This document shows positions 1 through 64,000 of a stretch of DNA of 64,000 nt, piece by piece. Below the pieces are notes generated by a model. The model had not been told where the DNA came from and searched no databases. It saw nothing but the letters and a program-made list of their open reading frames with translations. Made by a program: the position numbers and the translations under genes. Within the stretch, counting starts at the first letter, position 1. Every line of letters starts with the position of its first letter. The stretch lies in assembly GCA_902774915.1 (NCBI GenBank), contig CACYKH010000002.1:124001-188000 (forward strand). The letters are read 5' to 3'. Origin of the DNA: an uncultured Lachnospiraceae bacterium (lineage in GTDB: Bacteria; Bacillota; Clostridia; Lachnospirales; Lachnospiraceae).

Positions 1-179
1 TTCTTTGGCTTAGCATCCAGCTTCACCTCTGGCTTAATTTCCTGTTCTACATCTAGCTCTTCCTCTGGATTAGCCTCCTCTTCTTTAAAAAGATCAGTAT
101 TATTTTGCTGTTCTTCTGAATGAGCATCATTTTGCTTATCTTCTGACTGAATATCATTTTCTAAAATAAAATCCTTCAT
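1..179 (-). CDS. N-terminus of another large charged protein of the locus (partial)
   Basis: The reading frame opens at an ATG complementary to 177-179, after a strong AAGGAGG site, and runs off the left edge, so only about 59 residues are visible. They start MKDFILENDIQSED and are rich in Glu, Asp, Asn and Lys. This opening resembles that of the 1293-aa protein at 1560-5441 (MKEFNLEDQINFDEN), and the class A promoter in front is the same type. I infer a further member of the giant charged/coiled-coil family. There is no signal peptide. The function is unknown and the full length cannot be seen. Confidence 0.8.
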   Translation of the reverse strand, partial: MKDFILENDIQSEDKQNDAHSEEQQNNTDLFKEEEANPEEELDVEQEIKPEVKLDAKPK

Positions 180-235
180 TCGAAAATCCTCCTTAAAAAA
201 CTCATAAATGGGCATAACACCCCTATCTGAATATA

Positions 236-269
236 ATAATAACACGTAAAGCGCAACATAAGCGCAACA
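236..269 (-). promoter_or_regulatory. Class A tandem-repeat promoter of the left-edge gene
   Basis: On the minus strand two 11-bp units, TGTTGCGCTTA and TGTTGCGCTTT, stand directly in tandem (248-269). They are followed by exactly 6 bp and a -10-like TATTAT (236-241). No TTGACA-like -35 lies 17 bp upstream of the -10. The same layout recurs at six other promoters in this window. It fits an activator such as a SARP-type regulator that binds 11-bp-spaced repeats; binding is inferred. Confidence 0.8.
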
Positions 270-317
270 CTTTTTTTATTTTTTAAACAATAAAAAAAAT
301 TTTAAACGCAAGATTGT

Positions 318-355
318 AAAAAAAATAAGCCAATGGTAACTCGTACCATTGACTT
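318..355 (-). terminator. Intrinsic terminator of the 348-aa lipoprotein gene
   Basis: A 12-bp stem (arms 327-338 and 344-355, one mismatch, 5-base loop) is followed on the minus strand by a run of eight T (318-325). It lies 41 bp past the stop codon of the lipoprotein gene. Confidence 0.85.
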
Positions 356-395
356 ATCCTTTATATAATATACCTCTCTCCAAGCAGAAATAGGA

Positions 396-1442
396 TTATT
401 CTGTCTCGCTCTTCATATCCATTGCCACGCTCTCATCAAGCGCCTTAGCAAAGTGTGATTTACCATCCTGATCTACAATGATACCTGTTGTATCAATATT
501 TCCATTCTCATCCTCATCAAAATGATAGCCGTAAGTCTTACCCTCTACAGTAATCTTAATATACTCTGTACCATCATCCAGCTTTGCATCCTCTGTAGTA
601 TACTCACCATAATAGATGTTTTCGCCTTCCTGAATGATTACAATAGGAATACCTGCTGACTTGAAAAGTGCAATATTTGCATCACATTCTTCATCTGATG
701 CATAAAGACCACCCATATAAACTACATCATCATCTGCAGGATCACTTACACCAAGGTTAAGATCTACAGCATCCCAACCATAATCCTGATACTTTGTAGC
801 TGGCACACTATGAGATGTTACATACTCAACAAGGAACTCTTCTCTCTTCTCTGTTCTAAGTTCATCATTGCTAAAAATCTCTGTGAATGCATCATAGTTA
901 TCACCAAAGATTTCCTTTGCACTCTCATCAAAATCCGAGCCATCCGCTACAACATCAAAACTCTCTACAACATATCCCTTACCAGCATCTGTTTCCTTAA
1001 CGTGCATGCATCCTGGATATGAACCACCAGCCTGACACTCAAGAGTATTGCCTTCAAGTGTATAAGTCTCATACCAGTAGCTTCCCCAAACCTTAATGTC
1101 CTCTGGATCAGAATCATCTCTACTAACTTCAATAATTGTTGGAATTCCAACATCGCCTGTTTCGTATCCCTTTGCAAGTTCATCACAAATATAATCACAG
1201 ATTGCGGATACTACCATATCATCCCCTGTATATGTATACTCGCCATAAGCCCACTCGGCATCTGAACTAGATGCATCAGCCTCTGTGGCTTCTGTTGCCT
1301 CCTCAGTTTCTTCCTCTGTAGTTTCCGTAACGGCTTCCGTTGTTACCTCAGCCTCTGTTGTAGTTTCTTCTTTTGCTCCACATCCTGCCATAAGTGACAG
1401 ACCAAAAACCATTGTAAGTGCAACTGCAAGTTTCTTTTTCAT
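396..1442 (-). CDS. Secreted lipoprotein of unknown function
   Basis: The 348-residue product starts at the ATG complementary to 1440-1442, behind AGAGGAAAAGAAG. The longer open frame to 1541 is rejected because its extra codons cover the promoter. Residues 1-20 are a lipoprotein signal (MKKKLAVAL..., SLMAGC), so it should be diacylated at Cys and held on the outer face of the membrane. A Thr/Glu-rich linker of about 40 residues follows, then a globular region with no motif I recognise. It is monocistronic, with its own class A promoter and its own terminator, so it is co-regulated with the T4SS genes. It could be a surface or substrate-binding accessory of the machine; this is inference. Confidence 0.85.
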   Translation of the reverse strand: MKKKLAVALTMVFGLSLMAGCGAKEETTTEAEVTTEAVTETTEEETEEATEATEADASSSDAEWAYGEYTYTGDDMVVSAICDYICDELAKGYETGDVGIPTIIEVSRDDSDPEDIKVWGSYWYETYTLEGNTLECQAGGSYPGCMHVKETDAGKGYVVESFDVVADGSDFDESAKEIFGDNYDAFTEIFSNDELRTEKREEFLVEYVTSHSVPATKYQDYGWDAVDLNLGVSDPADDDVVYMGGLYASDEECDANIALFKSAGIPIVIIQEGENIYYGEYTTEDAKLDDGTEYIKITVEGKTYGYHFDEDENGNIDTTGIIVDQDGKSHFAKALDESVAMDMKSETE

Positions 1443-1493
1443 TCTTCTTTTCCTCTTTTCGCTTTTTCTTATTACTTCTTTACTACAAATGGA

Positions 1494-1527
1494 AGTATAC
1501 ACCCAAAAGAGCAACAAAAGAGCAACA
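1494..1527 (-). promoter_or_regulatory. Class A tandem-repeat promoter of the lipoprotein gene
   Basis: Two identical units TGTTGCTCTTT (1506-1527, minus strand), then 6 bp (TGGGTG), then a -10 TATACT (1494-1499). The distal repeat abuts the terminator of the preceding operon. The unit differs from the commonest one by a single base (GCTC for GCGC). Confidence 0.85.
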
Positions 1528-1554
1528 AAATTGGCAAGCATTTCTGCTTGCCAA
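1527..1554 (-). terminator. Terminator of the giant coiled-coil operon
   Basis: A perfect 10-bp stem (TTGGCAAGCA at 1531-1540, TGCTTGCCAA at 1545-1554) with a 4-base loop. It begins 5 bp beyond the stop codon of the 1293-aa gene and has a short T tract on the minus strand. T residues also follow on plus, so it may work both ways. Confidence 0.85.
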
Positions 1555-1559
1555 TTTTT

Positions 1560-4500
1560 TTAAAGATGATGTTCCCTAGCGTTCTCTATTTCTGCACGTC
1601 TCGCACGCTTCGTGTTATTTTTCATAGTACGATTACGTTTTTGGACATTTGAAACGAGGTTCTCTTTATAATCCCCGACTTTATCAGCCTTCTTCTGCTT
1701 TTCAGAACGTTCATCAACATGACGAAGGTCATTAGGGTGAAGCTGATTATATTTTAATGCGTATTGATTATATGCCCCCTCAGCATCTAATCTCTTATGA
1801 TTAGGACTCTCTAATGCCGTTTTTTCATTCTGCATTACTTCTCTAAATACAGGATCCTTCTTCATCATATCTTCAACATCTTTTGCTGTTATTTGATTAA
1901 CTCCGGTATTTCTGATTCGAGCAACAAAATCTACGTGCTTTTCGTCCTCTTCCATCTTATAATAACGGTCCTCAGCCTGCATTCCATAAATAATTACTCT
2001 GCCCATATTAAGCAAATAATCTTTCTTGCTTGAACGTCGGTTTGTCATTATATTATTAGCAGCTTGCACCTTTTGTGCTAAACGTCTTCGAGCCGCTTCC
2101 TTATCTGCATTCACGCCAGAATTTGCATAGTTAAATCTTTTTCCATTGTGCTTATAGGTCTCAAGATCGTCTAACATACTCACAAAGAAATTAAGCTTAT
2201 CCAGTAAATTGATTGCCATTTTAATACGAGGCTGCTCTCTTACCTGTCTGCCACCATCTTCACGTCTATTACCTTCATCATCAAATTGTTTTTGTTTACG
2301 TGCAAGATACTTCTTTGTCTTTTGGGTTGTATCTAAAAGCTTGTCTCTAAAATCATCCAAATTATCTGCATATGGATCTGACCCATCTACACTTTGACCC
2401 AAAACCCCAAGTTGTTCACGAGCAAAGGTCTGAAGCTCCTGCAAAGAAATTTTCATATCTTTGAACTCATTTGAACCTTTGATGACCATTTCAACACTAT
2501 TAAGATCCTTCATCATCATATCAATGTTTTCCCTGATCAGATCATTAGAAAACGGAAGTGATGGTTCATAATGTTGACTAAAGTTCAATCTATGTTCTTT
2601 AAATTCCAGCTCTGAAGGTTTTACATCACGAACTCTTGCAATCTCAAAAATATCCTTGATAGCTGGTGTACCATGTATTATAGCCTGGGTATTTCTATCT
2701 ACTTTAACAGGATTCCTAAACTGAACATAAGCATCTATGGATGGTTTAATCGCATCCAGGATATCGTCCCTCATTTCTACAGATGTAATAATTGAATTCT
2801 TCACCCTGTCAAGAGGCTCCTTCATGCTTTCATAAAGCTGACGGGCTCTTTGCTGTTGCTCTGGAGTAATAAAGTTTGCACCTCTTATAACTCTTTGAAG
2901 ATCTTCTTCCATATGATGCATCTCTACTATTAATCCAATATCTTCTACTGGCCAGCCTCGATCTAATGCTAATTGCTGAATATCAATATCCTTCATTACA
3001 AAATTAGCGAACCTGTCACCCTGCCAATTTAATCCAAAAGTAGTTCCTGACGTGCCCTCAAAAGCCTTCAACTTTGTAACATATGGATTATCTGCTGGTA
3101 CATCCTTTATTGTCTGGAAATTAGTACGTAAATTATTTAATTGTGTCTGGTATTCTTTGCGGTAATTACGAATTTCCTCGTCTGTTATATTTCCGTTATG
3201 TCTAGAGTTTCTCACCTCAGTGTATTTCGAGAAGAATTCCTGACGTTCCTTCATCTGTTTAACAAAAGGAATGCTGTCCATCATCTCCTTATAAGTCTCA
3301 TCGTCTTTTATATATGCCCCATTCTTCTGCTTAAACTGGTTATAAGGAAATGTGGTAAACATTTGATTATAACTAAGATGATATGATGGATCCATTCTTA
3401 AGATATCTTCGTAAATACCAGTATTCATATAGTGAAAATGCTCTTCAATTATTGAATAAATATCTTCATTAATATCTTTAGCTGGTCCTTCATCTTTTCT
3501 TATACACCTACTTATGGCATTTGACAGATCCTTGGCAAGCAAACGAGCTTTCACAAATTGTCTTTTTAATTCCTGATCATCCGTGGACTCCAAATAACAC
3601 CCGTTTAGAAGCCACTCATTTGTTAAACTAGGAACTTTAGGACCTTTAATCGCAGACGCAAGATTTAATTCATTATCCATTTTGTCTTTCAGTTCTTTTA
3701 GTTCCGGATAGTTTTCGGCCAAGGAAGATAAGCCACGACAATATTCTTCAATCGCTGAAATATTAAGAGACTCTGGATTTTCATTTAAATACTTGTCAAC
3801 CCTAACCTCAAAGTCGTCTTTTTGGTTTCTTGCTTTTAGCTCTTCTCTTGATATTATCTCTGATTCTTCTGAGCTAGCTTCAGATTTATTATCTTGAGGA
3901 ATCTCCTCCTGCTTTTCCTCCTTGTCTTCCTTAGGAACCTCTTGTTTTTCTTCAGGCTTGCCACTAGGTTTCACTTCAGGCTGAGGCTTTGGCTCTTCTT
4001 TTACAGGAAGTGGATCTAGCTTAATTACCTCATACTTAGGGAAAAGCTGTTCCATCTCAGAGAACTTACTTCTATTATATCCTACAAACTCATTTTCTTT
4101 TCCGGTTTTCTCGTCTTCATCTTCTTCAACATTATAATTTCGCTTTTCGTAAGCTTTATCAATAATCTTTCTATTTTCTTTATTTACAACGTTATTACTA
4201 TCAAAAACCAGCTCCTCTTGGTTTTCGGCAGAAACGAGTTCAGGTTTATCTATGTTTTCAAAATATTTAGGAACAAATTTGAAACTCGCTCCGTATCCTT
4301 CATTAGCAATCATATGCAAAATAATCATTTTTGCATATCTTTCAATTTCCTCATTAGTGAGTGCACTTGAATCTCTTACATTCCCTATACCTTCTGTGTC
4401 AATATAATGCTTTGTATACTCTATAATACTTTTATTCTTTACAGCATTATTTTCACTATCCCATTCAGGCTCATGATTACCTGTATAAATAAAATTATCT

Positions 4501-5441
4501 AATATGGAACCGCCTGTATTATGCTTACAATAAAATGCATTTAATTCCATAAACATTTTATCAAAAACCTGTTCTGCATCTCGCTTATCCTTATCATTCA
4601 AAGCATATGGGAAAGGAGTTTGTGCTCCAGACATTCTTATATGTTTCAGTTTTAATGCATCATCAAAGGATTTTTCCTTAACGCTATTTATTGCCGCCTT
4701 AAGATCATCATTGAAGATTTGTCTTTGTTCCTTGTTATACCTTTTTACATCTGCGCCTTCCTTCTTTTTTGCTTTAATAAATTTACGCCATTTCTTTTCG
4801 TCATATTCCTCAATATAATTCAGATAGTCTATTCTTTCCTGTCTTTCCTTATCATATTTATCCTTTATTTCATTGAATATTTTATCGAAGAATTCATCCT
4901 TAAGGTCCTCTACAGCTTTTTCTCTGGCCTCTTTTTTTACCTCGGTTAGTCTATTTGCCGCATCTCTTTCTGCCTTCAAAAACCTATCTGTAAAATCTCT
5001 AGCATATTCAACTTCATTAGGATCAAATTTTTTCAATTCCTTCGCTGCTTCAGGATCATCCTTCTGCTTCTGAAGTTTCTCATATTCATCTAAAAATGCT
5101 TTGCGCTGATCATATTCTATCCTCATTTTTCTAGTTTTAAGAGTGTATTCTTGTGCGTAATTCGCGGTTCTTTTCCGCACTTCATCATCTAAGGCTTTCT
5201 TATATTCAGCGTTCTTTTCCAGGGCATCTTCTGCAAGTTGATAGAAGTTTGGATCCTCCTCATCATAATTGTAGCTATGCATTTCATCCCAGTCCTTATA
5301 AATATCTTCTTCAGTATGCTTAGCCCTTTTACTATCTTTTTCCTCATTATTGATAATATTATCATCATTAATAATATTATCATTATTGATATTATTGTTC
5401 TCATCAAAATTTATTTGATCTTCTAAATTAAATTCCTTCAT
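1560..5441 (-). CDS. Giant charged coiled-coil protein, 1293 aa, candidate T4SS substrate
   Basis: There is no signal peptide or membrane segment. Order: an Asn/Asp-rich start (residues 1-35), a highly charged helical region (about 60-260), a segment with DAEQVFDKMFMELNAF (about 285-300), a Pro/Glu/Lys-rich linker (about 470-530), then a long helical region containing ALDRGWPVEDIGLIVEM near residue 827. The tail is strongly basic (NLVSNVQKRNR onwards, about residues 1260-1293). The 1266-aa neighbour shares these blocks in the same order, so the two are paralogues. It is third gene of the operon starting at 11302, with 27 bp between it and the 1266-aa gene and an AAGGAGGT site. No catalytic motif is visible. 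Co-regulation with a T4SS and the basic tail suggest a secreted substrate; a cytoplasmic scaffold is the alternative. Confidence 0.85.
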   Translation of the reverse strand: MKEFNLEDQINFDENNNINNDNIINDDNIINNEEKDSKRAKHTEEDIYKDWDEMHSYNYDEEDPNFYQLAEDALEKNAEYKKALDDEVRKRTANYAQEYTLKTRKMRIEYDQRKAFLDEYEKLQKQKDDPEAAKELKKFDPNEVEYARDFTDRFLKAERDAANRLTEVKKEAREKAVEDLKDEFFDKIFNEIKDKYDKERQERIDYLNYIEEYDEKKWRKFIKAKKKEGADVKRYNKEQRQIFNDDLKAAINSVKEKSFDDALKLKHIRMSGAQTPFPYALNDKDKRDAEQVFDKMFMELNAFYCKHNTGGSILDNFIYTGNHEPEWDSENNAVKNKSIIEYTKHYIDTEGIGNVRDSSALTNEEIERYAKMIILHMIANEGYGASFKFVPKYFENIDKPELVSAENQEELVFDSNNVVNKENRKIIDKAYEKRNYNVEEDEDEKTGKENEFVGYNRSKFSEMEQLFPKYEVIKLDPLPVKEEPKPQPEVKPSGKPEEKQEVPKEDKEEKQEEIPQDNKSEASSEESEIISREELKARNQKDDFEVRVDKYLNENPESLNISAIEEYCRGLSSLAENYPELKELKDKMDNELNLASAIKGPKVPSLTNEWLLNGCYLESTDDQELKRQFVKARLLAKDLSNAISRCIRKDEGPAKDINEDIYSIIEEHFHYMNTGIYEDILRMDPSYHLSYNQMFTTFPYNQFKQKNGAYIKDDETYKEMMDSIPFVKQMKERQEFFSKYTEVRNSRHNGNITDEEIRNYRKEYQTQLNNLRTNFQTIKDVPADNPYVTKLKAFEGTSGTTFGLNWQGDRFANFVMKDIDIQQLALDRGWPVEDIGLIVEMHHMEEDLQRVIRGANFITPEQQQRARQLYESMKEPLDRVKNSIITSVEMRDDILDAIKPSIDAYVQFRNPVKVDRNTQAIIHGTPAIKDIFEIARVRDVKPSELEFKEHRLNFSQHYEPSLPFSNDLIRENIDMMMKDLNSVEMVIKGSNEFKDMKISLQELQTFAREQLGVLGQSVDGSDPYADNLDDFRDKLLDTTQKTKKYLARKQKQFDDEGNRREDGGRQVREQPRIKMAINLLDKLNFFVSMLDDLETYKHNGKRFNYANSGVNADKEAARRRLAQKVQAANNIMTNRRSSKKDYLLNMGRVIIYGMQAEDRYYKMEEDEKHVDFVARIRNTGVNQITAKDVEDMMKKDPVFREVMQNEKTALESPNHKRLDAEGAYNQYALKYNQLHPNDLRHVDERSEKQKKADKVGDYKENLVSNVQKRNRTMKNNTKRARRAEIENAREHHL

Positions 5442-5468
5442 TTTCTGACCTCCTTAGGAACAAAATTA

Positions 5469-8400
5469 TTATAACCTACGATTAAGCTTAGCTGCTTCTT
5501 CTTGTCTTGCAGCTTTCTTTTGGTTTTGATTATCCGCACGTTTCTTCTTTCTCTTATTCGAAACTAAGTTTGTCTTGTACTTACTTATTTCGCTTGAATC
5601 TTCCTTTAATTCTTTCTTTATATCTTCCTGTTTCTTATCCATCTTTTTTTCAGGTTGTTTATTTTTTGCCAACATATTTTTTTGCAAAAATGAACCATTA
5701 ACCATACCAGAATTAAGTCTTTTATAATTTTCCTCATTGAATTTTTCTTTATGCTCTTTGAGGAAATCTTTAAATATAGAATCCGCGCTAGCCATTTCAT
5801 TAATTTCTTTTTTAGTTATATTTCTTGCTCCAGTCTGTTCAATTCTATTTTTAAAATCCTCGTAACTCTCATTTTCGCGAGGCTTGTAATAATTATCATT
5901 TTTCTGAAGATTTAAAATAATAACACTTCCCATTGATTGAATGTACTCATCAGCATTTTTAGCATTTAGTAGTTTTCTATTTTCTTCACTAATCTTTTTG
6001 TTTATTCTACTAAGCGCCTCTTCCTTTGCTTTTGGAAGTTCTTTCTCTAAATACCTCGTCATAGGACTAATAGCATTCTCATATGAGTCGATCATATCAG
6101 TAAGGAACGTAAGATTTTCCAATTGGTTGATAGCCATTTTGATACGTGACTGTTCAGCCTTCTGCTTTCCATCCCTCTCACGTCTTCCTTTATCCTTTCG
6201 GAAATCTTCAGCCTTATGATTCAAATATCTCTTTGTCTTATTAGTAGTTTCAACCAAATGCTCTTTAAGCTCATTGAGGCTTCTTAGCATTTCCTCTTCT
6301 ACCGGCTTATCAGGATCAATAATCCCCATTCTTTCATCAGCGTATTTCTTAAGGTTTGTCAAAGAAATCTTCATGTCCTTAAATTCACCTGAACCCTTCC
6401 AGAGTTCTACACTATGAAGGTCGTCCAACATAACCCTGATGTTTTCTCTTATTTGTTCAAATGTAATTGTAGGCTTTTTAAATCCATTTTCTTCTTTTGT
6501 CCTATATTCGTTCTTTAACTCTATAGGCTTTACCTCTCGAAGTCTTGCCATGTTATGAATTTTCTCAATGGCTGAAGCTCCGTAAAATTTGCCTTCAAAA
6601 GGAACTTCCTGTCTAAGTTGAATGTATTCTTTAATAGGTGTATCTAAGGCATCTAAAATGTCCTCTCTCACTTCATCAGATGTAATAATTGAATTTTTTA
6701 TCTTATCAAGTGAAACCTCCATACTTTTAAGAATACTCTTTGCTTGTTCAACCTGCTCGGCATTTGCTTCTCCTTCACCTGCAGCCATACTTCGAAGATT
6801 TTTTTCCACTTCGTACATTTCAACTATAAAGCCCACATCTTCTACTGGCCAGCCACGATCAAGTGCCGAAAGCTGCATATCAGCCTTCTTCATTACTTTA
6901 TCGCCAAGTCTGTCTTGCTGCCAGTTAAGCTTGAAATTATGATTAACATTACTAGCAAAAGCTTGTAAGCTATTTATATCAGGGTCGTCAAGTTTTACAG
7001 ACCTAATCTTTTCAAAATTGTTCTTTGTATTTTCAATATTTTGAATATATGCTTCACGATACTTCGTTATATCATCATCCGTTAATTCATATTCCGCATC
7101 AATTCTAAAGTCACGATATCCAAGGAAATCATTTTTAATATGATTCAGTCTATCCTTCAATTGAGTGAAAAATGGTATTCTCTCAAGCATTTGCTTATAA
7201 CGTTCACCGTCGCTTTTATATGTTCCATTTTCCTGCTTGAAACTATTATAAGGAAATGTAGCATAGGCTGATAAAGCAGACGAATGAAATGTAGGGTCTA
7301 TTTTTAGTACATCCTCATAAGCTTCATTAGTCATTATGTCATAACAATCATGAGCCATTATTCTCAGCTCATCATTAATCTCGTCATCTATATCATTATC
7401 TTCAAGCTGGTTATGGTAATCTTTAAAAGTCTCCGCTAATTCCTCTGCCATTACAAAAGCCTTGGCAAAAGCTACTCTTACCGCCTCTACGCCGCAGAAA
7501 TTCATTCTCGTTCCACCAGGATAATTCTTGACATCTAATGCAACTCCAGCCAATTCACGCGTTGCTTCTCCAGAAGCATTAAGATGAGTTATTATCTGCT
7601 CAGAAAAAACACTATAATTACTACCCAGATTATTTATAGCCTTAATGTATGCATCCATGGCTGTAATATTTAAATCGCCTGGATTATTTCGAAGAAATTC
7701 TTCAACCTTAGCATTAATATATTCTTCTGAAAAATTAGGCATACGAATTGGAATAATATCCCCATTCTCATTTCGAATATTATTCTGTTGATTCTCATTA
7801 TTATTTACAATATTATTATCGTTGATATTATCATTGATAATAATATTTTCCTCATTATTTATATTATTCTCTTCAACCTTAATCTCCGGTTCCTCCCTCT
7901 TAGGAACAACCGTGTTAATAAGGTCCTTCTGCGCAGTATAGATAGACTGCATTTCGTCATATCTAAGGCGCTTATAATTAGATCCTTTTATTTGATTTCT
8001 ATTTTGGTATTCTTCTTTCTCCTCAGATTTCTCATTTAATATTATCTTTTCTGAGCTGATGCAATATTCCGGATTGTTATCAGCATCTTTTGATTTAAGC
8101 TTGCCATTAGTATTCTCAAAATATTTTGGAACATATTCAAATTTAATAGACTGATGACAAACTGAATATAAGAACAGAGCTTTTGCATACTGATTAAACT
8201 TTTCCGCTTCCACCTCTTTGACATCGATTCCTGATTTTTTTAGAAGCTTGTCAACCACATCATATAGACGTACATCAGGACCAAGATCATTAATATCTTT
8301 TGCGTTCAGATCAGAAAAAAGAACTGAAGCTCCCTTAAATTTAAACTTAGGAAGAATCCCCTCTTTGTTATCATATTTCCCATGAAAAGCATGCAGGTCC

Positions 8401-9269
8401 ATAAATATACGGTCAAAAACCTGCTCTGCATCACGTAATTCTCTATCTGTAAGTTCATTTATCTTAAATGAATTATCATATCTTCCATAAAATAGATACT
8501 GCTTGAAAATATCATCTAAAGGAGCCTTCTTAACCTTATCAATAGCCTCCTTTAAATTCTTGTTATAATGGTTTTTCTCATCATCAGATATACTATCGTC
8601 AATTTTAATCTTCGCGCCATTCTTTTCATTTTGAAGGAATTTTGTCCAGATCATGGAGTTCTTTTTCTCTAACTCTTCTCTGGCGGCCACATCTTCCTTT
8701 AGTTTATCCTCGTATCTTTTTGTCTCCATGGCAATCAGACGTTCATCACGATTGTTCATATAATTAATTTTGGTCTGTTGCACGACAGTCTTCACATCTT
8801 CGTTAGCCTTTTTTATATCATTAGCCACTTCTAAATCATGAATACTAATTATAGACCTTGCCTCAGACAGTTCATTTTCATTTATCTGTTTTCTGAGTTC
8901 CACTGCCGTATTATACCGAGCTTTAACATGCTCCAGCTTGTCCTTATCGTTCTCGGCTTCCTCAAGGTCCTTTTCATAATTATTTATAATGCTATCGTAA
9001 TTATTAACTTTTTCTACAAATTTCAGAGCATCTTTGTATAAATTATACTTAACCTTATTAGACTCTCGCTCTGCCTCCCTGGCTTCTAAATAAGTATTAA
9101 TAAACTTATTCTTTGCTTCTTCTACAGCATGCACAAGCCCAGGATTATCATCCGAAAGTGGTTTAGGACTAAAATGAGGTGCCGGCTTATTCTCATCAAC
9201 CTTTTGGAGAGTTTCCCAGCTTTCAAACTCCTCTTCATTAAATTTTAAAATGTCATCATATTCTCTCAT
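5469..9269 (-). CDS. Giant charged coiled-coil protein, 1266 aa, paralogue of the 1293-aa protein
   Basis: The cytoplasmic-type sequence starts MREYDDILKFNEEEF. It has helical charged segments (about 50-220), the block DAEQVFDRIFMDLHAF (about 285-300), an Asn/Ile-rich low-complexity linker (about 465-500) written in ATT/AAT-type codons, and ALDRGWPVEDVGFIVEM near residue 803. The C-terminus is Lys/Arg-rich and contains NLVSNKRKKKR, as in the downstream paralogue. The start overlaps the stop of the upstream 678-aa gene by 4 bp, which indicates translational coupling. No enzyme motif is seen. It is a candidate T4SS substrate or a structural partner of the 1293-aa protein. Confidence 0.85.
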   Translation of the reverse strand: MREYDDILKFNEEEFESWETLQKVDENKPAPHFSPKPLSDDNPGLVHAVEEAKNKFINTYLEAREAERESNKVKYNLYKDALKFVEKVNNYDSIINNYEKDLEEAENDKDKLEHVKARYNTAVELRKQINENELSEARSIISIHDLEVANDIKKANEDVKTVVQQTKINYMNNRDERLIAMETKRYEDKLKEDVAAREELEKKNSMIWTKFLQNEKNGAKIKIDDSISDDEKNHYNKNLKEAIDKVKKAPLDDIFKQYLFYGRYDNSFKINELTDRELRDAEQVFDRIFMDLHAFHGKYDNKEGILPKFKFKGASVLFSDLNAKDINDLGPDVRLYDVVDKLLKKSGIDVKEVEAEKFNQYAKALFLYSVCHQSIKFEYVPKYFENTNGKLKSKDADNNPEYCISSEKIILNEKSEEKEEYQNRNQIKGSNYKRLRYDEMQSIYTAQKDLINTVVPKREEPEIKVEENNINNEENIIINDNINDNNIVNNNENQQNNIRNENGDIIPIRMPNFSEEYINAKVEEFLRNNPGDLNITAMDAYIKAINNLGSNYSVFSEQIITHLNASGEATRELAGVALDVKNYPGGTRMNFCGVEAVRVAFAKAFVMAEELAETFKDYHNQLEDNDIDDEINDELRIMAHDCYDIMTNEAYEDVLKIDPTFHSSALSAYATFPYNSFKQENGTYKSDGERYKQMLERIPFFTQLKDRLNHIKNDFLGYRDFRIDAEYELTDDDITKYREAYIQNIENTKNNFEKIRSVKLDDPDINSLQAFASNVNHNFKLNWQQDRLGDKVMKKADMQLSALDRGWPVEDVGFIVEMYEVEKNLRSMAAGEGEANAEQVEQAKSILKSMEVSLDKIKNSIITSDEVREDILDALDTPIKEYIQLRQEVPFEGKFYGASAIEKIHNMARLREVKPIELKNEYRTKEENGFKKPTITFEQIRENIRVMLDDLHSVELWKGSGEFKDMKISLTNLKKYADERMGIIDPDKPVEEEMLRSLNELKEHLVETTNKTKRYLNHKAEDFRKDKGRRERDGKQKAEQSRIKMAINQLENLTFLTDMIDSYENAISPMTRYLEKELPKAKEEALSRINKKISEENRKLLNAKNADEYIQSMGSVIILNLQKNDNYYKPRENESYEDFKNRIEQTGARNITKKEINEMASADSIFKDFLKEHKEKFNEENYKRLNSGMVNGSFLQKNMLAKNKQPEKKMDKKQEDIKKELKEDSSEISKYKTNLVSNKRKKKRADNQNQKKAARQEEAAKLNRRL

Positions 9270-11302
9270 TTTAAAAGCCTCCCAACGCTTTTTCCTATTC
9301 CATTAATGCGTTCTCTTGTGGCCTGATTACTTCTTCCCTCAAGAGTAACAGTATCCTGTTCATATAAATGGTGCCATCTATGCTTTCTTACATAGTTTGT
9401 TCTATCTACAAGTTTTGTAGCTAATTCCTCTCCATTTTTTCCAGTCTTGGAGATGATTGCAAGAACATCTAAAGTCTGATCAAAATGCTCCTGCTGGGAA
9501 TCAGTCCAACGTTTACTCTTACGCCCCTTCATATAGCTTTCTGTCGCTTTATATATTTTATCCAGCATGCCGCCAAGCTGTTCAGAAGGAACCTTGGAAA
9601 TATCCACAGTTCCCAGCTCTTTAAGTGTACGATTAAAGTTCTGATACCCTTCACTAGCACCTTCTGCACTACCGATTATTTTTCCAAGCTCCTGAAGATT
9701 TTTCAAAGCTTCTCTCTTCGTATCAGCTACAGAATCATAAGAAAGTGGTTTTTCAATTCGATTATTAATTCTCCATTCTTCATGATTCTTTGAATCATTC
9801 TTCATCTTCTTATCGTTCCAGGTTTCTTCACCCTGTTCATTTTTATCCACATATCTGGCTCTGAAAAGCGGATTCACCAGCATTTCCTTTGCCTTAACAT
9901 CCATTTCCTCAGCATTAAAGGCTGGTCTGTCAGCTTCGTTAGAAATATTAATCTCTTTTTTCTTCCACTCATATGCCGTTACAACCTTTGCAATACTGCT
10001 TTTTGTATCCTTATCTTTATTTATAATTAAATCTCCGGTATTACGGATAACATACTTTTCATACTCATTATCAATGCCTGCATTAATGCTTGTTTCAAAA
10101 ACATTCTCTAGCTTCTTCTGTATGTCCAGACATAATTTCTTAAATGTTGGAAGCGCCTCAGGATCTTCCTGAATACACTTTAATGATCGGAGTATACCTG
10201 TAAAACCCAAATCTCCCGTTGCGAGTTTAGTAAGTTCATCTTCCTCCAAGGCAAAGGCATTTATATCTTTTGTATAGGTAAGAAAATAATTGATTTTTCT
10301 GAGGAGTCCATTATCAGGATTATCTGAAGGTCTCTGCCAAAGTATCTGATCCAAATGCTTCATTGCATTTTTTACTTTAGGTTCTGCACTATTATATTTA
10401 CCTCTTCCTATCTCGTCATGAAGAGCTTGTATCGTCTCTTTAAATCTATAAAGATCTGCGTAAATACTGTTTCCTTTTAAGTCATCCTGGCCCGTCTGGA
10501 ATGCATTAAGAATATTACTTTTTACAATAGTCTGTTTTCTTTTTATATAATCAGAAGAAAGACAATAATTTTGATCTGGTTCATCCTTTATGAATGCATT
10601 CTTCGGATCAAAATTAGCAACGTTCTTTCCTTCAAATGCTATTTCCTGATTCTTTAAATTACGACTTTCAAGAAACTGGTTAAACGCCCTATCCTTAAGA
10701 TAAAAATATGACTTGATAGATTTATCATTATTTTTTTTATGATAAACAGGATCACTATAGGATCTGTTAAAATCATTTACAACCGCCAGGTTCTTCTCGT
10801 CAAACACATCAGAAGTAAGTAATTCAAGACCTGAAGATGTCATTCCATGTTTGGTTACGTTCTCTATATAACCCTTTGTACCAAAGTACTCTTCCTTAAA
10901 TTCGTTGGTATAGTTAAAATCTTCCTCCATGATATCCAGCTGTTCCTGAAATTCATCAAAGAGCTTTTTCACATCAATAATAAGGTCTCTTTTCTGCATT
11001 GAACGATTGAGATCTGGATATTTATTAACAAGCTCTTCCATATCCTCGAGGATAAGACTTGCTTTCTTTGCAGCATTATATGCTTTTAATTCATCGCTAT
11101 CTTCATCTATTTCATCAAAGTCGACTTTCTTCTCTCTAGATTTTACCCAATTAAATAATCTTTTTTGATAAGAACGAAAATCCTTAATAAATCGGCTGTA
11201 GATATCGCCCTCTTTTCCTTCTTTTCCCTTACATTCGCAAAGAGTTGCCGCAAATTGCGCATTACGATCAAATTTAAATTTTTCAATAGTAAAATTTGGC
11301 AT
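9266..11302 (-). CDS. Charged helical protein, 678 aa, first gene of the giant-protein operon
   Basis: It begins MPNFTIEKFKFDRNAQF after an AAAGGAAAAAG site and the class A promoter at 11356-11389. The sequence is mostly charged helix without signal peptide or membrane segments. It contains scattered Asn/Asp/Lys-rich stretches, and the last 25 residues are basic (ATRERINGIGKSVGRLLK). I do not see the GWPVEDIG block of the two downstream giants, so it is either a distant member or a separate family. Its 3' end overlaps the next start by 4 bp, so it is probably made together with the 1266-aa protein. No function can be assigned; chaperone, scaffold or secreted substrate are all open. Confidence 0.85.
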   Translation of the reverse strand: MPNFTIEKFKFDRNAQFAATLCECKGKEGKEGDIYSRFIKDFRSYQKRLFNWVKSREKKVDFDEIDEDSDELKAYNAAKKASLILEDMEELVNKYPDLNRSMQKRDLIIDVKKLFDEFQEQLDIMEEDFNYTNEFKEEYFGTKGYIENVTKHGMTSSGLELLTSDVFDEKNLAVVNDFNRSYSDPVYHKKNNDKSIKSYFYLKDRAFNQFLESRNLKNQEIAFEGKNVANFDPKNAFIKDEPDQNYCLSSDYIKRKQTIVKSNILNAFQTGQDDLKGNSIYADLYRFKETIQALHDEIGRGKYNSAEPKVKNAMKHLDQILWQRPSDNPDNGLLRKINYFLTYTKDINAFALEEDELTKLATGDLGFTGILRSLKCIQEDPEALPTFKKLCLDIQKKLENVFETSINAGIDNEYEKYVIRNTGDLIINKDKDTKSSIAKVVTAYEWKKKEINISNEADRPAFNAEEMDVKAKEMLVNPLFRARYVDKNEQGEETWNDKKMKNDSKNHEEWRINNRIEKPLSYDSVADTKREALKNLQELGKIIGSAEGASEGYQNFNRTLKELGTVDISKVPSEQLGGMLDKIYKATESYMKGRKSKRWTDSQQEHFDQTLDVLAIISKTGKNGEELATKLVDRTNYVRKHRWHHLYEQDTVTLEGRSNQATRERINGIGKSVGRLLK

Positions 11303-11355
11303 AATCTTTTTCCTTTTCCGCCATCTTGGGCGTACTTATCCACTTTTTTTATACT

Positions 11356-11389
11356 AGGATAGCACATAAAGCGCAACATAAGCGCAACA
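11356..11389 (-). promoter_or_regulatory. Class A tandem-repeat promoter of the giant-protein operon
   Basis: Units TGTTGCGCTTA and TGTTGCGCTTT in tandem (11368-11389, minus), 6 bp (ATGTGC), then TATCCT (11356-11361) at the conserved -10 position. An alternative -10, TAGTAT, overlaps a few bases downstream. It lies in the 254-bp gap shared with the divergent acetyltransferase gene. Confidence 0.8.
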
Positions 11390-11532
11390 CAAGAGATTTA
11401 TAGATCCGATTTATAAAATCTGACATACATAACTAACATGAAATCCTCCACTTCATAATATAATCCTCAATCAATGATTTTGCTTATTCCAAAAATAAAA
11501 CAAAAATGATATATTTAGTCTATGTATGATTA

Positions 11533-11551
11533 TATACTAATTGAGAGGATT
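11533..11551 (+). promoter_or_regulatory. -10 and RBS of the GNAT gene
   Basis: A TATACT hexamer (11533-11538) lies 18 bp before the ATG at 11557, with GAGAGGAT as ribosome binding site between them. No convincing -35 is visible and there are no 11-bp units, so this gene appears to be outside the T4SS regulon. Confidence 0.5.
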
Positions 11552-11556
11552 ATGAT

Positions 11557-12108
11557 ATGACTTATAGATTTGAAACAGACAGACTGCTTATTCAAACTTC
11601 AAATATGGATCTTGCTCCAAAGATGCTTGAATACTATTCGGAGAATGAGGATTTCTTTAATAAATACGAGCCAACACATACAGCCAGATATTATACTTTA
11701 GAGTTCCAGACAATGATGATGCAGCAGGAAGTTAGTAATATGGAAAATCTTACATCAGCATATTATTATTTCTCATTAAAAGATGATCCAGAGAAAATCA
11801 TCGGCTCCATCAGTTTTGTTCGTATCAGGCCAGAACCCTACGCTAGTGTAATCTTTGGATACAATCTCCACGAGGATTATCAGGGACATGGTTATTGCAC
11901 AGAGGCATGTGCCGCTTCAATAAAGCATGTACTGAGTATAGCTCACATTCATAGAATAGAATCCCGAGTGCTCACTACAAACGAAAAATCAATCCATATT
12001 CTGGAGCGCCTTGGTTTCTTCCATGAGGGATTTGAAAAGGCGAGCATCCTGATTAATGGAGAATTCCGGGATCACCTGCGTTATGCATATTTAAATGAAG
12101 ATTACTAA
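11557..12108 (+). CDS. GNAT N-acetyltransferase, RimJ/RimL type
   Basis: The 183-residue protein has the RimJ-like opening (YRFETDRLLIQ), a central strand pair (KIIGSISFVRI), the acetyl-CoA pyrophosphate-binding loop YQGHGYCTEAC at about residues 108-118, and the C-terminal LERLGFFHEGF motif typical of RimJ/RimL enzymes. It should transfer acetyl from acetyl-CoA to an amino group; the acceptor (ribosomal protein, small amine or antibiotic) cannot be read from sequence. It is the only plus-strand gene in the first 60 kb, sits between two minus-strand operons and has its own promoter. It may be a bystander that separated two parts of the locus. Confidence 0.9.
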   Translation: MTYRFETDRLLIQTSNMDLAPKMLEYYSENEDFFNKYEPTHTARYYTLEFQTMMMQQEVSNMENLTSAYYYFSLKDDPEKIIGSISFVRIRPEPYASVIFGYNLHEDYQGHGYCTEACAASIKHVLSIAHIHRIESRVLTTNEKSIHILERLGFFHEGFEKASILINGEFRDHLRYAYLNEDY

Positions 12109-12109
12109 A

Positions 12110-12141
12110 AAATAAATAAGTCCCGAGGGACTTATTTATTT
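12110..12141. terminator. Bidirectional terminator between convergent genes
   Basis: A perfect 15-bp stem (arms 12110-12124 and 12127-12141) with AT-rich flanks gives a T tract in both directions. It starts 2 bp after the acetyltransferase stop and overlaps the last codons of the acyltransferase gene at 12132, so it can serve both. Confidence 0.85.
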
Positions 12142-13244
12142 TTTTTATACTTTAGTTTTAACTTATCATTTATTACTGCTAGTGCCACACAACCCGCAAA
12201 AGCAATTATAAAGCTTATGACTGATTTCACAACCACATCAGTTGTAAGTGGGTCAAGGTACCAATATGGACCCGGTTTATTATGATTATGCATTATATCT
12301 GCTGCTATACCACCTATAAGACAGTGGAAAAGCAGAATAACCAGTGTGTGCCTTCCAACCCAGGTAAATGCCAGCTTGCTGTATTCCGAAAACTCAATGA
12401 GCCTTGCCAAAGTAAGAAGCACAAAGCCACCCAGGAAAATCTGAACCACAAACATCAGATCACTAAGATAACCATATTCTCCCAGAATGCTCTGATAAAT
12501 ACAATCAGAACCAAGCTTCATAAATATTATGTAATGAAGAACTGCCGCAACAATCATAATCACACAGGACAGTCCTAAATTTATTTTCTTAAGCTTTTCA
12601 AGAGCATCATACCTTCTAAGGGCCAGTCCAATCATCATTATTCCAGCATAGAAAGGTGCAAGCTGAATGCTCCATGAAAAGTGTGGAATCATCTCCTGGC
12701 ATATTGCTCCCACTATGAGAAGTACCGCGATAGAGATAAACATCTTCTTGTTGTCATCTTTTACAAAACGCATTACCGCATAAAAGACAACGGTAGCAAA
12801 AGCAAGTGCCCATATAAACCATACAGGTGAAATGTTATTAAACAGCTGTTCACCTGTCATATCTGGCAGAATGATCGCCATCAGCTCTGGTCTGAGATAT
12901 GTCTGAAGAATATCTCCCAGCCAATTCTTAGCCGTAAACTCGTCATAAACAAGTATGTAATAAGGTCCAAAAACAACCAGAAGAACCGCAGTGGTTATAA
13001 GAACCATTACCGACATTTTTCTAAGTCGCATTCTCAGATTATGCAAGAATGAACCACCATAATCCTTATAAAATGCACCCGCAAACAGGAAAAACAGCGG
13101 CATTGAAAGATAAATCATCTCTCTGATAATATTGTCGAACATCCCATGCATCTGTCTGTATATCAGATGATAGATCACAACCGAGATGATCATGATAGCC
13201 TTCATTATATCTATAATATTACTTCTTTCTTTTTTCTGTTCCAT
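12132..13244 (-). CDS. Integral membrane acyltransferase (acyltransferase-3 family)
   Basis: The 370-residue protein has about ten hydrophobic segments. It opens with the family signature NIIDIMKAIMIISVVIYHL, in which a His follows the first membrane helix, and then PLFFLFAGAFY. Family members (OatA, WecH, exopolysaccharide O-acetyltransferases) move acetyl or succinyl groups from a cytoplasmic donor to extracellular sugars or lipids. There is no extracellular SGNH domain, so it is the short form. It starts 8 bp after the PP2C phosphatase gene stops and so is probably the last gene of the operon driven from 21.9 kb. The acceptor could be a wall or surface polysaccharide; this is inference. 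Confidence 0.88.
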   Translation of the reverse strand: MEQKKERSNIIDIMKAIMIISVVIYHLIYRQMHGMFDNIIREMIYLSMPLFFLFAGAFYKDYGGSFLHNLRMRLRKMSVMVLITTAVLLVVFGPYYILVYDEFTAKNWLGDILQTYLRPELMAIILPDMTGEQLFNNISPVWFIWALAFATVVFYAVMRFVKDDNKKMFISIAVLLIVGAICQEMIPHFSWSIQLAPFYAGIMMIGLALRRYDALEKLKKINLGLSCVIMIVAAVLHYIIFMKLGSDCIYQSILGEYGYLSDLMFVVQIFLGGFVLLTLARLIEFSEYSKLAFTWVGRHTLVILLFHCLIGGIAADIMHNHNKPGPYWYLDPLTTDVVVKSVISFIIAFAGCVALAVINDKLKLKYKKNK

Positions 13245-13252
13245 AAAAAACC

Positions 13253-15031
13253 TTACTTCTCGTTATCATTTCCGTAATAATCAAATATCAACATCGTAAC
13301 ATCATCGAACTGCTCTTCATCTCCAACAAATGCATTCATATCGTCTATAAGATTCTTAAGCATCTGCTGTCCCGAAGCATCTGGTTCTCTATTAAGAGTC
13401 TCAAGCATTCGGTCAGTTCCGAAGAATACCTTCTCGCCATTTCTAGCCTCAGGCAGACCATCTGTATATACAAATATTCTGTCACCAGGAAGCACTTTTA
13501 TATCATGCTGTTCGAAAGGTACTCCAGGCATCATGGCAACCGCCATAGAATGACGATATTTTATAAGTTCAAAGCTTCCGTCCTTGTGACGAAGAACAGG
13601 ATGCTCATGACCCGCATTAGAAGCAATTCCTTCTCCAGTATGGATGTCAATAATGGCTATCCAGACAGTAACGAACATACCTTCATCGTTACCTTCCATA
13701 AGTTGCTTATTAACTCTGGTCAGAACTTCAGAAGTAGGAAGTTTCATCATTGCATAGTTCTTAATAAGTGTCTTAGCTACTACCATGAAAAGTGATGCTG
13801 GAACTCCCTTGCCGGAAACATCTGCCATAACGAGAGCCACATGATCATCATCCACCATAAAGAAGTCATAGAAATCTCCACCGACTTCCTTAGCAGGATC
13901 TGTAGATGCATAGATGTCAAATTGATTCTGCTCTGGAAATGGAGGGAAAATGCTTGGCAGCATATCTGCCTGAATCTTCTGAGCCAGATCCAGCTCGACA
14001 CTAATACGTTCCTTCTCAGCAGTAACACTCTTAATCTCTTCTACATGATCCTCAATCTCACAGACCATTTCATATATTCCTGTAGAAAGAGAACCAATCT
14101 CATTATCTGGATGAATCGCTTCAAGAGATTTCTTAACAGGCTCTCCATCCTTATCCTTTGTGTACTGCTTAACACTATTGGTTATTCCTAAAACCGGCTT
14201 GATTACATATTTATAAAGCATAAATCTGCAGAAGATAATAAACAAAGTCTGCAAAAGAACAAATGCAATCATAAACTTAATTGTCTGATTCTTAACATGG
14301 CTCTGAATATCAGTAGTAGTAAATGTCATGCCTGTCAAAACATTCATTCCATTTAATTTAAAATTATAGTGATAAGAATCCATGTAACCTGTTGTATAAA
14401 CAGTTTCATCTACTTCAGGCTTCAGGCCGGAAAAAGTTTCTTTTTGATCTGGGTTATTAGTAACTCTTACACCAAAAATATAAGACTGTCCAAGCTCTGT
14501 TCCACGCTCATTAGTTCCGCCATTAGAGTTAACAAGGAAGATGTCCTCATCAAAGTTATCATCTGTTGCCAGTATATAAATATACTCTGCATTATAAGCA
14601 GCCTTAAGTTCATTAAACCTCATAATCCAGGCATTATAAACAATCTCTACATATTTCTGCTGATCCTCTGGTGAGAGAGCGTTTAAATCATCAGGAGTAG
14701 CATTCTTAATATCAAATCCTGGATTATCCTTCAAAAATTCAGCTGTCTTTTCAACTGTTTCATCTGTCTTATCATATTCGAAATCAAAATCATCATGCTC
14801 ATGATCAAACAAATAAATAATCACCCATGCATAAGACTCATATTCCTGAATTGAGCTATCAACATCCTTTGCCACACCATGTGCAATAGTTTCTCTCTCG
14901 GCCATAACATTACTGGTAACCATATTTCTTATTACATAAAACGAAATGATATCAGTAATCAGCAGACTTAAAACAAAGAAAGTAAAAATCTGATATGCTA
15001 AACCATGTCTTATTTTTCCTTTCTCTTTCAT
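13253..15031 (-). CDS. Membrane sensor with PP2C (SpoIIE/RsbU-type) phosphatase domain
   Basis: The chosen start (592 aa) is the ATG after TTGGAGGTTTTT; the 13 upstream codons are ignored. A first membrane helix (about 7-33), an extracellular sensor of about 210 residues and a second helix (about 248-275) lead to a HAMP-like/coiled linker and then a SpoIIE-type phosphatase. Metal-binding motifs are intact: EVGGDFYDFF (about 384), ADVSGKG, GDRIFVYTDGLPEA (about 514) and FDDVTML (about 580). Such enzymes dephosphorylate STAS anti-anti-sigma proteins; the STAS protein at 31302-31604 is the obvious candidate. A second phosphatase of the same layout is at 21979-23754. It lies 105 bp after the 830-aa gene, either in that operon or behind its own weak promoter. 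Confidence 0.92.
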   Translation of the reverse strand: MKEKGKIRHGLAYQIFTFFVLSLLITDIISFYVIRNMVTSNVMAERETIAHGVAKDVDSSIQEYESYAWVIIYLFDHEHDDFDFEYDKTDETVEKTAEFLKDNPGFDIKNATPDDLNALSPEDQQKYVEIVYNAWIMRFNELKAAYNAEYIYILATDDNFDEDIFLVNSNGGTNERGTELGQSYIFGVRVTNNPDQKETFSGLKPEVDETVYTTGYMDSYHYNFKLNGMNVLTGMTFTTTDIQSHVKNQTIKFMIAFVLLQTLFIIFCRFMLYKYVIKPVLGITNSVKQYTKDKDGEPVKKSLEAIHPDNEIGSLSTGIYEMVCEIEDHVEEIKSVTAEKERISVELDLAQKIQADMLPSIFPPFPEQNQFDIYASTDPAKEVGGDFYDFFMVDDDHVALVMADVSGKGVPASLFMVVAKTLIKNYAMMKLPTSEVLTRVNKQLMEGNDEGMFVTVWIAIIDIHTGEGIASNAGHEHPVLRHKDGSFELIKYRHSMAVAMMPGVPFEQHDIKVLPGDRIFVYTDGLPEARNGEKVFFGTDRMLETLNREPDASGQQMLKNLIDDMNAFVGDEEQFDDVTMLIFDYYGNDNEK

Positions 15032-15136
15032 AAAAACCTCCAAATTAAAAGCAACAAAATCTATAACCAAAAGTATAAATAAATATTACAAACAAATATT
15101 ATAACATATTATTTGTAATAGGTATATTTTAAAGTA

Positions 15137-17629
15137 TTAAGGAAGAATCTGTCGCTGGCTTTGCATCTTGTTCTCTACTTCCGCCTGCTTTTCTCTGTTC
15201 TTCTCAGCATTACGTTCCAGCTTCTGACGATTACTGTTCATTCGTGTAATGCCATCTTCTCCATAAAGCTTTTCAAACAGTTTGTCAGGTGTCATTTCAG
15301 TATCTCTGAAGTATTCATTCATCAGGCTTTTAAACTCTGAACTTTCCTTAATCTGTCCCTTCAGCTTATTGATACCCATGTTATGGAATGAATTTAATAC
15401 CTTCTTATTATTAGAGCTGGCAAATTTATATACAAGAATATCGGCAGCCGCATCATAAAACTTCTGTTTCCCTGCCTTGTCTGTTGGCATAGCTTTTGCC
15501 TTCGCCAAAACGTTCCTACCTCTATTACATGTCTCCTTTGCCATAGCAATTCTGAAGTTTTCCAGCGAATTTGTCAAATTATCTTCCAAACCAACAAGTT
15601 CTTTATTGTGGTTAATATTGTTTATCAAGTTATTTCGTTCATTCTTAGCTAATAATTCAATATCCTTAGCACCTTTAAGTCTGTCCTTTCCACCCTCAGT
15701 AGTAGGGACACCCTTCTTTTTACTTTGATAAATCTTTGAATCAACAATCGCTTCATCCAAAGCATTGAAGTAATCCAAATAATTACCGAGTGTTTGTAGC
15801 CCTCTTCTTCCCTCATTATAAAGGGCAACAGTCTTTTGGTTATTGATTAACTTCTGAACAGAATTACTGAGTGCATCATGTTCATCTGAAGAAATACCAA
15901 ATTTAATAAAGAAGGATTTATCTGCATTAAACCTCAGAAGAAGAAGGTTTAATTCATCACCTCTTTCTTTAGATGCAACTATATCTTCTTTATAGAAAGC
16001 GGGTTCCTTACTTTGTTCTATGAGTGCATTTCTCTTGCTTACACTTGCAAATACATCACCAAAATAATTAGAAGCATACTCATTTGAAATGAAACCCCTA
16101 TCCTTACCTTCCTTAACCATGGCATACATCTGCTTCATAACAGTATTACGCATACCTTTTCCTGTAAGACGATTATTCTTTAATTTATCATAAAACTTTT
16201 CCATATTATCCAGGAAAGCTTTATGATCTTCGCTTTTATAAGCAGGAACTTTTCTTTTCTCTAATTTTTCCGTATTATTATCTATGACATAATTAACACT
16301 TTTCTTTTCACCCTCAAGGCATCTATTAAATGCCGCAAGAACTCCTATATCATCAATGTGCCAGCCATTTTCAAGACCAGCTTTATAAGCATCCAATGCA
16401 CTGGAAAGAGATATCATCCCTCTTGGCGCATAAGAATGCAGACAAATTGGATTACTGTTAGTTATACCTTGTTGAACCAGCTCCGTATTAAGCTCTGGAT
16501 CTATAACCGTCTTATCCATAGCATTGATCATATTCAGCATTCTGAGAGTCTGAGAATAAAGAGTTTTTCTATAAAGCTGCTCCTTTTCCGGAGTCATCTT
16601 ATTCTGCTCTTTGTCTGCCCAATAATCAGCAAGAGTACACAGCTGATTTTCGCCTTCTATAGCAAGATCATGAACAGGATACTTATCTCTCCACCTGTTA
16701 ATCTTACCTTCCAAAGCGTTATCTGTTGTATCTCCAATTACTTCTGAATTGATAGAATCTATTCCTGCGCCTAACGGGGTACGACTTGATATATATGTAT
16801 TCGGAAATCCCCTAAGGGCTCTTTTCATCTTGCTGATTGAAAAGGCCTTGATATACATAGCCTCATTCACGCCCATCTTGCCACTCTGTACCTGCGAATC
16901 AACCAATGCTTCTGAGTCATTAATCAGGCTTTCCGTTTTTTTGTGTAATCTACTATAAGCGTTTCTATCAAGCACCTTTCTATAATATGTATTACTTGAA
17001 GTAGGAATTATAATGGTTCCATAAAGAGTATTATAATTCTCCCGCTGCCTGAAAGCATCGCGGGTGTCTTCGTTATCAACATCTATTAACTCTAAGAATC
17101 TCTTATCAGCGTTTACGTTATCATTCTCTATAATATGAATGTTCGCTGAAAAATCATTAAATGCCCCCGTAATATCTGGAATAAAGAATTCCTTCATAAC
17201 CTTATCCTGGTCAGCAGGCCTGGGTTCAGTAATAAGATCAGCCTGGTTATCTACATTTTCTTCCTGAAGCTGAGGTTCAACCATGTCCAAATACATCTCA
17301 TCTTCATCGTTGTAGAACTCATTGACATAATCTATATTGTTCTCAAGGTTAATTCCTTCAAAGCCTTCACCAGTGTCTATTCCATAGTCCCAACCCTTAC
17401 CTTTTTCCTGCAAATACGCAAGGAAATCCGAGCCAATAGCCTTTTTTTCCTCGTCATTCATGCGAACAAGTTGATCTATATTATTAACCTTATGTAATGC
17501 AAATACAAACTTAATAATAGCAACAGTTATATCATTTCCACTACTAAAATCAACTGATACCTTCTTCAGTATTTCCTGAACATTCTTGTCTTCATAATCT
17601 AAAAATTTTGATACAAATATTCTGCCCAT
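15137..17629 (-). CDS. Charged helical protein, 830 aa, distant relative of the giants
   Basis: It has no signal peptide or membrane helix and is mostly charged alpha-helix with an acidic linker at about 110-150. Near residue 420 it carries GLENGWHIDDIGVLAAF, which matches the ALDRGWPVEDIGLIVEM block of the 1293- and 1266-aa proteins in spacing and in the Gly-Trp and Asp-Ile-Gly positions. I take it as a distant paralogue. The last 35 residues are Arg/Lys/Gln-rich (NRQKLERNAEKNREKQ). It follows the 355-aa gene by 25 bp with an AGAGGTAAAGAG ribosome site. The function is unknown; it is a candidate T4SS substrate or scaffold. Confidence 0.85.
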   Translation of the reverse strand: MGRIFVSKFLDYEDKNVQEILKKVSVDFSSGNDITVAIIKFVFALHKVNNIDQLVRMNDEEKKAIGSDFLAYLQEKGKGWDYGIDTGEGFEGINLENNIDYVNEFYNDEDEMYLDMVEPQLQEENVDNQADLITEPRPADQDKVMKEFFIPDITGAFNDFSANIHIIENDNVNADKRFLELIDVDNEDTRDAFRQRENYNTLYGTIIIPTSSNTYYRKVLDRNAYSRLHKKTESLINDSEALVDSQVQSGKMGVNEAMYIKAFSISKMKRALRGFPNTYISSRTPLGAGIDSINSEVIGDTTDNALEGKINRWRDKYPVHDLAIEGENQLCTLADYWADKEQNKMTPEKEQLYRKTLYSQTLRMLNMINAMDKTVIDPELNTELVQQGITNSNPICLHSYAPRGMISLSSALDAYKAGLENGWHIDDIGVLAAFNRCLEGEKKSVNYVIDNNTEKLEKRKVPAYKSEDHKAFLDNMEKFYDKLKNNRLTGKGMRNTVMKQMYAMVKEGKDRGFISNEYASNYFGDVFASVSKRNALIEQSKEPAFYKEDIVASKERGDELNLLLLRFNADKSFFIKFGISSDEHDALSNSVQKLINNQKTVALYNEGRRGLQTLGNYLDYFNALDEAIVDSKIYQSKKKGVPTTEGGKDRLKGAKDIELLAKNERNNLINNINHNKELVGLEDNLTNSLENFRIAMAKETCNRGRNVLAKAKAMPTDKAGKQKFYDAAADILVYKFASSNNKKVLNSFHNMGINKLKGQIKESSEFKSLMNEYFRDTEMTPDKLFEKLYGEDGITRMNSNRQKLERNAEKNREKQAEVENKMQSQRQILP

Positions 17630-17654
17630 AACTCTTTACCTCTAAACGAATATT

Positions 17655-18722
17655 TTATTCGTTATATGGATTTGGCTGAAGCACCGGACCTTCCTTCTTT
17701 AATACTGGAGGCCTCTTACTAAGCTCCGTAGCAATCTTTTTATCCATATCCTCCGCTATAAACTTGATGGTCCTTGTTGTAAAGGTACCATCCTTCATAT
17801 ATTTATTGTACGATTTAAGGAAATCGGGATCCTTTGCGATTTCCTTACTCATGGTTTCAAACCTTGTCCTCATAAGATTTTCATAAGTAATAATGCCCGC
17901 TCCCCTGCCAGCAGGTTTAGAAAGTACCTCATAATGACTTCTATCTTCACCCTGTGGCCTGGTTTTCTCTATATCAATAAGCTGTTTTAGAACCATACCA
18001 GCGAGATGAAACTTAACCACTTCCTTTTGTTCTGGCGAAATGGTCTTCGTCCTCATAGCCGAATCACGTTCACTATCTCTTATATCCTTAGCTATCTTAA
18101 AAGCCTTCATAGCGCATTCAGCCGACCACTCTGAAACCGTCTTATCAAGGCCTGTCTGCTCAGTTCCTGTTCTTTTAAGATGTTCTATCTTCGACCAGGA
18201 TTTATATTCATCATCCACAGCCTTCTGCATCTGCTCTCTTGTTATAGAACCACCCTTAGGAAGCTTCTCACGAACCTTCCACATTTCCATTCTCTCACGA
18301 AGCTCCTCATAAATATCCTTAGGAACAAAAGAAAGCATAAGTGAGCCAAATGCCCTCTCCACGTCTCTTTCATATTGGAGATCCTGGATCATCATAACAT
18401 CCTTATCATGACGAGAATCATATTCTGTCGAAGCACGAGCTCTCTCTCTCATCATTCCAATGAAAAGAGATGCCTTGAAAAGATTTTCAAGACGTCTTCT
18501 CTCAGCTTCATCCTTAGCTCTCTGCATTTCAATCTCAACAGTCTTCTTTGTTTCAATTGTATAGTCATACTGCTGAGCCAAATCACGAAGTTCGTTCTTA
18601 ATCTGCATCTGGGCTACTTCATCATTTTCAAAACTCATTTTTGCTCTAAGATAACCTTGCCTTCTCTCAATGTTATCTATAGTTTCATCCAGCATATCAA
18701 TTAAGGTTTTCCCCTCAGCCAT
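17655..18722 (-). CDS. Helical charged protein, 355 aa, unknown function
   Basis: Almost entirely charged helix (for example DEAERRRLENLF at about 68-80), with one hydrophobic helix patch around ASLFIGMM that is too short for a membrane span. There is no signal peptide, and the C-terminus is Pro-rich (RPPVLKKEGPVLQPNPYNE). It lies between the HD-GYP gene (14 bp) and the 830-aa gene (25 bp) in the operon from 21879. I do not recognise the family. The operon position suggests an adaptor or chaperone for the larger coiled-coil proteins, but nothing in the sequence proves it. Confidence 0.8.
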   Translation of the reverse strand: MAEGKTLIDMLDETIDNIERRQGYLRAKMSFENDEVAQMQIKNELRDLAQQYDYTIETKKTVEIEMQRAKDEAERRRLENLFKASLFIGMMRERARASTEYDSRHDKDVMMIQDLQYERDVERAFGSLMLSFVPKDIYEELRERMEMWKVREKLPKGGSITREQMQKAVDDEYKSWSKIEHLKRTGTEQTGLDKTVSEWSAECAMKAFKIAKDIRDSERDSAMRTKTISPEQKEVVKFHLAGMVLKQLIDIEKTRPQGEDRSHYEVLSKPAGRGAGIITYENLMRTRFETMSKEIAKDPDFLKSYNKYMKDGTFTTRTIKFIAEDMDKKIATELSKRPPVLKKEGPVLQPNPYNE

Positions 18723-18735
18723 AATCTATACCTTT

Positions 18736-20163
18736 CTAGCGTTTCCACGCTCCACTATTATAGAAATCTTCAAGTATTTCGCCATCAATCTTGCCTTCTT
18801 CAGCCATTCCCCTAAGGATTTCAAATGCCCTCTCTGATGGAATTGGTGGCTTGTAAGGTCTATCCTCTGCTGTCAATGCATCATAGATATCAATGATAGT
18901 GAGAAGTCTGGTCTCCCAGCCAATCTCTTCTCCCTTAAGTCCATTTGGATATCCAGAACCATCCAGATATTCATGGTGACCACCTGCCCAGTCAGGAACC
19001 TTCGCAAATGGTCCTTCAAAGTTCATTGCCTTCAGAATCTCATAGGTTTCAGAAACATGAGACATAACAACCTTTCTCTCAGCCTCTGTAAGATTACCCT
19101 TCTGAACTGTAAGAGCTTCAACATCATAATCATCCAGGAAGTTAACAAACTCCCCATTATATGTACGACACTTTATCTCGGCTATCTCTTCAATACGTTT
19201 CTTAGTCGCATCATCTATATAGCCTCTTTCATTAACATCCTCTACGAAACGTAAAGCATTCTCCAACTCTGTAATTCTATTCTGAGCCTCAGCTGCCATT
19301 TCACTGAGTTTTTCTGACTTAGCAAGTTTTCTTGCACTCTCCTCCAGATTAATCCACTCTGTAGAATCAGAGATCATGTCCAGAAGACCGTCTCCATCCT
19401 CCTCTGAATCAAGCAGATCATCAGAAACACCTGTGCAGGCCGCAATAGTAACTCTCTCTGACATAATGCTTATCTGGGCTCTATATCTCACATCATCCAG
19501 CTTATCTGAAAGACGAGATGGCTTTTCAAGAATATTAAGAGGGATAACCAGCTTTCCAACATCATGCATCCAAACACTGGAAAGAAGCGGACCACGCCTA
19601 TCCTCTTCAAGCCCTCTTCCATCTCTATCCAGATATTCCAAATATCTGGTAGCATATCCAACCATCTTCTTAGTATGATTAGCATTAAAATGCGATCTCT
19701 TATCAATAGCGCCAATGAGAACCTGAACAAACCTGTCTAAGAAATCAAGCAGTTTCTTATTAAGCTCTTCATTCTTACGGCCAAGATCAGTAAGTTCAGT
19801 TACATCACTGAAGGTGACAAGAGCCGCAATGTTCTCTTCTCTGTCTCTAAGAGGAGAAACTGAAAGACGAAGAAGTCTTTCTCCATCCTGTCTGAAATAA
19901 GGTACAAGATCGTTAATTTTCTCCTTTTTAAACACAGCAAGAGTGATGCACTCAAAGAATGCATCATTCTTGCTGTTTTCACTGATCAAATCTACAATTG
20001 TTTTTCCGGCTAATGCTTCATCTCCAAAATCTAGAATATGAGATGCTACATTATTTTCCATCCTTATATGACCATCATATCCCACAAGGAATATTCCGTC
20101 GGTCAGATTTTCAAGCAACTGTTCGAAAAGCATTTCAAACGCCGCACCATTTGTCAGTTCCAT
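18736..20163 (-). CDS. PAS-HD-GYP protein, probable c-di-GMP phosphodiesterase
   Basis: The 475 residues hold an N-terminal PAS domain (about 8-125, LENLTDGIFLVGYDG) and a C-terminal HD-GYP hydrolase. Metal and catalytic motifs are complete: HTKKM (163), HDVGK at 200-204, HVSETYEIL (369) and HHEYLDGSGYP at 396-406. HD-GYP enzymes hydrolyse cyclic di-GMP to pGpG or GMP. The HD and HHE motifs are about 195 residues apart instead of the usual 60 or so, because about 130 residues of acidic, helical insertion (about 220-350) sit between them. The gene starts 9 bp after the 568-aa gene, which ties c-di-GMP turnover to this locus. No GGDEF cyclase is visible in the window. Confidence 0.9.
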   Translation of the reverse strand: MELTNGAAFEMLFEQLLENLTDGIFLVGYDGHIRMENNVASHILDFGDEALAGKTIVDLISENSKNDAFFECITLAVFKKEKINDLVPYFRQDGERLLRLSVSPLRDREENIAALVTFSDVTELTDLGRKNEELNKKLLDFLDRFVQVLIGAIDKRSHFNANHTKKMVGYATRYLEYLDRDGRGLEEDRRGPLLSSVWMHDVGKLVIPLNILEKPSRLSDKLDDVRYRAQISIMSERVTIAACTGVSDDLLDSEEDGDGLLDMISDSTEWINLEESARKLAKSEKLSEMAAEAQNRITELENALRFVEDVNERGYIDDATKKRIEEIAEIKCRTYNGEFVNFLDDYDVEALTVQKGNLTEAERKVVMSHVSETYEILKAMNFEGPFAKVPDWAGGHHEYLDGSGYPNGLKGEEIGWETRLLTIIDIYDALTAEDRPYKPPIPSERAFEILRGMAEEGKIDGEILEDFYNSGAWKR

Positions 20164-20172
20164 TCTACCCCC

Positions 20173-21879
20173 TTAATGTATGGTAGGACCTGTTGGTCCC
20201 GCTGTTGGTTGCTCAAGCTGTCTATGATTTTCGCGATTATGATTCATATTCTGCTCTCTCATACGCTGCTGGCGAATTTGATCACCCATTTTCTGTTCAT
20301 ATGCCTTCTGTCCAGCGACAACATCTTCATTTGTAAATGCCTCGCCATTCTTAAGCTTGGTCTCAGCTTTTTGAACAATCTCCTTAAAAAGAGGAGAATC
20401 CTTAATGTAATCCAGCGTATTTGCATCTGGTATGATCTGGTTCTCAAGCTTCTTCATAGTTGCACCCAGTGTTCTTCCTGGTTCAAGAGAAAGCAGTTTC
20501 TGTTTTCCAAGATCATGCATTCTATTATTGTAATAAAGCGTTCTTGCGATATTATCTTTAAGCTCCACCTGGTCAGCCTCTGACAATTCCTTTTTGCCAG
20601 CCAGTTTTGCTCTCTCGTCATTAAGCTTTGCTGACTCGTCTGTGCATTTATTCTTCATCTCTTCAACTTTGGCTTTTATTTCTTTTTCGAATACCTTTTC
20701 ACGAAGCTTTGTAATTCTCTTCTTGATATCTTCTGTTCCTTCAAGAGCAACCTTTTCGGCATCTTTGATATCATCCACTTCCTTGCCATCACTATTCTTT
20801 ATCTTCTTACGGTTGGCAATTTTATCCTTAGTCTCCTTTTGGAATTTTTCTGTAGCCTTATAAGCATATGTTGCTGCCACATCAAAAGCCTCAATTTCAT
20901 CGGCAGTAAGTCTTGTTCTTCCAGAAAGCTCTCCCATTACTTTATCCAGCTGTTCAAGACTTTCATTCATCCTCTTGATAGCGGCAGGTCTTCTTCCCAG
21001 ACTATATTCCTTTTGAAGGACTCTACCAAAATATTTTATGGCACGAGTTTCCTTCTTCATTGCAAAGGTATCCTGACTCTTTACTTCTTCCTGGTTTTGA
21101 TAACCATTCTCCTGAGACTGTTTAATCTGTTTTTCTCTTACTGCATTATCTGTGCCAAAGTTATAGGCCTTATATTCTTGTCCCTCTTTATTGACTTTGA
21201 AGCCCTTCAGATTCTTTTCCACATTATCTTCGGCTTCCTTACCCTTCTTGGCATTAAGAGCATCCAATTCTCTCTGAATTCTCTCCTTCTCAGACTGAAG
21301 CTTTTGAATTCTCTCCTGATCAGGATTAGGCAATTCAATCCCCAGTTCATTAGCAATACCACATTTTTTCGCGGTATCCTTAACAAAGAAATCAATATAT
21401 GGCATGCCGTATAAATTAACCTGAGAATTGAAAGTTTTCTTCCAGTCAGGCTCAATAATATTATTAGTCTTTGCTTCTTTATCGGCTATCGCCTTGAATT
21501 CCTCAAGTTCATTCTCGATCAAAGGAAGGCCCTTTTTTTTATCCTTCTTTGCGCCTTCATCCAGCTTCTTATAAGCCTCATGAAGATTCTTTACAGCCCT
21601 AATAAACTCAGGACTTACTTTAACCTGAGCCTGTGGAACATTTGGTTGTTCACCAGTAGTTACATTCTGGTTATTCTGCATTTCCTTGGCGTTAGCAGCA
21701 GCCATCTCGTTATTGATATTGAGAGGCTCTAAATCCTCATTATCAATATCAAGCGGATTCTGATTCTGATTATTCTGATTACGTCTCGCGGCCTCTTCCC
21801 GTTCTCGTTTAATTTGATCTACAGTATGAAATACGCCCCTCTCATCATAATAAGGCATTATATTTTCTTGTTCTTTCAT
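20173..21879 (-). CDS. Charged coiled-coil protein, 568 aa, first gene of the HD-GYP operon
   Basis: Starts MKEQENIMPYYDERG after AAAGAGGGAAAT. An Asn-rich N-terminal stretch (about 35-80) is followed by Lys/Glu-rich coiled-coil helices (about 195-225 and 370-450) and a tail of Gln/Asn/Arg ending PTAGPTGPTIH. There is no signal peptide, membrane helix or enzyme motif. The Asn-rich start recalls the giants of the left operon, though I cannot align the remainder. It is driven by the class A promoter at 21925-21958. The function is unknown; a substrate or scaffold of the secretion machine is possible. Confidence 0.83.
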   Translation of the reverse strand: MKEQENIMPYYDERGVFHTVDQIKREREEAARRNQNNQNQNPLDIDNEDLEPLNINNEMAAANAKEMQNNQNVTTGEQPNVPQAQVKVSPEFIRAVKNLHEAYKKLDEGAKKDKKKGLPLIENELEEFKAIADKEAKTNNIIEPDWKKTFNSQVNLYGMPYIDFFVKDTAKKCGIANELGIELPNPDQERIQKLQSEKERIQRELDALNAKKGKEAEDNVEKNLKGFKVNKEGQEYKAYNFGTDNAVREKQIKQSQENGYQNQEEVKSQDTFAMKKETRAIKYFGRVLQKEYSLGRRPAAIKRMNESLEQLDKVMGELSGRTRLTADEIEAFDVAATYAYKATEKFQKETKDKIANRKKIKNSDGKEVDDIKDAEKVALEGTEDIKKRITKLREKVFEKEIKAKVEEMKNKCTDESAKLNDERAKLAGKKELSEADQVELKDNIARTLYYNNRMHDLGKQKLLSLEPGRTLGATMKKLENQIIPDANTLDYIKDSPLFKEIVQKAETKLKNGEAFTNEDVVAGQKAYEQKMGDQIRQQRMREQNMNHNRENHRQLEQPTAGPTGPTIH

Positions 21880-21924
21880 AGGATTTCCCTCTTTATTCTA
21901 ACAATTAATAGCTTCATTAACACA

Positions 21925-21958
21925 ATTGTACCGCATAAAGCGCAACAAAAGCGTAACA
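21925..21958 (-). promoter_or_regulatory. Class A tandem-repeat promoter of the HD-GYP/coiled-coil operon
   Basis: Units TGTTACGCTTT and TGTTGCGCTTT in tandem (21937-21958, minus), 6 bp (ATGCGG), then -10 TACAAT (21925-21930). It lies 46 bp before the start codon of the 568-aa gene. The distal unit carries one A for G change. Confidence 0.85.
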
Positions 21959-21978
21959 AATACAAGTTTTTTTATAAG

Positions 21979-23754
21979 CTATTTATTCATCTTTTTATTA
22001 AATGTGAAGCCCAACATTGTAATATCATCGAATTGTGGCTCGCCACCAACAAAGAATCTAACTGCATCAGCCATAGATGCAATCATTCGTTCATTATTAT
22101 CTTCCTTATGCTTATTCAGAACAGAAAGCATTCTTTCTATTCCAAAGCGCTCTCCATCACCACGTTTAGCCTCATTAAGACCATCCGTGTAAAGGAAGAT
22201 GCGGTCTCCCGGTTCCATATCAAAGGAGTAACCCTGGAATTTCGCCCCAGGAATAAATCCAATAGGAGGTCCATGAACAGTCTTCTCTATCACAAAGTCA
22301 TTATCCCCCAGCTTAATAGCAGGATAATCATGACCTGCATTACAAACATCAACATGTCCAGTCACTAAATCAATAATAGCAAACCAGACAGTAACAAACA
22401 TTCCTTGTTCATTCTTATCGGCAATCATTTTATCGACATATGAAATAATATCTACTGCACTACCGCCAAGTCCGGCACGGGACTTAATCAATGTCTTAGA
22501 TATTGCCATAAAGAATGCCGCTCCAAATCCCTTATCTGAAACATCTGCCACCTCTACAGCAAGATGTGTATCATCTATCATAAAGAAATCATAGAAATCT
22601 CCGGCAACGTCCTTAGCAGGAGTCATTATTGCATGAACATCAAACTCTGACATTTCATTCAAAATCGGATCCCTCTTAGGAAGCATGCCCGCCTGAATTC
22701 TAGATGCGAGAGAAATATCAGCACCCACTCTTTCTTTTTCAGTGATCATTTGCTTGATGTTTTCTATGTTATCTATTGTATCCTGCTCCATCTTATCAAG
22801 AGCATGGGCAAGATAATAAATTTCCTTAGCTTTATAATTGCTTTCTGTAAGTTCTATTTCTGATTTAATGTTATCCTGAGCAAAACGATTAGCCTCTGCA
22901 GAAATATCCTTTATAGGACTGATTACCATGCCACGAAGAATATGAGATTCAACAAAAATAATCAATATAATAACAATAATCTCAATCGCAACAACGCCCT
23001 GAATAAAATTCCTTCTGGTATATGTCAATTCTTCTGTATATCTTTGAACACACAAAATACCCTTTACATTTCCCTCTTCATCCTTAACAGGGCTAAGAGC
23101 TGTTATATGTGGTTTTGCGCCATGCAAATTATAGAGTCTTTCTACAACCTCCATATTGGAACCATTGTAAACCTTTTTGTAAGCCTCCAATATGTCCGGC
23201 TCTGCTTTTTCTCTATGTCCCAGTTCCCATGGAGTATATCCACTTTCAGTACTTACACAGTTAAATACACTGGTATAGTTTTGCAAGTCCTCATCCGGTA
23301 CAATAACATAAACCACCGACATACCCATTGTCTGGCAAATACGATTAAGCTCATCATCAATCACGTCAAAATATACAGCATTTTCTATCATTTTAAGTTC
23401 ATCTTCATCTGAGACAATACGCGCATCCTCCGTAGCGCCATCATCGAGTGTAGTATGACTACCATCTGGCTCACCGTATTGAAGGATTAGCTTTCCTGAA
23501 TTTAACTCTTCAGCTGCTTTTTCCAGTTCTTCCTGGTCATAGTTTAAAAACAATGTCGGATCAAATGCACCTAACTCATCATGACAAAGATTAGTAGTTC
23601 TGATAACAGATGACTTGTACTCTCTTTCAAAGGAACGTGTAAATCCAAAATAACCCACAAGCTGTACAACGCTGGCGAATATCAAAAGAACAATTATAAC
23701 AGTCCCTATTGTCAAAAAATACAGACTAAATTTTCTATTCTTAAATCTTCCCAA
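21979..23754 (-). CDS. Membrane sensor with PP2C (SpoIIE/RsbU-type) phosphatase domain, second copy
   Basis: The 591-residue product starts at a TTG, placed 6 bp after a strong GGAGG; no better ATG is near. The layout is membrane helix (about 11-35), extracellular sensor (about 36-250), membrane helix (about 251-275), linker helix, and SpoIIE-type phosphatase with AKDVAGDFYDFF (about 385), ADVSDKGFGAAFFM, GDRIFLYTDGLNEA (about 517) and FDDITML. It is a paralogue of the 13253-15031 protein. It is the last gene of the operon from 31191, after the RsbW-like kinase gene, with a long hairpin between them that may lower its expression. It is likely to dephosphorylate a STAS protein and so release the partner of the RsbW-like kinase. 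Confidence 0.92.
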   Translation of the reverse strand: MGRFKNRKFSLYFLTIGTVIIVLLIFASVVQLVGYFGFTRSFEREYKSSVIRTTNLCHDELGAFDPTLFLNYDQEELEKAAEELNSGKLILQYGEPDGSHTTLDDGATEDARIVSDEDELKMIENAVYFDVIDDELNRICQTMGMSVVYVIVPDEDLQNYTSVFNCVSTESGYTPWELGHREKAEPDILEAYKKVYNGSNMEVVERLYNLHGAKPHITALSPVKDEEGNVKGILCVQRYTEELTYTRRNFIQGVVAIEIIVIILIIFVESHILRGMVISPIKDISAEANRFAQDNIKSEIELTESNYKAKEIYYLAHALDKMEQDTIDNIENIKQMITEKERVGADISLASRIQAGMLPKRDPILNEMSEFDVHAIMTPAKDVAGDFYDFFMIDDTHLAVEVADVSDKGFGAAFFMAISKTLIKSRAGLGGSAVDIISYVDKMIADKNEQGMFVTVWFAIIDLVTGHVDVCNAGHDYPAIKLGDNDFVIEKTVHGPPIGFIPGAKFQGYSFDMEPGDRIFLYTDGLNEAKRGDGERFGIERMLSVLNKHKEDNNERMIASMADAVRFFVGGEPQFDDITMLGFTFNKKMNK

Positions 23755-23792
23755 AGGAAACCTCCAAGCATAAAAAACAAGTATATTTAAGC

Positions 23793-23849
23793 AGAAAAGT
23801 CACTGATAAAACATTTAACCCGTAACCCCATTTATGTTTTACCAGTGAC
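23793..23849 (-). terminator. Long hairpin between the RsbW-like and PP2C genes
   Basis: A 16-bp stem with one mismatch (arms 23799-23814 and 23834-23849) and a 19-base loop, followed on minus by TTTTCTGC. The T tract is short, so partial termination or an mRNA processing/stability role is as likely as full termination. Confidence 0.6.
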
Positions 23850-23862
23850 ACTTCTAAACTAT

Positions 23863-24345
23863 TTATTTCAGATTTTTCTTTATTGTAAGAATGTTCTTTC
23901 CATCCTTATATTCGTATTCAACATCATCCATTGTCTTTTTAACAAGGTGAATACCAAAGCCACCCGGTTTTTCCAAAAACATAACGCCAGATGTATCAAC
24001 CTCACCACGAGCCAGAGGGTCAAATTGTTTTCCAGAATCCATAAACTCTATAGTAACTGAGAGTGGATCGTCATCTACTTCACATCGAATTTCAGCCTTT
24101 CCAATCTCAGGATGATATGCATAGGAAATGATATTAACAAAAATCTCTTCTACAGCCAGTCTGATCTGTCCAAGAATTTTTGTATCACATCCATATCCAT
24201 CCAGTTTTTCCTTAATGAATTTCTGAACTACTTCCATAGCTTCATCAACGGCATCTATTATTATAGATCTTCCATCCTCGCTAACCTTATATTCGAGTTC
24301 ATCGTCTCCATTATTATCCAAATGAATTAAATCCTTTATATCCAT
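23863..24345 (-). CDS. RsbW-like anti-sigma factor / serine kinase (HATPase)
   Basis: The 160-residue GHKL-type ATPase has an N box (RLAVEEIFVNIISYAY, about residues 82-97), FMDSGKQFDP, and the glycine-rich lid PGGFGIHLVKKTMD. These are the motifs of RsbW/SpoIIAB kinases, which bind a sigma factor or phosphorylate a STAS antagonist. The N-terminus has about 30 acidic extra residues. The ribosome site GGGGAGG is strong. It is encoded just ahead of a PP2C phosphatase, and a STAS protein is encoded at 31302-31604, which together make a full partner-switching set. No sigma factor gene is in the window, so the target is unknown. Confidence 0.92.
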   Translation of the reverse strand: MDIKDLIHLDNNGDDELEYKVSEDGRSIIIDAVDEAMEVVQKFIKEKLDGYGCDTKILGQIRLAVEEIFVNIISYAYHPEIGKAEIRCEVDDDPLSVTIEFMDSGKQFDPLARGEVDTSGVMFLEKPGGFGIHLVKKTMDDVEYEYKDGKNILTIKKNLK

Positions 24346-24360
24346 TTGTACCTCCCCATA

Positions 24361-25023
24361 TTAAGACTCTTCTGCGGTTGACTCCTCATCCTTTGGCATT
24401 TCATCCTCAGGGATAAGGTCATCTTCTGTTATTTCATCTTCAGGATTAGACCAATCAATATCGAAAATTGACTCGTAATCGTCATCATCCTTATGTTTCT
24501 TTCTTTCCCTTTCAGCCTTACGCTGATAACGAGCTTCCTTCCATTTATCAAGCAGGGTCTCATGATCCCCGTTAGGTCTTACAATTCCTTCTACTGTTCT
24601 TGTAAACTTTCTAGCTGCCAGCATCTTTGGAAATGCAGAAAAGATAGCTCTAGGTGTATATGCTGTAAGACAAAGTCCGTCTTCATCATCTTCATAGAAT
24701 ATCAATACAACCGGATAGAAAAGATAGGTCTTTACAAAAACACACGCTGCTTCTCTATTGGCGCTGATATTAATACGCCTTCCCATGTTTGCCATGGCCT
24801 TTTCAACCTTGTAGATTGCCTGGGTACTATTCTCATTAGACTCATAATAATAAGTAGTATGTGATAGTCCCAAAAATCTGGTTTTACTTTCGCCATCAGC
24901 AGATCCCCATAACTGGAACCTTACTTCATCTGTAGTTTTAAAACGTCCATCCTCATCCAGTTCTATATGATTAAGCAATATCTTTTTTGCTTCTCTGTAT
25001 AAAGGATCCTTTTTTCTTGCCAA
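24361..25023 (-). CDS. Conserved-looking cytoplasmic protein, 220 aa, unknown function
   Basis: The start is a TTG with GAGGTG 7 bases before it. A compact mixed alpha/beta region (about 1-150) includes RFLGLSHTTYYYES and VFVKTYLFYPVVLIFYEDDEDG. It is followed by an Arg/Lys-rich helix (about 160-178) and a very acidic tail (about 180-220). There is no signal peptide. It lies between the Ig-like membrane protein and the RsbW-like kinase, 15 bp from the latter, so it may belong to the signalling module. I do not recognise the family. Confidence 0.8.
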   Translation of the reverse strand: MARKKDPLYREAKKILLNHIELDEDGRFKTTDEVRFQLWGSADGESKTRFLGLSHTTYYYESNENSTQAIYKVEKAMANMGRRINISANREAACVFVKTYLFYPVVLIFYEDDEDGLCLTAYTPRAIFSAFPKMLAARKFTRTVEGIVRPNGDHETLLDKWKEARYQRKAERERKKHKDDDDYESIFDIDWSNPEDEITEDDLIPEDEMPKDEESTAEES

Positions 25024-25055
25024 TTTGTGTCACCTCATCCTGGTCTATTAAAGCA

Positions 25056-25823
25056 TCATTTCTTTGATGCATCTTCCACTGTAATTGTTCCATCAACCTC
25101 AACAGTTACATCAAATGTATAAGACTTTCCAAGACTTGAACTTGATACAGAAAGCTGTGTTGTCTGTCTATCATAAACAGGATTCTCAGCATTAGCTGTT
25201 TCATTCTTCACTATCACAAGGGTTGTTCCCTCTTCGCTGGCAGAATCCGCTGTCATAACTATATTATTAGGATCACTTACAGTCCAATCTGACTGACCAT
25301 TTACAAATGTAATCGTTGGAGCACCCTGATCATTTGTACCAACCATGAATGGATACTGTGTATCTGAACCATAAGCATCAGAACCAATTATAATCTTAGG
25401 TGTATCAACGAAGGTTACACTTAGTGTTCCTCCATTATCAACAACATAAATAGGAATACTTACTTTTACTACATCATATTTATAACCGTTTGCATCATCA
25501 CTTCTTATGAATGAAACGTTTGAAAGACCAGCGGCCTTAGGCGAAATAGTGAATTTCGCCTTACCGCCACTCTCTTTCCCCTTAGCAGTTACGCCTACTA
25601 TTTCTTCGTTTTCTACTGAAGTTTCCCAAACAAGATCCTTTGTCTTACTTCCATCCAGAGCTATTGTTATATTACCTGATTTTTCTGTTCTGTATGAAAC
25701 AGGATATTCAGAATCAATCTCTGTAAAAGATTTCATATAAGATCTATAAGCAAAGAATCCAATAAAACCGCCTATAGTTAATATAAGTACTATTATGCAT
25801 AAAAATATGATTTTTTTATTCAT
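25056..25823 (-). CDS. Single-pass membrane protein with Ig-like extracellular domains
   Basis: The 255 residues consist of an N-terminal membrane helix (about 5-27) and an all-beta extracellular part. It is a paralogue of the 46489-47676 protein: both have a YPxY segment after the helix, a strand ending in SNVSF or TEVDF, an IxPIYVV/GLPVYVS strand, and FVNGxxDWxxS. The two paralogues lie in different operons of the same regulon. The topology (short inside tail, one helix, folded outside domain) recalls VirB8/TcpC-type T4SS scaffold proteins, but the fold looks Ig-like rather than NTF2-like. It is encoded 19 bp after the 1782-aa exported protein and could anchor that protein or the machine. 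Confidence 0.85.
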   Translation of the reverse strand: MNKKIIFLCIIVLILTIGGFIGFFAYRSYMKSFTEIDSEYPVSYRTEKSGNITIALDGSKTKDLVWETSVENEEIVGVTAKGKESGGKAKFTISPKAAGLSNVSFIRSDDANGYKYDVVKVSIPIYVVDNGGTLSVTFVDTPKIIIGSDAYGSDTQYPFMVGTNDQGAPTITFVNGQSDWTVSDPNNIVMTADSASEEGTTLVIVKNETANAENPVYDRQTTQLSVSSSSLGKSYTFDVTVEVDGTITVEDASKK

Positions 25824-25842
25824 CGTAAGCTCTTCCTAGTTT

Positions 25843-28800
25843 TTAGTCTGGTTTCTTTTCTTCAGCATCAGTTGAAGTAGCCTTATCGGCTTCTCCAGTT
25901 CCTTCAACTGTAACTTCTATAACATCCACAAGATCAGGTGCATCTGTAGGATAAACCTCTATCCTGTAGATTACATTTTCGTTAGTCTCATTCTTTGGAA
26001 CTGTAAATACAAATCCATCTGTTGTTATATCAGACAATGTAGATGAAACTTCTTCAAGTGCATCGCCTACCTTTCTGTAAGCTCTAACCTTGAATCCGGC
26101 ATTACGAGCTGAATTTACAGAATCAACTATAAATACAGTACCCTTAATCTTTTCATCTGCCTTAGCAAGTACAGAGAATGTCTGACCAGTTGTTACAGTT
26201 GTCTTAGAGCCATCATTTACAGAAACATCAAGTATCTGCTTAATATCTGACATTCTAAGAGTATTATTTGTATTAAGACCTGAGAAGGACTGATCTACTG
26301 GCTTATCAATAATCTTACCATTAAATCCAACCTTAATCTGCAGGCTTTCAATCTTCCAATAAGCATTTCTGCTTGCAAGAATTTCCTGAGTCAGATCTGC
26401 AGAAGCGTTGTTATTAAGATCAACACCCTCTCCATTTCCAGCCTCATCAACAATTGTTTCAGCTGTTGATTTATCTTCCTCAGAATCCGGAAGCTGAATA
26501 TCCTCATTATCCTCATCCAGTTCAACCCTGGCATTGTAAGGAACTATGTAAAGGGATGTCAGCTGCTGATCTTCAGACATTTCCTTAAGGAAGAACTTAA
26601 CAGTCTGACCCTCTGAATATTCTGCCGAGAATACCTTTTCACTTCCCTGAATGTACTGAGTAATATCCTCATATGTAACCTCAGGTGATGGGTTTGAACC
26701 TCTGCAATCTGGATACTTAACTTTCATCTTAACTGCTGATCTTGTACTACTATCTGAAGTCTTTGAAGCATCTGCAGTCTTAAATGTAAGTGATACTGGT
26801 GTAACACTATCTTCACCGTATGGATTCTTAGCTGAAACCTTATGTTCTGTCATAATCTCAGTAAGTGCATATGTATCCTTAAATGATGCATAAGATCTTG
26901 GATTATAATTATACTGCGAAGCTGTTCCATCAAGTATCCATTGCTGATTAACCTCTCTCTTGTAAACCTGACAAGCAGCCGCATCTATATTACCGCTAAG
27001 CTTTCCATAACCTGCTATAGTATAACTAATAACTTCTTTAACACAAGGAACATTATATTCAATTTCTGCAAACAGACCTTCTGAAATCTGGCTGATTCCA
27101 ATATCTGTAAGGTAAACATATGGTGACTGGAATACAGTCCTTCCATCATCAATCGTAGATGTATACTGGAAGCCTATAGCCACATCCTTTTTCTCTGGGA
27201 CAAGGTTCTGGGTCTCAGTTCCTGCACCAAAGGCAATAGCAAACTTCTCACAAGAATCATCTATATGTTTCTTATTATCACTTGGTGTAGCCGTTGGCTT
27301 ATCCATAGCCCTGGCACCACCAAATTCGTAACAATAGGATTCTATGAGCACTCCTTCTTTAAAGTGCTGAACGATTGCATAAGCTATCTTAAGCTTCTCT
27401 GCCGGACAGAATACTGTAAGCTTTCCTGCTCCGGAGAAATCAGCTGCAGAAATGTTTTCCTGATAATAAACCTCATTACCAAGAGCATCATTCTCATGCT
27501 TCATTCTGTTACCAGGAGCCTTCTTATAATCTGAGAAAGGCACCTTATATTTGAGTGAGACATCCATCTCAGCACCTTCTGGATTAGTATTTTCATCTGA
27601 ATACTTAGAAGCTGAAGGGTAAACATAGATGTTTACAACATCATCTGTTGACTCCGGTACTCTTGTTACAGGAGTAGCCCACTCATCAGAACTCCAAACG
27701 ATCTCATTAGGTGTAAACTCAATTGTATCTATCTGCTTAGCATCGCCAACCTCAAGCTGTTCAATAATAGGCTTGGTGTTATTATTCATACAGAGATACT
27801 TCTTAGAAACATCTCTTACATATTCATCGCCATCTGTGAGCTTAAGATCACCATCCTTAGTAACCTGTGAAATAGTAACAGTACCTATATTCCACTCTGA
27901 AGTCTCATCTCCGCAATGCTTTGCAGTAAATGTAATACTTCTTATTGTCTTCAAATCTGGGATTGCAGGAATGAAGAATCTATCTGTATGGTTAGGTCTC
28001 ATCATACATGTAGTATCTGAATAAGTACCTAAACCTTCAGGTGGAACTATCTGAACATTCGTATCCGGATCCGTTGTTGTCTCAACAGATTTAACAGATG
28101 TTTCCAGATAATTAGCCATTTCCTGAACCACATCAACTGTAGTCTCATGTTCCTCATTATCCGAGGCAGAAACATATTTTACAACTGCCTTAACAGAACC
28201 ATGGAACTGATCTACTGAAGAATCTGATAATGGTCCGTATTCAACTTCACAAAGAAGCTTAACATTTCTCTGTTTTCCAGAAACCTTATATACTTTTGAC
28301 ATTTCATCAGCAGTTCTGGCCTTCTGACCATGTGAAGATGCTGATTCAAGTTCATCTCTATAATCAATATCTATCCATCCAACATTAGGAATAAGATATG
28401 AAATGTAACTTCCGCCTCTTGTCTTTTCAGATACAGTGATGGAGCTTATATTAAGCTTATCAAACGGGTCTGCATCCTCCGAAAGATCTTCCGGAATAAT
28501 TCGTATGCCAGACAAGGCTCCATAATCCTGATTTATCTTAATGGTAAAGTTCTCCGTTCGACCCGACCGGAATCCATCGGCTGAAAGCTGCTGGTTGGCC
28601 AGAACAAATCCACTCTTACCATTCTTAAATATAAGCTGGAAGTAGAAGTAGTTTGTTGAACCAGAGTTACCATTTCCATCATCAAAATCCTTATCAGCTG
28701 CTACATCTACAGCAACAGTATAAGCTTTCTTTTCTGTACAGAATCCCCAGTCCATCTGAGTCTGATCATAAGACATTGAGTAACGTACATCTGCGTAAGT

Positions 28801-31191
28801 TGTTTCTCTTACATCTTCCTGAGTTGTTGAATCAAATGAAATCTTATAAGTTTGTCCATGTTTAAAGATCTGGTTTCCTGAATCCTGTTTTGTTTCTACA
28901 TCAGAGTAGTCAACCATGATTGGATCGCCATTCTCGTCGAACTGTGGAACACCGTCAACAACCAGCTGAACCTTACCAGATCCATCAACAGACTGTTCAC
29001 CCGCATCATTTGCGCCCTGAATAGAATAATTAGTTCCCTTCAAATTGAAGAATGCAGCTGTGATTGCCTTTCGTCCTATCCAGTAATTTGAATGAACACC
29101 TGCAGATTCAACGTCTTTCTTATAAGCAAGACGAGAATCATAATTCTGAATATAGGAAATCTTCAGATTATCCATTACCCAGTTATTTTCACCAATTATA
29201 GTAATATCCGCACCAGTGAAGTAGTTGAAATCCGGAGCCTCTACCAGGAAGGTTATCTCTCCACCTGCAACCAGACCTGATGTTTCAATAAAGTTATTTC
29301 CTTTTACATCCGGCCAAATACCCATATAATCATTAGCGCCTTCCTTGGCCTTATATGCCGGTGTATTTGCCTGTTCACCATCTGTCGTCTGATAATAAAG
29401 TCTAAGTGACAGATCATCAGCTGATGTAGTCTTAGACAGATCAGCTGTACTTAATGTAACAAGGAATTTATTCTTACTCTTCTGAGCAGCAACAATAGGA
29501 TTACCGCTCTTATAATCTACAACCTTAAACTTTTCAGAACCACCTGGAAGTATCTGACGACCTCTTAACTGATCTGTGGTCTGATACATGAAAGGCTCGC
29601 CCTTTTCAAACATGTATTGAAGTGTTGCACCTTCATATTCAACACCATCATTATCTACACCATCTGTAATGTAAGGCATACATCCGCCCTTATACATTGA
29701 AATACCAGCTATTCGAACATCATCACTTCCTGTATCCGAAATACTTTCTGACATTGCTGAAGTAGCATTGAGAGTCTTTATACCTTTTTCACCAAGCTTG
29801 GTTCTTGCAGCATTTCCGAGATAAATAATTGGTTCACCCATTATCTTATCCATATCTGGGAAATAACCCTGGAATGCTATGGTGTCACCACGCTGTCCAA
29901 AACCAAGTATAGTTTTATCTCCAAGAGTCTGCATAGCTGTCGCATAAGAACTAAGCACAACTGGGAGAAGAGTTTTTCTTGTCCATCCATGCTTATCTTT
30001 ATACTGAATTTCAATAGCCATATCCTCAACAATACCATTTCCCTTATCACTCATGGTAAGAGCCTGCTCGTTAAGGAATGTTTCAAGACCACCTTCATAA
30101 TAATCTGAGAAGTCCACTCTTAAAGAATATAAACTCTCTTTTGCTGCAAAGTCTTTTTTACTTGAAATAGTTTTCTTGCTTGAACTACTGTTTTTATTAT
30201 CAGTAGTACTTGCAAAATCAGTCTTTATATATAATTCTTTTGTCTGATCTTTTGTAATTCTTGTAACAGCATCTGTACCCTGAGTAGTTGTAGGGATAGT
30301 AAGCTGTGCACTTCTGTTTGAATATACATCTGCTAACAGAGTTCCTTCAAAATCAAGGAATGATTCACCGGAAACAACTCCGTAGCTTTCGTAACCCTTA
30401 TATTTATCAACCTTATAAATGGAAAGCCCCTGAATAGTCCATCCACCTACTTCTGTATAAACATCAATATATTCAACAGACTTTATTTCTGCTTCAGTGA
30501 TAAATGCAACATCCTGAACTGTAAATGCATCAAGAGCCTTGGTTGCAACTTCATCCTTTGTATAATTCAGCTGCTGAATGATCTTCTTTCCATATGTATC
30601 ACTGATATCTTTATTATTTGCATAATACTTAAGCAGTCTTTTACTTCTATCAGTTGCATCAAGATGTGGGAAGATGAACTGCATTCTGGAAACGCCGTCC
30701 TTATCCTTATACTTAACACCAAAGTAAAGAACCTTATCACCAGCTGTTGCACCAGTTGCAACTGTCATACAATAAGTATTAGCTGGAGCTTCGTACTCTG
30801 TACGGTCTCTCCACTCTTCCATGCCATTAAAAGGTTTATAAGTCTCAGTCGTTCCCTTTGAACGGATTTCATAAGCATCTTCTTCTGTTGCGGTCTCTAC
30901 TGTACTACTTTCCACTTCATAATCACCGCTAACAAGTGGATTGTCTTCATCTTCAACACCTTCTCCAACTCCAACTCCTATGAGTTCATCCGAATCCTCC
31001 GTACCATTCTGATTTCCAGAACTAGTACTACTTCCATCAGAAGGAGAAGCAACACCAGATGCAGCCTCCACACTTGCTAGATCAGCAGGAAAATATGACA
31101 GCACAAAACCAGCAACTAAGATAGCTGCCACAACCCTCTTAAAGCTTATATTCGTTTTTTCCTTAAGTAATTCATAAAATACACGAATCAT
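25843..31191 (-). CDS. Giant exported multidomain beta protein, 1782 aa
   Basis: The start is the ATG after CAGAGGTATAATT; the longer frame to 31233 is rejected. The signal peptide is long (MIRVFYELLKEKTNISFKRV, then a hydrophobic core and VEAAS at about 40-45), followed by a Ser/Gly/Thr linker (about 45-85). The rest is Asp/Thr/Tyr-rich beta sequence. Repeated LxIxxISxxK-type strand ends (SGLSIYKV, AGISMYKGG, NISSITVSEK) suggest a string of carbohydrate-binding-like or Ig-like modules. There is no LPXTG motif, C-terminal helix or SLH repeat, so the anchoring route is not obvious. It is first gene of the operon with the class A promoter at 31245. A surface adhesin or sheath co-expressed with the T4SS is a reasonable guess. 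Confidence 0.85.
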   Translation of the reverse strand: MIRVFYELLKEKTNISFKRVVAAILVAGFVLSYFPADLASVEAASGVASPSDGSSTSSGNQNGTEDSDELIGVGVGEGVEDEDNPLVSGDYEVESSTVETATEEDAYEIRSKGTTETYKPFNGMEEWRDRTEYEAPANTYCMTVATGATAGDKVLYFGVKYKDKDGVSRMQFIFPHLDATDRSKRLLKYYANNKDISDTYGKKIIQQLNYTKDEVATKALDAFTVQDVAFITEAEIKSVEYIDVYTEVGGWTIQGLSIYKVDKYKGYESYGVVSGESFLDFEGTLLADVYSNRSAQLTIPTTTQGTDAVTRITKDQTKELYIKTDFASTTDNKNSSSSKKTISSKKDFAAKESLYSLRVDFSDYYEGGLETFLNEQALTMSDKGNGIVEDMAIEIQYKDKHGWTRKTLLPVVLSSYATAMQTLGDKTILGFGQRGDTIAFQGYFPDMDKIMGEPIIYLGNAARTKLGEKGIKTLNATSAMSESISDTGSDDVRIAGISMYKGGCMPYITDGVDNDGVEYEGATLQYMFEKGEPFMYQTTDQLRGRQILPGGSEKFKVVDYKSGNPIVAAQKSKNKFLVTLSTADLSKTTSADDLSLRLYYQTTDGEQANTPAYKAKEGANDYMGIWPDVKGNNFIETSGLVAGGEITFLVEAPDFNYFTGADITIIGENNWVMDNLKISYIQNYDSRLAYKKDVESAGVHSNYWIGRKAITAAFFNLKGTNYSIQGANDAGEQSVDGSGKVQLVVDGVPQFDENGDPIMVDYSDVETKQDSGNQIFKHGQTYKISFDSTTQEDVRETTYADVRYSMSYDQTQMDWGFCTEKKAYTVAVDVAADKDFDDGNGNSGSTNYFYFQLIFKNGKSGFVLANQQLSADGFRSGRTENFTIKINQDYGALSGIRIIPEDLSEDADPFDKLNISSITVSEKTRGGSYISYLIPNVGWIDIDYRDELESASSHGQKARTADEMSKVYKVSGKQRNVKLLCEVEYGPLSDSSVDQFHGSVKAVVKYVSASDNEEHETTVDVVQEMANYLETSVKSVETTTDPDTNVQIVPPEGLGTYSDTTCMMRPNHTDRFFIPAIPDLKTIRSITFTAKHCGDETSEWNIGTVTISQVTKDGDLKLTDGDEYVRDVSKKYLCMNNNTKPIIEQLEVGDAKQIDTIEFTPNEIVWSSDEWATPVTRVPESTDDVVNIYVYPSASKYSDENTNPEGAEMDVSLKYKVPFSDYKKAPGNRMKHENDALGNEVYYQENISAADFSGAGKLTVFCPAEKLKIAYAIVQHFKEGVLIESYCYEFGGARAMDKPTATPSDNKKHIDDSCEKFAIAFGAGTETQNLVPEKKDVAIGFQYTSTIDDGRTVFQSPYVYLTDIGISQISEGLFAEIEYNVPCVKEVISYTIAGYGKLSGNIDAAACQVYKREVNQQWILDGTASQYNYNPRSYASFKDTYALTEIMTEHKVSAKNPYGEDSVTPVSLTFKTADASKTSDSSTRSAVKMKVKYPDCRGSNPSPEVTYEDITQYIQGSEKVFSAEYSEGQTVKFFLKEMSEDQQLTSLYIVPYNARVELDEDNEDIQLPDSEEDKSTAETIVDEAGNGEGVDLNNNASADLTQEILASRNAYWKIESLQIKVGFNGKIIDKPVDQSFSGLNTNNTLRMSDIKQILDVSVNDGSKTTVTTGQTFSVLAKADEKIKGTVFIVDSVNSARNAGFKVRAYRKVGDALEEVSSTLSDITTDGFVFTVPKNETNENVIYRIEVYPTDAPDLVDVIEVTVEGTGEADKATSTDAEEKKPD

Positions 31192-31244
31192 AATTATACC
31201 TCTGTAAATGTGATAAACAGCGTAGTTTACCACCTTTTTTTGTT

Positions 31245-31278
31245 AGTATAAATTATAGAGGACAACAAAAGCGCAACA
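31245..31278 (-). promoter_or_regulatory. Class A tandem-repeat promoter of the giant surface protein operon
   Basis: Distal unit TGTTGCGCTTT (31268-31278) and a diverged proximal unit TGTTGTCCTCT (31257-31267), then 6 bp (ATAATT) and -10 TATACT (31245-31250). The TGTTG core and the spacing are kept although the second half of the proximal unit has drifted. Confidence 0.8.
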
Positions 31279-31301
31279 CTATTTTCATTGTTGCAAAAAA
31301 A

Positions 31302-31604
31302 TTATTGCCTGATATTCAAAAGTCCTGCTAGTCCCGTCATTTCAAAAACTTCCATTACATTCTCATTAACATTAGTAATAGCAAGCTTTCCATCCTTTTG
31401 ATTAAGCTTTATATAAAGATTACGAATAGCACGAAGACCGGCACTGGAAACATATTCCAGTTCCTTCATATTTAGTGTGATATTTGTAAATCTATCAGCC
31501 ATCTGATCAAACAAAGCATCTGCATCTCTTGATGTTCTTGTATCAAGATCTCCTGACATAAGGAGTTCTCCATCAGTTCCTCTGTCGACTAATTTAACAT
31601 CCAT
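31302..31604 (-). CDS. STAS-domain anti-anti-sigma factor (RsbV/SpoIIAA-like)
   Basis: A single 100-residue STAS domain. The phospho-acceptor loop is present (YVSSAGLRAIRNL, about residues 50-62), with the usual Ser-Ser-Ala-Gly-Leu. Unphosphorylated STAS proteins bind an RsbW-type kinase and release its partner, and PP2C phosphatases reactivate them. The gene is last in the T4SS machine operon, 26 bp after virB4, with GGAGGATACAAA as ribosome site. Kinase (23863) and phosphatases (13253, 21979) are encoded in two other operons of the regulon. This makes the machine operon supply one leg of the switch. Confidence 0.93.
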   Translation of the reverse strand: MDVKLVDRGTDGELLMSGDLDTRTSRDADALFDQMADRFTNITLNMKELEYVSSAGLRAIRNLYIKLNQKDGKLAITNVNENVMEVFEMTGLAGLLNIRQ

Positions 31605-31630
31605 TTTGTATCCTCCATCTATCTGGCTTA

Positions 31631-34600
31631 TTATCTAGCTTCTTTTCTGGCTTTCTTAATGTATTCAGCAAGCTCTTCGAGTGTGACATCCATTACTTCC
31701 TCGCCAGATTCTTCCATTCTCTCATCTATGCCCATATCAGCATATTCTTCTGCTGCTTCTGCAAGAAGTTCAGCAAACAGGAATGGTGCAGGTTCGTAGT
31801 CGTCATCATCGTCATCATCAAACAGACTATCGAACTCATCTTCTTCGTCTTCATATGAATCCTCATCCTCATCGTAGGACTCATCATCTGAAGTTTCTCC
31901 GAGCTCATCTGAAGATTCTTCTTCATCATCATCTCCAAAGAGAACAGTATCAAAGAGTGAATCACCAAAGTCTTCATCTTCTTCTTCATCTTCAAGACCA
32001 GCCGAGAAGTCGAGCTCTTCATCTTCTTCACCGAATCCAAAGAGATCATCTGTATCCTCAGGTTCTTCAGAACTTTCAAATTCTTCGTAGCTTTCATCAG
32101 CAGGTTCATCATAACCTTCGCCAAGATCATCAAGATAGCTTCTATCCTGATCTTCTTCGAATCTCTCTTCTGCCTCTTTCTCTTCAGCTGCGAAGTAGTC
32201 ATCCTCTGCAGTCTCTGATGCGTAGCTTGGAGTTTCTGCTGCAGGCTCATAGCTTGTAGCTTCCTCTTCTGCCTCGTAGCTTGGAGTTTCTGGCATAGCT
32301 GCTGCATTTGCTCCAAGAGCTATCCATTTAATCTTTTCTTCAAGCTCTTTAGACATTTCAGCCATCATAACATCTCTGAACTGAGTAAGCTTCTCATCCA
32401 GCTCTGCCTGAGTGTAAATATTCTCTCCAGTAGCCCTTGCTCTTGCAACTGCAGGCCTTACAGGTGCAGTTACAGGTTCCTCATTAACATCAGAATAATC
32501 ATCTGAATAATCGTCTGTATATTCTTCAGTAGTATCAGCTGTGTATTCCTCGCTGGTATCCTCTGAATAATTATCATCATAACTATCTTCGTACTCATCT
32601 TCAGATACTGTAATATCATCCAGCGAGTCTACTTCCTGAAGATTTATGCCACCAAAACGTCCCATGGACATTTCGTATTCTTTACGATTAACAGCTTCTT
32701 CTGCAGCGATCATCTTATCAACTGCACTCTGTCTCTCTTCCTTAGTCTCTTCAGCTTCCTGAGCAGCAGCAATATCTTCAGCCTCATCTTCACTGATCTC
32801 ACTAAATGTGAAGTTAGACTTAACTTCTCTTACTGAACCCTCTTCAGCCTCAAGTCTCTTTCTATCTTCAAGGTTGATATCATGCTCTTCTCTACTATCC
32901 TTAACAAAGTCTTCCCAAACCTCAGCACCCTCAGCGCCATAGAAGTAGTTACTCTCAAAGTTCTGACTCTCGAACATATCTACGAAGGAATCTGGAACTT
33001 CAATTGCAAATGACGATCTTGAGGTTGGGCTCATGATTGTAAATGCCTGGCCTCGTTTTGCGCCAATGATATCTTCCTGCTCAGTCTCATTAATTCCACC
33101 AGCCTTAGCATACAGCTTGCACAGATCATCCATATCATTTGGTGCAAGACCAAATACGAAACTGTACTGGCAGGCATTGATGATAGCAGATGACTTTCTT
33201 GCTATTTCTTCACTACCTACAAAGTCCTTAATGTTCTGTGTGATAACAATCTGCATACCGTTATACTTACGGATACGCTTAGCTAACTGGAACATGAAGT
33301 CCAGAGCAACTGGGAACTTAGTATCAATGAATACATGTGCCTCATCGATTACTACTACGATCTTACGTTTCAGACCATACTTAATGTTATAGTCTCTGTT
33401 CTTGATAATCTCATTATCAATATATTTCAGAACCAGCAGCATCTGTGCATTTGCAATAGTATTATTTCTATTAGCAAGCATAGACTGGAAGTTGAATACT
33501 GAAAAGTTCTCATCTGTTGTAATAGTAGATGGACCATTCCAGATGTTCGCATTACGTCCGCCGGTTGCAAACTTGGATATATAGTTAACGAGGGATCTGA
33601 GAAGCTGTCTCAGATATTCGTTATTTGTTCTTTCAAACTCTGCCAGGATTACATCGTAAAGATCATCGAAAATAGGATAATCTCCCGCCTTAAACTTAGA
33701 CAGATCTGTATCTGGTGTGATACCAAAGTTGAGGTACATTCTCTCAACAAGTGAGTTCAGGTACTCAAGTGAATCTCTGTCAATATCAGGAAGTATCTGC
33801 TTAAAGAACTCCTCCAGGAACTGAAGGTGTGTAGCAAAGCTTCCGCCTGGGCCGCCGCCTTCTTCACCTGCCTCGTCATCATCAAGAGCAGTAATGATAT
33901 GGAAAGGATTGAGTCTTCCATACTTAGCATTACCTACGTTAATGATCTTACCGTGAAGTGTATGGGCAAGCTCTGAATACTCGTTCTCTGGGTCCAGGAT
34001 AAATATCTTGGCATCCTCAGATGAAAGATTTGTAAGAAGTGACTTTGTAGCATAAGATTTACCAGAACCAGATTTACCAACGATAACCATGTTGGAGTTA
34101 ACTCGTTCTTCGTCACGTCTAAAGAAATCTATGAATACTGGTATTCCATCGCTTCTTCCAAGCTGAATACCACCAACATCTGATATATGCGCAAAAATCC
34201 AAGGAAACATTCCGGCAATTGTATTGGACGGAATTCCCCTGGCCTCTTTCTGAAGTGGATCGTAAGCAGAAACCTGTGAACCTATGAAACTCTGAAGCTG
34301 CAGGAAGTCCATTCCCGCCAGTTTCATTCCAGCCTCACTCCAGCTTCTCTTAACAGTCTTTTTCATATCAGCGATATAAGGCATAAGTGTTTCAAAATTC
34401 TCTGATAACAGAGGATCATTTGCGGTTGCACTTGCATCATATGCTGTAACATATATATTTACTGACATTAATGCTTCGTTATCCTGCTGAAGGGTAACAA
34501 GAAGAGTAGACAGTGTATCTATATGTCCCTGTAACTCAATGATCTTTGAGTCAACACTTGTGGACATATACTGTCCTCTAAGTTCTGCCAGTGAACGGTC

Positions 34601-36019
34601 GATTGCTCTAATCGCCTTTTCCCTATCCATTGGTGTAGCCTTAACTACAACCTTTGTACCTGGGAAGGACATAACTCCTGCAAGCCAGCTGTCTCCAACA
34701 ACTGTTGGGAAGCTGATAACACGCATGTTGTGAGTTATAATTCCATTAACCTCAATCTTTCTCATTGAGAATTTAAGGTTTTCAGGCATAGCCCAGTTAG
34801 CATACTGTTCTTCTGGGATTCTATCGATTTCCTTTTCATCAAAGTCCAGACTATTACTGTATTTAAGGAAAAGTGCAAGTCCTCTATTATCAAGCCTTCT
34901 AACTGTAAGCTCACCCTGTTCCAGAAGACTTATTGCCTGTCTAGTATAAAGGTTAAGTCTGTCTCTGTCATTCTCAAAAAGAACCAGATAATAGAAACCA
35001 TCTATTACCTTTTCCTCAAGACAAAGACGTCTTACCTCGTTGATTCTGTCATACTGAATCTCAACTCTGGCCTGAAGCTCTGCCTCGCTGAACATACCGC
35101 TTTCATAGGATTTTTTCAGAGCATCCAGTTTATCGTACTCGGCTTCCAGGTAATCGTCGTATACGATAGGTCTCTGAACCTTTACTATGTTTGCACCATA
35201 TTCACCGGTAAGTCCTCTAAGAATCTGACCAAAGCAATCCTCAATAGATTTATCTCTTCTATGCTGTGAGAAGAATCTAAATTCTACAGGATCTATCTCA
35301 ATAACAGCACCAAAGTACTCGCCGTTATATTCAATAAAGTCTTCAGCAATGCCAGTAAATGGCATTATCTCGCTTACATCATTGAAGGAAGCATCTGCCT
35401 CTGTATTTCCAGCCTTTTCCTTCTTTTTTGCTGCTGATCTCTCAGCTCTTGCAAGCCAAACAGCATCCTTCTCTTCTTTAGTTGCTGTTTTGCTCTTAAG
35501 TATTTTATTTTCTTCTTTTAATAACTCTTTAAGCTGCCTCTTCTTTTCTCTTGCCTCTGCTTTTGCATCTTCTATTTCAGATGCCTTCGCTTCAAGCTTA
35601 ACCTCTTCATTCTCTTCGGTATCACCCGCCCCAGCCGTATCCACCGATTCAGTTGTTTCAAGAGGTTCAGGAGTTCCAGGTAGTTCATCATTATAGAATG
35701 CATCCAGGGTATCCTGTCTGTCACCAGTTGCATTCCTTATTATTGCCTCATCTGTATAAATCCTCTGGAAACGACGAGGATAAGCCTTGTATCTTAACAT
35801 GTGCCAGATAAAAACGTACATTGGATCATCATCAAGTCTGAATAGCAGAAAACCGAAAATAGTCGCTACTACTATGGCTATGATCCATCTGAACTTAAAA
35901 GAAGTAACCGTGCAAAGGGTAACCAAAGATAAGCCTACCATTGCAACTGCCACATCTGGTATGGTTATGTTCTTAAAAAGCTCAATCTTAACTTTTGTTT
36001 TACCTGGAATTAATCTCAT
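31631..36019 (-). CDS. VirB4/TraE-like T4SS ATPase with membrane N-terminus and long acidic C-terminal tail
   Basis: The 1462 residues are far longer than the usual 600-850. Residues about 20-62 form two membrane helices followed by a PrgI/VirB3-like segment. A charged linker (about 130-200) leads to the VirB4 body, with Walker A VGKSGSGKSYATKS at about 643-656 and Walker B VVVIDEAHVFID near 890, plus the VITQNIKDF motif. After about residue 1060 comes a 400-residue region very rich in Asp, Glu, Ser and Tyr. It should power substrate transfer and pilin handling at the membrane. Neighbours are virB6-like (51 bp upstream) and STAS (26 bp downstream). The ribosome binding site is weak, so dosage may be kept low. 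Confidence 0.95.
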   Translation of the reverse strand: MRLIPGKTKVKIELFKNITIPDVAVAMVGLSLVTLCTVTSFKFRWIIAIVVATIFGFLLFRLDDDPMYVFIWHMLRYKAYPRRFQRIYTDEAIIRNATGDRQDTLDAFYNDELPGTPEPLETTESVDTAGAGDTEENEEVKLEAKASEIEDAKAEAREKKRQLKELLKEENKILKSKTATKEEKDAVWLARAERSAAKKKEKAGNTEADASFNDVSEIMPFTGIAEDFIEYNGEYFGAVIEIDPVEFRFFSQHRRDKSIEDCFGQILRGLTGEYGANIVKVQRPIVYDDYLEAEYDKLDALKKSYESGMFSEAELQARVEIQYDRINEVRRLCLEEKVIDGFYYLVLFENDRDRLNLYTRQAISLLEQGELTVRRLDNRGLALFLKYSNSLDFDEKEIDRIPEEQYANWAMPENLKFSMRKIEVNGIITHNMRVISFPTVVGDSWLAGVMSFPGTKVVVKATPMDREKAIRAIDRSLAELRGQYMSTSVDSKIIELQGHIDTLSTLLVTLQQDNEALMSVNIYVTAYDASATANDPLLSENFETLMPYIADMKKTVKRSWSEAGMKLAGMDFLQLQSFIGSQVSAYDPLQKEARGIPSNTIAGMFPWIFAHISDVGGIQLGRSDGIPVFIDFFRRDEERVNSNMVIVGKSGSGKSYATKSLLTNLSSEDAKIFILDPENEYSELAHTLHGKIINVGNAKYGRLNPFHIITALDDDEAGEEGGGPGGSFATHLQFLEEFFKQILPDIDRDSLEYLNSLVERMYLNFGITPDTDLSKFKAGDYPIFDDLYDVILAEFERTNNEYLRQLLRSLVNYISKFATGGRNANIWNGPSTITTDENFSVFNFQSMLANRNNTIANAQMLLVLKYIDNEIIKNRDYNIKYGLKRKIVVVIDEAHVFIDTKFPVALDFMFQLAKRIRKYNGMQIVITQNIKDFVGSEEIARKSSAIINACQYSFVFGLAPNDMDDLCKLYAKAGGINETEQEDIIGAKRGQAFTIMSPTSRSSFAIEVPDSFVDMFESQNFESNYFYGAEGAEVWEDFVKDSREEHDINLEDRKRLEAEEGSVREVKSNFTFSEISEDEAEDIAAAQEAEETKEERQSAVDKMIAAEEAVNRKEYEMSMGRFGGINLQEVDSLDDITVSEDEYEDSYDDNYSEDTSEEYTADTTEEYTDDYSDDYSDVNEEPVTAPVRPAVARARATGENIYTQAELDEKLTQFRDVMMAEMSKELEEKIKWIALGANAAAMPETPSYEAEEEATSYEPAAETPSYASETAEDDYFAAEEKEAEERFEEDQDRSYLDDLGEGYDEPADESYEEFESSEEPEDTDDLFGFGEEDEELDFSAGLEDEEEDEDFGDSLFDTVLFGDDDEEESSDELGETSDDESYDEDEDSYEDEEDEFDSLFDDDDDDDYEPAPFLFAELLAEAAEEYADMGIDERMEESGEEVMDVTLEELAEYIKKARKEAR

Positions 36020-36070
36020 ACTAAAAATACACTACCTGATTTATAAATATTAGTTTTGATTATTTTTTTA

Positions 36071-38095
36071 TTACTGTTCTGGTCTTGCTGGAGGTGGGGT
36101 CTTAAGTGACTTAGCTTCATTTTCAGCATCCTGCTTAGCATCAGCCTTATCAGCTTTCATATCAATCTCAGCTGACTGCTTAGCATCCTTAAGACTCATG
36201 CCATTGTCATTCATCTTATCATAAGTACGCTGCATCTTATCTTTCTGCTCAGCACTAACCTTGTTACCATTAAGATCTCTACCAGTCTTACCTACATGAT
36301 CAATGTTAGCTTTAAGATCCTTCATCTGACGCTGTCTTGAACGCTCATCCTTCTGTTTTGTAGCAGAAGTCTTTTCACCGCTGTCAAGATCTCTACCAGT
36401 AATTGCTGAATAAGCCTTACCAATTGTAGCATCCTTAACAGCCTTACCTGCTGCGCCAAGAGCTCTACCACCGGTAACATTCCATGCACCCTTACCTACA
36501 CTGGCGATTCCGCCACCAATCTTTGAACCGATGTTAGATGCAGAAAGTGAACCAAGAGCTCTACCAGCTGCTGAGTTCTGAACAGAACCTCTCATATCAC
36601 CGGCTGTGATAGCCTGCCATCCTGCATTATCTGCAAGAATACCAGTAAGAATACCATTAACACGGCTTACCGCTGTAAGTGCACCATATGAAATAATACA
36701 CTTAATTATTATCGAAAGTATTGTATAACTTGAAACCTTAAGGTCTGGGCTCCAAATAATCGGAAGGAACATAAGGAACAGTCTCATTGCAAGTACCATT
36801 CCCACGATTCCAAGAAGCTGTACAAGGAATGCCGTTGTCCACTGCTTCAGCTTTCCACCATCATCCAGTGGCAGCGCCGCAAGTACAAGTGGTGATGCCA
36901 GATAAAGTGTGAGCAAGCTGAAAATTCTAACTGAGCAGGTTACTATAATAACCAGCATTTCCTGAAGCATCGCTATACCGGTTGCATAAACCAGTATATA
37001 GTTGGTCTTCATAGGTGATGGATCAAACACAGCCTTCACATCATCATAATCATACATATCACTGCCATCTTCTCCATAGTAGAATGGCTGTCTTACTGAG
37101 TCATAGAAGCTTGGAGTTTTATTGTAAGAAGCCGTTCTGGCAGCGCCCTCACCATTAAAGTTACCCATGGTTGCTGATACGAAAAGTATCTTATCCATTG
37201 GAACCTGTTCCGTATTTGATTCTGTATTTCTCTTAAAACTCTTAAGGACACGGATGTCCGGATTTTTCTTCATTATATCCATACAATTAAGCATGGCATT
37301 TGTAAGACCATCGTTATAGGAATCAAGAGTTGTTTCCTGACTGTAATCATAAGCTCTGGCTAATTGCTCAACCATACTTTGCCAGGTAGGTTCTACTACT
37401 CCAGCCTCAACATCATCATTCTTATATGAAATATAATGATAATTAAATACACCCTTGTTACCCAGATACTCCAGGTCACCTCTTATTTCGTTATAACATG
37501 CATTTATGTTATAACGTGATCTATAGGATGGGTTAAGAGAATAGTTACCAATGGTATTTAGAATTCTACCCATGGCAGCATACTCTTCATCATCAAATTT
37601 TATCTCCTGCCTGCCTTTTACAACGTCTCCGCTGTTAGTTACCGCAACGCCAATCTGCTTTATAAGAGTATTCGTTGTTGACAATGCAACAATCATAATA
37701 AGGTTCATACTGAAAATAAGTAAAATACTCTTTAAGAGATTACCCAATATAGCTCCCAACGTAACGCCCTGCTGTTTGCCACGAAGGTCAAGTACTTTTC
37801 TGATAACCGAGACAATGGCAAAGGCAAAAGCAAATGCAATTCCTATAAGTGCCATTCCTCCATAAATTCCCTTTACATTATCATGAGTAAAGAAAACCAT
37901 AATGAGTGACTCGGATTTATTATTATACTCAACTGGTACTTCGCCGGTGAAGATCTGCATAATCTCTTCCATCCAGGCAACGACCTTACAAACTCCTACC
38001 TCTAAGAGATATAACAGTCTCCAGATAGTATTTTCCAGGAATTTGGTTATCCAGTTGTCTATCATTTCTCCTATATCAAAACTTAATAAGAGCAT
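36071..38095 (-). CDS. VirB6/TrbL-like polytopic T4SS channel protein
   Basis: The 674 residues carry several membrane helices (about 78-105, 120-155, 370-410, 425-455, 460-485) flanking an extracellular segment (about 160-370). A hydrophilic cytoplasmic tail (about 490-674) is first Gly/Ala-rich, then Lys/Asp-rich. This arrangement is typical of VirB6/TrbL-like inner-membrane channel proteins of Gram-positive conjugation systems. The gene lies 27 bp after the 345-aa secreted protein gene and 51 bp before virB4, in the order pilin, coupling protein, anchored protein, channel, ATPase. The assignment rests on topology and position, since the family is poorly conserved in sequence. Confidence 0.85.
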   Translation of the reverse strand: MLLLSFDIGEMIDNWITKFLENTIWRLLYLLEVGVCKVVAWMEEIMQIFTGEVPVEYNNKSESLIMVFFTHDNVKGIYGGMALIGIAFAFAFAIVSVIRKVLDLRGKQQGVTLGAILGNLLKSILLIFSMNLIMIVALSTTNTLIKQIGVAVTNSGDVVKGRQEIKFDDEEYAAMGRILNTIGNYSLNPSYRSRYNINACYNEIRGDLEYLGNKGVFNYHYISYKNDDVEAGVVEPTWQSMVEQLARAYDYSQETTLDSYNDGLTNAMLNCMDIMKKNPDIRVLKSFKRNTESNTEQVPMDKILFVSATMGNFNGEGAARTASYNKTPSFYDSVRQPFYYGEDGSDMYDYDDVKAVFDPSPMKTNYILVYATGIAMLQEMLVIIVTCSVRIFSLLTLYLASPLVLAALPLDDGGKLKQWTTAFLVQLLGIVGMVLAMRLFLMFLPIIWSPDLKVSSYTILSIIIKCIISYGALTAVSRVNGILTGILADNAGWQAITAGDMRGSVQNSAAGRALGSLSASNIGSKIGGGIASVGKGAWNVTGGRALGAAGKAVKDATIGKAYSAITGRDLDSGEKTSATKQKDERSRQRQMKDLKANIDHVGKTGRDLNGNKVSAEQKDKMQRTYDKMNDNGMSLKDAKQSAEIDMKADKADAKQDAENEAKSLKTPPPARPEQ

Positions 38096-38122
38096 AGCAT
38101 TTCTCCTATCGATTTAACGTAA

Positions 38123-39160
38123 CTATCTCACTCTGAGATTCTTTCTAGTGATATATAGTGCAACACCTATAGCAACAAGGATCGCAACAAATGCAATGAT
38201 CAAAAATACTGATTTTATATTCATATACATCAATATCTCGAATGATTTAGTGGTTGTATTACCAGCCTTATCTGTAACCAGAACGTTATAAACGCCGCTT
38301 TCATCTAAAGTATTATCTCTTCCAAGAGAAGTTTTTCTCTTATCTCTGGTAACAGAAACTCTATCTTCGCTTTCCAGTCCTTTTACAGTAACTGGACCTC
38401 TTGCTTTATCCTTTTTATCTAATCCCTCAAATGTTACCTGAGGTGGTGTATGATCTACATTTATCTGTAAATTATAATCTATACCTGTCGAACTGCAGGT
38501 ATATGTGATCTCATAGTAACCTTCTTTTGTAAGATCAACTGAGCCAAAGCCTTTATCTGTTTCTACACCGTCCTTATAAACAGACTTTGCAACAAAGCCA
38601 TCTGGCATAACATACTGACTAAGTCTGCCAGTTTCCTTTTTTACGATCTGGAATGACATCAACTGTTTTTCACTATTATCATCCCATGTAAGAACTGTGT
38701 AGGAACCATCTTCAGAAACGCTCTTTGGAATTCCGTTTAATTTAGCACCGTCCTTATAGACTGCAACATTAAACTCACCGCTTACGGCAAAATTTACAGC
38801 TCCTGTTGTTACCATCTTGTTGGTAACAGAAGAACTAAAGGTTCCACCAGTTACTGCGAAATTGAACATATGGGATTCCATATTGTATGTAATTCCGTCA
38901 GTTACAGAAATTTCTGCACTTTTAATGCTTTCCTCTGATCCCTTTGGAAGTCCTGTATAAAGATCAATATCGCCCTCGTAATCAAAGTAATCATCATCTT
39001 CGTATGTTACGTTTGAGCTGTCATCTACCACATAGGTATCATCATCATCTGATGATTCATCAAACCCATCAGCAGCATAAACTATACCGGCAGGCACAGT
39101 GCTCCCGAATATTACGAATATAGATAATATTAAAACTAAAGATACAAGGACTTTTCTCAT
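38123..39160 (-). CDS. Exported protein with Ig-like domain and C-terminal membrane anchor
   Basis: A signal peptide (about 1-29, ending VYAAD) is followed by an Asp/Tyr-rich acidic stretch (about 30-75), beta-rich domains (about 80-300) that include a bacterial Ig-like segment around HTPPQVTFEGLD and SGVYNVLVTDKAGNTTTKS, and a C-terminal membrane helix (about 315-337) with a short basic tail. It should be displayed on the outer face, held by its C-terminus. It sits between the coupling protein and the VirB6-like gene, so it is probably a structural or cell-contact part of the machine. It has no clear VirB homologue that I can name. Confidence 0.87.
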   Translation of the reverse strand: MRKVLVSLVLILSIFVIFGSTVPAGIVYAADGFDESSDDDDTYVVDDSSNVTYEDDDYFDYEGDIDLYTGLPKGSEESIKSAEISVTDGITYNMESHMFNFAVTGGTFSSSVTNKMVTTGAVNFAVSGEFNVAVYKDGAKLNGIPKSVSEDGSYTVLTWDDNSEKQLMSFQIVKKETGRLSQYVMPDGFVAKSVYKDGVETDKGFGSVDLTKEGYYEITYTCSSTGIDYNLQINVDHTPPQVTFEGLDKKDKARGPVTVKGLESEDRVSVTRDKRKTSLGRDNTLDESGVYNVLVTDKAGNTTTKSFEILMYMNIKSVFLIIAFVAILVAIGVALYITRKNLRVR

Positions 39161-39207
39161 TTTGTTTCCTCTCTGAACGTGCCCGATTAATTAGTAATCG
39201 AGTGTTC

Positions 39208-41232
39208 TCAAGCAGTTTCATCCAACTCATCATCATCGCCTGAGCCAAGAACTATTTCATTTCTCTTGTCCAGGTCATAGAATACTTCGTCAGCTCTAAA
39301 CATATGACTTCTCAACTCTTCCATATCCATACGTCCAAATTTGTAATATGGGCAAAGATATGAAGGTGTGTACTTCGTCTTGAGTGGGAAGTTACCGAAA
39401 GTAACGATAATTGAATTTCCCGTACTCTCTTTGTTGTTGAGCATCTGAAGCTCTGATGGATAAATAAGTGGTCTTACCTGTGTCTGTGATGAAATATTCA
39501 TCTCACCGGCCTTGGCACCAACATTCGTAGAAGTGGAATTTGTTCGTACTGTCATATTTCCACATAGCTTTGAGAACTCTTCGCATGTTCCGATGTCGTT
39601 AGAACCGATGAACATCTTCATACCGCAGTTAGACTTAACGATATCAGCAACCTTCTCACCGTATACGTTGTTAAGCTGTGAGTAGGACTGAACCACCATG
39701 TTGAACCAGATCTTTCTGGAACGACCTACAGTGATCATCTTATCGAACTTCTCTATCTTTGGCATGTTACCAAACTCATCAAGGATGAAATAAACATTTC
39801 TTGGAAGAGAGAGGTCCTCTCTTGCAGAAGCAACCTTAATGAGGGCTTTATACATACAGAGAATGAATACTGCGGCAAGTCCATGCCTTGTATCCTTCTC
39901 ATCAGGTATCTTCATAAAGAGTGCAGTTGGTTCTTCAGCGAACCTTTCAGCCTGCACATCTGTTGCTGATGTAAGACCGCAAAGTCCACGGTCGTTAAAC
40001 ATATTCAGCTTATCAAATGTAATTGACATATATGAGGAAAGAGTTGTATCTGCAGCAGACATAACCTGACGTGACAGTGTATATGCCTGTGACAGCTTGC
40101 TTCTTCCTTCGAAATATTCCTTAAGAGTTGCGAACTCATCTTCGGAATTAGTAAGTGCTTTGTTTATATTAAAGAAGTTGAACTTATCCTTTGTCATGTT
40201 AAGGCGTTCATCTTCTGAATCTTCGAGCATTGCTAGACATGTAGACATGATGATTGAACGTGCACCCTTTTCCCAAACAGGATCCTTCTCATTCTCGATA
40301 GGACAGATAACGGAAATAAGGTCGTTCAGATCCTCGTACATCTCATCGTAAAACTGCTGGCGGGTTACGGAAACATCATCCTGACAATGACTAAGATCGG
40401 CATAAGCCTTTCCACGCCACTCAGCCCATGGCTTGCCAGGCTCTCCTTCGCCATCCATTCTCTTAAGGTCAGGATATTTGGACATATCATCCTTGTGGAA
40501 CTTAATTCCCTTTCCTGCCTCAACATATTGCTGATACATATCCCAGATGCCATCCAGTGGATTCCAACGGGATGATGAGTAAGTATCACGGAGATCAAGG
40601 AGCAGAACCTTGTATCCTCTTGATACCAGGTACTGACTATGGAGATCAAAAAGCTCTCCCTTAGGGTCAGTCATGATCATTGAGCTTCCTGCTGCTGTAG
40701 ATGCGAGGAGCTGGATCATAGGATTGATAAATGTTGTGGTCTTACCAGAACCGGTAGCACCGATGATAAGCGAATGCGCTCCCGGCAAAAAGTTGACCTG
40801 TAAATGCTTTTTCTTATCGAGGACGGCTCTTACTGGAATACCATCCTTCTTGACCTTGTTCAAATCACTATATAGGTGATGAGGAAAGTATTTATCTCTT
40901 TCCTGCTCTGTAAGGAAACGGCTGTTTTCAAGAGAACCCTGAACAACATCAGGCTTACCCTTCTTACTTCCAAGCATGCTTCCACTCTTCTCCATCATGA
41001 GAGACTCCAGGTTGCTACCTGAAAGAAGCCATATAAGGCCAATTGCAAGAGCTGCAAGACCTCCATAAGCCCAAGTCCTCCACTCCAGAAGCAGATGTGG
41101 TTCCAGTTTATAACCCTGACCATTAAGAGAACCCGTAAGCATTGGAGTAAAGGATCTTACTGCAAAGCCCACTATTCCCGCAAGGATTATAAATATCATG
41201 ATATTCAGAAGTATTTTATGTCCTGTTTTCAT
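39208..41232 (-). CDS. VirD4/TraG-type T4SS coupling ATPase
   Basis: I choose the ATG at 41232 (674 aa), 6 bases after GGGAG; the ATG two codons upstream would touch the ribosome site. Two N-terminal membrane helices (about 8-30 and 50-70) precede a TraG/VirD4 ATPase: Walker A IIGATGSGKTTTFINP near 160 and Walker B YFILDEFGNMPKIEKF near 481, with WFNMVVQSYSQL after it. The C-terminus is acidic. Coupling proteins recognise substrates, often by basic C-terminal signals, and hand them to the VirB4/VirB6 channel. The presence of this gene means the machine can select exported cargo. No relaxase is found nearby, so the cargo may be protein. Confidence 0.95.
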   Translation of the reverse strand: MKTGHKILLNIMIFIILAGIVGFAVRSFTPMLTGSLNGQGYKLEPHLLLEWRTWAYGGLAALAIGLIWLLSGSNLESLMMEKSGSMLGSKKGKPDVVQGSLENSRFLTEQERDKYFPHHLYSDLNKVKKDGIPVRAVLDKKKHLQVNFLPGAHSLIIGATGSGKTTTFINPMIQLLASTAAGSSMIMTDPKGELFDLHSQYLVSRGYKVLLLDLRDTYSSSRWNPLDGIWDMYQQYVEAGKGIKFHKDDMSKYPDLKRMDGEGEPGKPWAEWRGKAYADLSHCQDDVSVTRQQFYDEMYEDLNDLISVICPIENEKDPVWEKGARSIIMSTCLAMLEDSEDERLNMTKDKFNFFNINKALTNSEDEFATLKEYFEGRSKLSQAYTLSRQVMSAADTTLSSYMSITFDKLNMFNDRGLCGLTSATDVQAERFAEEPTALFMKIPDEKDTRHGLAAVFILCMYKALIKVASAREDLSLPRNVYFILDEFGNMPKIEKFDKMITVGRSRKIWFNMVVQSYSQLNNVYGEKVADIVKSNCGMKMFIGSNDIGTCEEFSKLCGNMTVRTNSTSTNVGAKAGEMNISSQTQVRPLIYPSELQMLNNKESTGNSIIVTFGNFPLKTKYTPSYLCPYYKFGRMDMEELRSHMFRADEVFYDLDKRNEIVLGSGDDDELDETA

Positions 41233-41315
41233 AGACATCTCCCATATCGATTCAAAAAGCGCGTAAAACTACGCCGAAAAAGATACAAATAAAGCTTCTC
41301 TTTATAAACACAATT

Positions 41316-41344
41316 GGGAATATAGCTTCTGGAGCTATATTCCC
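41316..41344 (-). other. Stem-loop between pilin and coupling-protein genes
   Basis: A perfect 12-bp stem (GGGAATATAGCT and its complement) with a 5-base loop, 31 bp beyond the pilin stop codon. No T tract follows on minus (AATTGTG), so it is not a standard terminator. Such a loop can protect the upstream mRNA from 3' decay and would give more pilin than ATPase; this is inference. Confidence 0.7.
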
Positions 41345-41374
41345 CTTATGCTTAACATTTTTTACTATAATTAA

Positions 41375-41812
41375 TTAGTTTCCTGATGAAACTGTTGATG
41401 TTGAGTTTGTCTCTCCGATTGAATCGTACATCCAATCTGTAAGAGGTCCGATAGAAAGCTTAAGTGCTACTACAAGGATGAAAATAAGCAGATAACCAAT
41501 AATGGCTGTCTTAAGTGCCTGCTTTCTCTTCTCCTTCTCCTGTGGCTCCTCAGCAGTTGCGTACTTAACACCTAAGAATACGCAGAAGATTGCTCCACCT
41601 GCACTAACAATTGCAAGAATTGGTGTTAACAGACGTGTAAGAAGATCTACGATTGGCGTAGCAACGCTATCAAGATCTGCAGCAAATGCTGTTCCTGTAT
41701 AGGAAAGTATTGTCACAAGAGATACAAGTGCAACTGCAGCGATTCTGCTAAACATCAGCACCTTTTTACTAGATGCCATAGCCTTAGCTTTAATTAATAA
41801 TTCTTTCTTCAT
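41375..41812 (-). CDS. VirB2-like T4SS pilin / small two-helix membrane subunit
   Basis: The start is the ATG 9 bases after AGGAGG (145 aa); the longer frame to 41857 is rejected. A long signal-like N-terminus (about 18-46, ending GTAFAAD) is followed by a hydrophobic helix (about 58-84), a short charged loop (EEPQEKEKRKQ), a second helix (about 98-120) and a Ser/Thr/Asn-rich tail. This is the layout of VirB2/TrbC-type pilins and of the PilN/T4SS 'TrbC' subunits of Gram-positive systems. It is first gene of the machine operon, 72 bp after the -10 of the class A promoter. A stem-loop after it probably favours high expression. Confidence 0.88.
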   Translation of the reverse strand: MKKELLIKAKAMASSKKVLMFSRIAAVALVSLVTILSYTGTAFAADLDSVATPIVDLLTRLLTPILAIVSAGGAIFCVFLGVKYATAEEPQEKEKRKQALKTAIIGYLLIFILVVALKLSIGPLTDWMYDSIGETNSTSTVSSGN

Positions 41813-41883
41813 TTCTCCCATCCTCCTTGGATAATCTAAGTGGTTTTTTGCTCTCAAAGCTATTTTTTGTATCTTATGACTCG

Positions 41884-41917
41884 ATTATATCAGCATAAGC
41901 GCAACAAAAGAGCAACA
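41884..41917 (-). promoter_or_regulatory. Class A tandem-repeat promoter of the T4SS machine operon
   Basis: Units TGTTGCTCTTT and TGTTGCGCTTA in tandem (41896-41917, minus), 6 bp (TGCTGA), then a consensus -10 TATAAT (41884-41889). This is the best -10 among the class A promoters and drives pilin, coupling protein, channel, VirB4 and STAS genes. Confidence 0.88.
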
Positions 41918-41949
41918 CACTCAAAAATATTTTTTTATTTTTTTTAAAT

Positions 41950-43158
41950 TTAGTGATTTTTGGCTAAATCTAGCGGAATTTTGATGATACTTTCTGTACC
42001 ATCCGGAGTTTTATTTAAAGTATATTCTCCGTTACAAAGAATTTTTAATCGCGTTTTCACATTTTTGGTACCAACGCTCTTATGTTTTTTCTGAGTAGAG
42101 AGTTCTGTTTTCTTCCCTCTGCCGTCATCCACAACCTTTATTATAACATATCCGCCCTCTTCCTGTGTGATAATTTTAATCTCATCACCCTCTGAACTCA
42201 TACCAATTCCGTAGTAGATTGCATTTTCCACAAGCGGCTGGACTGTAAGGGCCGGAATATTAAAATCAGTGGTCTCAAATTCCTTTTTTATAGTGAAATT
42301 TCGGGATGGAAGTATCCGGGATAATTTCACATAAGCATCCACATGTTCCATCTCCTGCAAAAACGGTATCATCTTCTCATTTGTAAGCGCTTCAAAGTTC
42401 TTCCTTAGATAGGAAGAGAAGTCATAGATTGCTGGCTTTACCGATTCAGGCTCTTCGTCACAAAGCAGCGCGATCTGCTGAAGTGAATTATAAATAAAAT
42501 GAGGATGAATCTGTTCCATAAGAAGCGAAACTTTATTTTCCGAAAGTTCAACCTGCTTATTTAGCAGATCTCGCTCCATATCCATCTGATAACCGAAGAA
42601 GATTATCAGGAGCATCACTGTTATTCCGAGCCCCATAAAGTGAAGTCTGTCATCGGCCATACCAATGAAGGATGCGATTACCGGGAACATGGTTCCCAGA
42701 AGGAAGCCTATACTGGCACCGATCTTCTTTGACGAAAACAGTAGCATTATGATAGCGACAATATACTGAAGGAGGAACGCTCCGTAAATAAAGAATTCAT
42801 CATTACCAAATATTACAAGGATTAATACCAGCACAGCAAAAAGGGTCTGCACTGTAGTCCAGAAAACACCGTCCCACTTCTGTCCCGTTTCGCGCTCAGT
42901 TTCAATAAAGTAAAGCGCAAAGAATGGAGGAAACAGGGCATAGAATACTCTGGAATAGACCAGAGTCGCACTAAGCTGGAACATAAGTCCACCCATAACC
43001 AGACAAACAGAAGCAATAAACCACCCCATACGGATGTTGTGAAGCTTCATCTGTATAGCCGTCAGCATAACCACACCTGTCAGGATCATGGAAACGAAAG
43101 TACATATCAGGTTCGCTATCGTTATGACATTGTTAAAATCTATGGTATCAAAATCCAT
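41950..43158 (-). CDS. LytS/YehU-type sensor histidine kinase
   Basis: The 402 residues have about six hydrophobic segments (about 10-200), then a His-kinase domain of the LytS family: QIHPHFIYNSLQQI with the phosphorylated His near residue 219, an N box around ENAIYYGIGM, and VVDDGRGKKTE in the ATP lid. Kinases of this family usually partner with receivers ending in YAVDAFxVHADGF-like motifs, as found in the three regulators at 47.7-49.9 kb. It is 18 bp after the 233-aa membrane protein gene, behind the class B promoter at 43940. The likely partners are the receiver at 48568 and/or the SARP-type regulator at 47728, which sit in the other class B operon. Confidence 0.92.
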   Translation of the reverse strand: MDFDTIDFNNVITIANLICTFVSMILTGVVMLTAIQMKLHNIRMGWFIASVCLVMGGLMFQLSATLVYSRVFYALFPPFFALYFIETERETGQKWDGVFWTTVQTLFAVLVLILVIFGNDEFFIYGAFLLQYIVAIIMLLFSSKKIGASIGFLLGTMFPVIASFIGMADDRLHFMGLGITVMLLIIFFGYQMDMERDLLNKQVELSENKVSLLMEQIHPHFIYNSLQQIALLCDEEPESVKPAIYDFSSYLRKNFEALTNEKMIPFLQEMEHVDAYVKLSRILPSRNFTIKKEFETTDFNIPALTVQPLVENAIYYGIGMSSEGDEIKIITQEEGGYVIIKVVDDGRGKKTELSTQKKHKSVGTKNVKTRLKILCNGEYTLNKTPDGTESIIKIPLDLAKNH

Positions 43159-43176
43159 ACTCTTCTCCTGTCATCC

Positions 43177-43878
43177 TTAGATAGCATTTTGGTTGTTATA
43201 GTTAAACATATAATATTCATAACAGAAGCGTTTCATCTTCTTATATAAATCAAGGCATATAAATATATACAGCAATATAACCACGACCAGAATGGACCAG
43301 GCAACTGCATAACCCTTCATCCCTCTCAGAAGATAAATTATAGGTGTAAGAATAGCGCTCACCAGCATCTGACTGAATTCCGCGAATATCCAAAGCGGTT
43401 TTATTTTCTTTATCTTCTCTGCATTCTTTTCATCGCCCATGAAGATATATAATTCATTCATCCCGTTTATAAGGAATACAATTATCATGACGATAAAGAG
43501 ACTAGGTATAAAATTAACCAGCATAGCAAGAATGTTCATTACAGGATGGTCACCCAGTGTTGTAGCCAGCCATTTTACGACACGGCTTATAAGCTCTGCA
43601 ACCATATATAATTCGCACATATAACAGGAAAGGTTAAACCATTTTGAACGGTCGGCCAACCTATATAGACAAATAAAAACAGATACAATAGCGAGATACC
43701 TGAGGAAGTAGCATACAACATATGCTCCATTCATCATTTGATTCAGAGTAACTGTCCCACTTACCAATAGAACAGAATAAGCGGACAGGGATAGCATTAT
43801 AAACAACGCCGAAAGAAGCATCGCAAATACTGTGTACGGAAATACCATTATTGCATTGTAATCAAACTTTGAATTCAT
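43177..43878 (-). CDS. Polytopic membrane protein, 233 aa, possible accessory sensor
   Basis: About six hydrophobic helices (about 12-35, 48-70, 80-100, 115-140, 165-185, 195-215) with short loops and a basic tail (KKMKRF...). There is no catalytic motif. The layout resembles the membrane input region of the histidine kinase downstream but without a kinase domain, so it could be a detached sensor or ligand-binding partner. It is first gene of the class B operon, 18 bp before the kinase gene. The family is not recognised. Confidence 0.82.
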   Translation of the reverse strand: MNSKFDYNAIMVFPYTVFAMLLSALFIMLSLSAYSVLLVSGTVTLNQMMNGAYVVCYFLRYLAIVSVFICLYRLADRSKWFNLSCYMCELYMVAELISRVVKWLATTLGDHPVMNILAMLVNFIPSLFIVMIIVFLINGMNELYIFMGDEKNAEKIKKIKPLWIFAEFSQMLVSAILTPIIYLLRGMKGYAVAWSILVVVILLYIFICLDLYKKMKRFCYEYYMFNYNNQNAI

Positions 43879-43901
43879 AATACTTCCCTACGCAAAATAA
43901 A

Positions 43902-43957
43902 GACAGCTCTCGCTATAATATCATTCTTTCCAAATGATTATTATAACGAGAGCTGTC
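43902..43957 (-). terminator. Terminator stem that encloses the class B promoter -10
   Basis: A 56-bp imperfect palindrome with about 24 bp per arm (11 perfect outer pairs GACAGCTCTCG) and a 7-base loop. On the minus strand it is followed by TTTATTTT. It lies downstream of the 780-aa gene and can stop its transcripts. The -10 TATAAT of the next promoter (43940-43945) sits within the 5' arm, so RNA started there (around 43932) holds only the 3' arm and cannot fold the hairpin. Confidence 0.75.
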
Positions 43958-43973
43958 CAACAAATGTCCAACA
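43940..43973 (-). promoter_or_regulatory. Class B tandem-repeat promoter of the sensor kinase operon
   Basis: Units TGTTGGACATT and TGTTGGACAGC in tandem (43952-43973, minus), 6 bp (TCTCGT), then TATAAT (43940-43945). The geometry is identical to class A, but the unit reads GGACA where class A reads GCGCT, so a second regulator of the same kind probably reads it. Confidence 0.85.
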
Positions 43974-44007
43974 AAAACACAAGATATTGTGTCAAAAACT
44001 AGTTTTT

Positions 44008-46350
44008 TTAGTATTCAGGTACAATTATATCAATAGTTGAATCGTTTACCATATCCATAATATTACTAGTATTCTTCGGATTAAGTGTAACAGCTGTTGA
44101 TGTTTTTTCTAGTACAACTGTAGGTTTGTTATCATCAACGCCTTCAAGTCCATATCCTTTTTTAGAACCACTACTTGCGCCTGTAGCAAAATAGTACATT
44201 TCTAGTTCGTCATATCTGTCAACAAGCTCCAACCATTCGTCCAACTTTTCTGCCGGGATTTTAATATATTCAAATTTATTATTTGTATAGTAAAGTTTTA
44301 AATAATACTCCAAATTCCTAGGATGAACTGAAGCTTCATATTTGGTGTTTTGATAACCACTTCCAAATAATTTCGTATTAACCGCTTCAACATGATATAT
44401 ATTACGCGTAGCAGCTAAGATATCCACTGATCTACTAGAATCGCTGGATATCCATTCCAGATTCTGCATATTACTCTTGTTAAGTGTGCATTTATCAAGG
44501 AATACCAGTTCGTCCTTACGATTAACTCCCGCATATAGAGTTGCTTTGTTACGATTTTCTATTTTACTTCCCTTATCTATGGTAGCTCGGGTTACCGCAA
44601 GTCCACCATAATTAATGAGAGTTGATCCTCCGGTAAGTTTAAGTGTCGCAGAATTGCTCCAATCCGCCTTATCTGTTAACGAATATATTCTTCCACCTTC
44701 CATAATGATAATATTGCCGCCATTACATTCAATATTACCCAATGTATTTTCCATAAACGGAGAGATACATCCACCTGATTTTACAAGGAGAGTACCTCCA
44801 TTCTTAATAACAATCTTACCATTATTTATAAGATTAGTTCCAACAGTGAGCGTACCACCGTCAATAGTGATAACCTTGTCCTTCTGAAGAATATAACCAT
44901 CAGTGAATCCTGCGTCACTTACGCCATCTCCATCATCATCTTTAGCGCTGGCAAACATTCCACCATTAAGTGCCATAAGCTTGCCATCTTTGATTGTCTG
45001 AGTTTTAAGAGCTGTCATTTCATGTGGAGTACCAACATACCACTTGAAAGTCGAAACACCTCTTTCTCTCCAGGAACCCTGGAAGGTAATCTCCCACTGA
45101 TAGCCATCCTTAGGAAGATAGGTTAAAAGAACCATATCTGTACTATTATTGGTAACACCAGAACCATAGCAGTCTAAGCAAATTTCATTATCAGTATTGT
45201 TATCAAATTTAGCAAGCCACCAGATATTATTCGCTTTACCAACAGTTTTCATATGTATATAATCATTTTTACTCACTGCACCATCGGTATCATACTTATT
45301 AAAGAACATAATAGGCTCGTAACCATGATCACCTGTCTCTTTTATAGTGGCTGAGTAAAGGAAATAATCCTTACCATTTTGTGGAGTATATTTGGAAGCC
45401 TCAGCATTTGTAAGCTGTTTTGTAGGGATGTTCATTGTAACAGCAATATTAGTACAATTAGAATTCATTTGAAAATTCTTTATCCATGGAACACCCATAG
45501 AATCACCCATTGAGAAAAACTTCTTTTTTGTAAAATAACTCTGCGGAATATCGCTGTATTTTCCTTTATCGTCCTCCTCAATGTACATGCTTTGTCCAGC
45601 ACTAAAGTAGTATGAAGGGGAATGCTGTTCATCTCCATATTCACCAATTTTTTTCTTTCCACTATCATACTTTCCGTAGTAGCCATTATATATATCGCTC
45701 TCAACATTAACACTCGTCATAGGAAAATCATCATAATAATGGTAATGTATTCTTACTGGTCCATATGCTACATGTTTCCTATCCGCATAGGTTGATATAA
45801 ATGGCATGCTTTTGTTGCTATATTTATTCATAGGTTTGAAATACTGATCTTTGTAAAGCTGTGCTGACCAATAGTTGGGCATAACATTGTTAACCCAACG
45901 ATCATACGCAGCGTTCCATCTTTGATGGAAGTCGTCACCTGCATTTGTTTTAAAATTAGTACTTCTTACACATGCAGTGCCACCATTCATAGCAGGTGTA
46001 TCTTGAGAATAGCATGGAATAAGCATAGACGCATGATACTTACTATCACTGAGGATGGATCTGGCGTTGTCTGAAGTCACCTCTTCCCACTCCCAAAATC
46101 CAATACGTGTAGTCTGAGCGTCCATAATATTGGTTTGCTTCTGCTCTTCTGTTTTTCCATTTCCCTCTGTAGTCGCTTCTGTAGTCGCCTCTCCATCTTT
46201 CAAGATTATACCTGCTGTCTGGGCATTAACTGCATAAGAGGAACTGAGTCCAAAAACTGAAGCCATCATAATAACAGCTGCAGCGAGAGCGAACCCTTTA
46301 TGCTTTTTATTTATTTTAGGAATAATACGGATTATCTTAAACTTTACCAT
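44008..46350 (-). CDS. Exported protein with beta-helix-like repeats, 780 aa
   Basis: An unusually long basic N-terminus (KFKIIRIIPKINKKHKGF) precedes the signal core (about 20-42, ending AVNAQ). A Thr/Glu linker (about 50-75) leads to a Tyr/Trp-rich globular domain (about 80-440). A calcium-binding-like loop DDDGDGVSDAG (about 470) follows, then Gly/Asn-rich short strands (GGTLTVGTNLINNGKIVIKNGG and similar, about 485-620) that look like a right-handed beta-helix. There is no wall anchor. It is monocistronic under the class A promoter at 46421, with the nested terminator downstream, and so belongs to the regulon. Surface adhesion or polysaccharide contact is a guess; no catalytic residues are clear. 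Confidence 0.85.
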   Translation of the reverse strand: MVKFKIIRIIPKINKKHKGFALAAAVIMMASVFGLSSSYAVNAQTAGIILKDGEATTEATTEGNGKTEEQKQTNIMDAQTTRIGFWEWEEVTSDNARSILSDSKYHASMLIPCYSQDTPAMNGGTACVRSTNFKTNAGDDFHQRWNAAYDRWVNNVMPNYWSAQLYKDQYFKPMNKYSNKSMPFISTYADRKHVAYGPVRIHYHYYDDFPMTSVNVESDIYNGYYGKYDSGKKKIGEYGDEQHSPSYYFSAGQSMYIEEDDKGKYSDIPQSYFTKKKFFSMGDSMGVPWIKNFQMNSNCTNIAVTMNIPTKQLTNAEASKYTPQNGKDYFLYSATIKETGDHGYEPIMFFNKYDTDGAVSKNDYIHMKTVGKANNIWWLAKFDNNTDNEICLDCYGSGVTNNSTDMVLLTYLPKDGYQWEITFQGSWRERGVSTFKWYVGTPHEMTALKTQTIKDGKLMALNGGMFASAKDDDGDGVSDAGFTDGYILQKDKVITIDGGTLTVGTNLINNGKIVIKNGGTLLVKSGGCISPFMENTLGNIECNGGNIIIMEGGRIYSLTDKADWSNSATLKLTGGSTLINYGGLAVTRATIDKGSKIENRNKATLYAGVNRKDELVFLDKCTLNKSNMQNLEWISSDSSRSVDILAATRNIYHVEAVNTKLFGSGYQNTKYEASVHPRNLEYYLKLYYTNNKFEYIKIPAEKLDEWLELVDRYDELEMYYFATGASSGSKKGYGLEGVDDNKPTVVLEKTSTAVTLNPKNTSNIMDMVNDSTIDIIVPEY

Positions 46351-46420
46351 TTTTTTCTTCCTTCTTTGTTAAGATCCTTCGCCCAAGGGCTTAGGAAGAC
46401 ATATTTTCATTATATGTCAG

Positions 46421-46454
46421 AGTTTATCACACAAAACGCAACAAAAGCGCAACA
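46421..46454 (-). promoter_or_regulatory. Class A tandem-repeat promoter of the 780-aa exported protein
   Basis: Units TGTTGCGCTTT and TGTTGCGTTTT in tandem (46433-46454, minus), 6 bp (GTGTGA), then -10 TAAACT (46421-46426). The leader holds a small GC hairpin (CCTAAGCCC region, about 46379-46396) before the ribosome site. Confidence 0.82.
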
Positions 46455-46488
46455 AAGCTTTTATATTTTTTCAGAAACCTAAAAATAA

Positions 46489-47676
46489 TTATTTCTCAGC
46501 TACAGGTGTAAAAAGCATATTTCCATCACTAAAGAATTCTACATTGAACTTTTTAGTTATTCCAAGTGATTGACTGGAAAGAATAAGCACAGCCTTGTTC
46601 GATCCATTGTTTGTATTCACAGCAGATGCATCACCTGTAGTAGCATTTCCCTCAGCTGCATCACCGGCTGATGATATACTTGTTGCATCTGAACCATTAC
46701 CTGTTCCATGGCCTTTTGCGTCCTCCGGAGCCGCATCTGTGTCGGTAGCTCTGCTTTCATCGCCCACCATAGCTCCGCTTTCAGAATAGGACAGAGTAAC
46801 AAAAAGCATTCCGTCCTTTTCGTATTCTCCTGTTTTTATAACATCATTCTCAGAGCTAATTTCCCAATCATTCTTTCCATTAACAAAATTGAGATTTCCA
46901 AGAATCTTCGGACCAGCTGTTTCTTCTTCCTCTTCGGCATCTGTTTCTGTCGCAGGCTCGCCTTCATATTCGAAGCCAAGGCCAAGATTATCTGAATTAC
47001 CAGATAAAACAATAGGATAATCTGTATTCTCGCCTACTACATAATATCCAATTTGCTGATAAGAGCCTTCCAGATATTCTATGCTGTAGCCTTGTGCATT
47101 TTCAGATACATAAACAGGCAGTCCAAATGTAAAGAGGTCATACTGCACGCCTGCATATTCTACTGTCTTAACAAAATCAACTTCTGTAACACCAGGTGCC
47201 TGAGGCGTAAGAACAAACTTTCCATTTCCATCCTTTTGTTTGCCCTTTTCTGTTATCTTAACCAGATCTGGATTATCCACACGTACTACCCAGTTCTTAT
47301 CCTTTTCTTCAAGAGACTTTAGAGAAACAACAAGAGTTCCTTTTTGCCCCTTGATGTAAGCAGGATAATTTGAATCTGCAAATAATGTATTTTCAACTTT
47401 ATCTGCTTTCTTGACGAGGATTATAACCACAATAGCAATAAGTAGAACAAGAGCGGCTACTATTGGAATGATGATCTTTAGCTTGCTCTTTTTATCAGCG
47501 CTGTCATCGCCACTCTTCTTCTCTTTTTTCTTCTTATCTTTTTTCTTCTTTTTTTCTTCCAGCTTATCTGCAGTTATTTTTTTTGCCTCAACTGGAGTTT
47601 CTTGTGCCACTTTTTCAGCAGTGGTCTCTTCAACTGGAGTATCAGGTGTATTTTGGTTCTTATCTTTCTTGCTCAT
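46489..47676 (-). CDS. Single-pass membrane protein with Ig-like extracellular domains, paralogue of 25056-25823
   Basis: A long Lys/Glu-rich cytoplasmic head (about 1-65, with KKKKKDKKKKEKK-like runs), a membrane helix (about 68-90) and a beta-rich outside part. It shares with the 255-aa protein the SNYPAYI, TEVDFVKT, GLPVYVS and FVNGKNDWEIS segments. Two acidic or Ala/Thr/Ser-rich inserts (about 240-255 and 300-355) make it longer. It is last gene of the class B operon with the receiver and SARP-type regulator, 51 bp after the latter. A structural or sensory membrane component whose paralogue is under class A control is likely. Confidence 0.85.
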   Translation of the reverse strand: MSKKDKNQNTPDTPVEETTAEKVAQETPVEAKKITADKLEEKKKKKDKKKKEKKSGDDSADKKSKLKIIIPIVAALVLLIAIVVIILVKKADKVENTLFADSNYPAYIKGQKGTLVVSLKSLEEKDKNWVVRVDNPDLVKITEKGKQKDGNGKFVLTPQAPGVTEVDFVKTVEYAGVQYDLFTFGLPVYVSENAQGYSIEYLEGSYQQIGYYVVGENTDYPIVLSGNSDNLGLGFEYEGEPATETDAEEEEETAGPKILGNLNFVNGKNDWEISSENDVIKTGEYEKDGMLFVTLSYSESGAMVGDESRATDTDAAPEDAKGHGTGNGSDATSISSAGDAAEGNATTGDASAVNTNNGSNKAVLILSSQSLGITKKFNVEFFSDGNMLFTPVAEK

Positions 47677-47727
47677 ATTTTTCCACTCTTTATTCGTTTA
47701 CAATTTCTAAACCAACAAAATCTCTAT

Positions 47728-48519
47728 TTATTTCATTATCAATTCACCAAGGGTCATTTCTGCCCAGGAGTATTGAATCATATATTCTCCCATGAAGGAA
47801 TTGATAGCGTAGCTGTCACCCTTCAGGTAGTTAAGATAGTCACAATCAATAAGGGAGCAATCAATGCCATATGCATTCCAACCCTTTACGAATACATTTG
47901 CCGCTCCAACCTTCTGAAGGTCATCCCTAAGACTTGATAGGAAAACTCTCAGCTGCTTCTTAAGGGCACGGTCCTCATCTCTATCTTCGAAGAGAACTCC
48001 ACAAAGCTCGCCAATAGAACAAAGGGCACCGCGTCTGTCTACCATATATGCAAAGAGTTCTTTACTCTTGCTTCTCTTAAATTTAATAGGACGGTCTTCA
48101 TTATCAAACACTTCAAAATTACCGAAGCACTGAACTCTGATCAGTCCATTTCTTTCTTGTTCAATAGGAGTACGAAGGTTGTCCAGCTCCCTCTGAAGAG
48201 CTTCTTTAGTAGCAGGCTTCAGAACAAATCCGCTGGCATGAAGCTGAAAAGCCTGGTAGGTGAATTTCTCATGACCAGTTACAAAGACGATATTTGTCTT
48301 AGGAGAACGCTTCTTAACTTTCATGGAAAGTTCAAGACCTGACATTTCTGGCATTTCAATATCCAGCCATGCCACATCCGGCTTTGTTTCCTCAACGAAC
48401 TGGAGTGCATCTTCTATCTTGGTGAAGGCCTTGTGAGTTCCACCAGGGTCAATCTCACTCATGATCTTTGCTACTTCCTCAGCCACATTTTTCTGATCGT
48501 CTATAGAAAATGTAATCAT
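47728..48519 (-). CDS. Response regulator with SARP-like DNA-binding output (first copy)
   Basis: The 263 residues hold a receiver (about 1-120; phospho-acceptor in VAWLDIEMPEMSG; signature YQAFQLHASGFVLKPA) and a winged-helix output (about 130-230; VQCFGNFEVFDNEDRPIKFKRSKSKELFAYMVDRRG), then a shortened helical end (GEYMIQYSWAEMT). The output matches the OmpR-like helix of SARP activators, whose known members (ActII-ORF4, DnrI) bind direct repeats 11 bp apart beside the -10. It follows the lone receiver by 48 bp, under the triple class B promoter. It is a prime candidate to read class A or class B units. Confidence 0.9.
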   Translation of the reverse strand: MITFSIDDQKNVAEEVAKIMSEIDPGGTHKAFTKIEDALQFVEETKPDVAWLDIEMPEMSGLELSMKVKKRSPKTNIVFVTGHEKFTYQAFQLHASGFVLKPATKEALQRELDNLRTPIEQERNGLIRVQCFGNFEVFDNEDRPIKFKRSKSKELFAYMVDRRGALCSIGELCGVLFEDRDEDRALKKQLRVFLSSLRDDLQKVGAANVFVKGWNAYGIDCSLIDCDYLNYLKGDSYAINSFMGEYMIQYSWAEMTLGELIMK

Positions 48520-48567
48520 CTGGTACTCCTTTCCTTATCATTACATACTTCCCTTAAACACTACTTG

Positions 48568-48927
48568 CTAATGATGGGACAGAACCCTCTCAACTTCTTT
48601 TCTTAGCATTTCCTGGTTCACAGGCTTCAGCAGAAAGCCATCCGCATGAACGCCGAAGGCATCTACCGCATACTGCTCGTAGGCAGTCACGAAAATAATC
48701 CTGATATCGGGATTCGTCTCGCGAAGTTTGTTCACGAGAGTTATACCGTTAATATCAGGCATATTTATATCCAGCATTGCTATATCGACTTGATTATCCT
48801 TGCACCATTGAAGCGCCTCACGAGATTTTGTAAAACAATGAATCTCATTCAGCATGGTGATGTTCTTACAAAGAAGCTCCAGATAATCCAATCCTAATTT
48901 TTCATCATCTACTAAAACTGCTTTCAT
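48568..48927 (-). CDS. Single-domain response regulator (receiver only)
   Basis: A 119-residue CheY-like receiver with DDE near the start, the phospho-acceptor in IAMLDINMPDINGI, FVTAYEQYAVDAFGVHADGFLLKPV, and the conserved Lys. There is no output domain. Its sequence is close to the receivers of the two SARP-type regulators, so it could act as a phosphate sink or competitor for a shared LytS-type kinase. It is first gene of the operon behind the class B promoter with three repeats. Confidence 0.92.
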   Translation of the reverse strand: MKAVLVDDEKLGLDYLELLCKNITMLNEIHCFTKSREALQWCKDNQVDIAMLDINMPDINGITLVNKLRETNPDIRIIFVTAYEQYAVDAFGVHADGFLLKPVNQEMLRKEVERVLSHH

Positions 48928-49012
48928 AATTCTTCCTTATATAATAACACAAAACGCCTTATTATGCCTCATCTTATTCTTTTCTCTTTTATTAAATGAG
49001 CATACAGAGTAA

Positions 49013-49057
49013 ATTATAAAACTCCCTGTCCAACAAATGTCCAACAAATGTCCAACA
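49013..49057 (-). promoter_or_regulatory. Class B promoter with three tandem repeats, regulator operon
   Basis: Three units in exact 11-bp tandem (49025-49057, minus): TGTTGGACATT twice and TGTTGGACAGG, then 6 bp (GAGTTT) and a consensus -10 TATAAT (49013-49018). The operon encodes two response regulators, so feedback control is probable. The distal unit touches the terminator of the upstream operon. Confidence 0.88.
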
Positions 49058-49093
49058 AATAAGTCAGTGAGATCTGACCCCACTGACTTATTT
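49057..49093 (-). terminator. Terminator of the hydrolase/kinase/regulator operon
   Basis: A perfect 13-bp stem (AAATAAGTCAGTG and its complement) with an 11-base loop, directly at the stop codon of the 266-aa regulator gene. The outer AAGTCAGT and inner GGGTCAGATCT words recur in the large inverted repeat at 52697-52769. Confidence 0.85.
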
Positions 49094-49894
49094 TTAATTT
49101 ACTTTGTTTGTTATTAGGGCTTCGGTAAGGCCGGCCCAGGAATATTGGTTCATATATTCGCCGCGGTAACGGTTAATCACGGCGATATCGCCCTTTAGGA
49201 AGTGATAAAGATCACAATCGAATTTTTCTGTATTTACCCTGAGCATACCCCGTTCGATACTGAGAATTTCTTCTATCCCATATTCTTTCAGGGTTTCGCG
49301 GAGGCTTCTGACTATTACATCTATCTGCTTCTGCTTGCTTCTATCATAGGCTTCGTCGCCCCAGAGGACTGAGAATGCAGCAGCTCTTGAAACGCTGCCA
49401 CCCTCACGGTCTACAAGATATGCCAAGAGTTCTCTTGCCTTAGCACGCTTGAAGTTAACAACATTTCCATCTACGAAAACATCGAACTCGCCGAAGGTCC
49501 TGATTTCAATATGTGCCGGTTTCTTTTCTTCTACACTCTTTTGTGAGAGTGCATATTCAACCTCTTTCTCAAGTTTTTCTTTATTGATCGGCTTTAACAG
49601 ATATCCGGAGGCGTGAACACGGAAGGCATCCAGCGCGTACTCGGAGTAGCCTGTCACAAAGACAACAGAAAGGTCCGGCTGGGCATTCTTCATCTCAGCA
49701 GCCAGATTAATACCATTCATTTCAGGCATATCGATATCAAGAAATGCCACGTCCGCATGGTTTTCTTTCACCCAATCCAGCGCCTGAGTTGCACTCTTAA
49801 AACCTTTAACCTCATCCAGTTGCGGCAGACTTTCGCACATCTTTACGATCATATATAAAATTAATTCTTCATCGTCTACACAAATTGCTTTCAT
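49094..49894 (-). CDS. Response regulator with SARP-like DNA-binding output (second copy)
   Basis: The 266 residues comprise a receiver (about 1-120; VAFLDIDMPEMNGI; YALDAFRVHASGYLLKPI) and an output with IEIRTFGEFDVFVDG, VNFKRAKARELLAYLVDREG and VSRAAAFSVLWGDE, the SARP winged-helix pattern. A short remnant of the BTAD helical region (YRGEYMNQYSWAGLT) ends it. It is closely related to the 263-aa regulator. It lies 15 bp after a LytS-type kinase gene, its likely partner, and the peptidoglycan hydrolase gene is just upstream. With two SARP-type regulators and two repeat classes in one locus, one regulator per class is the simplest model. Confidence 0.92.
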   Translation of the reverse strand: MKAICVDDEELILYMIVKMCESLPQLDEVKGFKSATQALDWVKENHADVAFLDIDMPEMNGINLAAEMKNAQPDLSVVFVTGYSEYALDAFRVHASGYLLKPINKEKLEKEVEYALSQKSVEEKKPAHIEIRTFGEFDVFVDGNVVNFKRAKARELLAYLVDREGGSVSRAAAFSVLWGDEAYDRSKQKQIDVIVRSLRETLKEYGIEEILSIERGMLRVNTEKFDCDLYHFLKGDIAVINRYRGEYMNQYSWAGLTEALITNKVN

Positions 49895-49909
49895 TTTTTC
49901 CCTTGAATA

Positions 49910-51274
49910 CTAAATTATTTTAACCTCGTCTTCTGGAACACGAATGTAGATCGTAGTTCCCTCCCCTGGCTTACTATTCACAGAGAGAGTTCCGCCGCAC
50001 ATGCTTTCAATACGTTCCCTGACGTTCTGAATCCCAATGTGCTGACCTTCATGATCAATTAACTCCTTGGTATCAAAGCCCTTACCATTATCCTTAACTA
50101 TTATCTCGTAATAGAATTCTTCTCTTTCGCCAAAGCGTTTCTTCTTTTCACCGAAAGGCTTCTTGCTGACTATCACGTCTATCACGCCATTTTCTTTGCC
50201 GCGAACCCCATGTCGGATTGCATTTTCCACCATTGGCTGAATTGTCAGCGCCGGAATGTTGAAATCACCGTCCCCAAGCTCTTTAACGTTATAATTTACT
50301 TCAATAGATGGGAAACGCACTTTCTCAATGTCCGCATAAACCTTCGTATGCTCCAGTTCCTTGGAGAACGGAATCAGGTCTGTCTGGTTCAACGAATCGA
50401 TATTCTGTCTTAAATACGTTCCGAACTTCTCGGAGATGTCCGCTGCCTTTTCGGGCTCTGTCATGCAGAGCGCCTGAATTGTAGACAAAGTATTGTAAAG
50501 GAAATGCGGCTGTATCTGGGACATCATAATCTGAATTCTCTGCTTTGCTTCCAGATCTTCTTCATGCTCCTGAACATAACCCAGATGGAGCCAAATGTAA
50601 TAGAAGAGGTTGCAGCTTACGATTGCAGCAGTAAGAAATGCAATCGGCATGCGAGGCGCAAAAATCTTTGAATCAAAGTAAACCGAGAGGATGATCATAA
50701 TAATGCACCAGACTGGGAAAAATCCCTCAAGTCCACGTCTATAGTTTGCAAAGAACTCAGTAAATTCATTATTTTTCTGTTGTCTTGTTGAGGCAGAATC
50801 TATGTATTTATCAGCTGACAGCCAGAAAAGATAGACCATCAAAATAAAACTGATAACATGGCAGGTATAACCCAGAGGCCCACGCTCGAAGGAATTTGTC
50901 TTGGTTATTGTAAAACAAATGTTTGAGAAAAATGCAGTCATGTGGATGAGTACATTTAGCAACGCCAGCGACCAGGCAATGATCAGCTTCTGATTTTTTC
51001 GAACAAGATAAATCCACATCACGATGATAAAAGGTCTCAGCGAATAGCCAATCACACTGGTGATGATCCTGTAATTACGCATAGCCAGGTCTTCTGCGAA
51101 GCTGGTTTCCAGATAATTCTGAAGGATCAGGATTATAGTGAAGAGTGTATTTATCAGGATGACTCTTCTATGTTTTTTGTTGATATATGGGTCTATAACA
51201 ACCGCAAAAATTATTCCTGCAATCTGCAGAAACAGCATAAAATATATAATATAATTTAAAACTTGAACTATCAT
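49910..51274 (-). CDS. LytS-type sensor histidine kinase, partner of the 266-aa regulator
   Basis: The 454 residues start with about seven hydrophobic helices (about 5-240), then the His-kinase region QIQPHFLYNTLSTIQ (phosphorylated His near 256), N box ENAIRHGVRG, and VKDNGKGFDTKEL. It has no PAS or HAMP domain, so the membrane helices themselves probably sense the signal. It is encoded directly before the SARP-type regulator and 58 bp after the SleB-like hydrolase, which suggests one transcription unit from the promoter at 52627. It is a paralogue of the kinase at 41950. Confidence 0.93.
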   Translation of the reverse strand: MIVQVLNYIIYFMLFLQIAGIIFAVVIDPYINKKHRRVILINTLFTIILILQNYLETSFAEDLAMRNYRIITSVIGYSLRPFIIVMWIYLVRKNQKLIIAWSLALLNVLIHMTAFFSNICFTITKTNSFERGPLGYTCHVISFILMVYLFWLSADKYIDSASTRQQKNNEFTEFFANYRRGLEGFFPVWCIIMIILSVYFDSKIFAPRMPIAFLTAAIVSCNLFYYIWLHLGYVQEHEEDLEAKQRIQIMMSQIQPHFLYNTLSTIQALCMTEPEKAADISEKFGTYLRQNIDSLNQTDLIPFSKELEHTKVYADIEKVRFPSIEVNYNVKELGDGDFNIPALTIQPMVENAIRHGVRGKENGVIDVIVSKKPFGEKKKRFGEREEFYYEIIVKDNGKGFDTKELIDHEGQHIGIQNVRERIESMCGGTLSVNSKPGEGTTIYIRVPEDEVKII

Positions 51275-51332
51275 ATTCTTTCCCTATTTCTGTACTACTT
51301 TCCTTTATTATGTTCCAATGTTATTTCCAATA

Positions 51333-52565
51333 TTAATGGAATACATTTCCTCCAATATTAACTCCCGAAATGCCATGCTCTTCGGCGTACCATGCAGCCT
51401 TAAAATAATAGTTGGGCACATTTCGTTTTCCATTTAAGACATCCTGTGCCGCCTGATAGCATGACTCAGCAGGGCCTCTCGCCAGGATGACTGCATAAGT
51501 TCCGATGGATACCGGCTCGAACTGATATGGAGAATAGATTACTCCCTCGATAGTATTCGAGAAGTTCGGACTGGCGACCCTGTTCATAACGACGCTTCCT
51601 ACCGCCACCATTCCTGGGTAACTAACGCTTCCCGCCTCAGCCTCGATAATGCCAGCCAGAAGAGTCAGCTCCTCATCAGTATAATTATATGCATCAACAT
51701 AGTAATAGTCGGTTCCATCGCCGTCATATACCACGCCACTGCTTTCACCATTGTAGGTTCTGTTTGAAAGCACCTCGTTCTCGGCCGCCTCCAGTTCCTG
51801 AACCTTGACTCGAAGTTCCTCAGCAAGAGCCTCGGCACTTTCCGCCTTTTCCTTCGCTTCTTCCATAAGAGAACTAAGTTTGCCAATGTATTCTCCAAGT
51901 TCAGCCTGCTCTGCCTCGTATTCCTCAAGCTGGGTCTGACGGTCGTCCCTGAGACGAAGAAGATCATCGTTTTTGTCGTACTTCTCTTCCTCGGCCAGCT
52001 CCAGGTCATCAATTTTATCTTCTATATAATTTGTTATATCGGTTACATACTCATCTCGTCCCAGAAGATCATACATATCCTTAGCCCTGAGCAGAACCGA
52101 AAAATCATCCTGGGCTTCAGTTGATTCATAAATGGTACTGAGAACTGCACCTAGTGCCTGCCTCTTCTCAGAAATCTCATCCTCAACCTCAGCAATATCT
52201 TTCTCAGAAAGCTCAATTTCCTTATCCAGCTGCGCGATGGCCTGATTTGAACTCTCGATTAGTTTAGCCTGCTCGGCTATCTCATCATTTACTTCCTTTA
52301 TATCCTCAACCAGCTGGTCAGCTGTATTCTTATTTGCCTCAGCAGTTTTATTTGCATCTTCATAATCCTTGCCCTCATCACTTAATGTCTGGGCATAGAC
52401 CTTTGATGCATTATCAAAACCAGGGATGATCGATACATTATTTGAATCCACAAAAATAGCACTAGTAGTCACAAATAACAATGCCATTGCAAGAATGGCA
52501 CTAATCCGTCTACTTCTAGTGCTTTTTCCTTTTCTTCTATTTAGTTGTGACCCCAACTTGATCAA
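51333..52565 (-). CDS. Exported peptidoglycan hydrolase: coiled coil plus SleB/CwlJ-type domain
   Basis: I choose the TTG at 52565 (410 aa), 7 bases after AGAGGG; the longer frame overlaps the promoter -10. A signal peptide (about 10-45, then VYAQ) is followed by a long PcsB/CwlO-like coiled coil (about 55-260). After a Ser/Tyr/Gly linker comes a Hydrolase_2 (SleB) domain (about 285-410; LLAGIIEAEAGS with the catalytic Glu, VAVGSVVMNRV, YSPYQFEPV). SleB-type enzymes cut glycan strands. T4SS machines usually carry such an enzyme to open the wall (VirB1 role), and this gene is beside the regulators of the locus, so it is a good candidate for that role. Confidence 0.9.
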   Translation of the reverse strand: MIKLGSQLNRRKGKSTRSRRISAILAMALLFVTTSAIFVDSNNVSIIPGFDNASKVYAQTLSDEGKDYEDANKTAEANKNTADQLVEDIKEVNDEIAEQAKLIESSNQAIAQLDKEIELSEKDIAEVEDEISEKRQALGAVLSTIYESTEAQDDFSVLLRAKDMYDLLGRDEYVTDITNYIEDKIDDLELAEEEKYDKNDDLLRLRDDRQTQLEEYEAEQAELGEYIGKLSSLMEEAKEKAESAEALAEELRVKVQELEAAENEVLSNRTYNGESSGVVYDGDGTDYYYVDAYNYTDEELTLLAGIIEAEAGSVSYPGMVAVGSVVMNRVASPNFSNTIEGVIYSPYQFEPVSIGTYAVILARGPAESCYQAAQDVLNGKRNVPNYYFKAAWYAEEHGISGVNIGGNVFH

Positions 52566-52626
52566 TCCAACACCCTCTAATTTATTCGCAAACTCGGCCC
52601 ATATGGGCACCGTATTCCAAGTTAGT

Positions 52627-52655
52627 ATTATAAACACTTATGGAGCATGTGTCTA
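52627..52655 (-). promoter_or_regulatory. Conventional promoter of the hydrolase/kinase/regulator operon
   Basis: A -35 TAGACA (52650-52655) and -10 TATAAT (52627-52632) with a 17-bp spacer, minus strand. A perfect palindrome GCCCATATGGGC (52597-52608) sits just inside the transcript start and could be a repressor site. Unlike the class A/B promoters this one has a normal -35. Confidence 0.75.
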
Positions 52656-52663
52656 TGAGAATT

Positions 52664-52685
52664 TGTTGGACATTTGTTGGACAAT
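52664..52685 (+). promoter_or_regulatory. Class B repeats in reverse orientation
   Basis: Units TGTTGGACATT and TGTTGGACAAT in tandem, but written on the plus strand, facing away from the hydrolase gene and ending 12 bp before a huge inverted repeat. No -10 follows at 6 bp on plus (AAAACA). They begin 8 bp upstream of the hydrolase -35, so a regulator bound here could still touch that promoter. Confidence 0.75.
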
Positions 52686-52696
52686 TTTTACAAAAC

Positions 52697-52769
52697 AAGT
52701 CAGTAGGGACAGATCTTGGAGTCAATGGGGTCAGGTCCCATTGACTCCAAGATCTGTCCCTACTGACTT
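52697..52769. repeat. Perfect 33-bp inverted repeat, REP-like hairpin and probable terminator
   Basis: Two 33-bp arms (52697-52729 and 52737-52769) that pair without a mismatch around a 7-base loop. It starts 5 bp past the stop codon of the VanS-like kinase gene and is followed on minus by GTTTTGT, so it can end that operon. The size and the GGGACAG/GGGTCAG words resemble REP-type intergenic palindromes of Firmicutes, and the smaller terminator at 49057-49093 shares outer words. No transposase is nearby. Confidence 0.9.
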
Positions 52770-52773
52770 AATG

Positions 52774-53964
52774 TTATGTTAACCTGTCGATGGTGATCAT
52801 GAACATTTTTTCGTACTCGGATACTGCTGGGAATTTTTGGATCATTGGTTGCTGGACAAGGCGGATTTTGAAGCCGTGCATTTCAACAACCTTCTTTGCG
52901 ATAGAAAGGCCAAGGCCAGATCCGCCCTTGCTGTTACGGGATTCGTCGCCCATAACAAATGGTTCGAAGAGCATATCCGCTTTTTCTTTTGGGATTTTAA
53001 CACCATTATCTGCCACAATAACGCGAAGGGTTTCGTCTTCTTCAAGGAGGTACAGCCCGATGGACGTTCCGGGCTTATTATGACGGATGGCATTTGTAAT
53101 CAAATTTGAAATAACTCGGGAGAACTGAACCTTGTCCGCATAAACAAGAATCTTTTCTTCAGGGATTTCCACATCCAGTTCCATTCCTGCATCCTCGATG
53201 TCCTGGTACTGAAATGCGGCCGCCTCGCGGATCATTTCGCATATATCTATATTAGTTCTCATAAGCTGGAAGCCTTTGCTGTCCAGTCGAACGTAATCAA
53301 AGAGAAGGTTGATAAGGTCGTTCATTCTGCCAGTCTTCGTCTGGATTGCCTCCAGGTATTCCTGCTTTTTATCTTCTGTTACCATGCCATCTGTAAGAGC
53401 TTTGGAGTATCCGGCAATTGTGGTCATTGGAGTTCTGAGATCATGAGCAATATCCGAAAGCATCAGGTTCTTCTGCTCGGCATACTCACGCTGTTTTTCC
53501 TTCTCGTCATATTCTATTATCCTCATCTCACGAACAACTATCTGTGAAAAATAAACGGCCGCAATAATATATGGCGCAATGATAAGCGCCAGGAATCCAA
53601 AAAGAACGAGCAGCAGCATGATTTCTTTAATGATGCCCAGTTGCTCTATAACATGTTCCTGATTTGCTCCAAACGCATGAAAAACATTATCGGAAAGAGA
53701 ATTTATAAAGAAAACCAGCTGCGCCGGAAGAATCGCCTGTAGAATAGTACTGAAAACGGAAACAAATACAACAAGAAATGCCATCATCATTCCACCGACG
53801 GATAGCATTTCCATATTTGCCTCTGGAAAGAAAAAGTGCATGGCGAATGGGAACAGTGAGTTGTTAAGAAGTGCCGTGATAGCAAACTCGGCAACGCTGA
53901 CCAGGATGATGGTTACCATGAATTTTCTTATTAAATAGTTTCGCAATGTGTGATATTTATTCAT
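52774..53964 (-). CDS. Sensor histidine kinase, HisKA type (VanS/BaeS-like)
   Basis: The 396 residues have four hydrophobic helices (about 15-35, 58-80, 82-100, 113-140), then the HisKA box DIAHDLRTPMTTIAGYSKAL (His near 175) and an HATPase domain with NLITNAIRHN, VADNGVKIP and GGSGLGLSIAKK. It has little extracellular sequence. The gene follows the OmpR-type regulator by 51 bp, forming a classical pair. It is outside the class A/B regulon. Confidence 0.93.
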   Translation of the reverse strand: MNKYHTLRNYLIRKFMVTIILVSVAEFAITALLNNSLFPFAMHFFFPEANMEMLSVGGMMMAFLVVFVSVFSTILQAILPAQLVFFINSLSDNVFHAFGANQEHVIEQLGIIKEIMLLLVLFGFLALIIAPYIIAAVYFSQIVVREMRIIEYDEKEKQREYAEQKNLMLSDIAHDLRTPMTTIAGYSKALTDGMVTEDKKQEYLEAIQTKTGRMNDLINLLFDYVRLDSKGFQLMRTNIDICEMIREAAAFQYQDIEDAGMELDVEIPEEKILVYADKVQFSRVISNLITNAIRHNKPGTSIGLYLLEEDETLRVIVADNGVKIPKEKADMLFEPFVMGDESRNSKGGSGLGLSIAKKVVEMHGFKIRLVQQPMIQKFPAVSEYEKMFMITIDRLT

Positions 53965-54015
53965 ATGTATTTCCTAAATTGCTTATAAATTTACTCCGTG
54001 ACAGGTCAGATAGGG

Positions 54016-54699
54016 TTATTTTTCCAATCGATATCCAAGGCCGCGCAAGGTCTTAATGTATTCCGATGGATCGTCAGAGAGTTTTGAGCGGAGCTTACTG
54101 ATGCAGACCATAATGTTATTATCTGCAATAAAGTAGTCCTCACCCCAGCCATTTTCATAAATCTGCTGCTTGGTAAAAACTTTTCCCGGATGGGTCATAA
54201 AAAGCTCCATAATCTTATATTCAACGGAGGTAAGTTCAATTGGAACGCCATTCTTTTTAAGTGTGCAGGATTCCTGGTCAAGCTCCAGGTCACGAACCTT
54301 AAGACTCTCAAGCTTTACTTCGCTTGAGCCAAGAGAATAGAATCTTCTGATATTAGAATTGATACGGGCCACAGCCTCCAATGCATTAAACGGCTTAGCT
54401 ATATAGTCATCCGCTCCAAGGTTAAGACCCAGAATCTTCTCGGAGTCTGCATCCTTTGCTGAAAGAATAATAACAGGAACATTGTTGTCTTCTCTAATCT
54501 TTCGAAGCACCTGGTATCCATCCATCCCTGGCATCATGATATCCAGCACGCAAAGATCTGGCTTTTCGCTGGTAACCATTTCCAGCGCCTTAATGCCATC
54601 CTCTGCTTCAACAACACTGTAGCCATCATTCTCCAGATATAATTTCAGAAGACTTCTGATTTCCGCCTCGTCATCTGCAATAAGAATCTTGTATCCCAT
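54016..54699 (-). CDS. OmpR/VanR-type response regulator
   Basis: The start is the ATG after GTGGAGGTTGGAA (227 aa), not the one eight codons upstream. A receiver (phospho-acceptor in LCVLDIMMPGMDGY, KPF loop at about 102) is joined to a winged helix (about 130-227; LTSVEYKIMELFMTHPGKVFTKQQIYENGWGE). It pairs with the kinase downstream. CTTAAC direct repeats 11 bp apart before the DUF975 gene (55835-55851) are a plausible target, since OmpR-type regulators bind such repeats. Confidence 0.95.
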   Translation of the reverse strand: MGYKILIADDEAEIRSLLKLYLENDGYSVVEAEDGIKALEMVTSEKPDLCVLDIMMPGMDGYQVLRKIREDNNVPVIILSAKDADSEKILGLNLGADDYIAKPFNALEAVARINSNIRRFYSLGSSEVKLESLKVRDLELDQESCTLKKNGVPIELTSVEYKIMELFMTHPGKVFTKQQIYENGWGEDYFIADNNIMVCISKLRSKLSDDPSEYIKTLRGLGYRLEK

Positions 54700-54792
54700 T
54701 TCCAACCTCCACTCTGGTTTCACTAATTAATCAACCCACGAAAGATGGCCGAAGCCGAAGCTCCTGCCATCTCCGCGGTTTTTATACACTAC

Positions 54793-54822
54793 ATTTTACA
54801 CTCATTTGAGTAATCTAGGCAA
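54793..54822 (-). promoter_or_regulatory. Promoter of the VanRS-like operon
   Basis: A -35 TTGCCT (54817-54822), 18-bp spacer and -10 TAAAAT (54793-54798). The spacer holds a short palindrome (ACTCAAATGAGT). A 7-bp hairpin (arms 54743-54749 and 54766-54772) lies in the leader. Confidence 0.6.
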
Positions 54823-54848
54823 TTTTATTTTAGAATGCATTTTCCTTT

Positions 54849-55700
54849 TTATGCTTCCTCTGTACCATACTTGAGTGCTTCGTAAAGAGCTGCATTTGTT
54901 GAATACTGATATGGATCTACATAGAAGATTGAAAGGATTCCGCATGTAAGAACTGAAAGTAACTGCCATCCGATGAATGAGAAGTCAAGGACAAATGCCT
55001 TCCACTTATTTCCACTCATAAGTCTCTTAGACTCTGCAAATACTTCTTCTGTTGGCATCTCAGGATTATCTGCAAGAATGTAAGGAATCATGCGATACTC
55101 ATAAGACTTGATGATACCAGGAATAACGAAGAGCAGTGACCATAAAACTATGTAAAGATCTCTTAAGAACATTGTCTTAGCTATGTTTTTGTAGCTATGA
55201 TCGAATGCAAAAACTACATTTGAGAACTTTGCATCTTCGTCAAGATTCTTGAAGAAGTATCTCTGACAACCCAGCTCAAGTGGGTTAAAGATAAATGCGT
55301 CCAGTGCAAGGGCAAATGCTACAATTGCGAGTACTATAATTGTTACGATTGCCATGATACTGATAATTGCGCCTGCTGGCATATCTTTTGAATCAATATT
55401 TATCTCTGTTGTATCTGATGCTGCGGCATCTTCTTCATTTGCATCTTCTGTTTCGTTTGCATCTTCCGTGTCATCAGCTTCACCGATCAAAACGCCATCA
55501 TCGCCTTCAGATGTATCTTCTACTTCTACTTGGTGACCTGGGATCGAATTAGTTAATTGGCCAAACGTTCCGCTGGCTCCATTTGATCCGGCTGAGCCTC
55601 CGATAATGAATGAAAGGATAAGTGCTATCAGCACGCTCTTCCAATAATTCCTCTTGAAAGCTTTCTTACCTCTTGTTTTAACTTGTTTCCTTGTCCACAT
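54849..55700 (-). CDS. DUF975 membrane protein
   Basis: The start is the ATG 7 bases after AAGGAGG (283 aa). DUF975 hallmarks are present: an N-terminal basic helix with KAFKRNYWKSVLIALI, GCQRYFFKNL, the long membrane region RDLYIVLWSLLFVIPGIIKSYEYRMIPYILADNP, and SKRLMSGNKWKAFVLDFSFIGWQLL. An Asp/Glu-rich insert (about 55-105) sits in the first extracellular loop. DUF975 proteins are common in Firmicutes and have no established function. It lies next to a two-component system that may control it. Confidence 0.92.
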   Translation of the reverse strand: MWTRKQVKTRGKKAFKRNYWKSVLIALILSFIIGGSAGSNGASGTFGQLTNSIPGHQVEVEDTSEGDDGVLIGEADDTEDANETEDANEEDAAASDTTEINIDSKDMPAGAIISIMAIVTIIVLAIVAFALALDAFIFNPLELGCQRYFFKNLDEDAKFSNVVFAFDHSYKNIAKTMFLRDLYIVLWSLLFVIPGIIKSYEYRMIPYILADNPEMPTEEVFAESKRLMSGNKWKAFVLDFSFIGWQLLSVLTCGILSIFYVDPYQYSTNAALYEALKYGTEEA

Positions 55701-55834
55701 AATCATACCTCCTTGCTATGTGTGAGCCAGATCAACTTTTAACCTTCACTATATCCCTAACCAAGTTGTACTGGCTTATCTCTTTGTTATGTACACATCA
55801 TAGCAGTACAATCTTTCCAAAAAAATCGCTGAAC

Positions 55835-55851
55835 CTTAACGGTATCTTAAC
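55835..55851. promoter_or_regulatory. CTTAAC direct repeat upstream of the DUF975 gene
   Basis: CTTAAC occurs at 55835-55840 and again at 55846-55851, exactly 11 bp apart, which is the pattern of PhoP/OmpR-type boxes. It is about 135 bp before the DUF975 start. The neighbouring VanR-like regulator is the obvious candidate; binding is inferred. Confidence 0.5.
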
Positions 55852-55883
55852 AGTAAATATTTTAACCTTTCCACTAAATATAA

Positions 55884-55908
55884 GAACCGGACCATCTTGG
55901 TCCGGTTC
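55884..55908 (-). terminator. Terminator of the wall-binding protein gene
   Basis: A perfect 10-bp stem (GAACCGGACC and its complement) with a 5-base loop, followed on minus by TTATATTT. It is 34 bp past the stop codon of the 399-aa gene. Confidence 0.75.
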
Positions 55909-55942
55909 CATAGTTTGAACTATATATATAATAAATGCAATC

Positions 55943-57142
55943 TTACTTCTCAATCCACCAGCCGTCAGCGTCGAACTCATACCAAGTTCCACCGATCTTG
56001 TACCACTTGCCTTTAGCATACCAACCGGTTGAATCTTTGAACCACCACTTGGTTCCTACAAGTCTCCAAACTCCAGGTTCAGAACCATCCCATGCTCCGT
56101 CTTCACCAACCCACCAGTAACCTTCTGAGTAAGCTGCCCAATTGCCTGCATATTCGTTTGAAGCCATGTAACCTATATCGTCAAAGTAATACCAATCGCC
56201 ATCGATCTTCTGCCAACGAGATACTGGGAACCAACCATTCTCATCCTCGTACCACCAGCCGATAGAATTTTTCTTCCAACTACCCTTGTACTTGTAAGAT
56301 GTCTTTCCATCAGCATCGTACCACTGACCATTAACCCACTCATTCTTATATGACTTCTTTGAGCTATTGTCCTCCTTAGTTGGAGTTATATCTTCAGTTG
56401 CTTCTTCAGGAGCAGTTTCTTCCTTTTTCTCTGTCGATTTTATAACTATTTCTTTTGGTATATTTCCATCTGCATCCACGATTGCTCTACAGCTAACACC
56501 TCGTCGCGTAGTTCCACTAATTTTTGCTCCTTCAGGTTTAATAATTTCACATTCAGACAGTGTCAACTCACCCATATCACAACATATATTAGAGTTCGAA
56601 ACATCATTAATTTTTGTTGTTATATTGGACTTAATTATCTTTAAAGAACCTCTTGCAATAATTCCAACACTAATATCCGAAGCGATATTTATTGTGGAAT
56701 TATTAATCGAGATACTTCCACCTTCATTATGTATTCCGTATGGTCCTTTAGAATCAATATTTGCTCCGTCAATCATTAAGGTTCCACCTTCAAGCCAAAT
56801 TGAAGGAGCACCATATCCTTCATTAAAATTTCCAGAAAGACTAAGTAGTTTACTGCCAGAGATAGTAAGTTTACCTGAAGTACGTTTAACTATCGCATCC
56901 AAAGATAAGTCTTCATCCATATTAAGTATAAAATCATAATTATTCGATATAGTAAGGATATTATTATTTATAGACCAGCCGTCTCCAGACTTGGTCCCAG
57001 CATTTATATTTTTTGCGCTGATAGTAATAGATCCCTCAGCAGCTTCAACTTCTGTAGCCCCTATACCTGGAATAAATCCACCGATTAAAACAATCGAAAG
57101 AATTATAGCCAAGATGCCTTTAAATTTCTTTGTTTGCCTCAT
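55943..57142 (-). CDS. Exported surface protein with Trp-rich cell-wall-binding repeats
   Basis: The 399 residues have a signal peptide (about 1-34, ending EVEAAE), a beta-helix-like region (about 40-215) of short Ile/Asn/Gly strands (SISINNSTINIAS, GSLKIIKSNITT), a Glu/Thr/Lys linker (about 230-265), and six or so Trp/Tyr/Gly-rich repeats (about 268-399; WQKIDGDWYYFDDIG, GKWYKIGGTWYEFDADGWW) of the choline-binding/glucan-binding type. The repeats should hold it on the wall. The ribosome site is AAGGAGG. It has no class A or B promoter. Its ligand is unknown. Confidence 0.9.
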   Translation of the reverse strand: MRQTKKFKGILAIILSIVLIGGFIPGIGATEVEAAEGSITISAKNINAGTKSGDGWSINNNILTISNNYDFILNMDEDLSLDAIVKRTSGKLTISGSKLLSLSGNFNEGYGAPSIWLEGGTLMIDGANIDSKGPYGIHNEGGSISINNSTINIASDISVGIIARGSLKIIKSNITTKINDVSNSNICCDMGELTLSECEIIKPEGAKISGTTRRGVSCRAIVDADGNIPKEIVIKSTEKKEETAPEEATEDITPTKEDNSSKKSYKNEWVNGQWYDADGKTSYKYKGSWKKNSIGWWYEDENGWFPVSRWQKIDGDWYYFDDIGYMASNEYAGNWAAYSEGYWWVGEDGAWDGSEPGVWRLVGTKWWFKDSTGWYAKGKWYKIGGTWYEFDADGWWIEK

Positions 57143-57275
57143 TTCAATACCTCCTTAATATAAATGTATTATTAGTTTATCACACGTTAACTCCCCCCGT
57201 CTAGATTACATAACATCCTTTTTCCCTACATTCTTGGGCATTTTTCACTAGTCAACAAAAAAGCAGTGTTGTAAA

Positions 57276-57308
57276 ACAAAATTAAAAAGGCGCGGTTTTA
57301 ACCGCGCC
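57276..57308 (-). terminator. Terminator of the iorAB operon
   Basis: A GC-rich 9-bp stem (GGCGCGGTT and its complement, 57289-57308) followed on minus by TTTTTAATTTTG. It lies 19 bp beyond the iorB stop codon. Confidence 0.92.
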
Positions 57309-57327
57309 CTGCATACTAAATCTTATT

Positions 57328-57912
57328 TTATTCTACTGATCCGTATCCAGCTTCAAAGCCAGCCAGGTTGATATCAACTGTCTTTGGTGGAACCTTAGAC
57401 TTGATAACATCTATCCACTGCTCTTTGCTGTAGTTCATATGGCGTGCTGCCATACCAAGAACGATTGTATTGAAGACTCTTGTGTTACCCAGCTCCTCAG
57501 CCTTAGCCATTGCATCGATTGAGAACACTCTATACTTCTCACGAAGTCCTTCAAGGATATTCTCCGGATACTCAGCCGCACCTGTGATAACAGGCATAGG
57601 GTCGATTCTCTGATCATTAACGATAAGAGCCCCATCCTTCTTAAGGAAGTGTGCGTATCTAAGAGCCTCAAGTCTCTCAAATGCAATCAGAACGTCTGCA
57701 CATCCTTCTTCAACTATAGGCTCAGTAACAACCTCACCCTCAGTTGCATATCTAACGTAAGTTACAACGGAACCACCACGCTGAGCCATTCCGTGTACCT
57801 CAGAAAGTTTTACATCATATCCTGCGCTCTCTGCAAGACCACCAAGTATACGGCTTGTGAGCAGTGTACCCTGTCCACCTACACCGACAATCATAATATT
57901 TGTAACTGACAT
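57328..57912 (-). CDS. iorB: Indolepyruvate:ferredoxin oxidoreductase, beta subunit
   Basis: The 194-residue subunit has the IorB/KorC-type gamma domain: GVGGQGTLLTSRILGGLAES at about 10-29, then SEVHGMAQRGGSVVTYVRY. With IorA it converts arylpyruvates (from Trp, Phe, Tyr transamination) to aryl-acetyl-CoA and reduces ferredoxin in the cytoplasm. It follows iorA by 31 bp with its own AGGAGTG site and is closed by a strong terminator. Length is normal for the family. Confidence 0.95.
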   Translation of the reverse strand: MSVTNIMIVGVGGQGTLLTSRILGGLAESAGYDVKLSEVHGMAQRGGSVVTYVRYATEGEVVTEPIVEEGCADVLIAFERLEALRYAHFLKKDGALIVNDQRIDPMPVITGAAEYPENILEGLREKYRVFSIDAMAKAEELGNTRVFNTIVLGMAARHMNYSKEQWIDVIKSKVPPKTVDINLAGFEAGYGSVE

Positions 57913-57943
57913 AATTCACTCCTATTTCCTTCTATATAATATG

Positions 57944-59686
57944 TTATCTGAGCTGAATAGCATCGAATGGGCAAAGCTGCTGGCAAAGTCCGCAACCATT
58001 ACACATTGTTTCATCTATTACAGAGAAACCTGTTTCCTTATCCTTCTTGATAGCTGGACATCCAGGAACAAGGCACTGTCCGCACTTCATACATTTCTCT
58101 GTATCAACGAAGCACTTACCCTTTGGCTGATAACTCTTAAGAAGAGCACAAGGTGACTGTGAAATAATAACTGAAAGCTCATCTCTTGCAACTTCTTCCT
58201 TAATTGTTTCTTCAAGTTTCTTTAGGTCGAATGCATCTACAACCTTAACATTCTTAATGCCCATACCTTCGCAAAGCTTTACAAGGTCGATAGCGAGAGT
58301 TTCCTCTCCGTTAAGCATCTTACCTGTTGCTGGGTGATTCTGATGACCAGTCATACCTGTTGTTGAGTTATCAAGAATGATAACTGTTCCAGTTGCCTGG
58401 TTGTAAACCATGTTCATAAGTGAATTAACACCTGTATGAAGGAAGGTTGAATCTCCGATAACTGCAACCCAGTTCTTAACCCAATCCTTGCCTTTACCCT
58501 TCTCCATACCATGAAGCATAGAGATGGAACCGCCCATGCAAAGTGTTGTATCTACAACTGAAAGTGGTGCAGCCACACCAAGTGTGTAGCATCCGATATC
58601 ACCACTTGCGTGAATCTTAAGCTTCTTCAGAACACTGTATGTTGCTCTATGAGGACATCCAGGACAAAGAATTGGTGGACGTACAGGAACATTTGCTGGA
58701 TCAGCAAGGTCAAGGTCCTGACCAAGAATCTTCTCACGAAGCATGTTAGCACTGTACTCGCCATCAAGTGGGAATACATCCTTACCCTTGCAGGCAATTC
58801 CCCAGGCACGAACCTGCTCTTCGACAACTGGCTCAAGTTCCTCAATAATGTAGAGTTCATCTACCTTAGATGCAAACTCCTCGATAAGCTTCTTAGGAAG
58901 TGGTGAAACCATACCAAGCTTCAGAACGCTTGCTTCTGGGAAAACTTCCTTTACATATTGATATGGGATACCGCTGGTGATGAAACCAATCTTTGTATCG
59001 CCGTAAGTAACCTTATTAATATCTGCAAACTTCTCAGTTGCGCCATCTTCAGCGAGCTTTGCATCTCTCTCGATAACGAACTTATGACGCTTCATAGCAT
59101 TTGCAGGAACCATTACGTTCTTTGCAGGGTCTCTCTGATACTCCTTATCAGCAACCTCTACTCTGTCTTCTAAGTTTACAACACCCTGTGAATGTGCAAT
59201 ACGTGTTGTAGTTCTAAGAATAACTGGAGTATCATACTCCTCTGAAATTTCAAATGCCTTCTTAGTGAATACTCTTGCTTCCTCAGAATCTGATGGCTCA
59301 AGTACTGGAACGTGTGAAGAAATTGCAATTCTTCTTGTGTCCTGCTCATTCTGTGAGCTGTAAAGACCTGGATCATCAGCAACAAGGTAAACAAGTCCAC
59401 CCTTGGCTCCGATATAAGATGCTGTGTACAGTGGGTCAGATGCAACGTTAAGACCAACGCACTTCATAGCACACATTGCTCTAACGCCTGCAATAGAGGC
59501 ACCCATGGCAACCTCAGCAGCAACCTTCTCATTAGGTGCCCACTCAGCATATACTCCTTCATATTTAACAAGATTTTCGCTCATCTCAGTACTTGGGGTT
59601 CCTGGATAAGCAGATGAAACCTTAACACCAGCTTCCCAAGCGCCGCGTGCTATAGCTTCATTTCCTAGCATGATCTTCTTTTCCAA
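57944..59686 (-). CDS. iorA: Indolepyruvate:ferredoxin oxidoreductase, alpha subunit
   Basis: Starts at a TTG (580 aa) preceded by AAGGAG; the first in-frame ATG, five codons later, is too far from it. Order: a pyrimidine-binding domain (SSAYPGTPSTEMSENL, about 23-38), a transketolase-C-like domain, a thiamine-diphosphate domain (CPGCPHRATY; GDIGCYTLG; GDSTFLHTGVNSLMN; DNSTTGMTGHQ), and a C-terminal pair of [4Fe-4S] clusters (CMKCGQCLVPGCP and CNGCGLCQQLCP). It is the catalytic subunit of fermentative aromatic amino acid breakdown, typical of anaerobes. It is transcribed with iorB from the promoter at 59756. Confidence 0.97.
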   Translation of the reverse strand: MEKKIMLGNEAIARGAWEAGVKVSSAYPGTPSTEMSENLVKYEGVYAEWAPNEKVAAEVAMGASIAGVRAMCAMKCVGLNVASDPLYTASYIGAKGGLVYLVADDPGLYSSQNEQDTRRIAISSHVPVLEPSDSEEARVFTKKAFEISEEYDTPVILRTTTRIAHSQGVVNLEDRVEVADKEYQRDPAKNVMVPANAMKRHKFVIERDAKLAEDGATEKFADINKVTYGDTKIGFITSGIPYQYVKEVFPEASVLKLGMVSPLPKKLIEEFASKVDELYIIEELEPVVEEQVRAWGIACKGKDVFPLDGEYSANMLREKILGQDLDLADPANVPVRPPILCPGCPHRATYSVLKKLKIHASGDIGCYTLGVAAPLSVVDTTLCMGGSISMLHGMEKGKGKDWVKNWVAVIGDSTFLHTGVNSLMNMVYNQATGTVIILDNSTTGMTGHQNHPATGKMLNGEETLAIDLVKLCEGMGIKNVKVVDAFDLKKLEETIKEEVARDELSVIISQSPCALLKSYQPKGKCFVDTEKCMKCGQCLVPGCPAIKKDKETGFSVIDETMCNGCGLCQQLCPFDAIQLR

Positions 59687-59755
59687 AACACTAAACTCCT
59701 TCTTGTTTCAAAATTTATTTAATAAAAATCTATTACAAAAACAATAATCTTCAAT

Positions 59756-59784
59756 ATTATAGAGCATTCGAAGTCAATTTACAA
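59756..59784 (-). promoter_or_regulatory. iorAB promoter
   Basis: A -35 TTGTAA (59779-59784), 17-bp spacer and consensus -10 TATAAT (59756-59761) on minus, about 70 bp before the iorA start codon. Confidence 0.7.
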
Positions 59785-59953
59785 CTAAAATACTTGGCTT
59801 TTTTGTTGCTCTTTTGATACCCGATTTATCATATAGAAATGTGAATATATCAAAAATCTCCCACTAGGCAATATGCACAAAAAAGATTGTTCATATTGCT
59901 ATGCGTTTTTATTTATATTTTTATTGCAATTTATATAGAAGCAATCTATAATA

Positions 59954-60012
59954 TGAACGAATTGTGAACAGAATATGAACCGATTTTAAACCGGATGTAA
60001 AATTTTTATAAA
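59954..60012 (+). promoter_or_regulatory. Array of 11-bp TGAAC repeats at the prepilin promoter
   Basis: TGAAC begins at 59954, 59965 and 59976 and TAAAC at 59987, each exactly 11 bp after the last. TAAAAT (59998-60003) stands in the next register and TATAAA at 60007-60012; either could be the -10. One-turn spacing suggests several regulator protomers on one DNA face. The OmpR-type regulator encoded convergently at 60841 is a candidate. Confidence 0.75.
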
Positions 60013-60063
60013 TTGAATGTGTTGTTTTTGTGTTTTTGGTCTTTTTATTGGGAGGGAGAGAAA

Positions 60064-60750
60064 ATGGTCAAAAATAAGAGGAAGCGAAGCAACAAGGGTT
60101 TCTCACTAGTTGAGCTAGTGATTATTATTGCTATTATTGCGACACTTGCTGCAGCTATAGGTATTGCTGTTCTTAGGTATATCGAAAAAGGTAGACAGGC
60201 AAAGGATCTTTATCATGCAAGTATGATAAAGGATGCCATTCAGGCATATGCTTTTCCAGATGGTTTTCAAGGAAGAAACGTTGAATACGAAGATCCTGTT
60301 ACCCACGTAAAAGAAAACTATAAAAGAGGATGGATATATGTAGATAAGGAAGAGATAAGATGTTCTGATCAGAGCACCGCTCTTGCCCTTATCGAATCCG
60401 GATTAGTTAGTGTAAGCGATGATACATATCAAAAGCTGAGAGAAAATGAAGAAGAGTCAACAAGATGGTTCCCATCAGGTCCTGACGGAGATTATGTTTG
60501 CAAGACAGATATCGATGAATATGTTTTCCAGAACAGTCTTGTTGTTATGGCAAGAAACACTTGGAATACATATCAGCTGGATGTATATATCGATGACGGC
60601 GGAGAGATTTCACTCGGAGCAAGTGCTTCTAATACTCAGAGATCCGGCGGACATGAGAAGGATGAAAAGACAGCTTCTACTTTTGCAAAGAAGCTTGGTT
60701 TCTCAAATGCTAAGATTACACCTATCGGTGAACAACATAGTGGAAGATAA
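60064..60750 (+). CDS. Type IV prepilin-like protein
   Basis: The start is the ATG after GGGAGGGAGAGAAA (228 aa); the frame beginning at 60013 is rejected. A short basic leader (KNKRKRSNK) ends at the prepilin peptidase site GFSLVELVIIIAIIATLAA, with Glu at position +5 as in class III signals, followed by the helix and a globular C-terminal part. It looks like a major or pseudo-pilin. No prepilin peptidase, PilB ATPase or PilC gene is in the window, so it must rely on a system elsewhere. It is one of two plus-strand genes, has its own promoter array and terminator, and faces an OmpR-type regulator gene. Confidence 0.92.
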   Translation: MVKNKRKRSNKGFSLVELVIIIAIIATLAAAIGIAVLRYIEKGRQAKDLYHASMIKDAIQAYAFPDGFQGRNVEYEDPVTHVKENYKRGWIYVDKEEIRCSDQSTALALIESGLVSVSDDTYQKLRENEEESTRWFPSGPDGDYVCKTDIDEYVFQNSLVVMARNTWNTYQLDVYIDDGGEISLGASASNTQRSGGHEKDEKTASTFAKKLGFSNAKITPIGEQHSGR

Positions 60751-60760
60751 TTTAGAATAT

Positions 60761-60793
60761 AAAAAACTACCTCGGCAAGAGGTAGTTTTTTTT
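60761..60793 (+). terminator. Terminator of the prepilin gene
   Basis: Arms AAAACTACCTC and GAGGTAGTTTT around a 5-base loop, with eight T at the end, 10 bp after the stop codon. Confidence 0.92.
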
Positions 60794-60840
60794 GTAGCTT
60801 ATAAGTTTTAATTAAAACTCCAAACACATTTTCTCGACTT

Positions 60841-61530
60841 CTAGTCTTGGAAGAAGTAGCCTACGCCCCACTTAGTGTGGATGAATTCTGGATCAGCAGG
60901 TGTAGATTCAATCTTCTCACGAAGACGACGAACGTGCACATCAACTGTACGTGCATCACCTGGATATGTAGCTCCCCAAATCTCATTAAGAAGCTCATCT
61001 CTTGAATAAACCTTATTAGGATTCGATACAAGAAGAAGTACCAAATCGTACTCTTTCGCTGTAAGGCTTACCTCATGACCCTTGATAAAGACTCTTCTTG
61101 AATCTGTTTCAATCTTAAGTCCCTTCTTCTCGATTACATTTGACGATGTAATACTCAGGTCATCTCCCTTGTTATTACGACGAAGGATTGCCTTAATTCT
61201 CGCCTTAACCTCAAGAATATTAAAAGGCTTTGTTATATAGTCATCAGCTCCGTACTCAAGACCCATGATCTTATCCATATCATCGCCCTTTGCAGTAAGC
61301 ATGATGATTGGAACCTCAGAGAATTCTCTGATCATCTGACAAACCTCAAGGCCTGAGAATTTTGGAAGCATGATATCAAGCAAAATGATATCGTAACTGT
61401 TTGCTCTCGCCTTATTCACAGCTTCCTCGCCGTCGAAGGCTGTATCAACCTCCATGTCGTCCTGCTCCAATGAGAACTTTAACCCCTTTACAATTAACTT
61501 CTCGTCATCTACTACTAATACCTTCTTCAT
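60841..61530 (-). CDS. OmpR-family response regulator without an adjacent kinase
   Basis: The 229 residues contain a receiver (VVDDEK; phospho-acceptor in IILLDIMLPKFSGL; KPF at about 101) and a winged helix (about 135-229; LTAKEYDLVLLLVSNPNKVYSRDELLNEIWG; VDVHVRRLREKI), in the PhoP/WalR style. No histidine kinase gene is adjacent in the window: comEA is upstream (28 bp) and the prepilin gene is convergent. It may control the TGAAC array of the prepilin and perhaps comEA; this is inferred from position. Confidence 0.95.
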   Translation of the reverse strand: MKKVLVVDDEKLIVKGLKFSLEQDDMEVDTAFDGEEAVNKARANSYDIILLDIMLPKFSGLEVCQMIREFSEVPIIMLTAKGDDMDKIMGLEYGADDYITKPFNILEVKARIKAILRRNNKGDDLSITSSNVIEKKGLKIETDSRRVFIKGHEVSLTAKEYDLVLLLVSNPNKVYSRDELLNEIWGATYPGDARTVDVHVRRLREKIESTPADPEFIHTKWGVGYFFQD

Positions 61531-61558
61531 ACTTTCTCCTTATAATAAGTTATAAGAT

Positions 61559-62386
61559 TTAATTGACCGTTATATGAGGGCTCAGCTTTTCAAAAGTGCT
61601 GTCCCCGATTCCACTTATATTTTTTAAATCTTCAGTGCTGCTAAATGCACCATGCTCTTCGCGGTATGCAATGATATCTGCAGCCTTTTTCTCTCCAATA
61701 CCAGGCAGAGTCTGAAGTGTCTCAGAATCTGCTGTATTTATATTTACCAGTGATCCGTTTGTGCCGTCTGCAGAGTTACCAGATGAACCGTTTGTTCCGT
61801 CTGCAGAGCCACCAGATGAACCGCCCTGTCCAGATGAATCACCAGAACCACTAGATGAACCATCTCCCTCAAGAATCCCCAGACTCTCAAGCTCCTGTTT
61901 ATCCGGTATGTAAACCCGCTCACCATCCTCAAGGGTTCGCGCCAGATTAACATATCCATGCAGGGCCTCTTCCGAATAGCCACCCGCCTTATCGAGTACA
62001 TCGCTCACTCTAGAACCTGCAGGAACCTCGTAAACTCCTTCGTTTACAACCGCTCCACATATGTACACACAGATAGTAGAATTCTTTTCGGTCTTTTCCT
62101 GCCCTTCATCGTTGCCTTTATCTTCGGGATGATTTTCCTCGGAATCGTCATCGCCCTCGGAATTATCTCCTTCAGATTTTTTTACATTTCCCTTGGAACC
62201 GTCATCCTTCTCAGAATCTTGTCCCTCAGAACTCTTCACCAGCTCTTCTTCGCTGGTTTCTTTATCTTTCATTGTTGTTACATTGATTCCAGATTCACCA
62301 CAACCTGAAATCCTAAGCAACACCGACGCCACAAGTATTATAATGGCAGCCGCTCCAATAAATAATCTGAATCTCTTTATTCGCAT
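61559..62386 (-). CDS. comEA: ComEA-like DNA-binding competence protein
   Basis: I prefer the ATG at 62386 (275 aa); a GTG two codons upstream is possible. Order: membrane helix (about 7-25), a long Ser/Glu/Asp/Lys-rich linker (about 35-95), an SLBB-type domain (about 100-165; VYICGAVVNEGVYEVPAGSR), a Gly/Ser-rich repeat with two TNGSSGN-like copies (about 170-205), and a C-terminal helix-hairpin-helix pair (about 208-275; NINTADSETLQTLPGIGEKKAADIIAYREEHGAF). ComEA binds incoming double-stranded DNA outside the membrane for uptake through ComEC. comEC is not in this window. The acidic linker is longer than in Bacillus ComEA. Confidence 0.93.
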   Translation of the reverse strand: MRIKRFRLFIGAAAIIILVASVLLRISGCGESGINVTTMKDKETSEEELVKSSEGQDSEKDDGSKGNVKKSEGDNSEGDDDSEENHPEDKGNDEGQEKTEKNSTICVYICGAVVNEGVYEVPAGSRVSDVLDKAGGYSEEALHGYVNLARTLEDGERVYIPDKQELESLGILEGDGSSSGSGDSSGQGGSSGGSADGTNGSSGNSADGTNGSLVNINTADSETLQTLPGIGEKKAADIIAYREEHGAFSSTEDLKNISGIGDSTFEKLSPHITVN

Positions 62387-62524
62387 TGACACCAGTCCTT
62401 TCTAAAGTCTCAGACCGGCGTAATATTTTTTGACAAACTACTTGGTTTTATATTCTAACAACTCATTAATTATACCATAAATCGATACTCTTTAAAAGTT
62501 GTCAGCTAGTTCTACCTGCTTGAA

Positions 62525-63415
62525 TTATTCAGCATCTTCCTTAAGAATAGCTGTTCCAATACCCTTCTCAGTATAGAACTCAAGCAGAAGACAATGCTCA
62601 AGTCTTCCATCCAGAATATGCACTCTTGAAACACCATTATTCATGGCATCTATACAATTCTGAAGCTTTGGAAGCATACCGCCACCAACAACACCATCGT
62701 CAATCAGTGCCTGTGCTTCATTGATTGTCATTTCAGAGATAAGTGTTTTCTTGTCTGTAGGATCTGTGAAAACGCCCTCGATATCTGTCAGGAAAACAAG
62801 CTTCTCAGCATTTATAGCAGTTGCAACCGCGCAAGCGCAGTCGTCTGCATTTATATTATAATCATGGTCATCATCCTGACCCATTCCAATTGGTGCAACA
62901 ACTGGGATGAAATCAGCATCCAGAAGAGAATCGATAACGGAGCTGTCCGTCGCTACAACTTCGCCAACATATCCAATGTCCTTGCCATCAGAAAGCTTCT
63001 TCTGAACCTTAAGAAGTCCGGCATCCTTACCGCTGATACCAACAGCGTTAAGTCCAACCTTTGACATAAGACCTACAAGGCTGCGGTTCACGTTATTAAG
63101 AACCATCTCTGCAACCTCCAGTGTTGGCTCATCGGTTACTCTGAGTCCATTCTGGAAATGTGTCTCCATGCCAAGTCTGTCTATCCACTTGCTTATCTCC
63201 TTGCCACCTCCGTGAACTATGATAGGCTTGAGACCTACCAGCTTAAGGAGTGCAACGTCCTGGATGACATTGTACTTAAGGTCCTCATCCAGCATTGCAG
63301 AACCGCCGTACTTTACAACGATCTTCTTGCCGCTGAACTTCTGGATATATGGAAGAGCCTCGATCAGGGTTTGCGCCTTCCTCTTAACCTCTTCTATATC
63401 ATCGTTTTTAACCAT
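62525..63415 (-). CDS. argB: Acetylglutamate kinase
   Basis: The start is the ATG after AGAGAGGATATAAAA (296 aa). It phosphorylates N-acetyl-glutamate in arginine synthesis. Seen motifs: VVKYGGSAM (ATP site), [10 protein letters not shown] (substrate site), [29 protein letters not shown] and [15 protein letters not shown]. The extra N-terminal helix (about 5-30) is the mark of arginine-inhibited hexameric forms rather than the 258-residue E. coli type, so feedback control by arginine is likely. It follows argJ in the usual order. Confidence 0.97.
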
Positions 63416-63496
63416 TTTTATATCCTCTCTATATATCATAATAATTCCCCAAAAAAAGTTTTAAGACCTGGGCATCCGCAGCTTAACGCCGCCTGC

Positions 63497-64000
63497 TTAT
63501 GACCTATAATCCGCATTTATTGTAACATACTCGTGGGTGAGGTCACAACCCCATGCAACGGCCTCGCAGTCCCCATCATGAAGATCACATATTGCTGTAA
63601 TCTCGCTAGGTGAAAGCACTTTCAGAGCCTCTTCTTCAGAGAACTCAGGCAGCACTCCATTCTCAATCAGCTTAATGGAGCCCTCATCGCTCTCCATGGT
63701 GATATCCACCTTAGTAGGGTCGAACTTCGCACCAGAATAACCCATGGCGCAGAAGATTCTTCCGCAGTTGGCATCGCGACCATATATAGCAGCCTTAGAA
63801 AGGCTGGATGTTATAACTGACTTAGCCAGTGTCTTTGCAGTCTTATAATCAGGAGCACCAATAACCTTTGCAGTGAAAAGTCTTGTAGCGCCCTCGCCAT
63901 CAGAAGCCATAAGCTTTGCCAGGTACTCACAAACAGTATAGAGTGCCTCAACAATCTCCCGGAAGTCTGAATTACCAGTTTCTTCCTCATGCTTCTTTGC
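63497..64000 (-). CDS. argJ: Glutamate N-acetyltransferase, C-terminal part (partial)
   Basis: The frame has a stop at 63497 and is open to the right edge; the visible 167 residues belong to the beta chain of ArgJ. MASDGEGATRLF, YGRDANCGRIFCAMGYSGAKFDP and the C-terminal YVTINADYRS are family signatures. ArgJ moves acetyl from N-acetylornithine to glutamate (and in some bacteria uses acetyl-CoA), and cleaves itself at a Thr that lies outside the window. With argB 81 bp downstream it forms part of an arginine operon using the cyclic acetyl route. Confidence 0.96.
   Translation of the reverse strand, partial: AKKHEEETGNSDFREIVEALYTVCEYLAKLMASDGEGATRLFTAKVIGAPDYKTAKTLAKSVITSSLSKAAIYGRDANCGRIFCAMGYSGAKFDPTKVDITMESDEGSIKLIENGVLPEFSEEEALKVLSPSEITAICDLHDGDCEAVAWGCDLTHEYVTINADYRS

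What the first reader, a model, noticed from the sequence alone, without database searches (positions are those of the whole stretch)
236..46454. Class A operator: two 11-bp TGTTGCGCTTT units always 6 bp from the -10
Seven promoters (236, 1494, 11356, 21925, 31245, 41884, 46421) have two tandem units and exactly 6 bp before a TATACT/TATAAT-like hexamer. None has a TTGACA-like -35 at 17 bp. If the core is read as TTGCGCT, the proximal core is 8 bp from the -10, the distance I recall for ActII-ORF4/DnrI-type SARP sites. Together these promoters cover all the large operons of the locus, so this is a regulon signature.
Basis: partly seen in the sequence, partly recalled or inferred. Interest (0 to 1): 0.92.

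Follow-up and report, generated by a model that had tools for sequence, protein, structure and literature searches.

The report
Repeat operator of a secretion regulon
A rumen-type gut bacterium has one DNA switch, two 11-letter repeats in place of a normal promoter element, in front of a secretion machine and of many giant unexplained proteins scattered round its genome, and comparison of related genomes points to the protein that probably works the switch.

Summary
In detail: seven tandem 11-bp operators lie exactly 6 bp before a -10. The architecture occurs 34 times in the 2.61-Mb genome against 0 for the reversed pattern. Of 23 sites chosen without the -10, 22 have TAnnnT at 6 bp and none has a TTGACA-like -35. 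The geometry matches the published afs box of AfsR (PMC10936776). The 263-aa regulator is the likely partner: 17 of 17 genus genomes with its orthologue have 6 or more sites, against 1 of 20 without. The 266-aa paralogue tracks a second operator, TGTTGGACATT (7 of 8 genomes against 1 of 29), which precedes the 263-aa gene and a kinase gene; a two-tier cascade is likely. The regulon is a type IV secretion locus (no PF03432 relaxase found in the genome) plus dispersed large proteins, mostly without hydrophobic stretches, directly behind 15 of 27 sites outside the window; a few have PI3/PI4-kinase or calpain domains. I read these as candidate secreted effectors; the other sites precede mixed genes. 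DNA binding, activation and secretion are inferred, not shown.

The parts
236..269 (-). class A promoter 1: operator 248-269, -10 TATTAT 236-241; drives a 1409-aa protein gene that runs out of the window (window 1-215)
1494..1527 (-). class A promoter 2: operator 1506-1527, -10 TATACT; drives a 348-aa putative lipoprotein (399-1442; lipoprotein by eye)
11356..11389 (-). class A promoter 3: -10 TATCCT; drives three large proteins (678, 1266, 1293 aa)
21925..21958 (-). class A promoter 4: -10 TACAAT; drives the 568-aa protein and following genes
31245..31278 (-). class A promoter 5: -10 TATACT; drives the 1782-aa protein (surface-type by eye), 255 aa, 220 aa, a 160-aa RsbW-like protein and a SpoIIE-like protein (last two named by eye)
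41884..41917 (-). class A promoter 6: -10 TATAAT; drives the T4SS operon (pilin, VirD4, 345 aa, VirB6-like, VirB4)
46421..46454 (-). class A promoter 7: -10 TAAACT; drives the 780-aa protein (exported, by eye)
47728..48519 (-). 263-aa regulator: receiver + SARP-like winged helix + short C-terminal helices; proposed class A binder
48568..48927 (-). 119-aa stand-alone receiver
49013..49057 (-). class B promoter: three units of TGTTGGACATT type, 6 bp, -10 TATAAT; upstream of the 119-aa and 263-aa regulator genes
49094..49894 (-). 266-aa paralogous regulator; proposed class B binder
49910..51274 (-). 454-aa histidine kinase (PF06580, HATPase_c)
43940..43973 (-). class B promoter: two units, 6 bp, -10 TATAAT; upstream of the 233-aa membrane protein (by eye) and the 402-aa kinase
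41950..43158 (-). 402-aa histidine kinase (PF06580); proposed sensor for the 263-aa regulator
39208..41238 (-). VirD4-type coupling ATPase (NCBIfam CD1115 family, above cut-off)
31631..36019 (-). VirB4-type ATPase (Mbov_0397-like, below that NCBIfam model's cut-off; Pfam TraG P-loop above cut-off)
36071..38095 (-). VirB6-like membrane protein (Mbov_0396 / MMCAP2_0566 models, above cut-off)
41375..41857 (-). T4SS pilin (PF18895)
1560..11302 (-). three large hydrophilic proteins of class A promoter 3, candidate effectors; no Pfam family at E 0.05

Best explanation
Class A is the operator of the 263-aa response regulator. Two regulator protomers sit side by side on the two 11-bp repeats, which replace the -35 element, and recruit the housekeeping RNA polymerase by a SARP-like 'sigma adaptation'. 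Phosphorylation, probably by the 402-aa kinase encoded nearby, would control this. The paralogous 266-aa regulator uses a sister operator (class B, TGTTGGACATT repeats, same spacing) to switch on the operons that encode the 263-aa regulator and the 402-aa kinase, giving a two-tier cascade. The class A regulon is a type IV secretion locus together with dispersed genes, the largest group of which encode big proteins, mostly without hydrophobic stretches, that are best explained as its substrates. Shown by computation: operator, spacing, genome-wide set, co-occurrence with the regulator, structural resemblance. Inferred: binding, phosphorylation, activation, cascade, secretion.
For: 34 genome matches against 0 for the reversed pattern. 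22 of 23 sites chosen without the -10 have it at 6 bp. 20 of 23 sites with up to 2 mismatches in 24 fetched own-genome stretches have a same-strand ORF start within 150 bp, against 6.5% of 9600 random positions. Class A counts are 6-34 in 17 of 17 genus genomes with a 263 orthologue (69% identity or more) and below 6 in 19 of 20 without; the reversed control gives 0-2 per genus genome. Two genomes with a 266-like protein but no 263 have 1 and 2 sites. In 397 genomes of the family (two of them of the genus), only two outside the genus had 5 or more sites at up to 2 mismatches (15 and 5); both encode a 70% orthologue, and of 26 others that I chose for the test none exceeds 44%. Class B occurs in 7 of 8 genus genomes with a 266-like protein and 1 of 29 without. 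A VirD4 orthologue (E 1e-100 or better; 79-90% in one piece, in two pieces in one genome) is in 15 of 17 genus genomes with 263, the own one included, and 0 of 20 without. The C-terminal domain model (pLDDT 94) has AfsR and EmbR chains as its six best PDB folds; the profile hits EmbR at E 2.8e-4 over 113 positions. In two other genomes of the genus, class A first genes of 270 aa or more are long (median 1069 against 420 aa in controls), rarely have a TM-like stretch (2 of 31, against 49% of 113) and start MKE/MP-like (25 of 31 against 11 of 113).
Against: No binding or expression data exist here. Co-occurrence was counted without a species tree, so shared descent inflates it. One genome (G012, 70% complete) has 8 sites and no detected 263 orthologue. 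Two genomes with 263 (G005, G031) lack the VirD4 orthologue, and one genome outside the genus (G046) has a 61% VirD4 without a 263-like regulator. Twelve of 27 outside sites do not directly precede a large hydrophilic protein; some precede genes that look metabolic (glgC-like, GH3-like; named by eye), and one (C11:15046) has no clear gene. The regulator has only three helices after the winged helix, and Pfam BTAD hit 0 of 44. Full-length Foldseek ranks ordinary OmpR/PhoB regulators first. Kinase-regulator pairing is by neighbourhood only.
Confidence: 0.83

Rival explanations
1. Class A is bound by the 266-aa regulator, or by both paralogues interchangeably.
For: The paralogues are 37% identical and the units share TGTTG; a few own-genome sites look hybrid, e.g. 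TGTTGCTCATT TGTTGCACATT at C12:51282, found by both patterns.
Against: 11 genomes with 263 but no 266-like protein keep 6-28 sites; 2 genomes with 266-like only have 1 and 2; class B follows 266 instead.
Confidence: 0.08
2. The repeats are recognised by an alternative sigma factor (a -35-like element), not by an activator.
For: Fixed spacing to the -10 and absence of TTGACA are also what a sigma factor would give.
Against: A 22-bp box of two equal 11-bp repeats, the SARP geometry, operator type that goes with regulator type, and a housekeeping-like -10 with TGn in 18 of 30 sites. No sigma-factor search was made.
Confidence: 0.06
3. The large class A proteins are not injected effectors but polyvalent proteins of a conjugative element, surface proteins or intracellular proteins of the same life-style.
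For: The T4SS parts match ICE-type models; polyvalent proteins are large multidomain proteins of conjugative elements and phages (PMC5512222, abstract and outline seen); 49 of 57 scanned proteins have no Pfam family above its cut-off; the C-terminal pattern is only modestly enriched.
Against: No PF03432 relaxase found in the genome, genes dispersed over many contigs, few TM-like stretches, shared mosaic modules. Other relaxase families and mobile-element context were not tested.
Confidence: 0.4

Closest known systems
AfsR and the afs box (SARP family, Streptomyces)
   Same: two 11-bp direct repeats at -40 to -19, upstream repeat over the -35, poor -35; the T that AfsR contacts at -38 and -27 is invariant in 30 of 30 class A sites if the -10 is placed at -12 to -7; related fold
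   Different: here an N-terminal receiver and only three helices after the winged helix; Lachnospiraceae; good -10; controls a secretion locus, not an antibiotic cluster
PmrA/CpxR control of Icm/Dot effectors in Legionella (PMC2701608, passages read)
   Same: a response regulator with recognisable sites in front of many effector genes
   Different: different regulator class, operator and secretion system; effectors here are candidates only
Gram-positive conjugation systems of the Mbov ICE / CD1115 type
   Same: VirD4, VirB6-like and pilin models matched above cut-off
   Different: no PF03432 relaxase found in the genome; co-regulated with large dispersed proteins
PafBC sigma adaptation (mycobacteria)
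   Same: activator inserted between promoter DNA and sigma region 4, as compared in the AfsR paper (passage)
   Different: WYL-domain protein, different site

Membership tests
SARP family | OmpR-type winged helix of SARP kind | tested here: met
   six best PDB folds are AfsR/EmbR chains; profile hits EmbR at E 2.8e-4 and AfsR at 0.02
SARP family | full BTA(D) domain of seven helices | tested here: not met
   three helices only; Pfam BTAD matched by 0 of 44 at E 0.01
SARP family | DNA-binding domain at the N terminus, no receiver | tested here: not met
   PF00072 at residues 5-111
SARP-type operator | direct repeats 11 bp apart, 3' core 8 bp from the -10, over the -35 | tested here: met
SARP-type activation | side-by-side dimer contacting sigma region 4 | not testable with these tools
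   needs structure or in-vitro transcription
Type IV secretion system | VirD4, VirB4, VirB6-like, pilin | tested here: met
Conjugative element | relaxase | tested here: inconclusive
   PF03432 not found in the genome; other relaxase families not searched
T4SS effectors | co-regulation with the T4SS | tested here: met
   shared class A operators; regulation itself not measured
T4SS effectors | C-terminal secretion signal | tested here: inconclusive
   pattern in 16 of 31 against 26 of 113 controls in two relatives (Fisher 0.003), 9 of 20 in the own genome (0.054); C-terminal net charge +3.3 and +2.1 against +0.1
T4SS effectors | eukaryote-type domains | tested here: inconclusive
   PI3/PI4 kinase in 2, calpain protease in 1, ABC1 kinase in 1 of 32 own-genome proteins; ADP-ribosylglycohydrolase in 1 of 25 from relatives, all above Pfam cut-off
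T4SS effectors | translocation | not testable with these tools
   experiment needed

The most novel reading that the evidence does not exclude
Rumen-type Lachnospiraceae carry a protein-delivering type IV secretion system with a large arsenal of giant mosaic effectors, some with phosphoinositide-kinase and calpain domains, aimed at eukaryotic cells such as rumen ciliates or fungi, and switched on by a cascade of receiver-linked SARP-type activators with paired operators.
Probability: 0.35. Interest if true: 0.95.

Novelty: new variant of a known kind. Interest (0 to 1): 0.82.

Why it matters
The operator is a ready-made tag: genes in these bacteria that carry it can be listed by a simple scan, which puts dozens of giant proteins of unknown function into one programme. 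It extends the SARP promoter logic, known from actinomycete antibiotic clusters, to two-component regulators of gut Clostridia, with two paralogues that appear to have diverged in operator. If the large proteins are secreted, it opens a direct test of whether commensal gut Firmicutes inject proteins into neighbours.

Tried and rejected
Single 11-mers as evidence: weak. Full-length Foldseek: uninformative, because receiver plus winged helix match OmpR/PhoB regulators in general; the C-terminal domain alone was used instead. Shared modules of the large proteins (alignments A4, A5) against the PDB: no match at E 0.1. PDB search with the calpain-like protein: none; with one PI-kinase protein: three weak hits, E 0.03-0.06, two of them named Fam20C. 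PADLOC on six large proteins: none. Rfam (gathering) and tRNA scans of the window: none. Class B copy at 52664-52683 (+): no -10 at the right place, so not counted as a promoter. Dropped rows: one search used 30 of the 34 matches; left out were three 3-mismatch sites (C6:89155, C11:15013, C15:39767) and the 5-bp site C12:68481. The count '15 of 27' is mine, by eye (first gene of 300 aa or more, hydrophilic, no name that I recognised as metabolic or membrane); two further sites have such a protein as second gene and one a 208-aa protein with a similar tail. The C-terminal pattern was devised by eye on own-genome proteins, and I had already seen the relatives' tails when I tested it, so that test is not blind. 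The N-terminal class MKE/MP was likewise set after seeing both sets. 'TM-like' is a hydropathy threshold (mean over 19 residues above 1.8); signal peptides were not predicted. The gene-chain rule crosses operons, so second and third genes are guesses. No published account of this operator or of T4SS effectors in Lachnospiraceae turned up in the searches; the library lacks most subscription papers, and only listings were seen apart from the papers named.
Full report
Observation. No dinucleotide shuffle of the window gave a tandem match, whereas single 11-mers are close to chance.

Genome-wide test. The window is part of a 2.61-Mb assembly of 67 contigs. The tandem alone, up to 3 mismatches, gives 23 matches against 0 for the reversed pattern. 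For these 23, picked without any reference to the -10, TAnnnT is found at 6 bp in 22 and at 5 bp in the last; other offsets give 0 to 7. No -35 close to TTGACA exists at 16-18 bp. With spacing and TAnnnT included, there are 34 matches against 0. Of 23 sites with up to 2 mismatches in 24 fetched own-genome stretches, 20 have a same-strand ORF start within 150 bp and 1 lies inside an ORF; random positions give 6.5% and 83%. In 30 sites (4 of 34 dropped, see Tried and rejected) the T at the third position of both repeats is invariant and TGn precedes the -10 in 18.

Which regulator. The locus encodes a 263-aa and a 266-aa regulator and a 119-aa stand-alone receiver; Pfam finds the receiver in all three and a Trans_reg_C domain in the 266-aa one only. 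I counted class A sites in 37 genomes of the genus (reversed control 0-2 per genome) and sought both regulators there. Orthologues of the 263-aa protein (69-85% outside the own genome) separate cleanly from other relatives (41% or less). All 17 genomes with it have 6-34 sites; of 20 without, 19 have 0-3, which is near background, and one, 70% complete, has 8. Eight genomes have a 266-like protein of 50% or more; two of them lack 263 and have 1 and 2 class A sites. In the family, 397 genomes (the own one and G023 among them; drawn evenly from a larger group) were scanned at up to 2 mismatches. Only two outside the genus had 5 or more sites, and both have a 70% orthologue of 263, while none of 26 other genomes that I chose exceeds 44%. 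I expected that result before the search.

A sister operator. TGTTGGACATT repeats with the same 6-bp spacing lie before the 119/263 regulator genes and before the 233-aa/402-aa kinase genes. After noticing them beside 266-like genes I scanned 61 genomes: in the genus class B is in 7 of 8 genomes with a 266-like protein and in 1 of 29 without, the one being a 3-mismatch match; the 24 other genomes have none. A scan of 80 loci around relatives of the 266-aa protein for any 11-bp tandem (9 of 11 equal) at 6 bp from a good -10 gave 38 hits. Gaps of 7-9 gave 36-44 (the same repeats in shifted register), 5 gave 20, more distant gaps 5-10; period 12 gave at most 5 and period 10 at most 5, while periods 8 and 9, where the rule is looser, gave 9-24. 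By my count 20 of the 38 units are of the TGTTGGACATT type; other unit types occur at more distant regulators. I therefore infer a cascade: 454-aa kinase and 266-aa regulator, then 402-aa kinase and 263-aa regulator, then class A.

Mechanism. In AfsR the SARP domain binds two 11-bp repeats at -40 to -19, over a poor -35, as a side-by-side dimer that gives sigma region 4 a new docking place (PMC10936776; passages, section 7). Class A matches in unit length, phase and distance. The AlphaFold model of the C-terminal domain (mean pLDDT 93.9) has AfsR chains and EmbR as its six best PDB matches, ahead of PhoB-type domains; the sequence profile hits EmbR at 2.8e-4 and AfsR at 0.02, with two ordinary response regulators in between at 0.0016 and 0.0054. 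The protein is not a standard SARP: it has a receiver, and only three helices follow the winged helix. I file it as working like a SARP, not as a member.

What the regulon does. In the window class A drives a type IV secretion operon (VirD4, VirB4, VirB6-like, pilin) and large proteins. Outside the window, 15 of 27 sites directly precede a large hydrophilic protein of 328-3686 aa; the rest precede acetyltransferase, membrane, phosphatase-module or metabolic-looking genes, or no clear gene (my count). Of 20 first genes of 270 aa or more outside the window, 18 have no TM-like stretch. In two other genomes of the genus, read at 20 stretches each out of 34 and 27 matches, 31 such genes have a median length of 1069 aa (113 controls: 420), TM-like stretches in 2 (controls 49%), MKE/MP-like starts in 25 (11 of 113) and a basic C terminus. 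Of 96 proteins of 300 aa or more behind class A sites in the three genomes (first to third genes), 31 form one cluster linked by shared stretches at E below 1e-8; single linkage can chain low-complexity matches. Pfam finds PI3/PI4-kinase domains in two, a calpain protease in one and an ABC1 kinase in one of 32 own-genome proteins, and an ADP-ribosylglycohydrolase in one of 25 from relatives; 49 of the 57 have no family above its cut-off. A VirD4 orthologue occurs in 15 of 17 genus genomes with the 263-aa regulator and 0 of 20 without, and no PF03432 relaxase was found in the own genome. This fits secreted substrates of the T4SS, but no secretion evidence exists and the C-terminal pattern is weak.

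Limits. Co-occurrence was counted without a tree. Gene names such as glgC, GH3, SpoIIE or RsbW are by eye.

Noticed in passing
window 49060-49090 and 52697-52769: Hairpins (by eye) with GTCAGT...ACTGAC arms next to class B sites; a similar GTCAATGGGGTCAGG stretch follows the C6:89155 site. They look like a small palindromic repeat family.
   Followed up: no
window 13253-15070, 21979-24345, 31302-31604; L047 3536-5065 and downstream: SpoIIE-, STAS- and RsbW-like genes (by eye) in the class A locus, and a second set behind the class A site at C12:51315: a partner-switching module inside the regulon.
   Followed up: partly
L053 (C6:189000-198500): A third, 34% identical regulator paralogue at C6:194600 whose operator is unknown.
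   Followed up: no
L015 5429-8078; L017 6523-8959: Class A sites before glgC/glgD-like genes and a GH3-like gene (by eye): either a metabolic arm of the regulon or chance.
   Followed up: no
L111 10513 and 14924: Acholeplasmatales locus with TGTCACATGTT tandem repeats 6 bp before a -10 near a 40% regulator relative: the architecture may reach beyond Clostridia.
   Followed up: no
L048 2486-13543; L137 666-7028: A 3686-aa class A protein followed by a 2121-aa one with an ABC1 kinase domain, each with its own class A site.
   Followed up: partly
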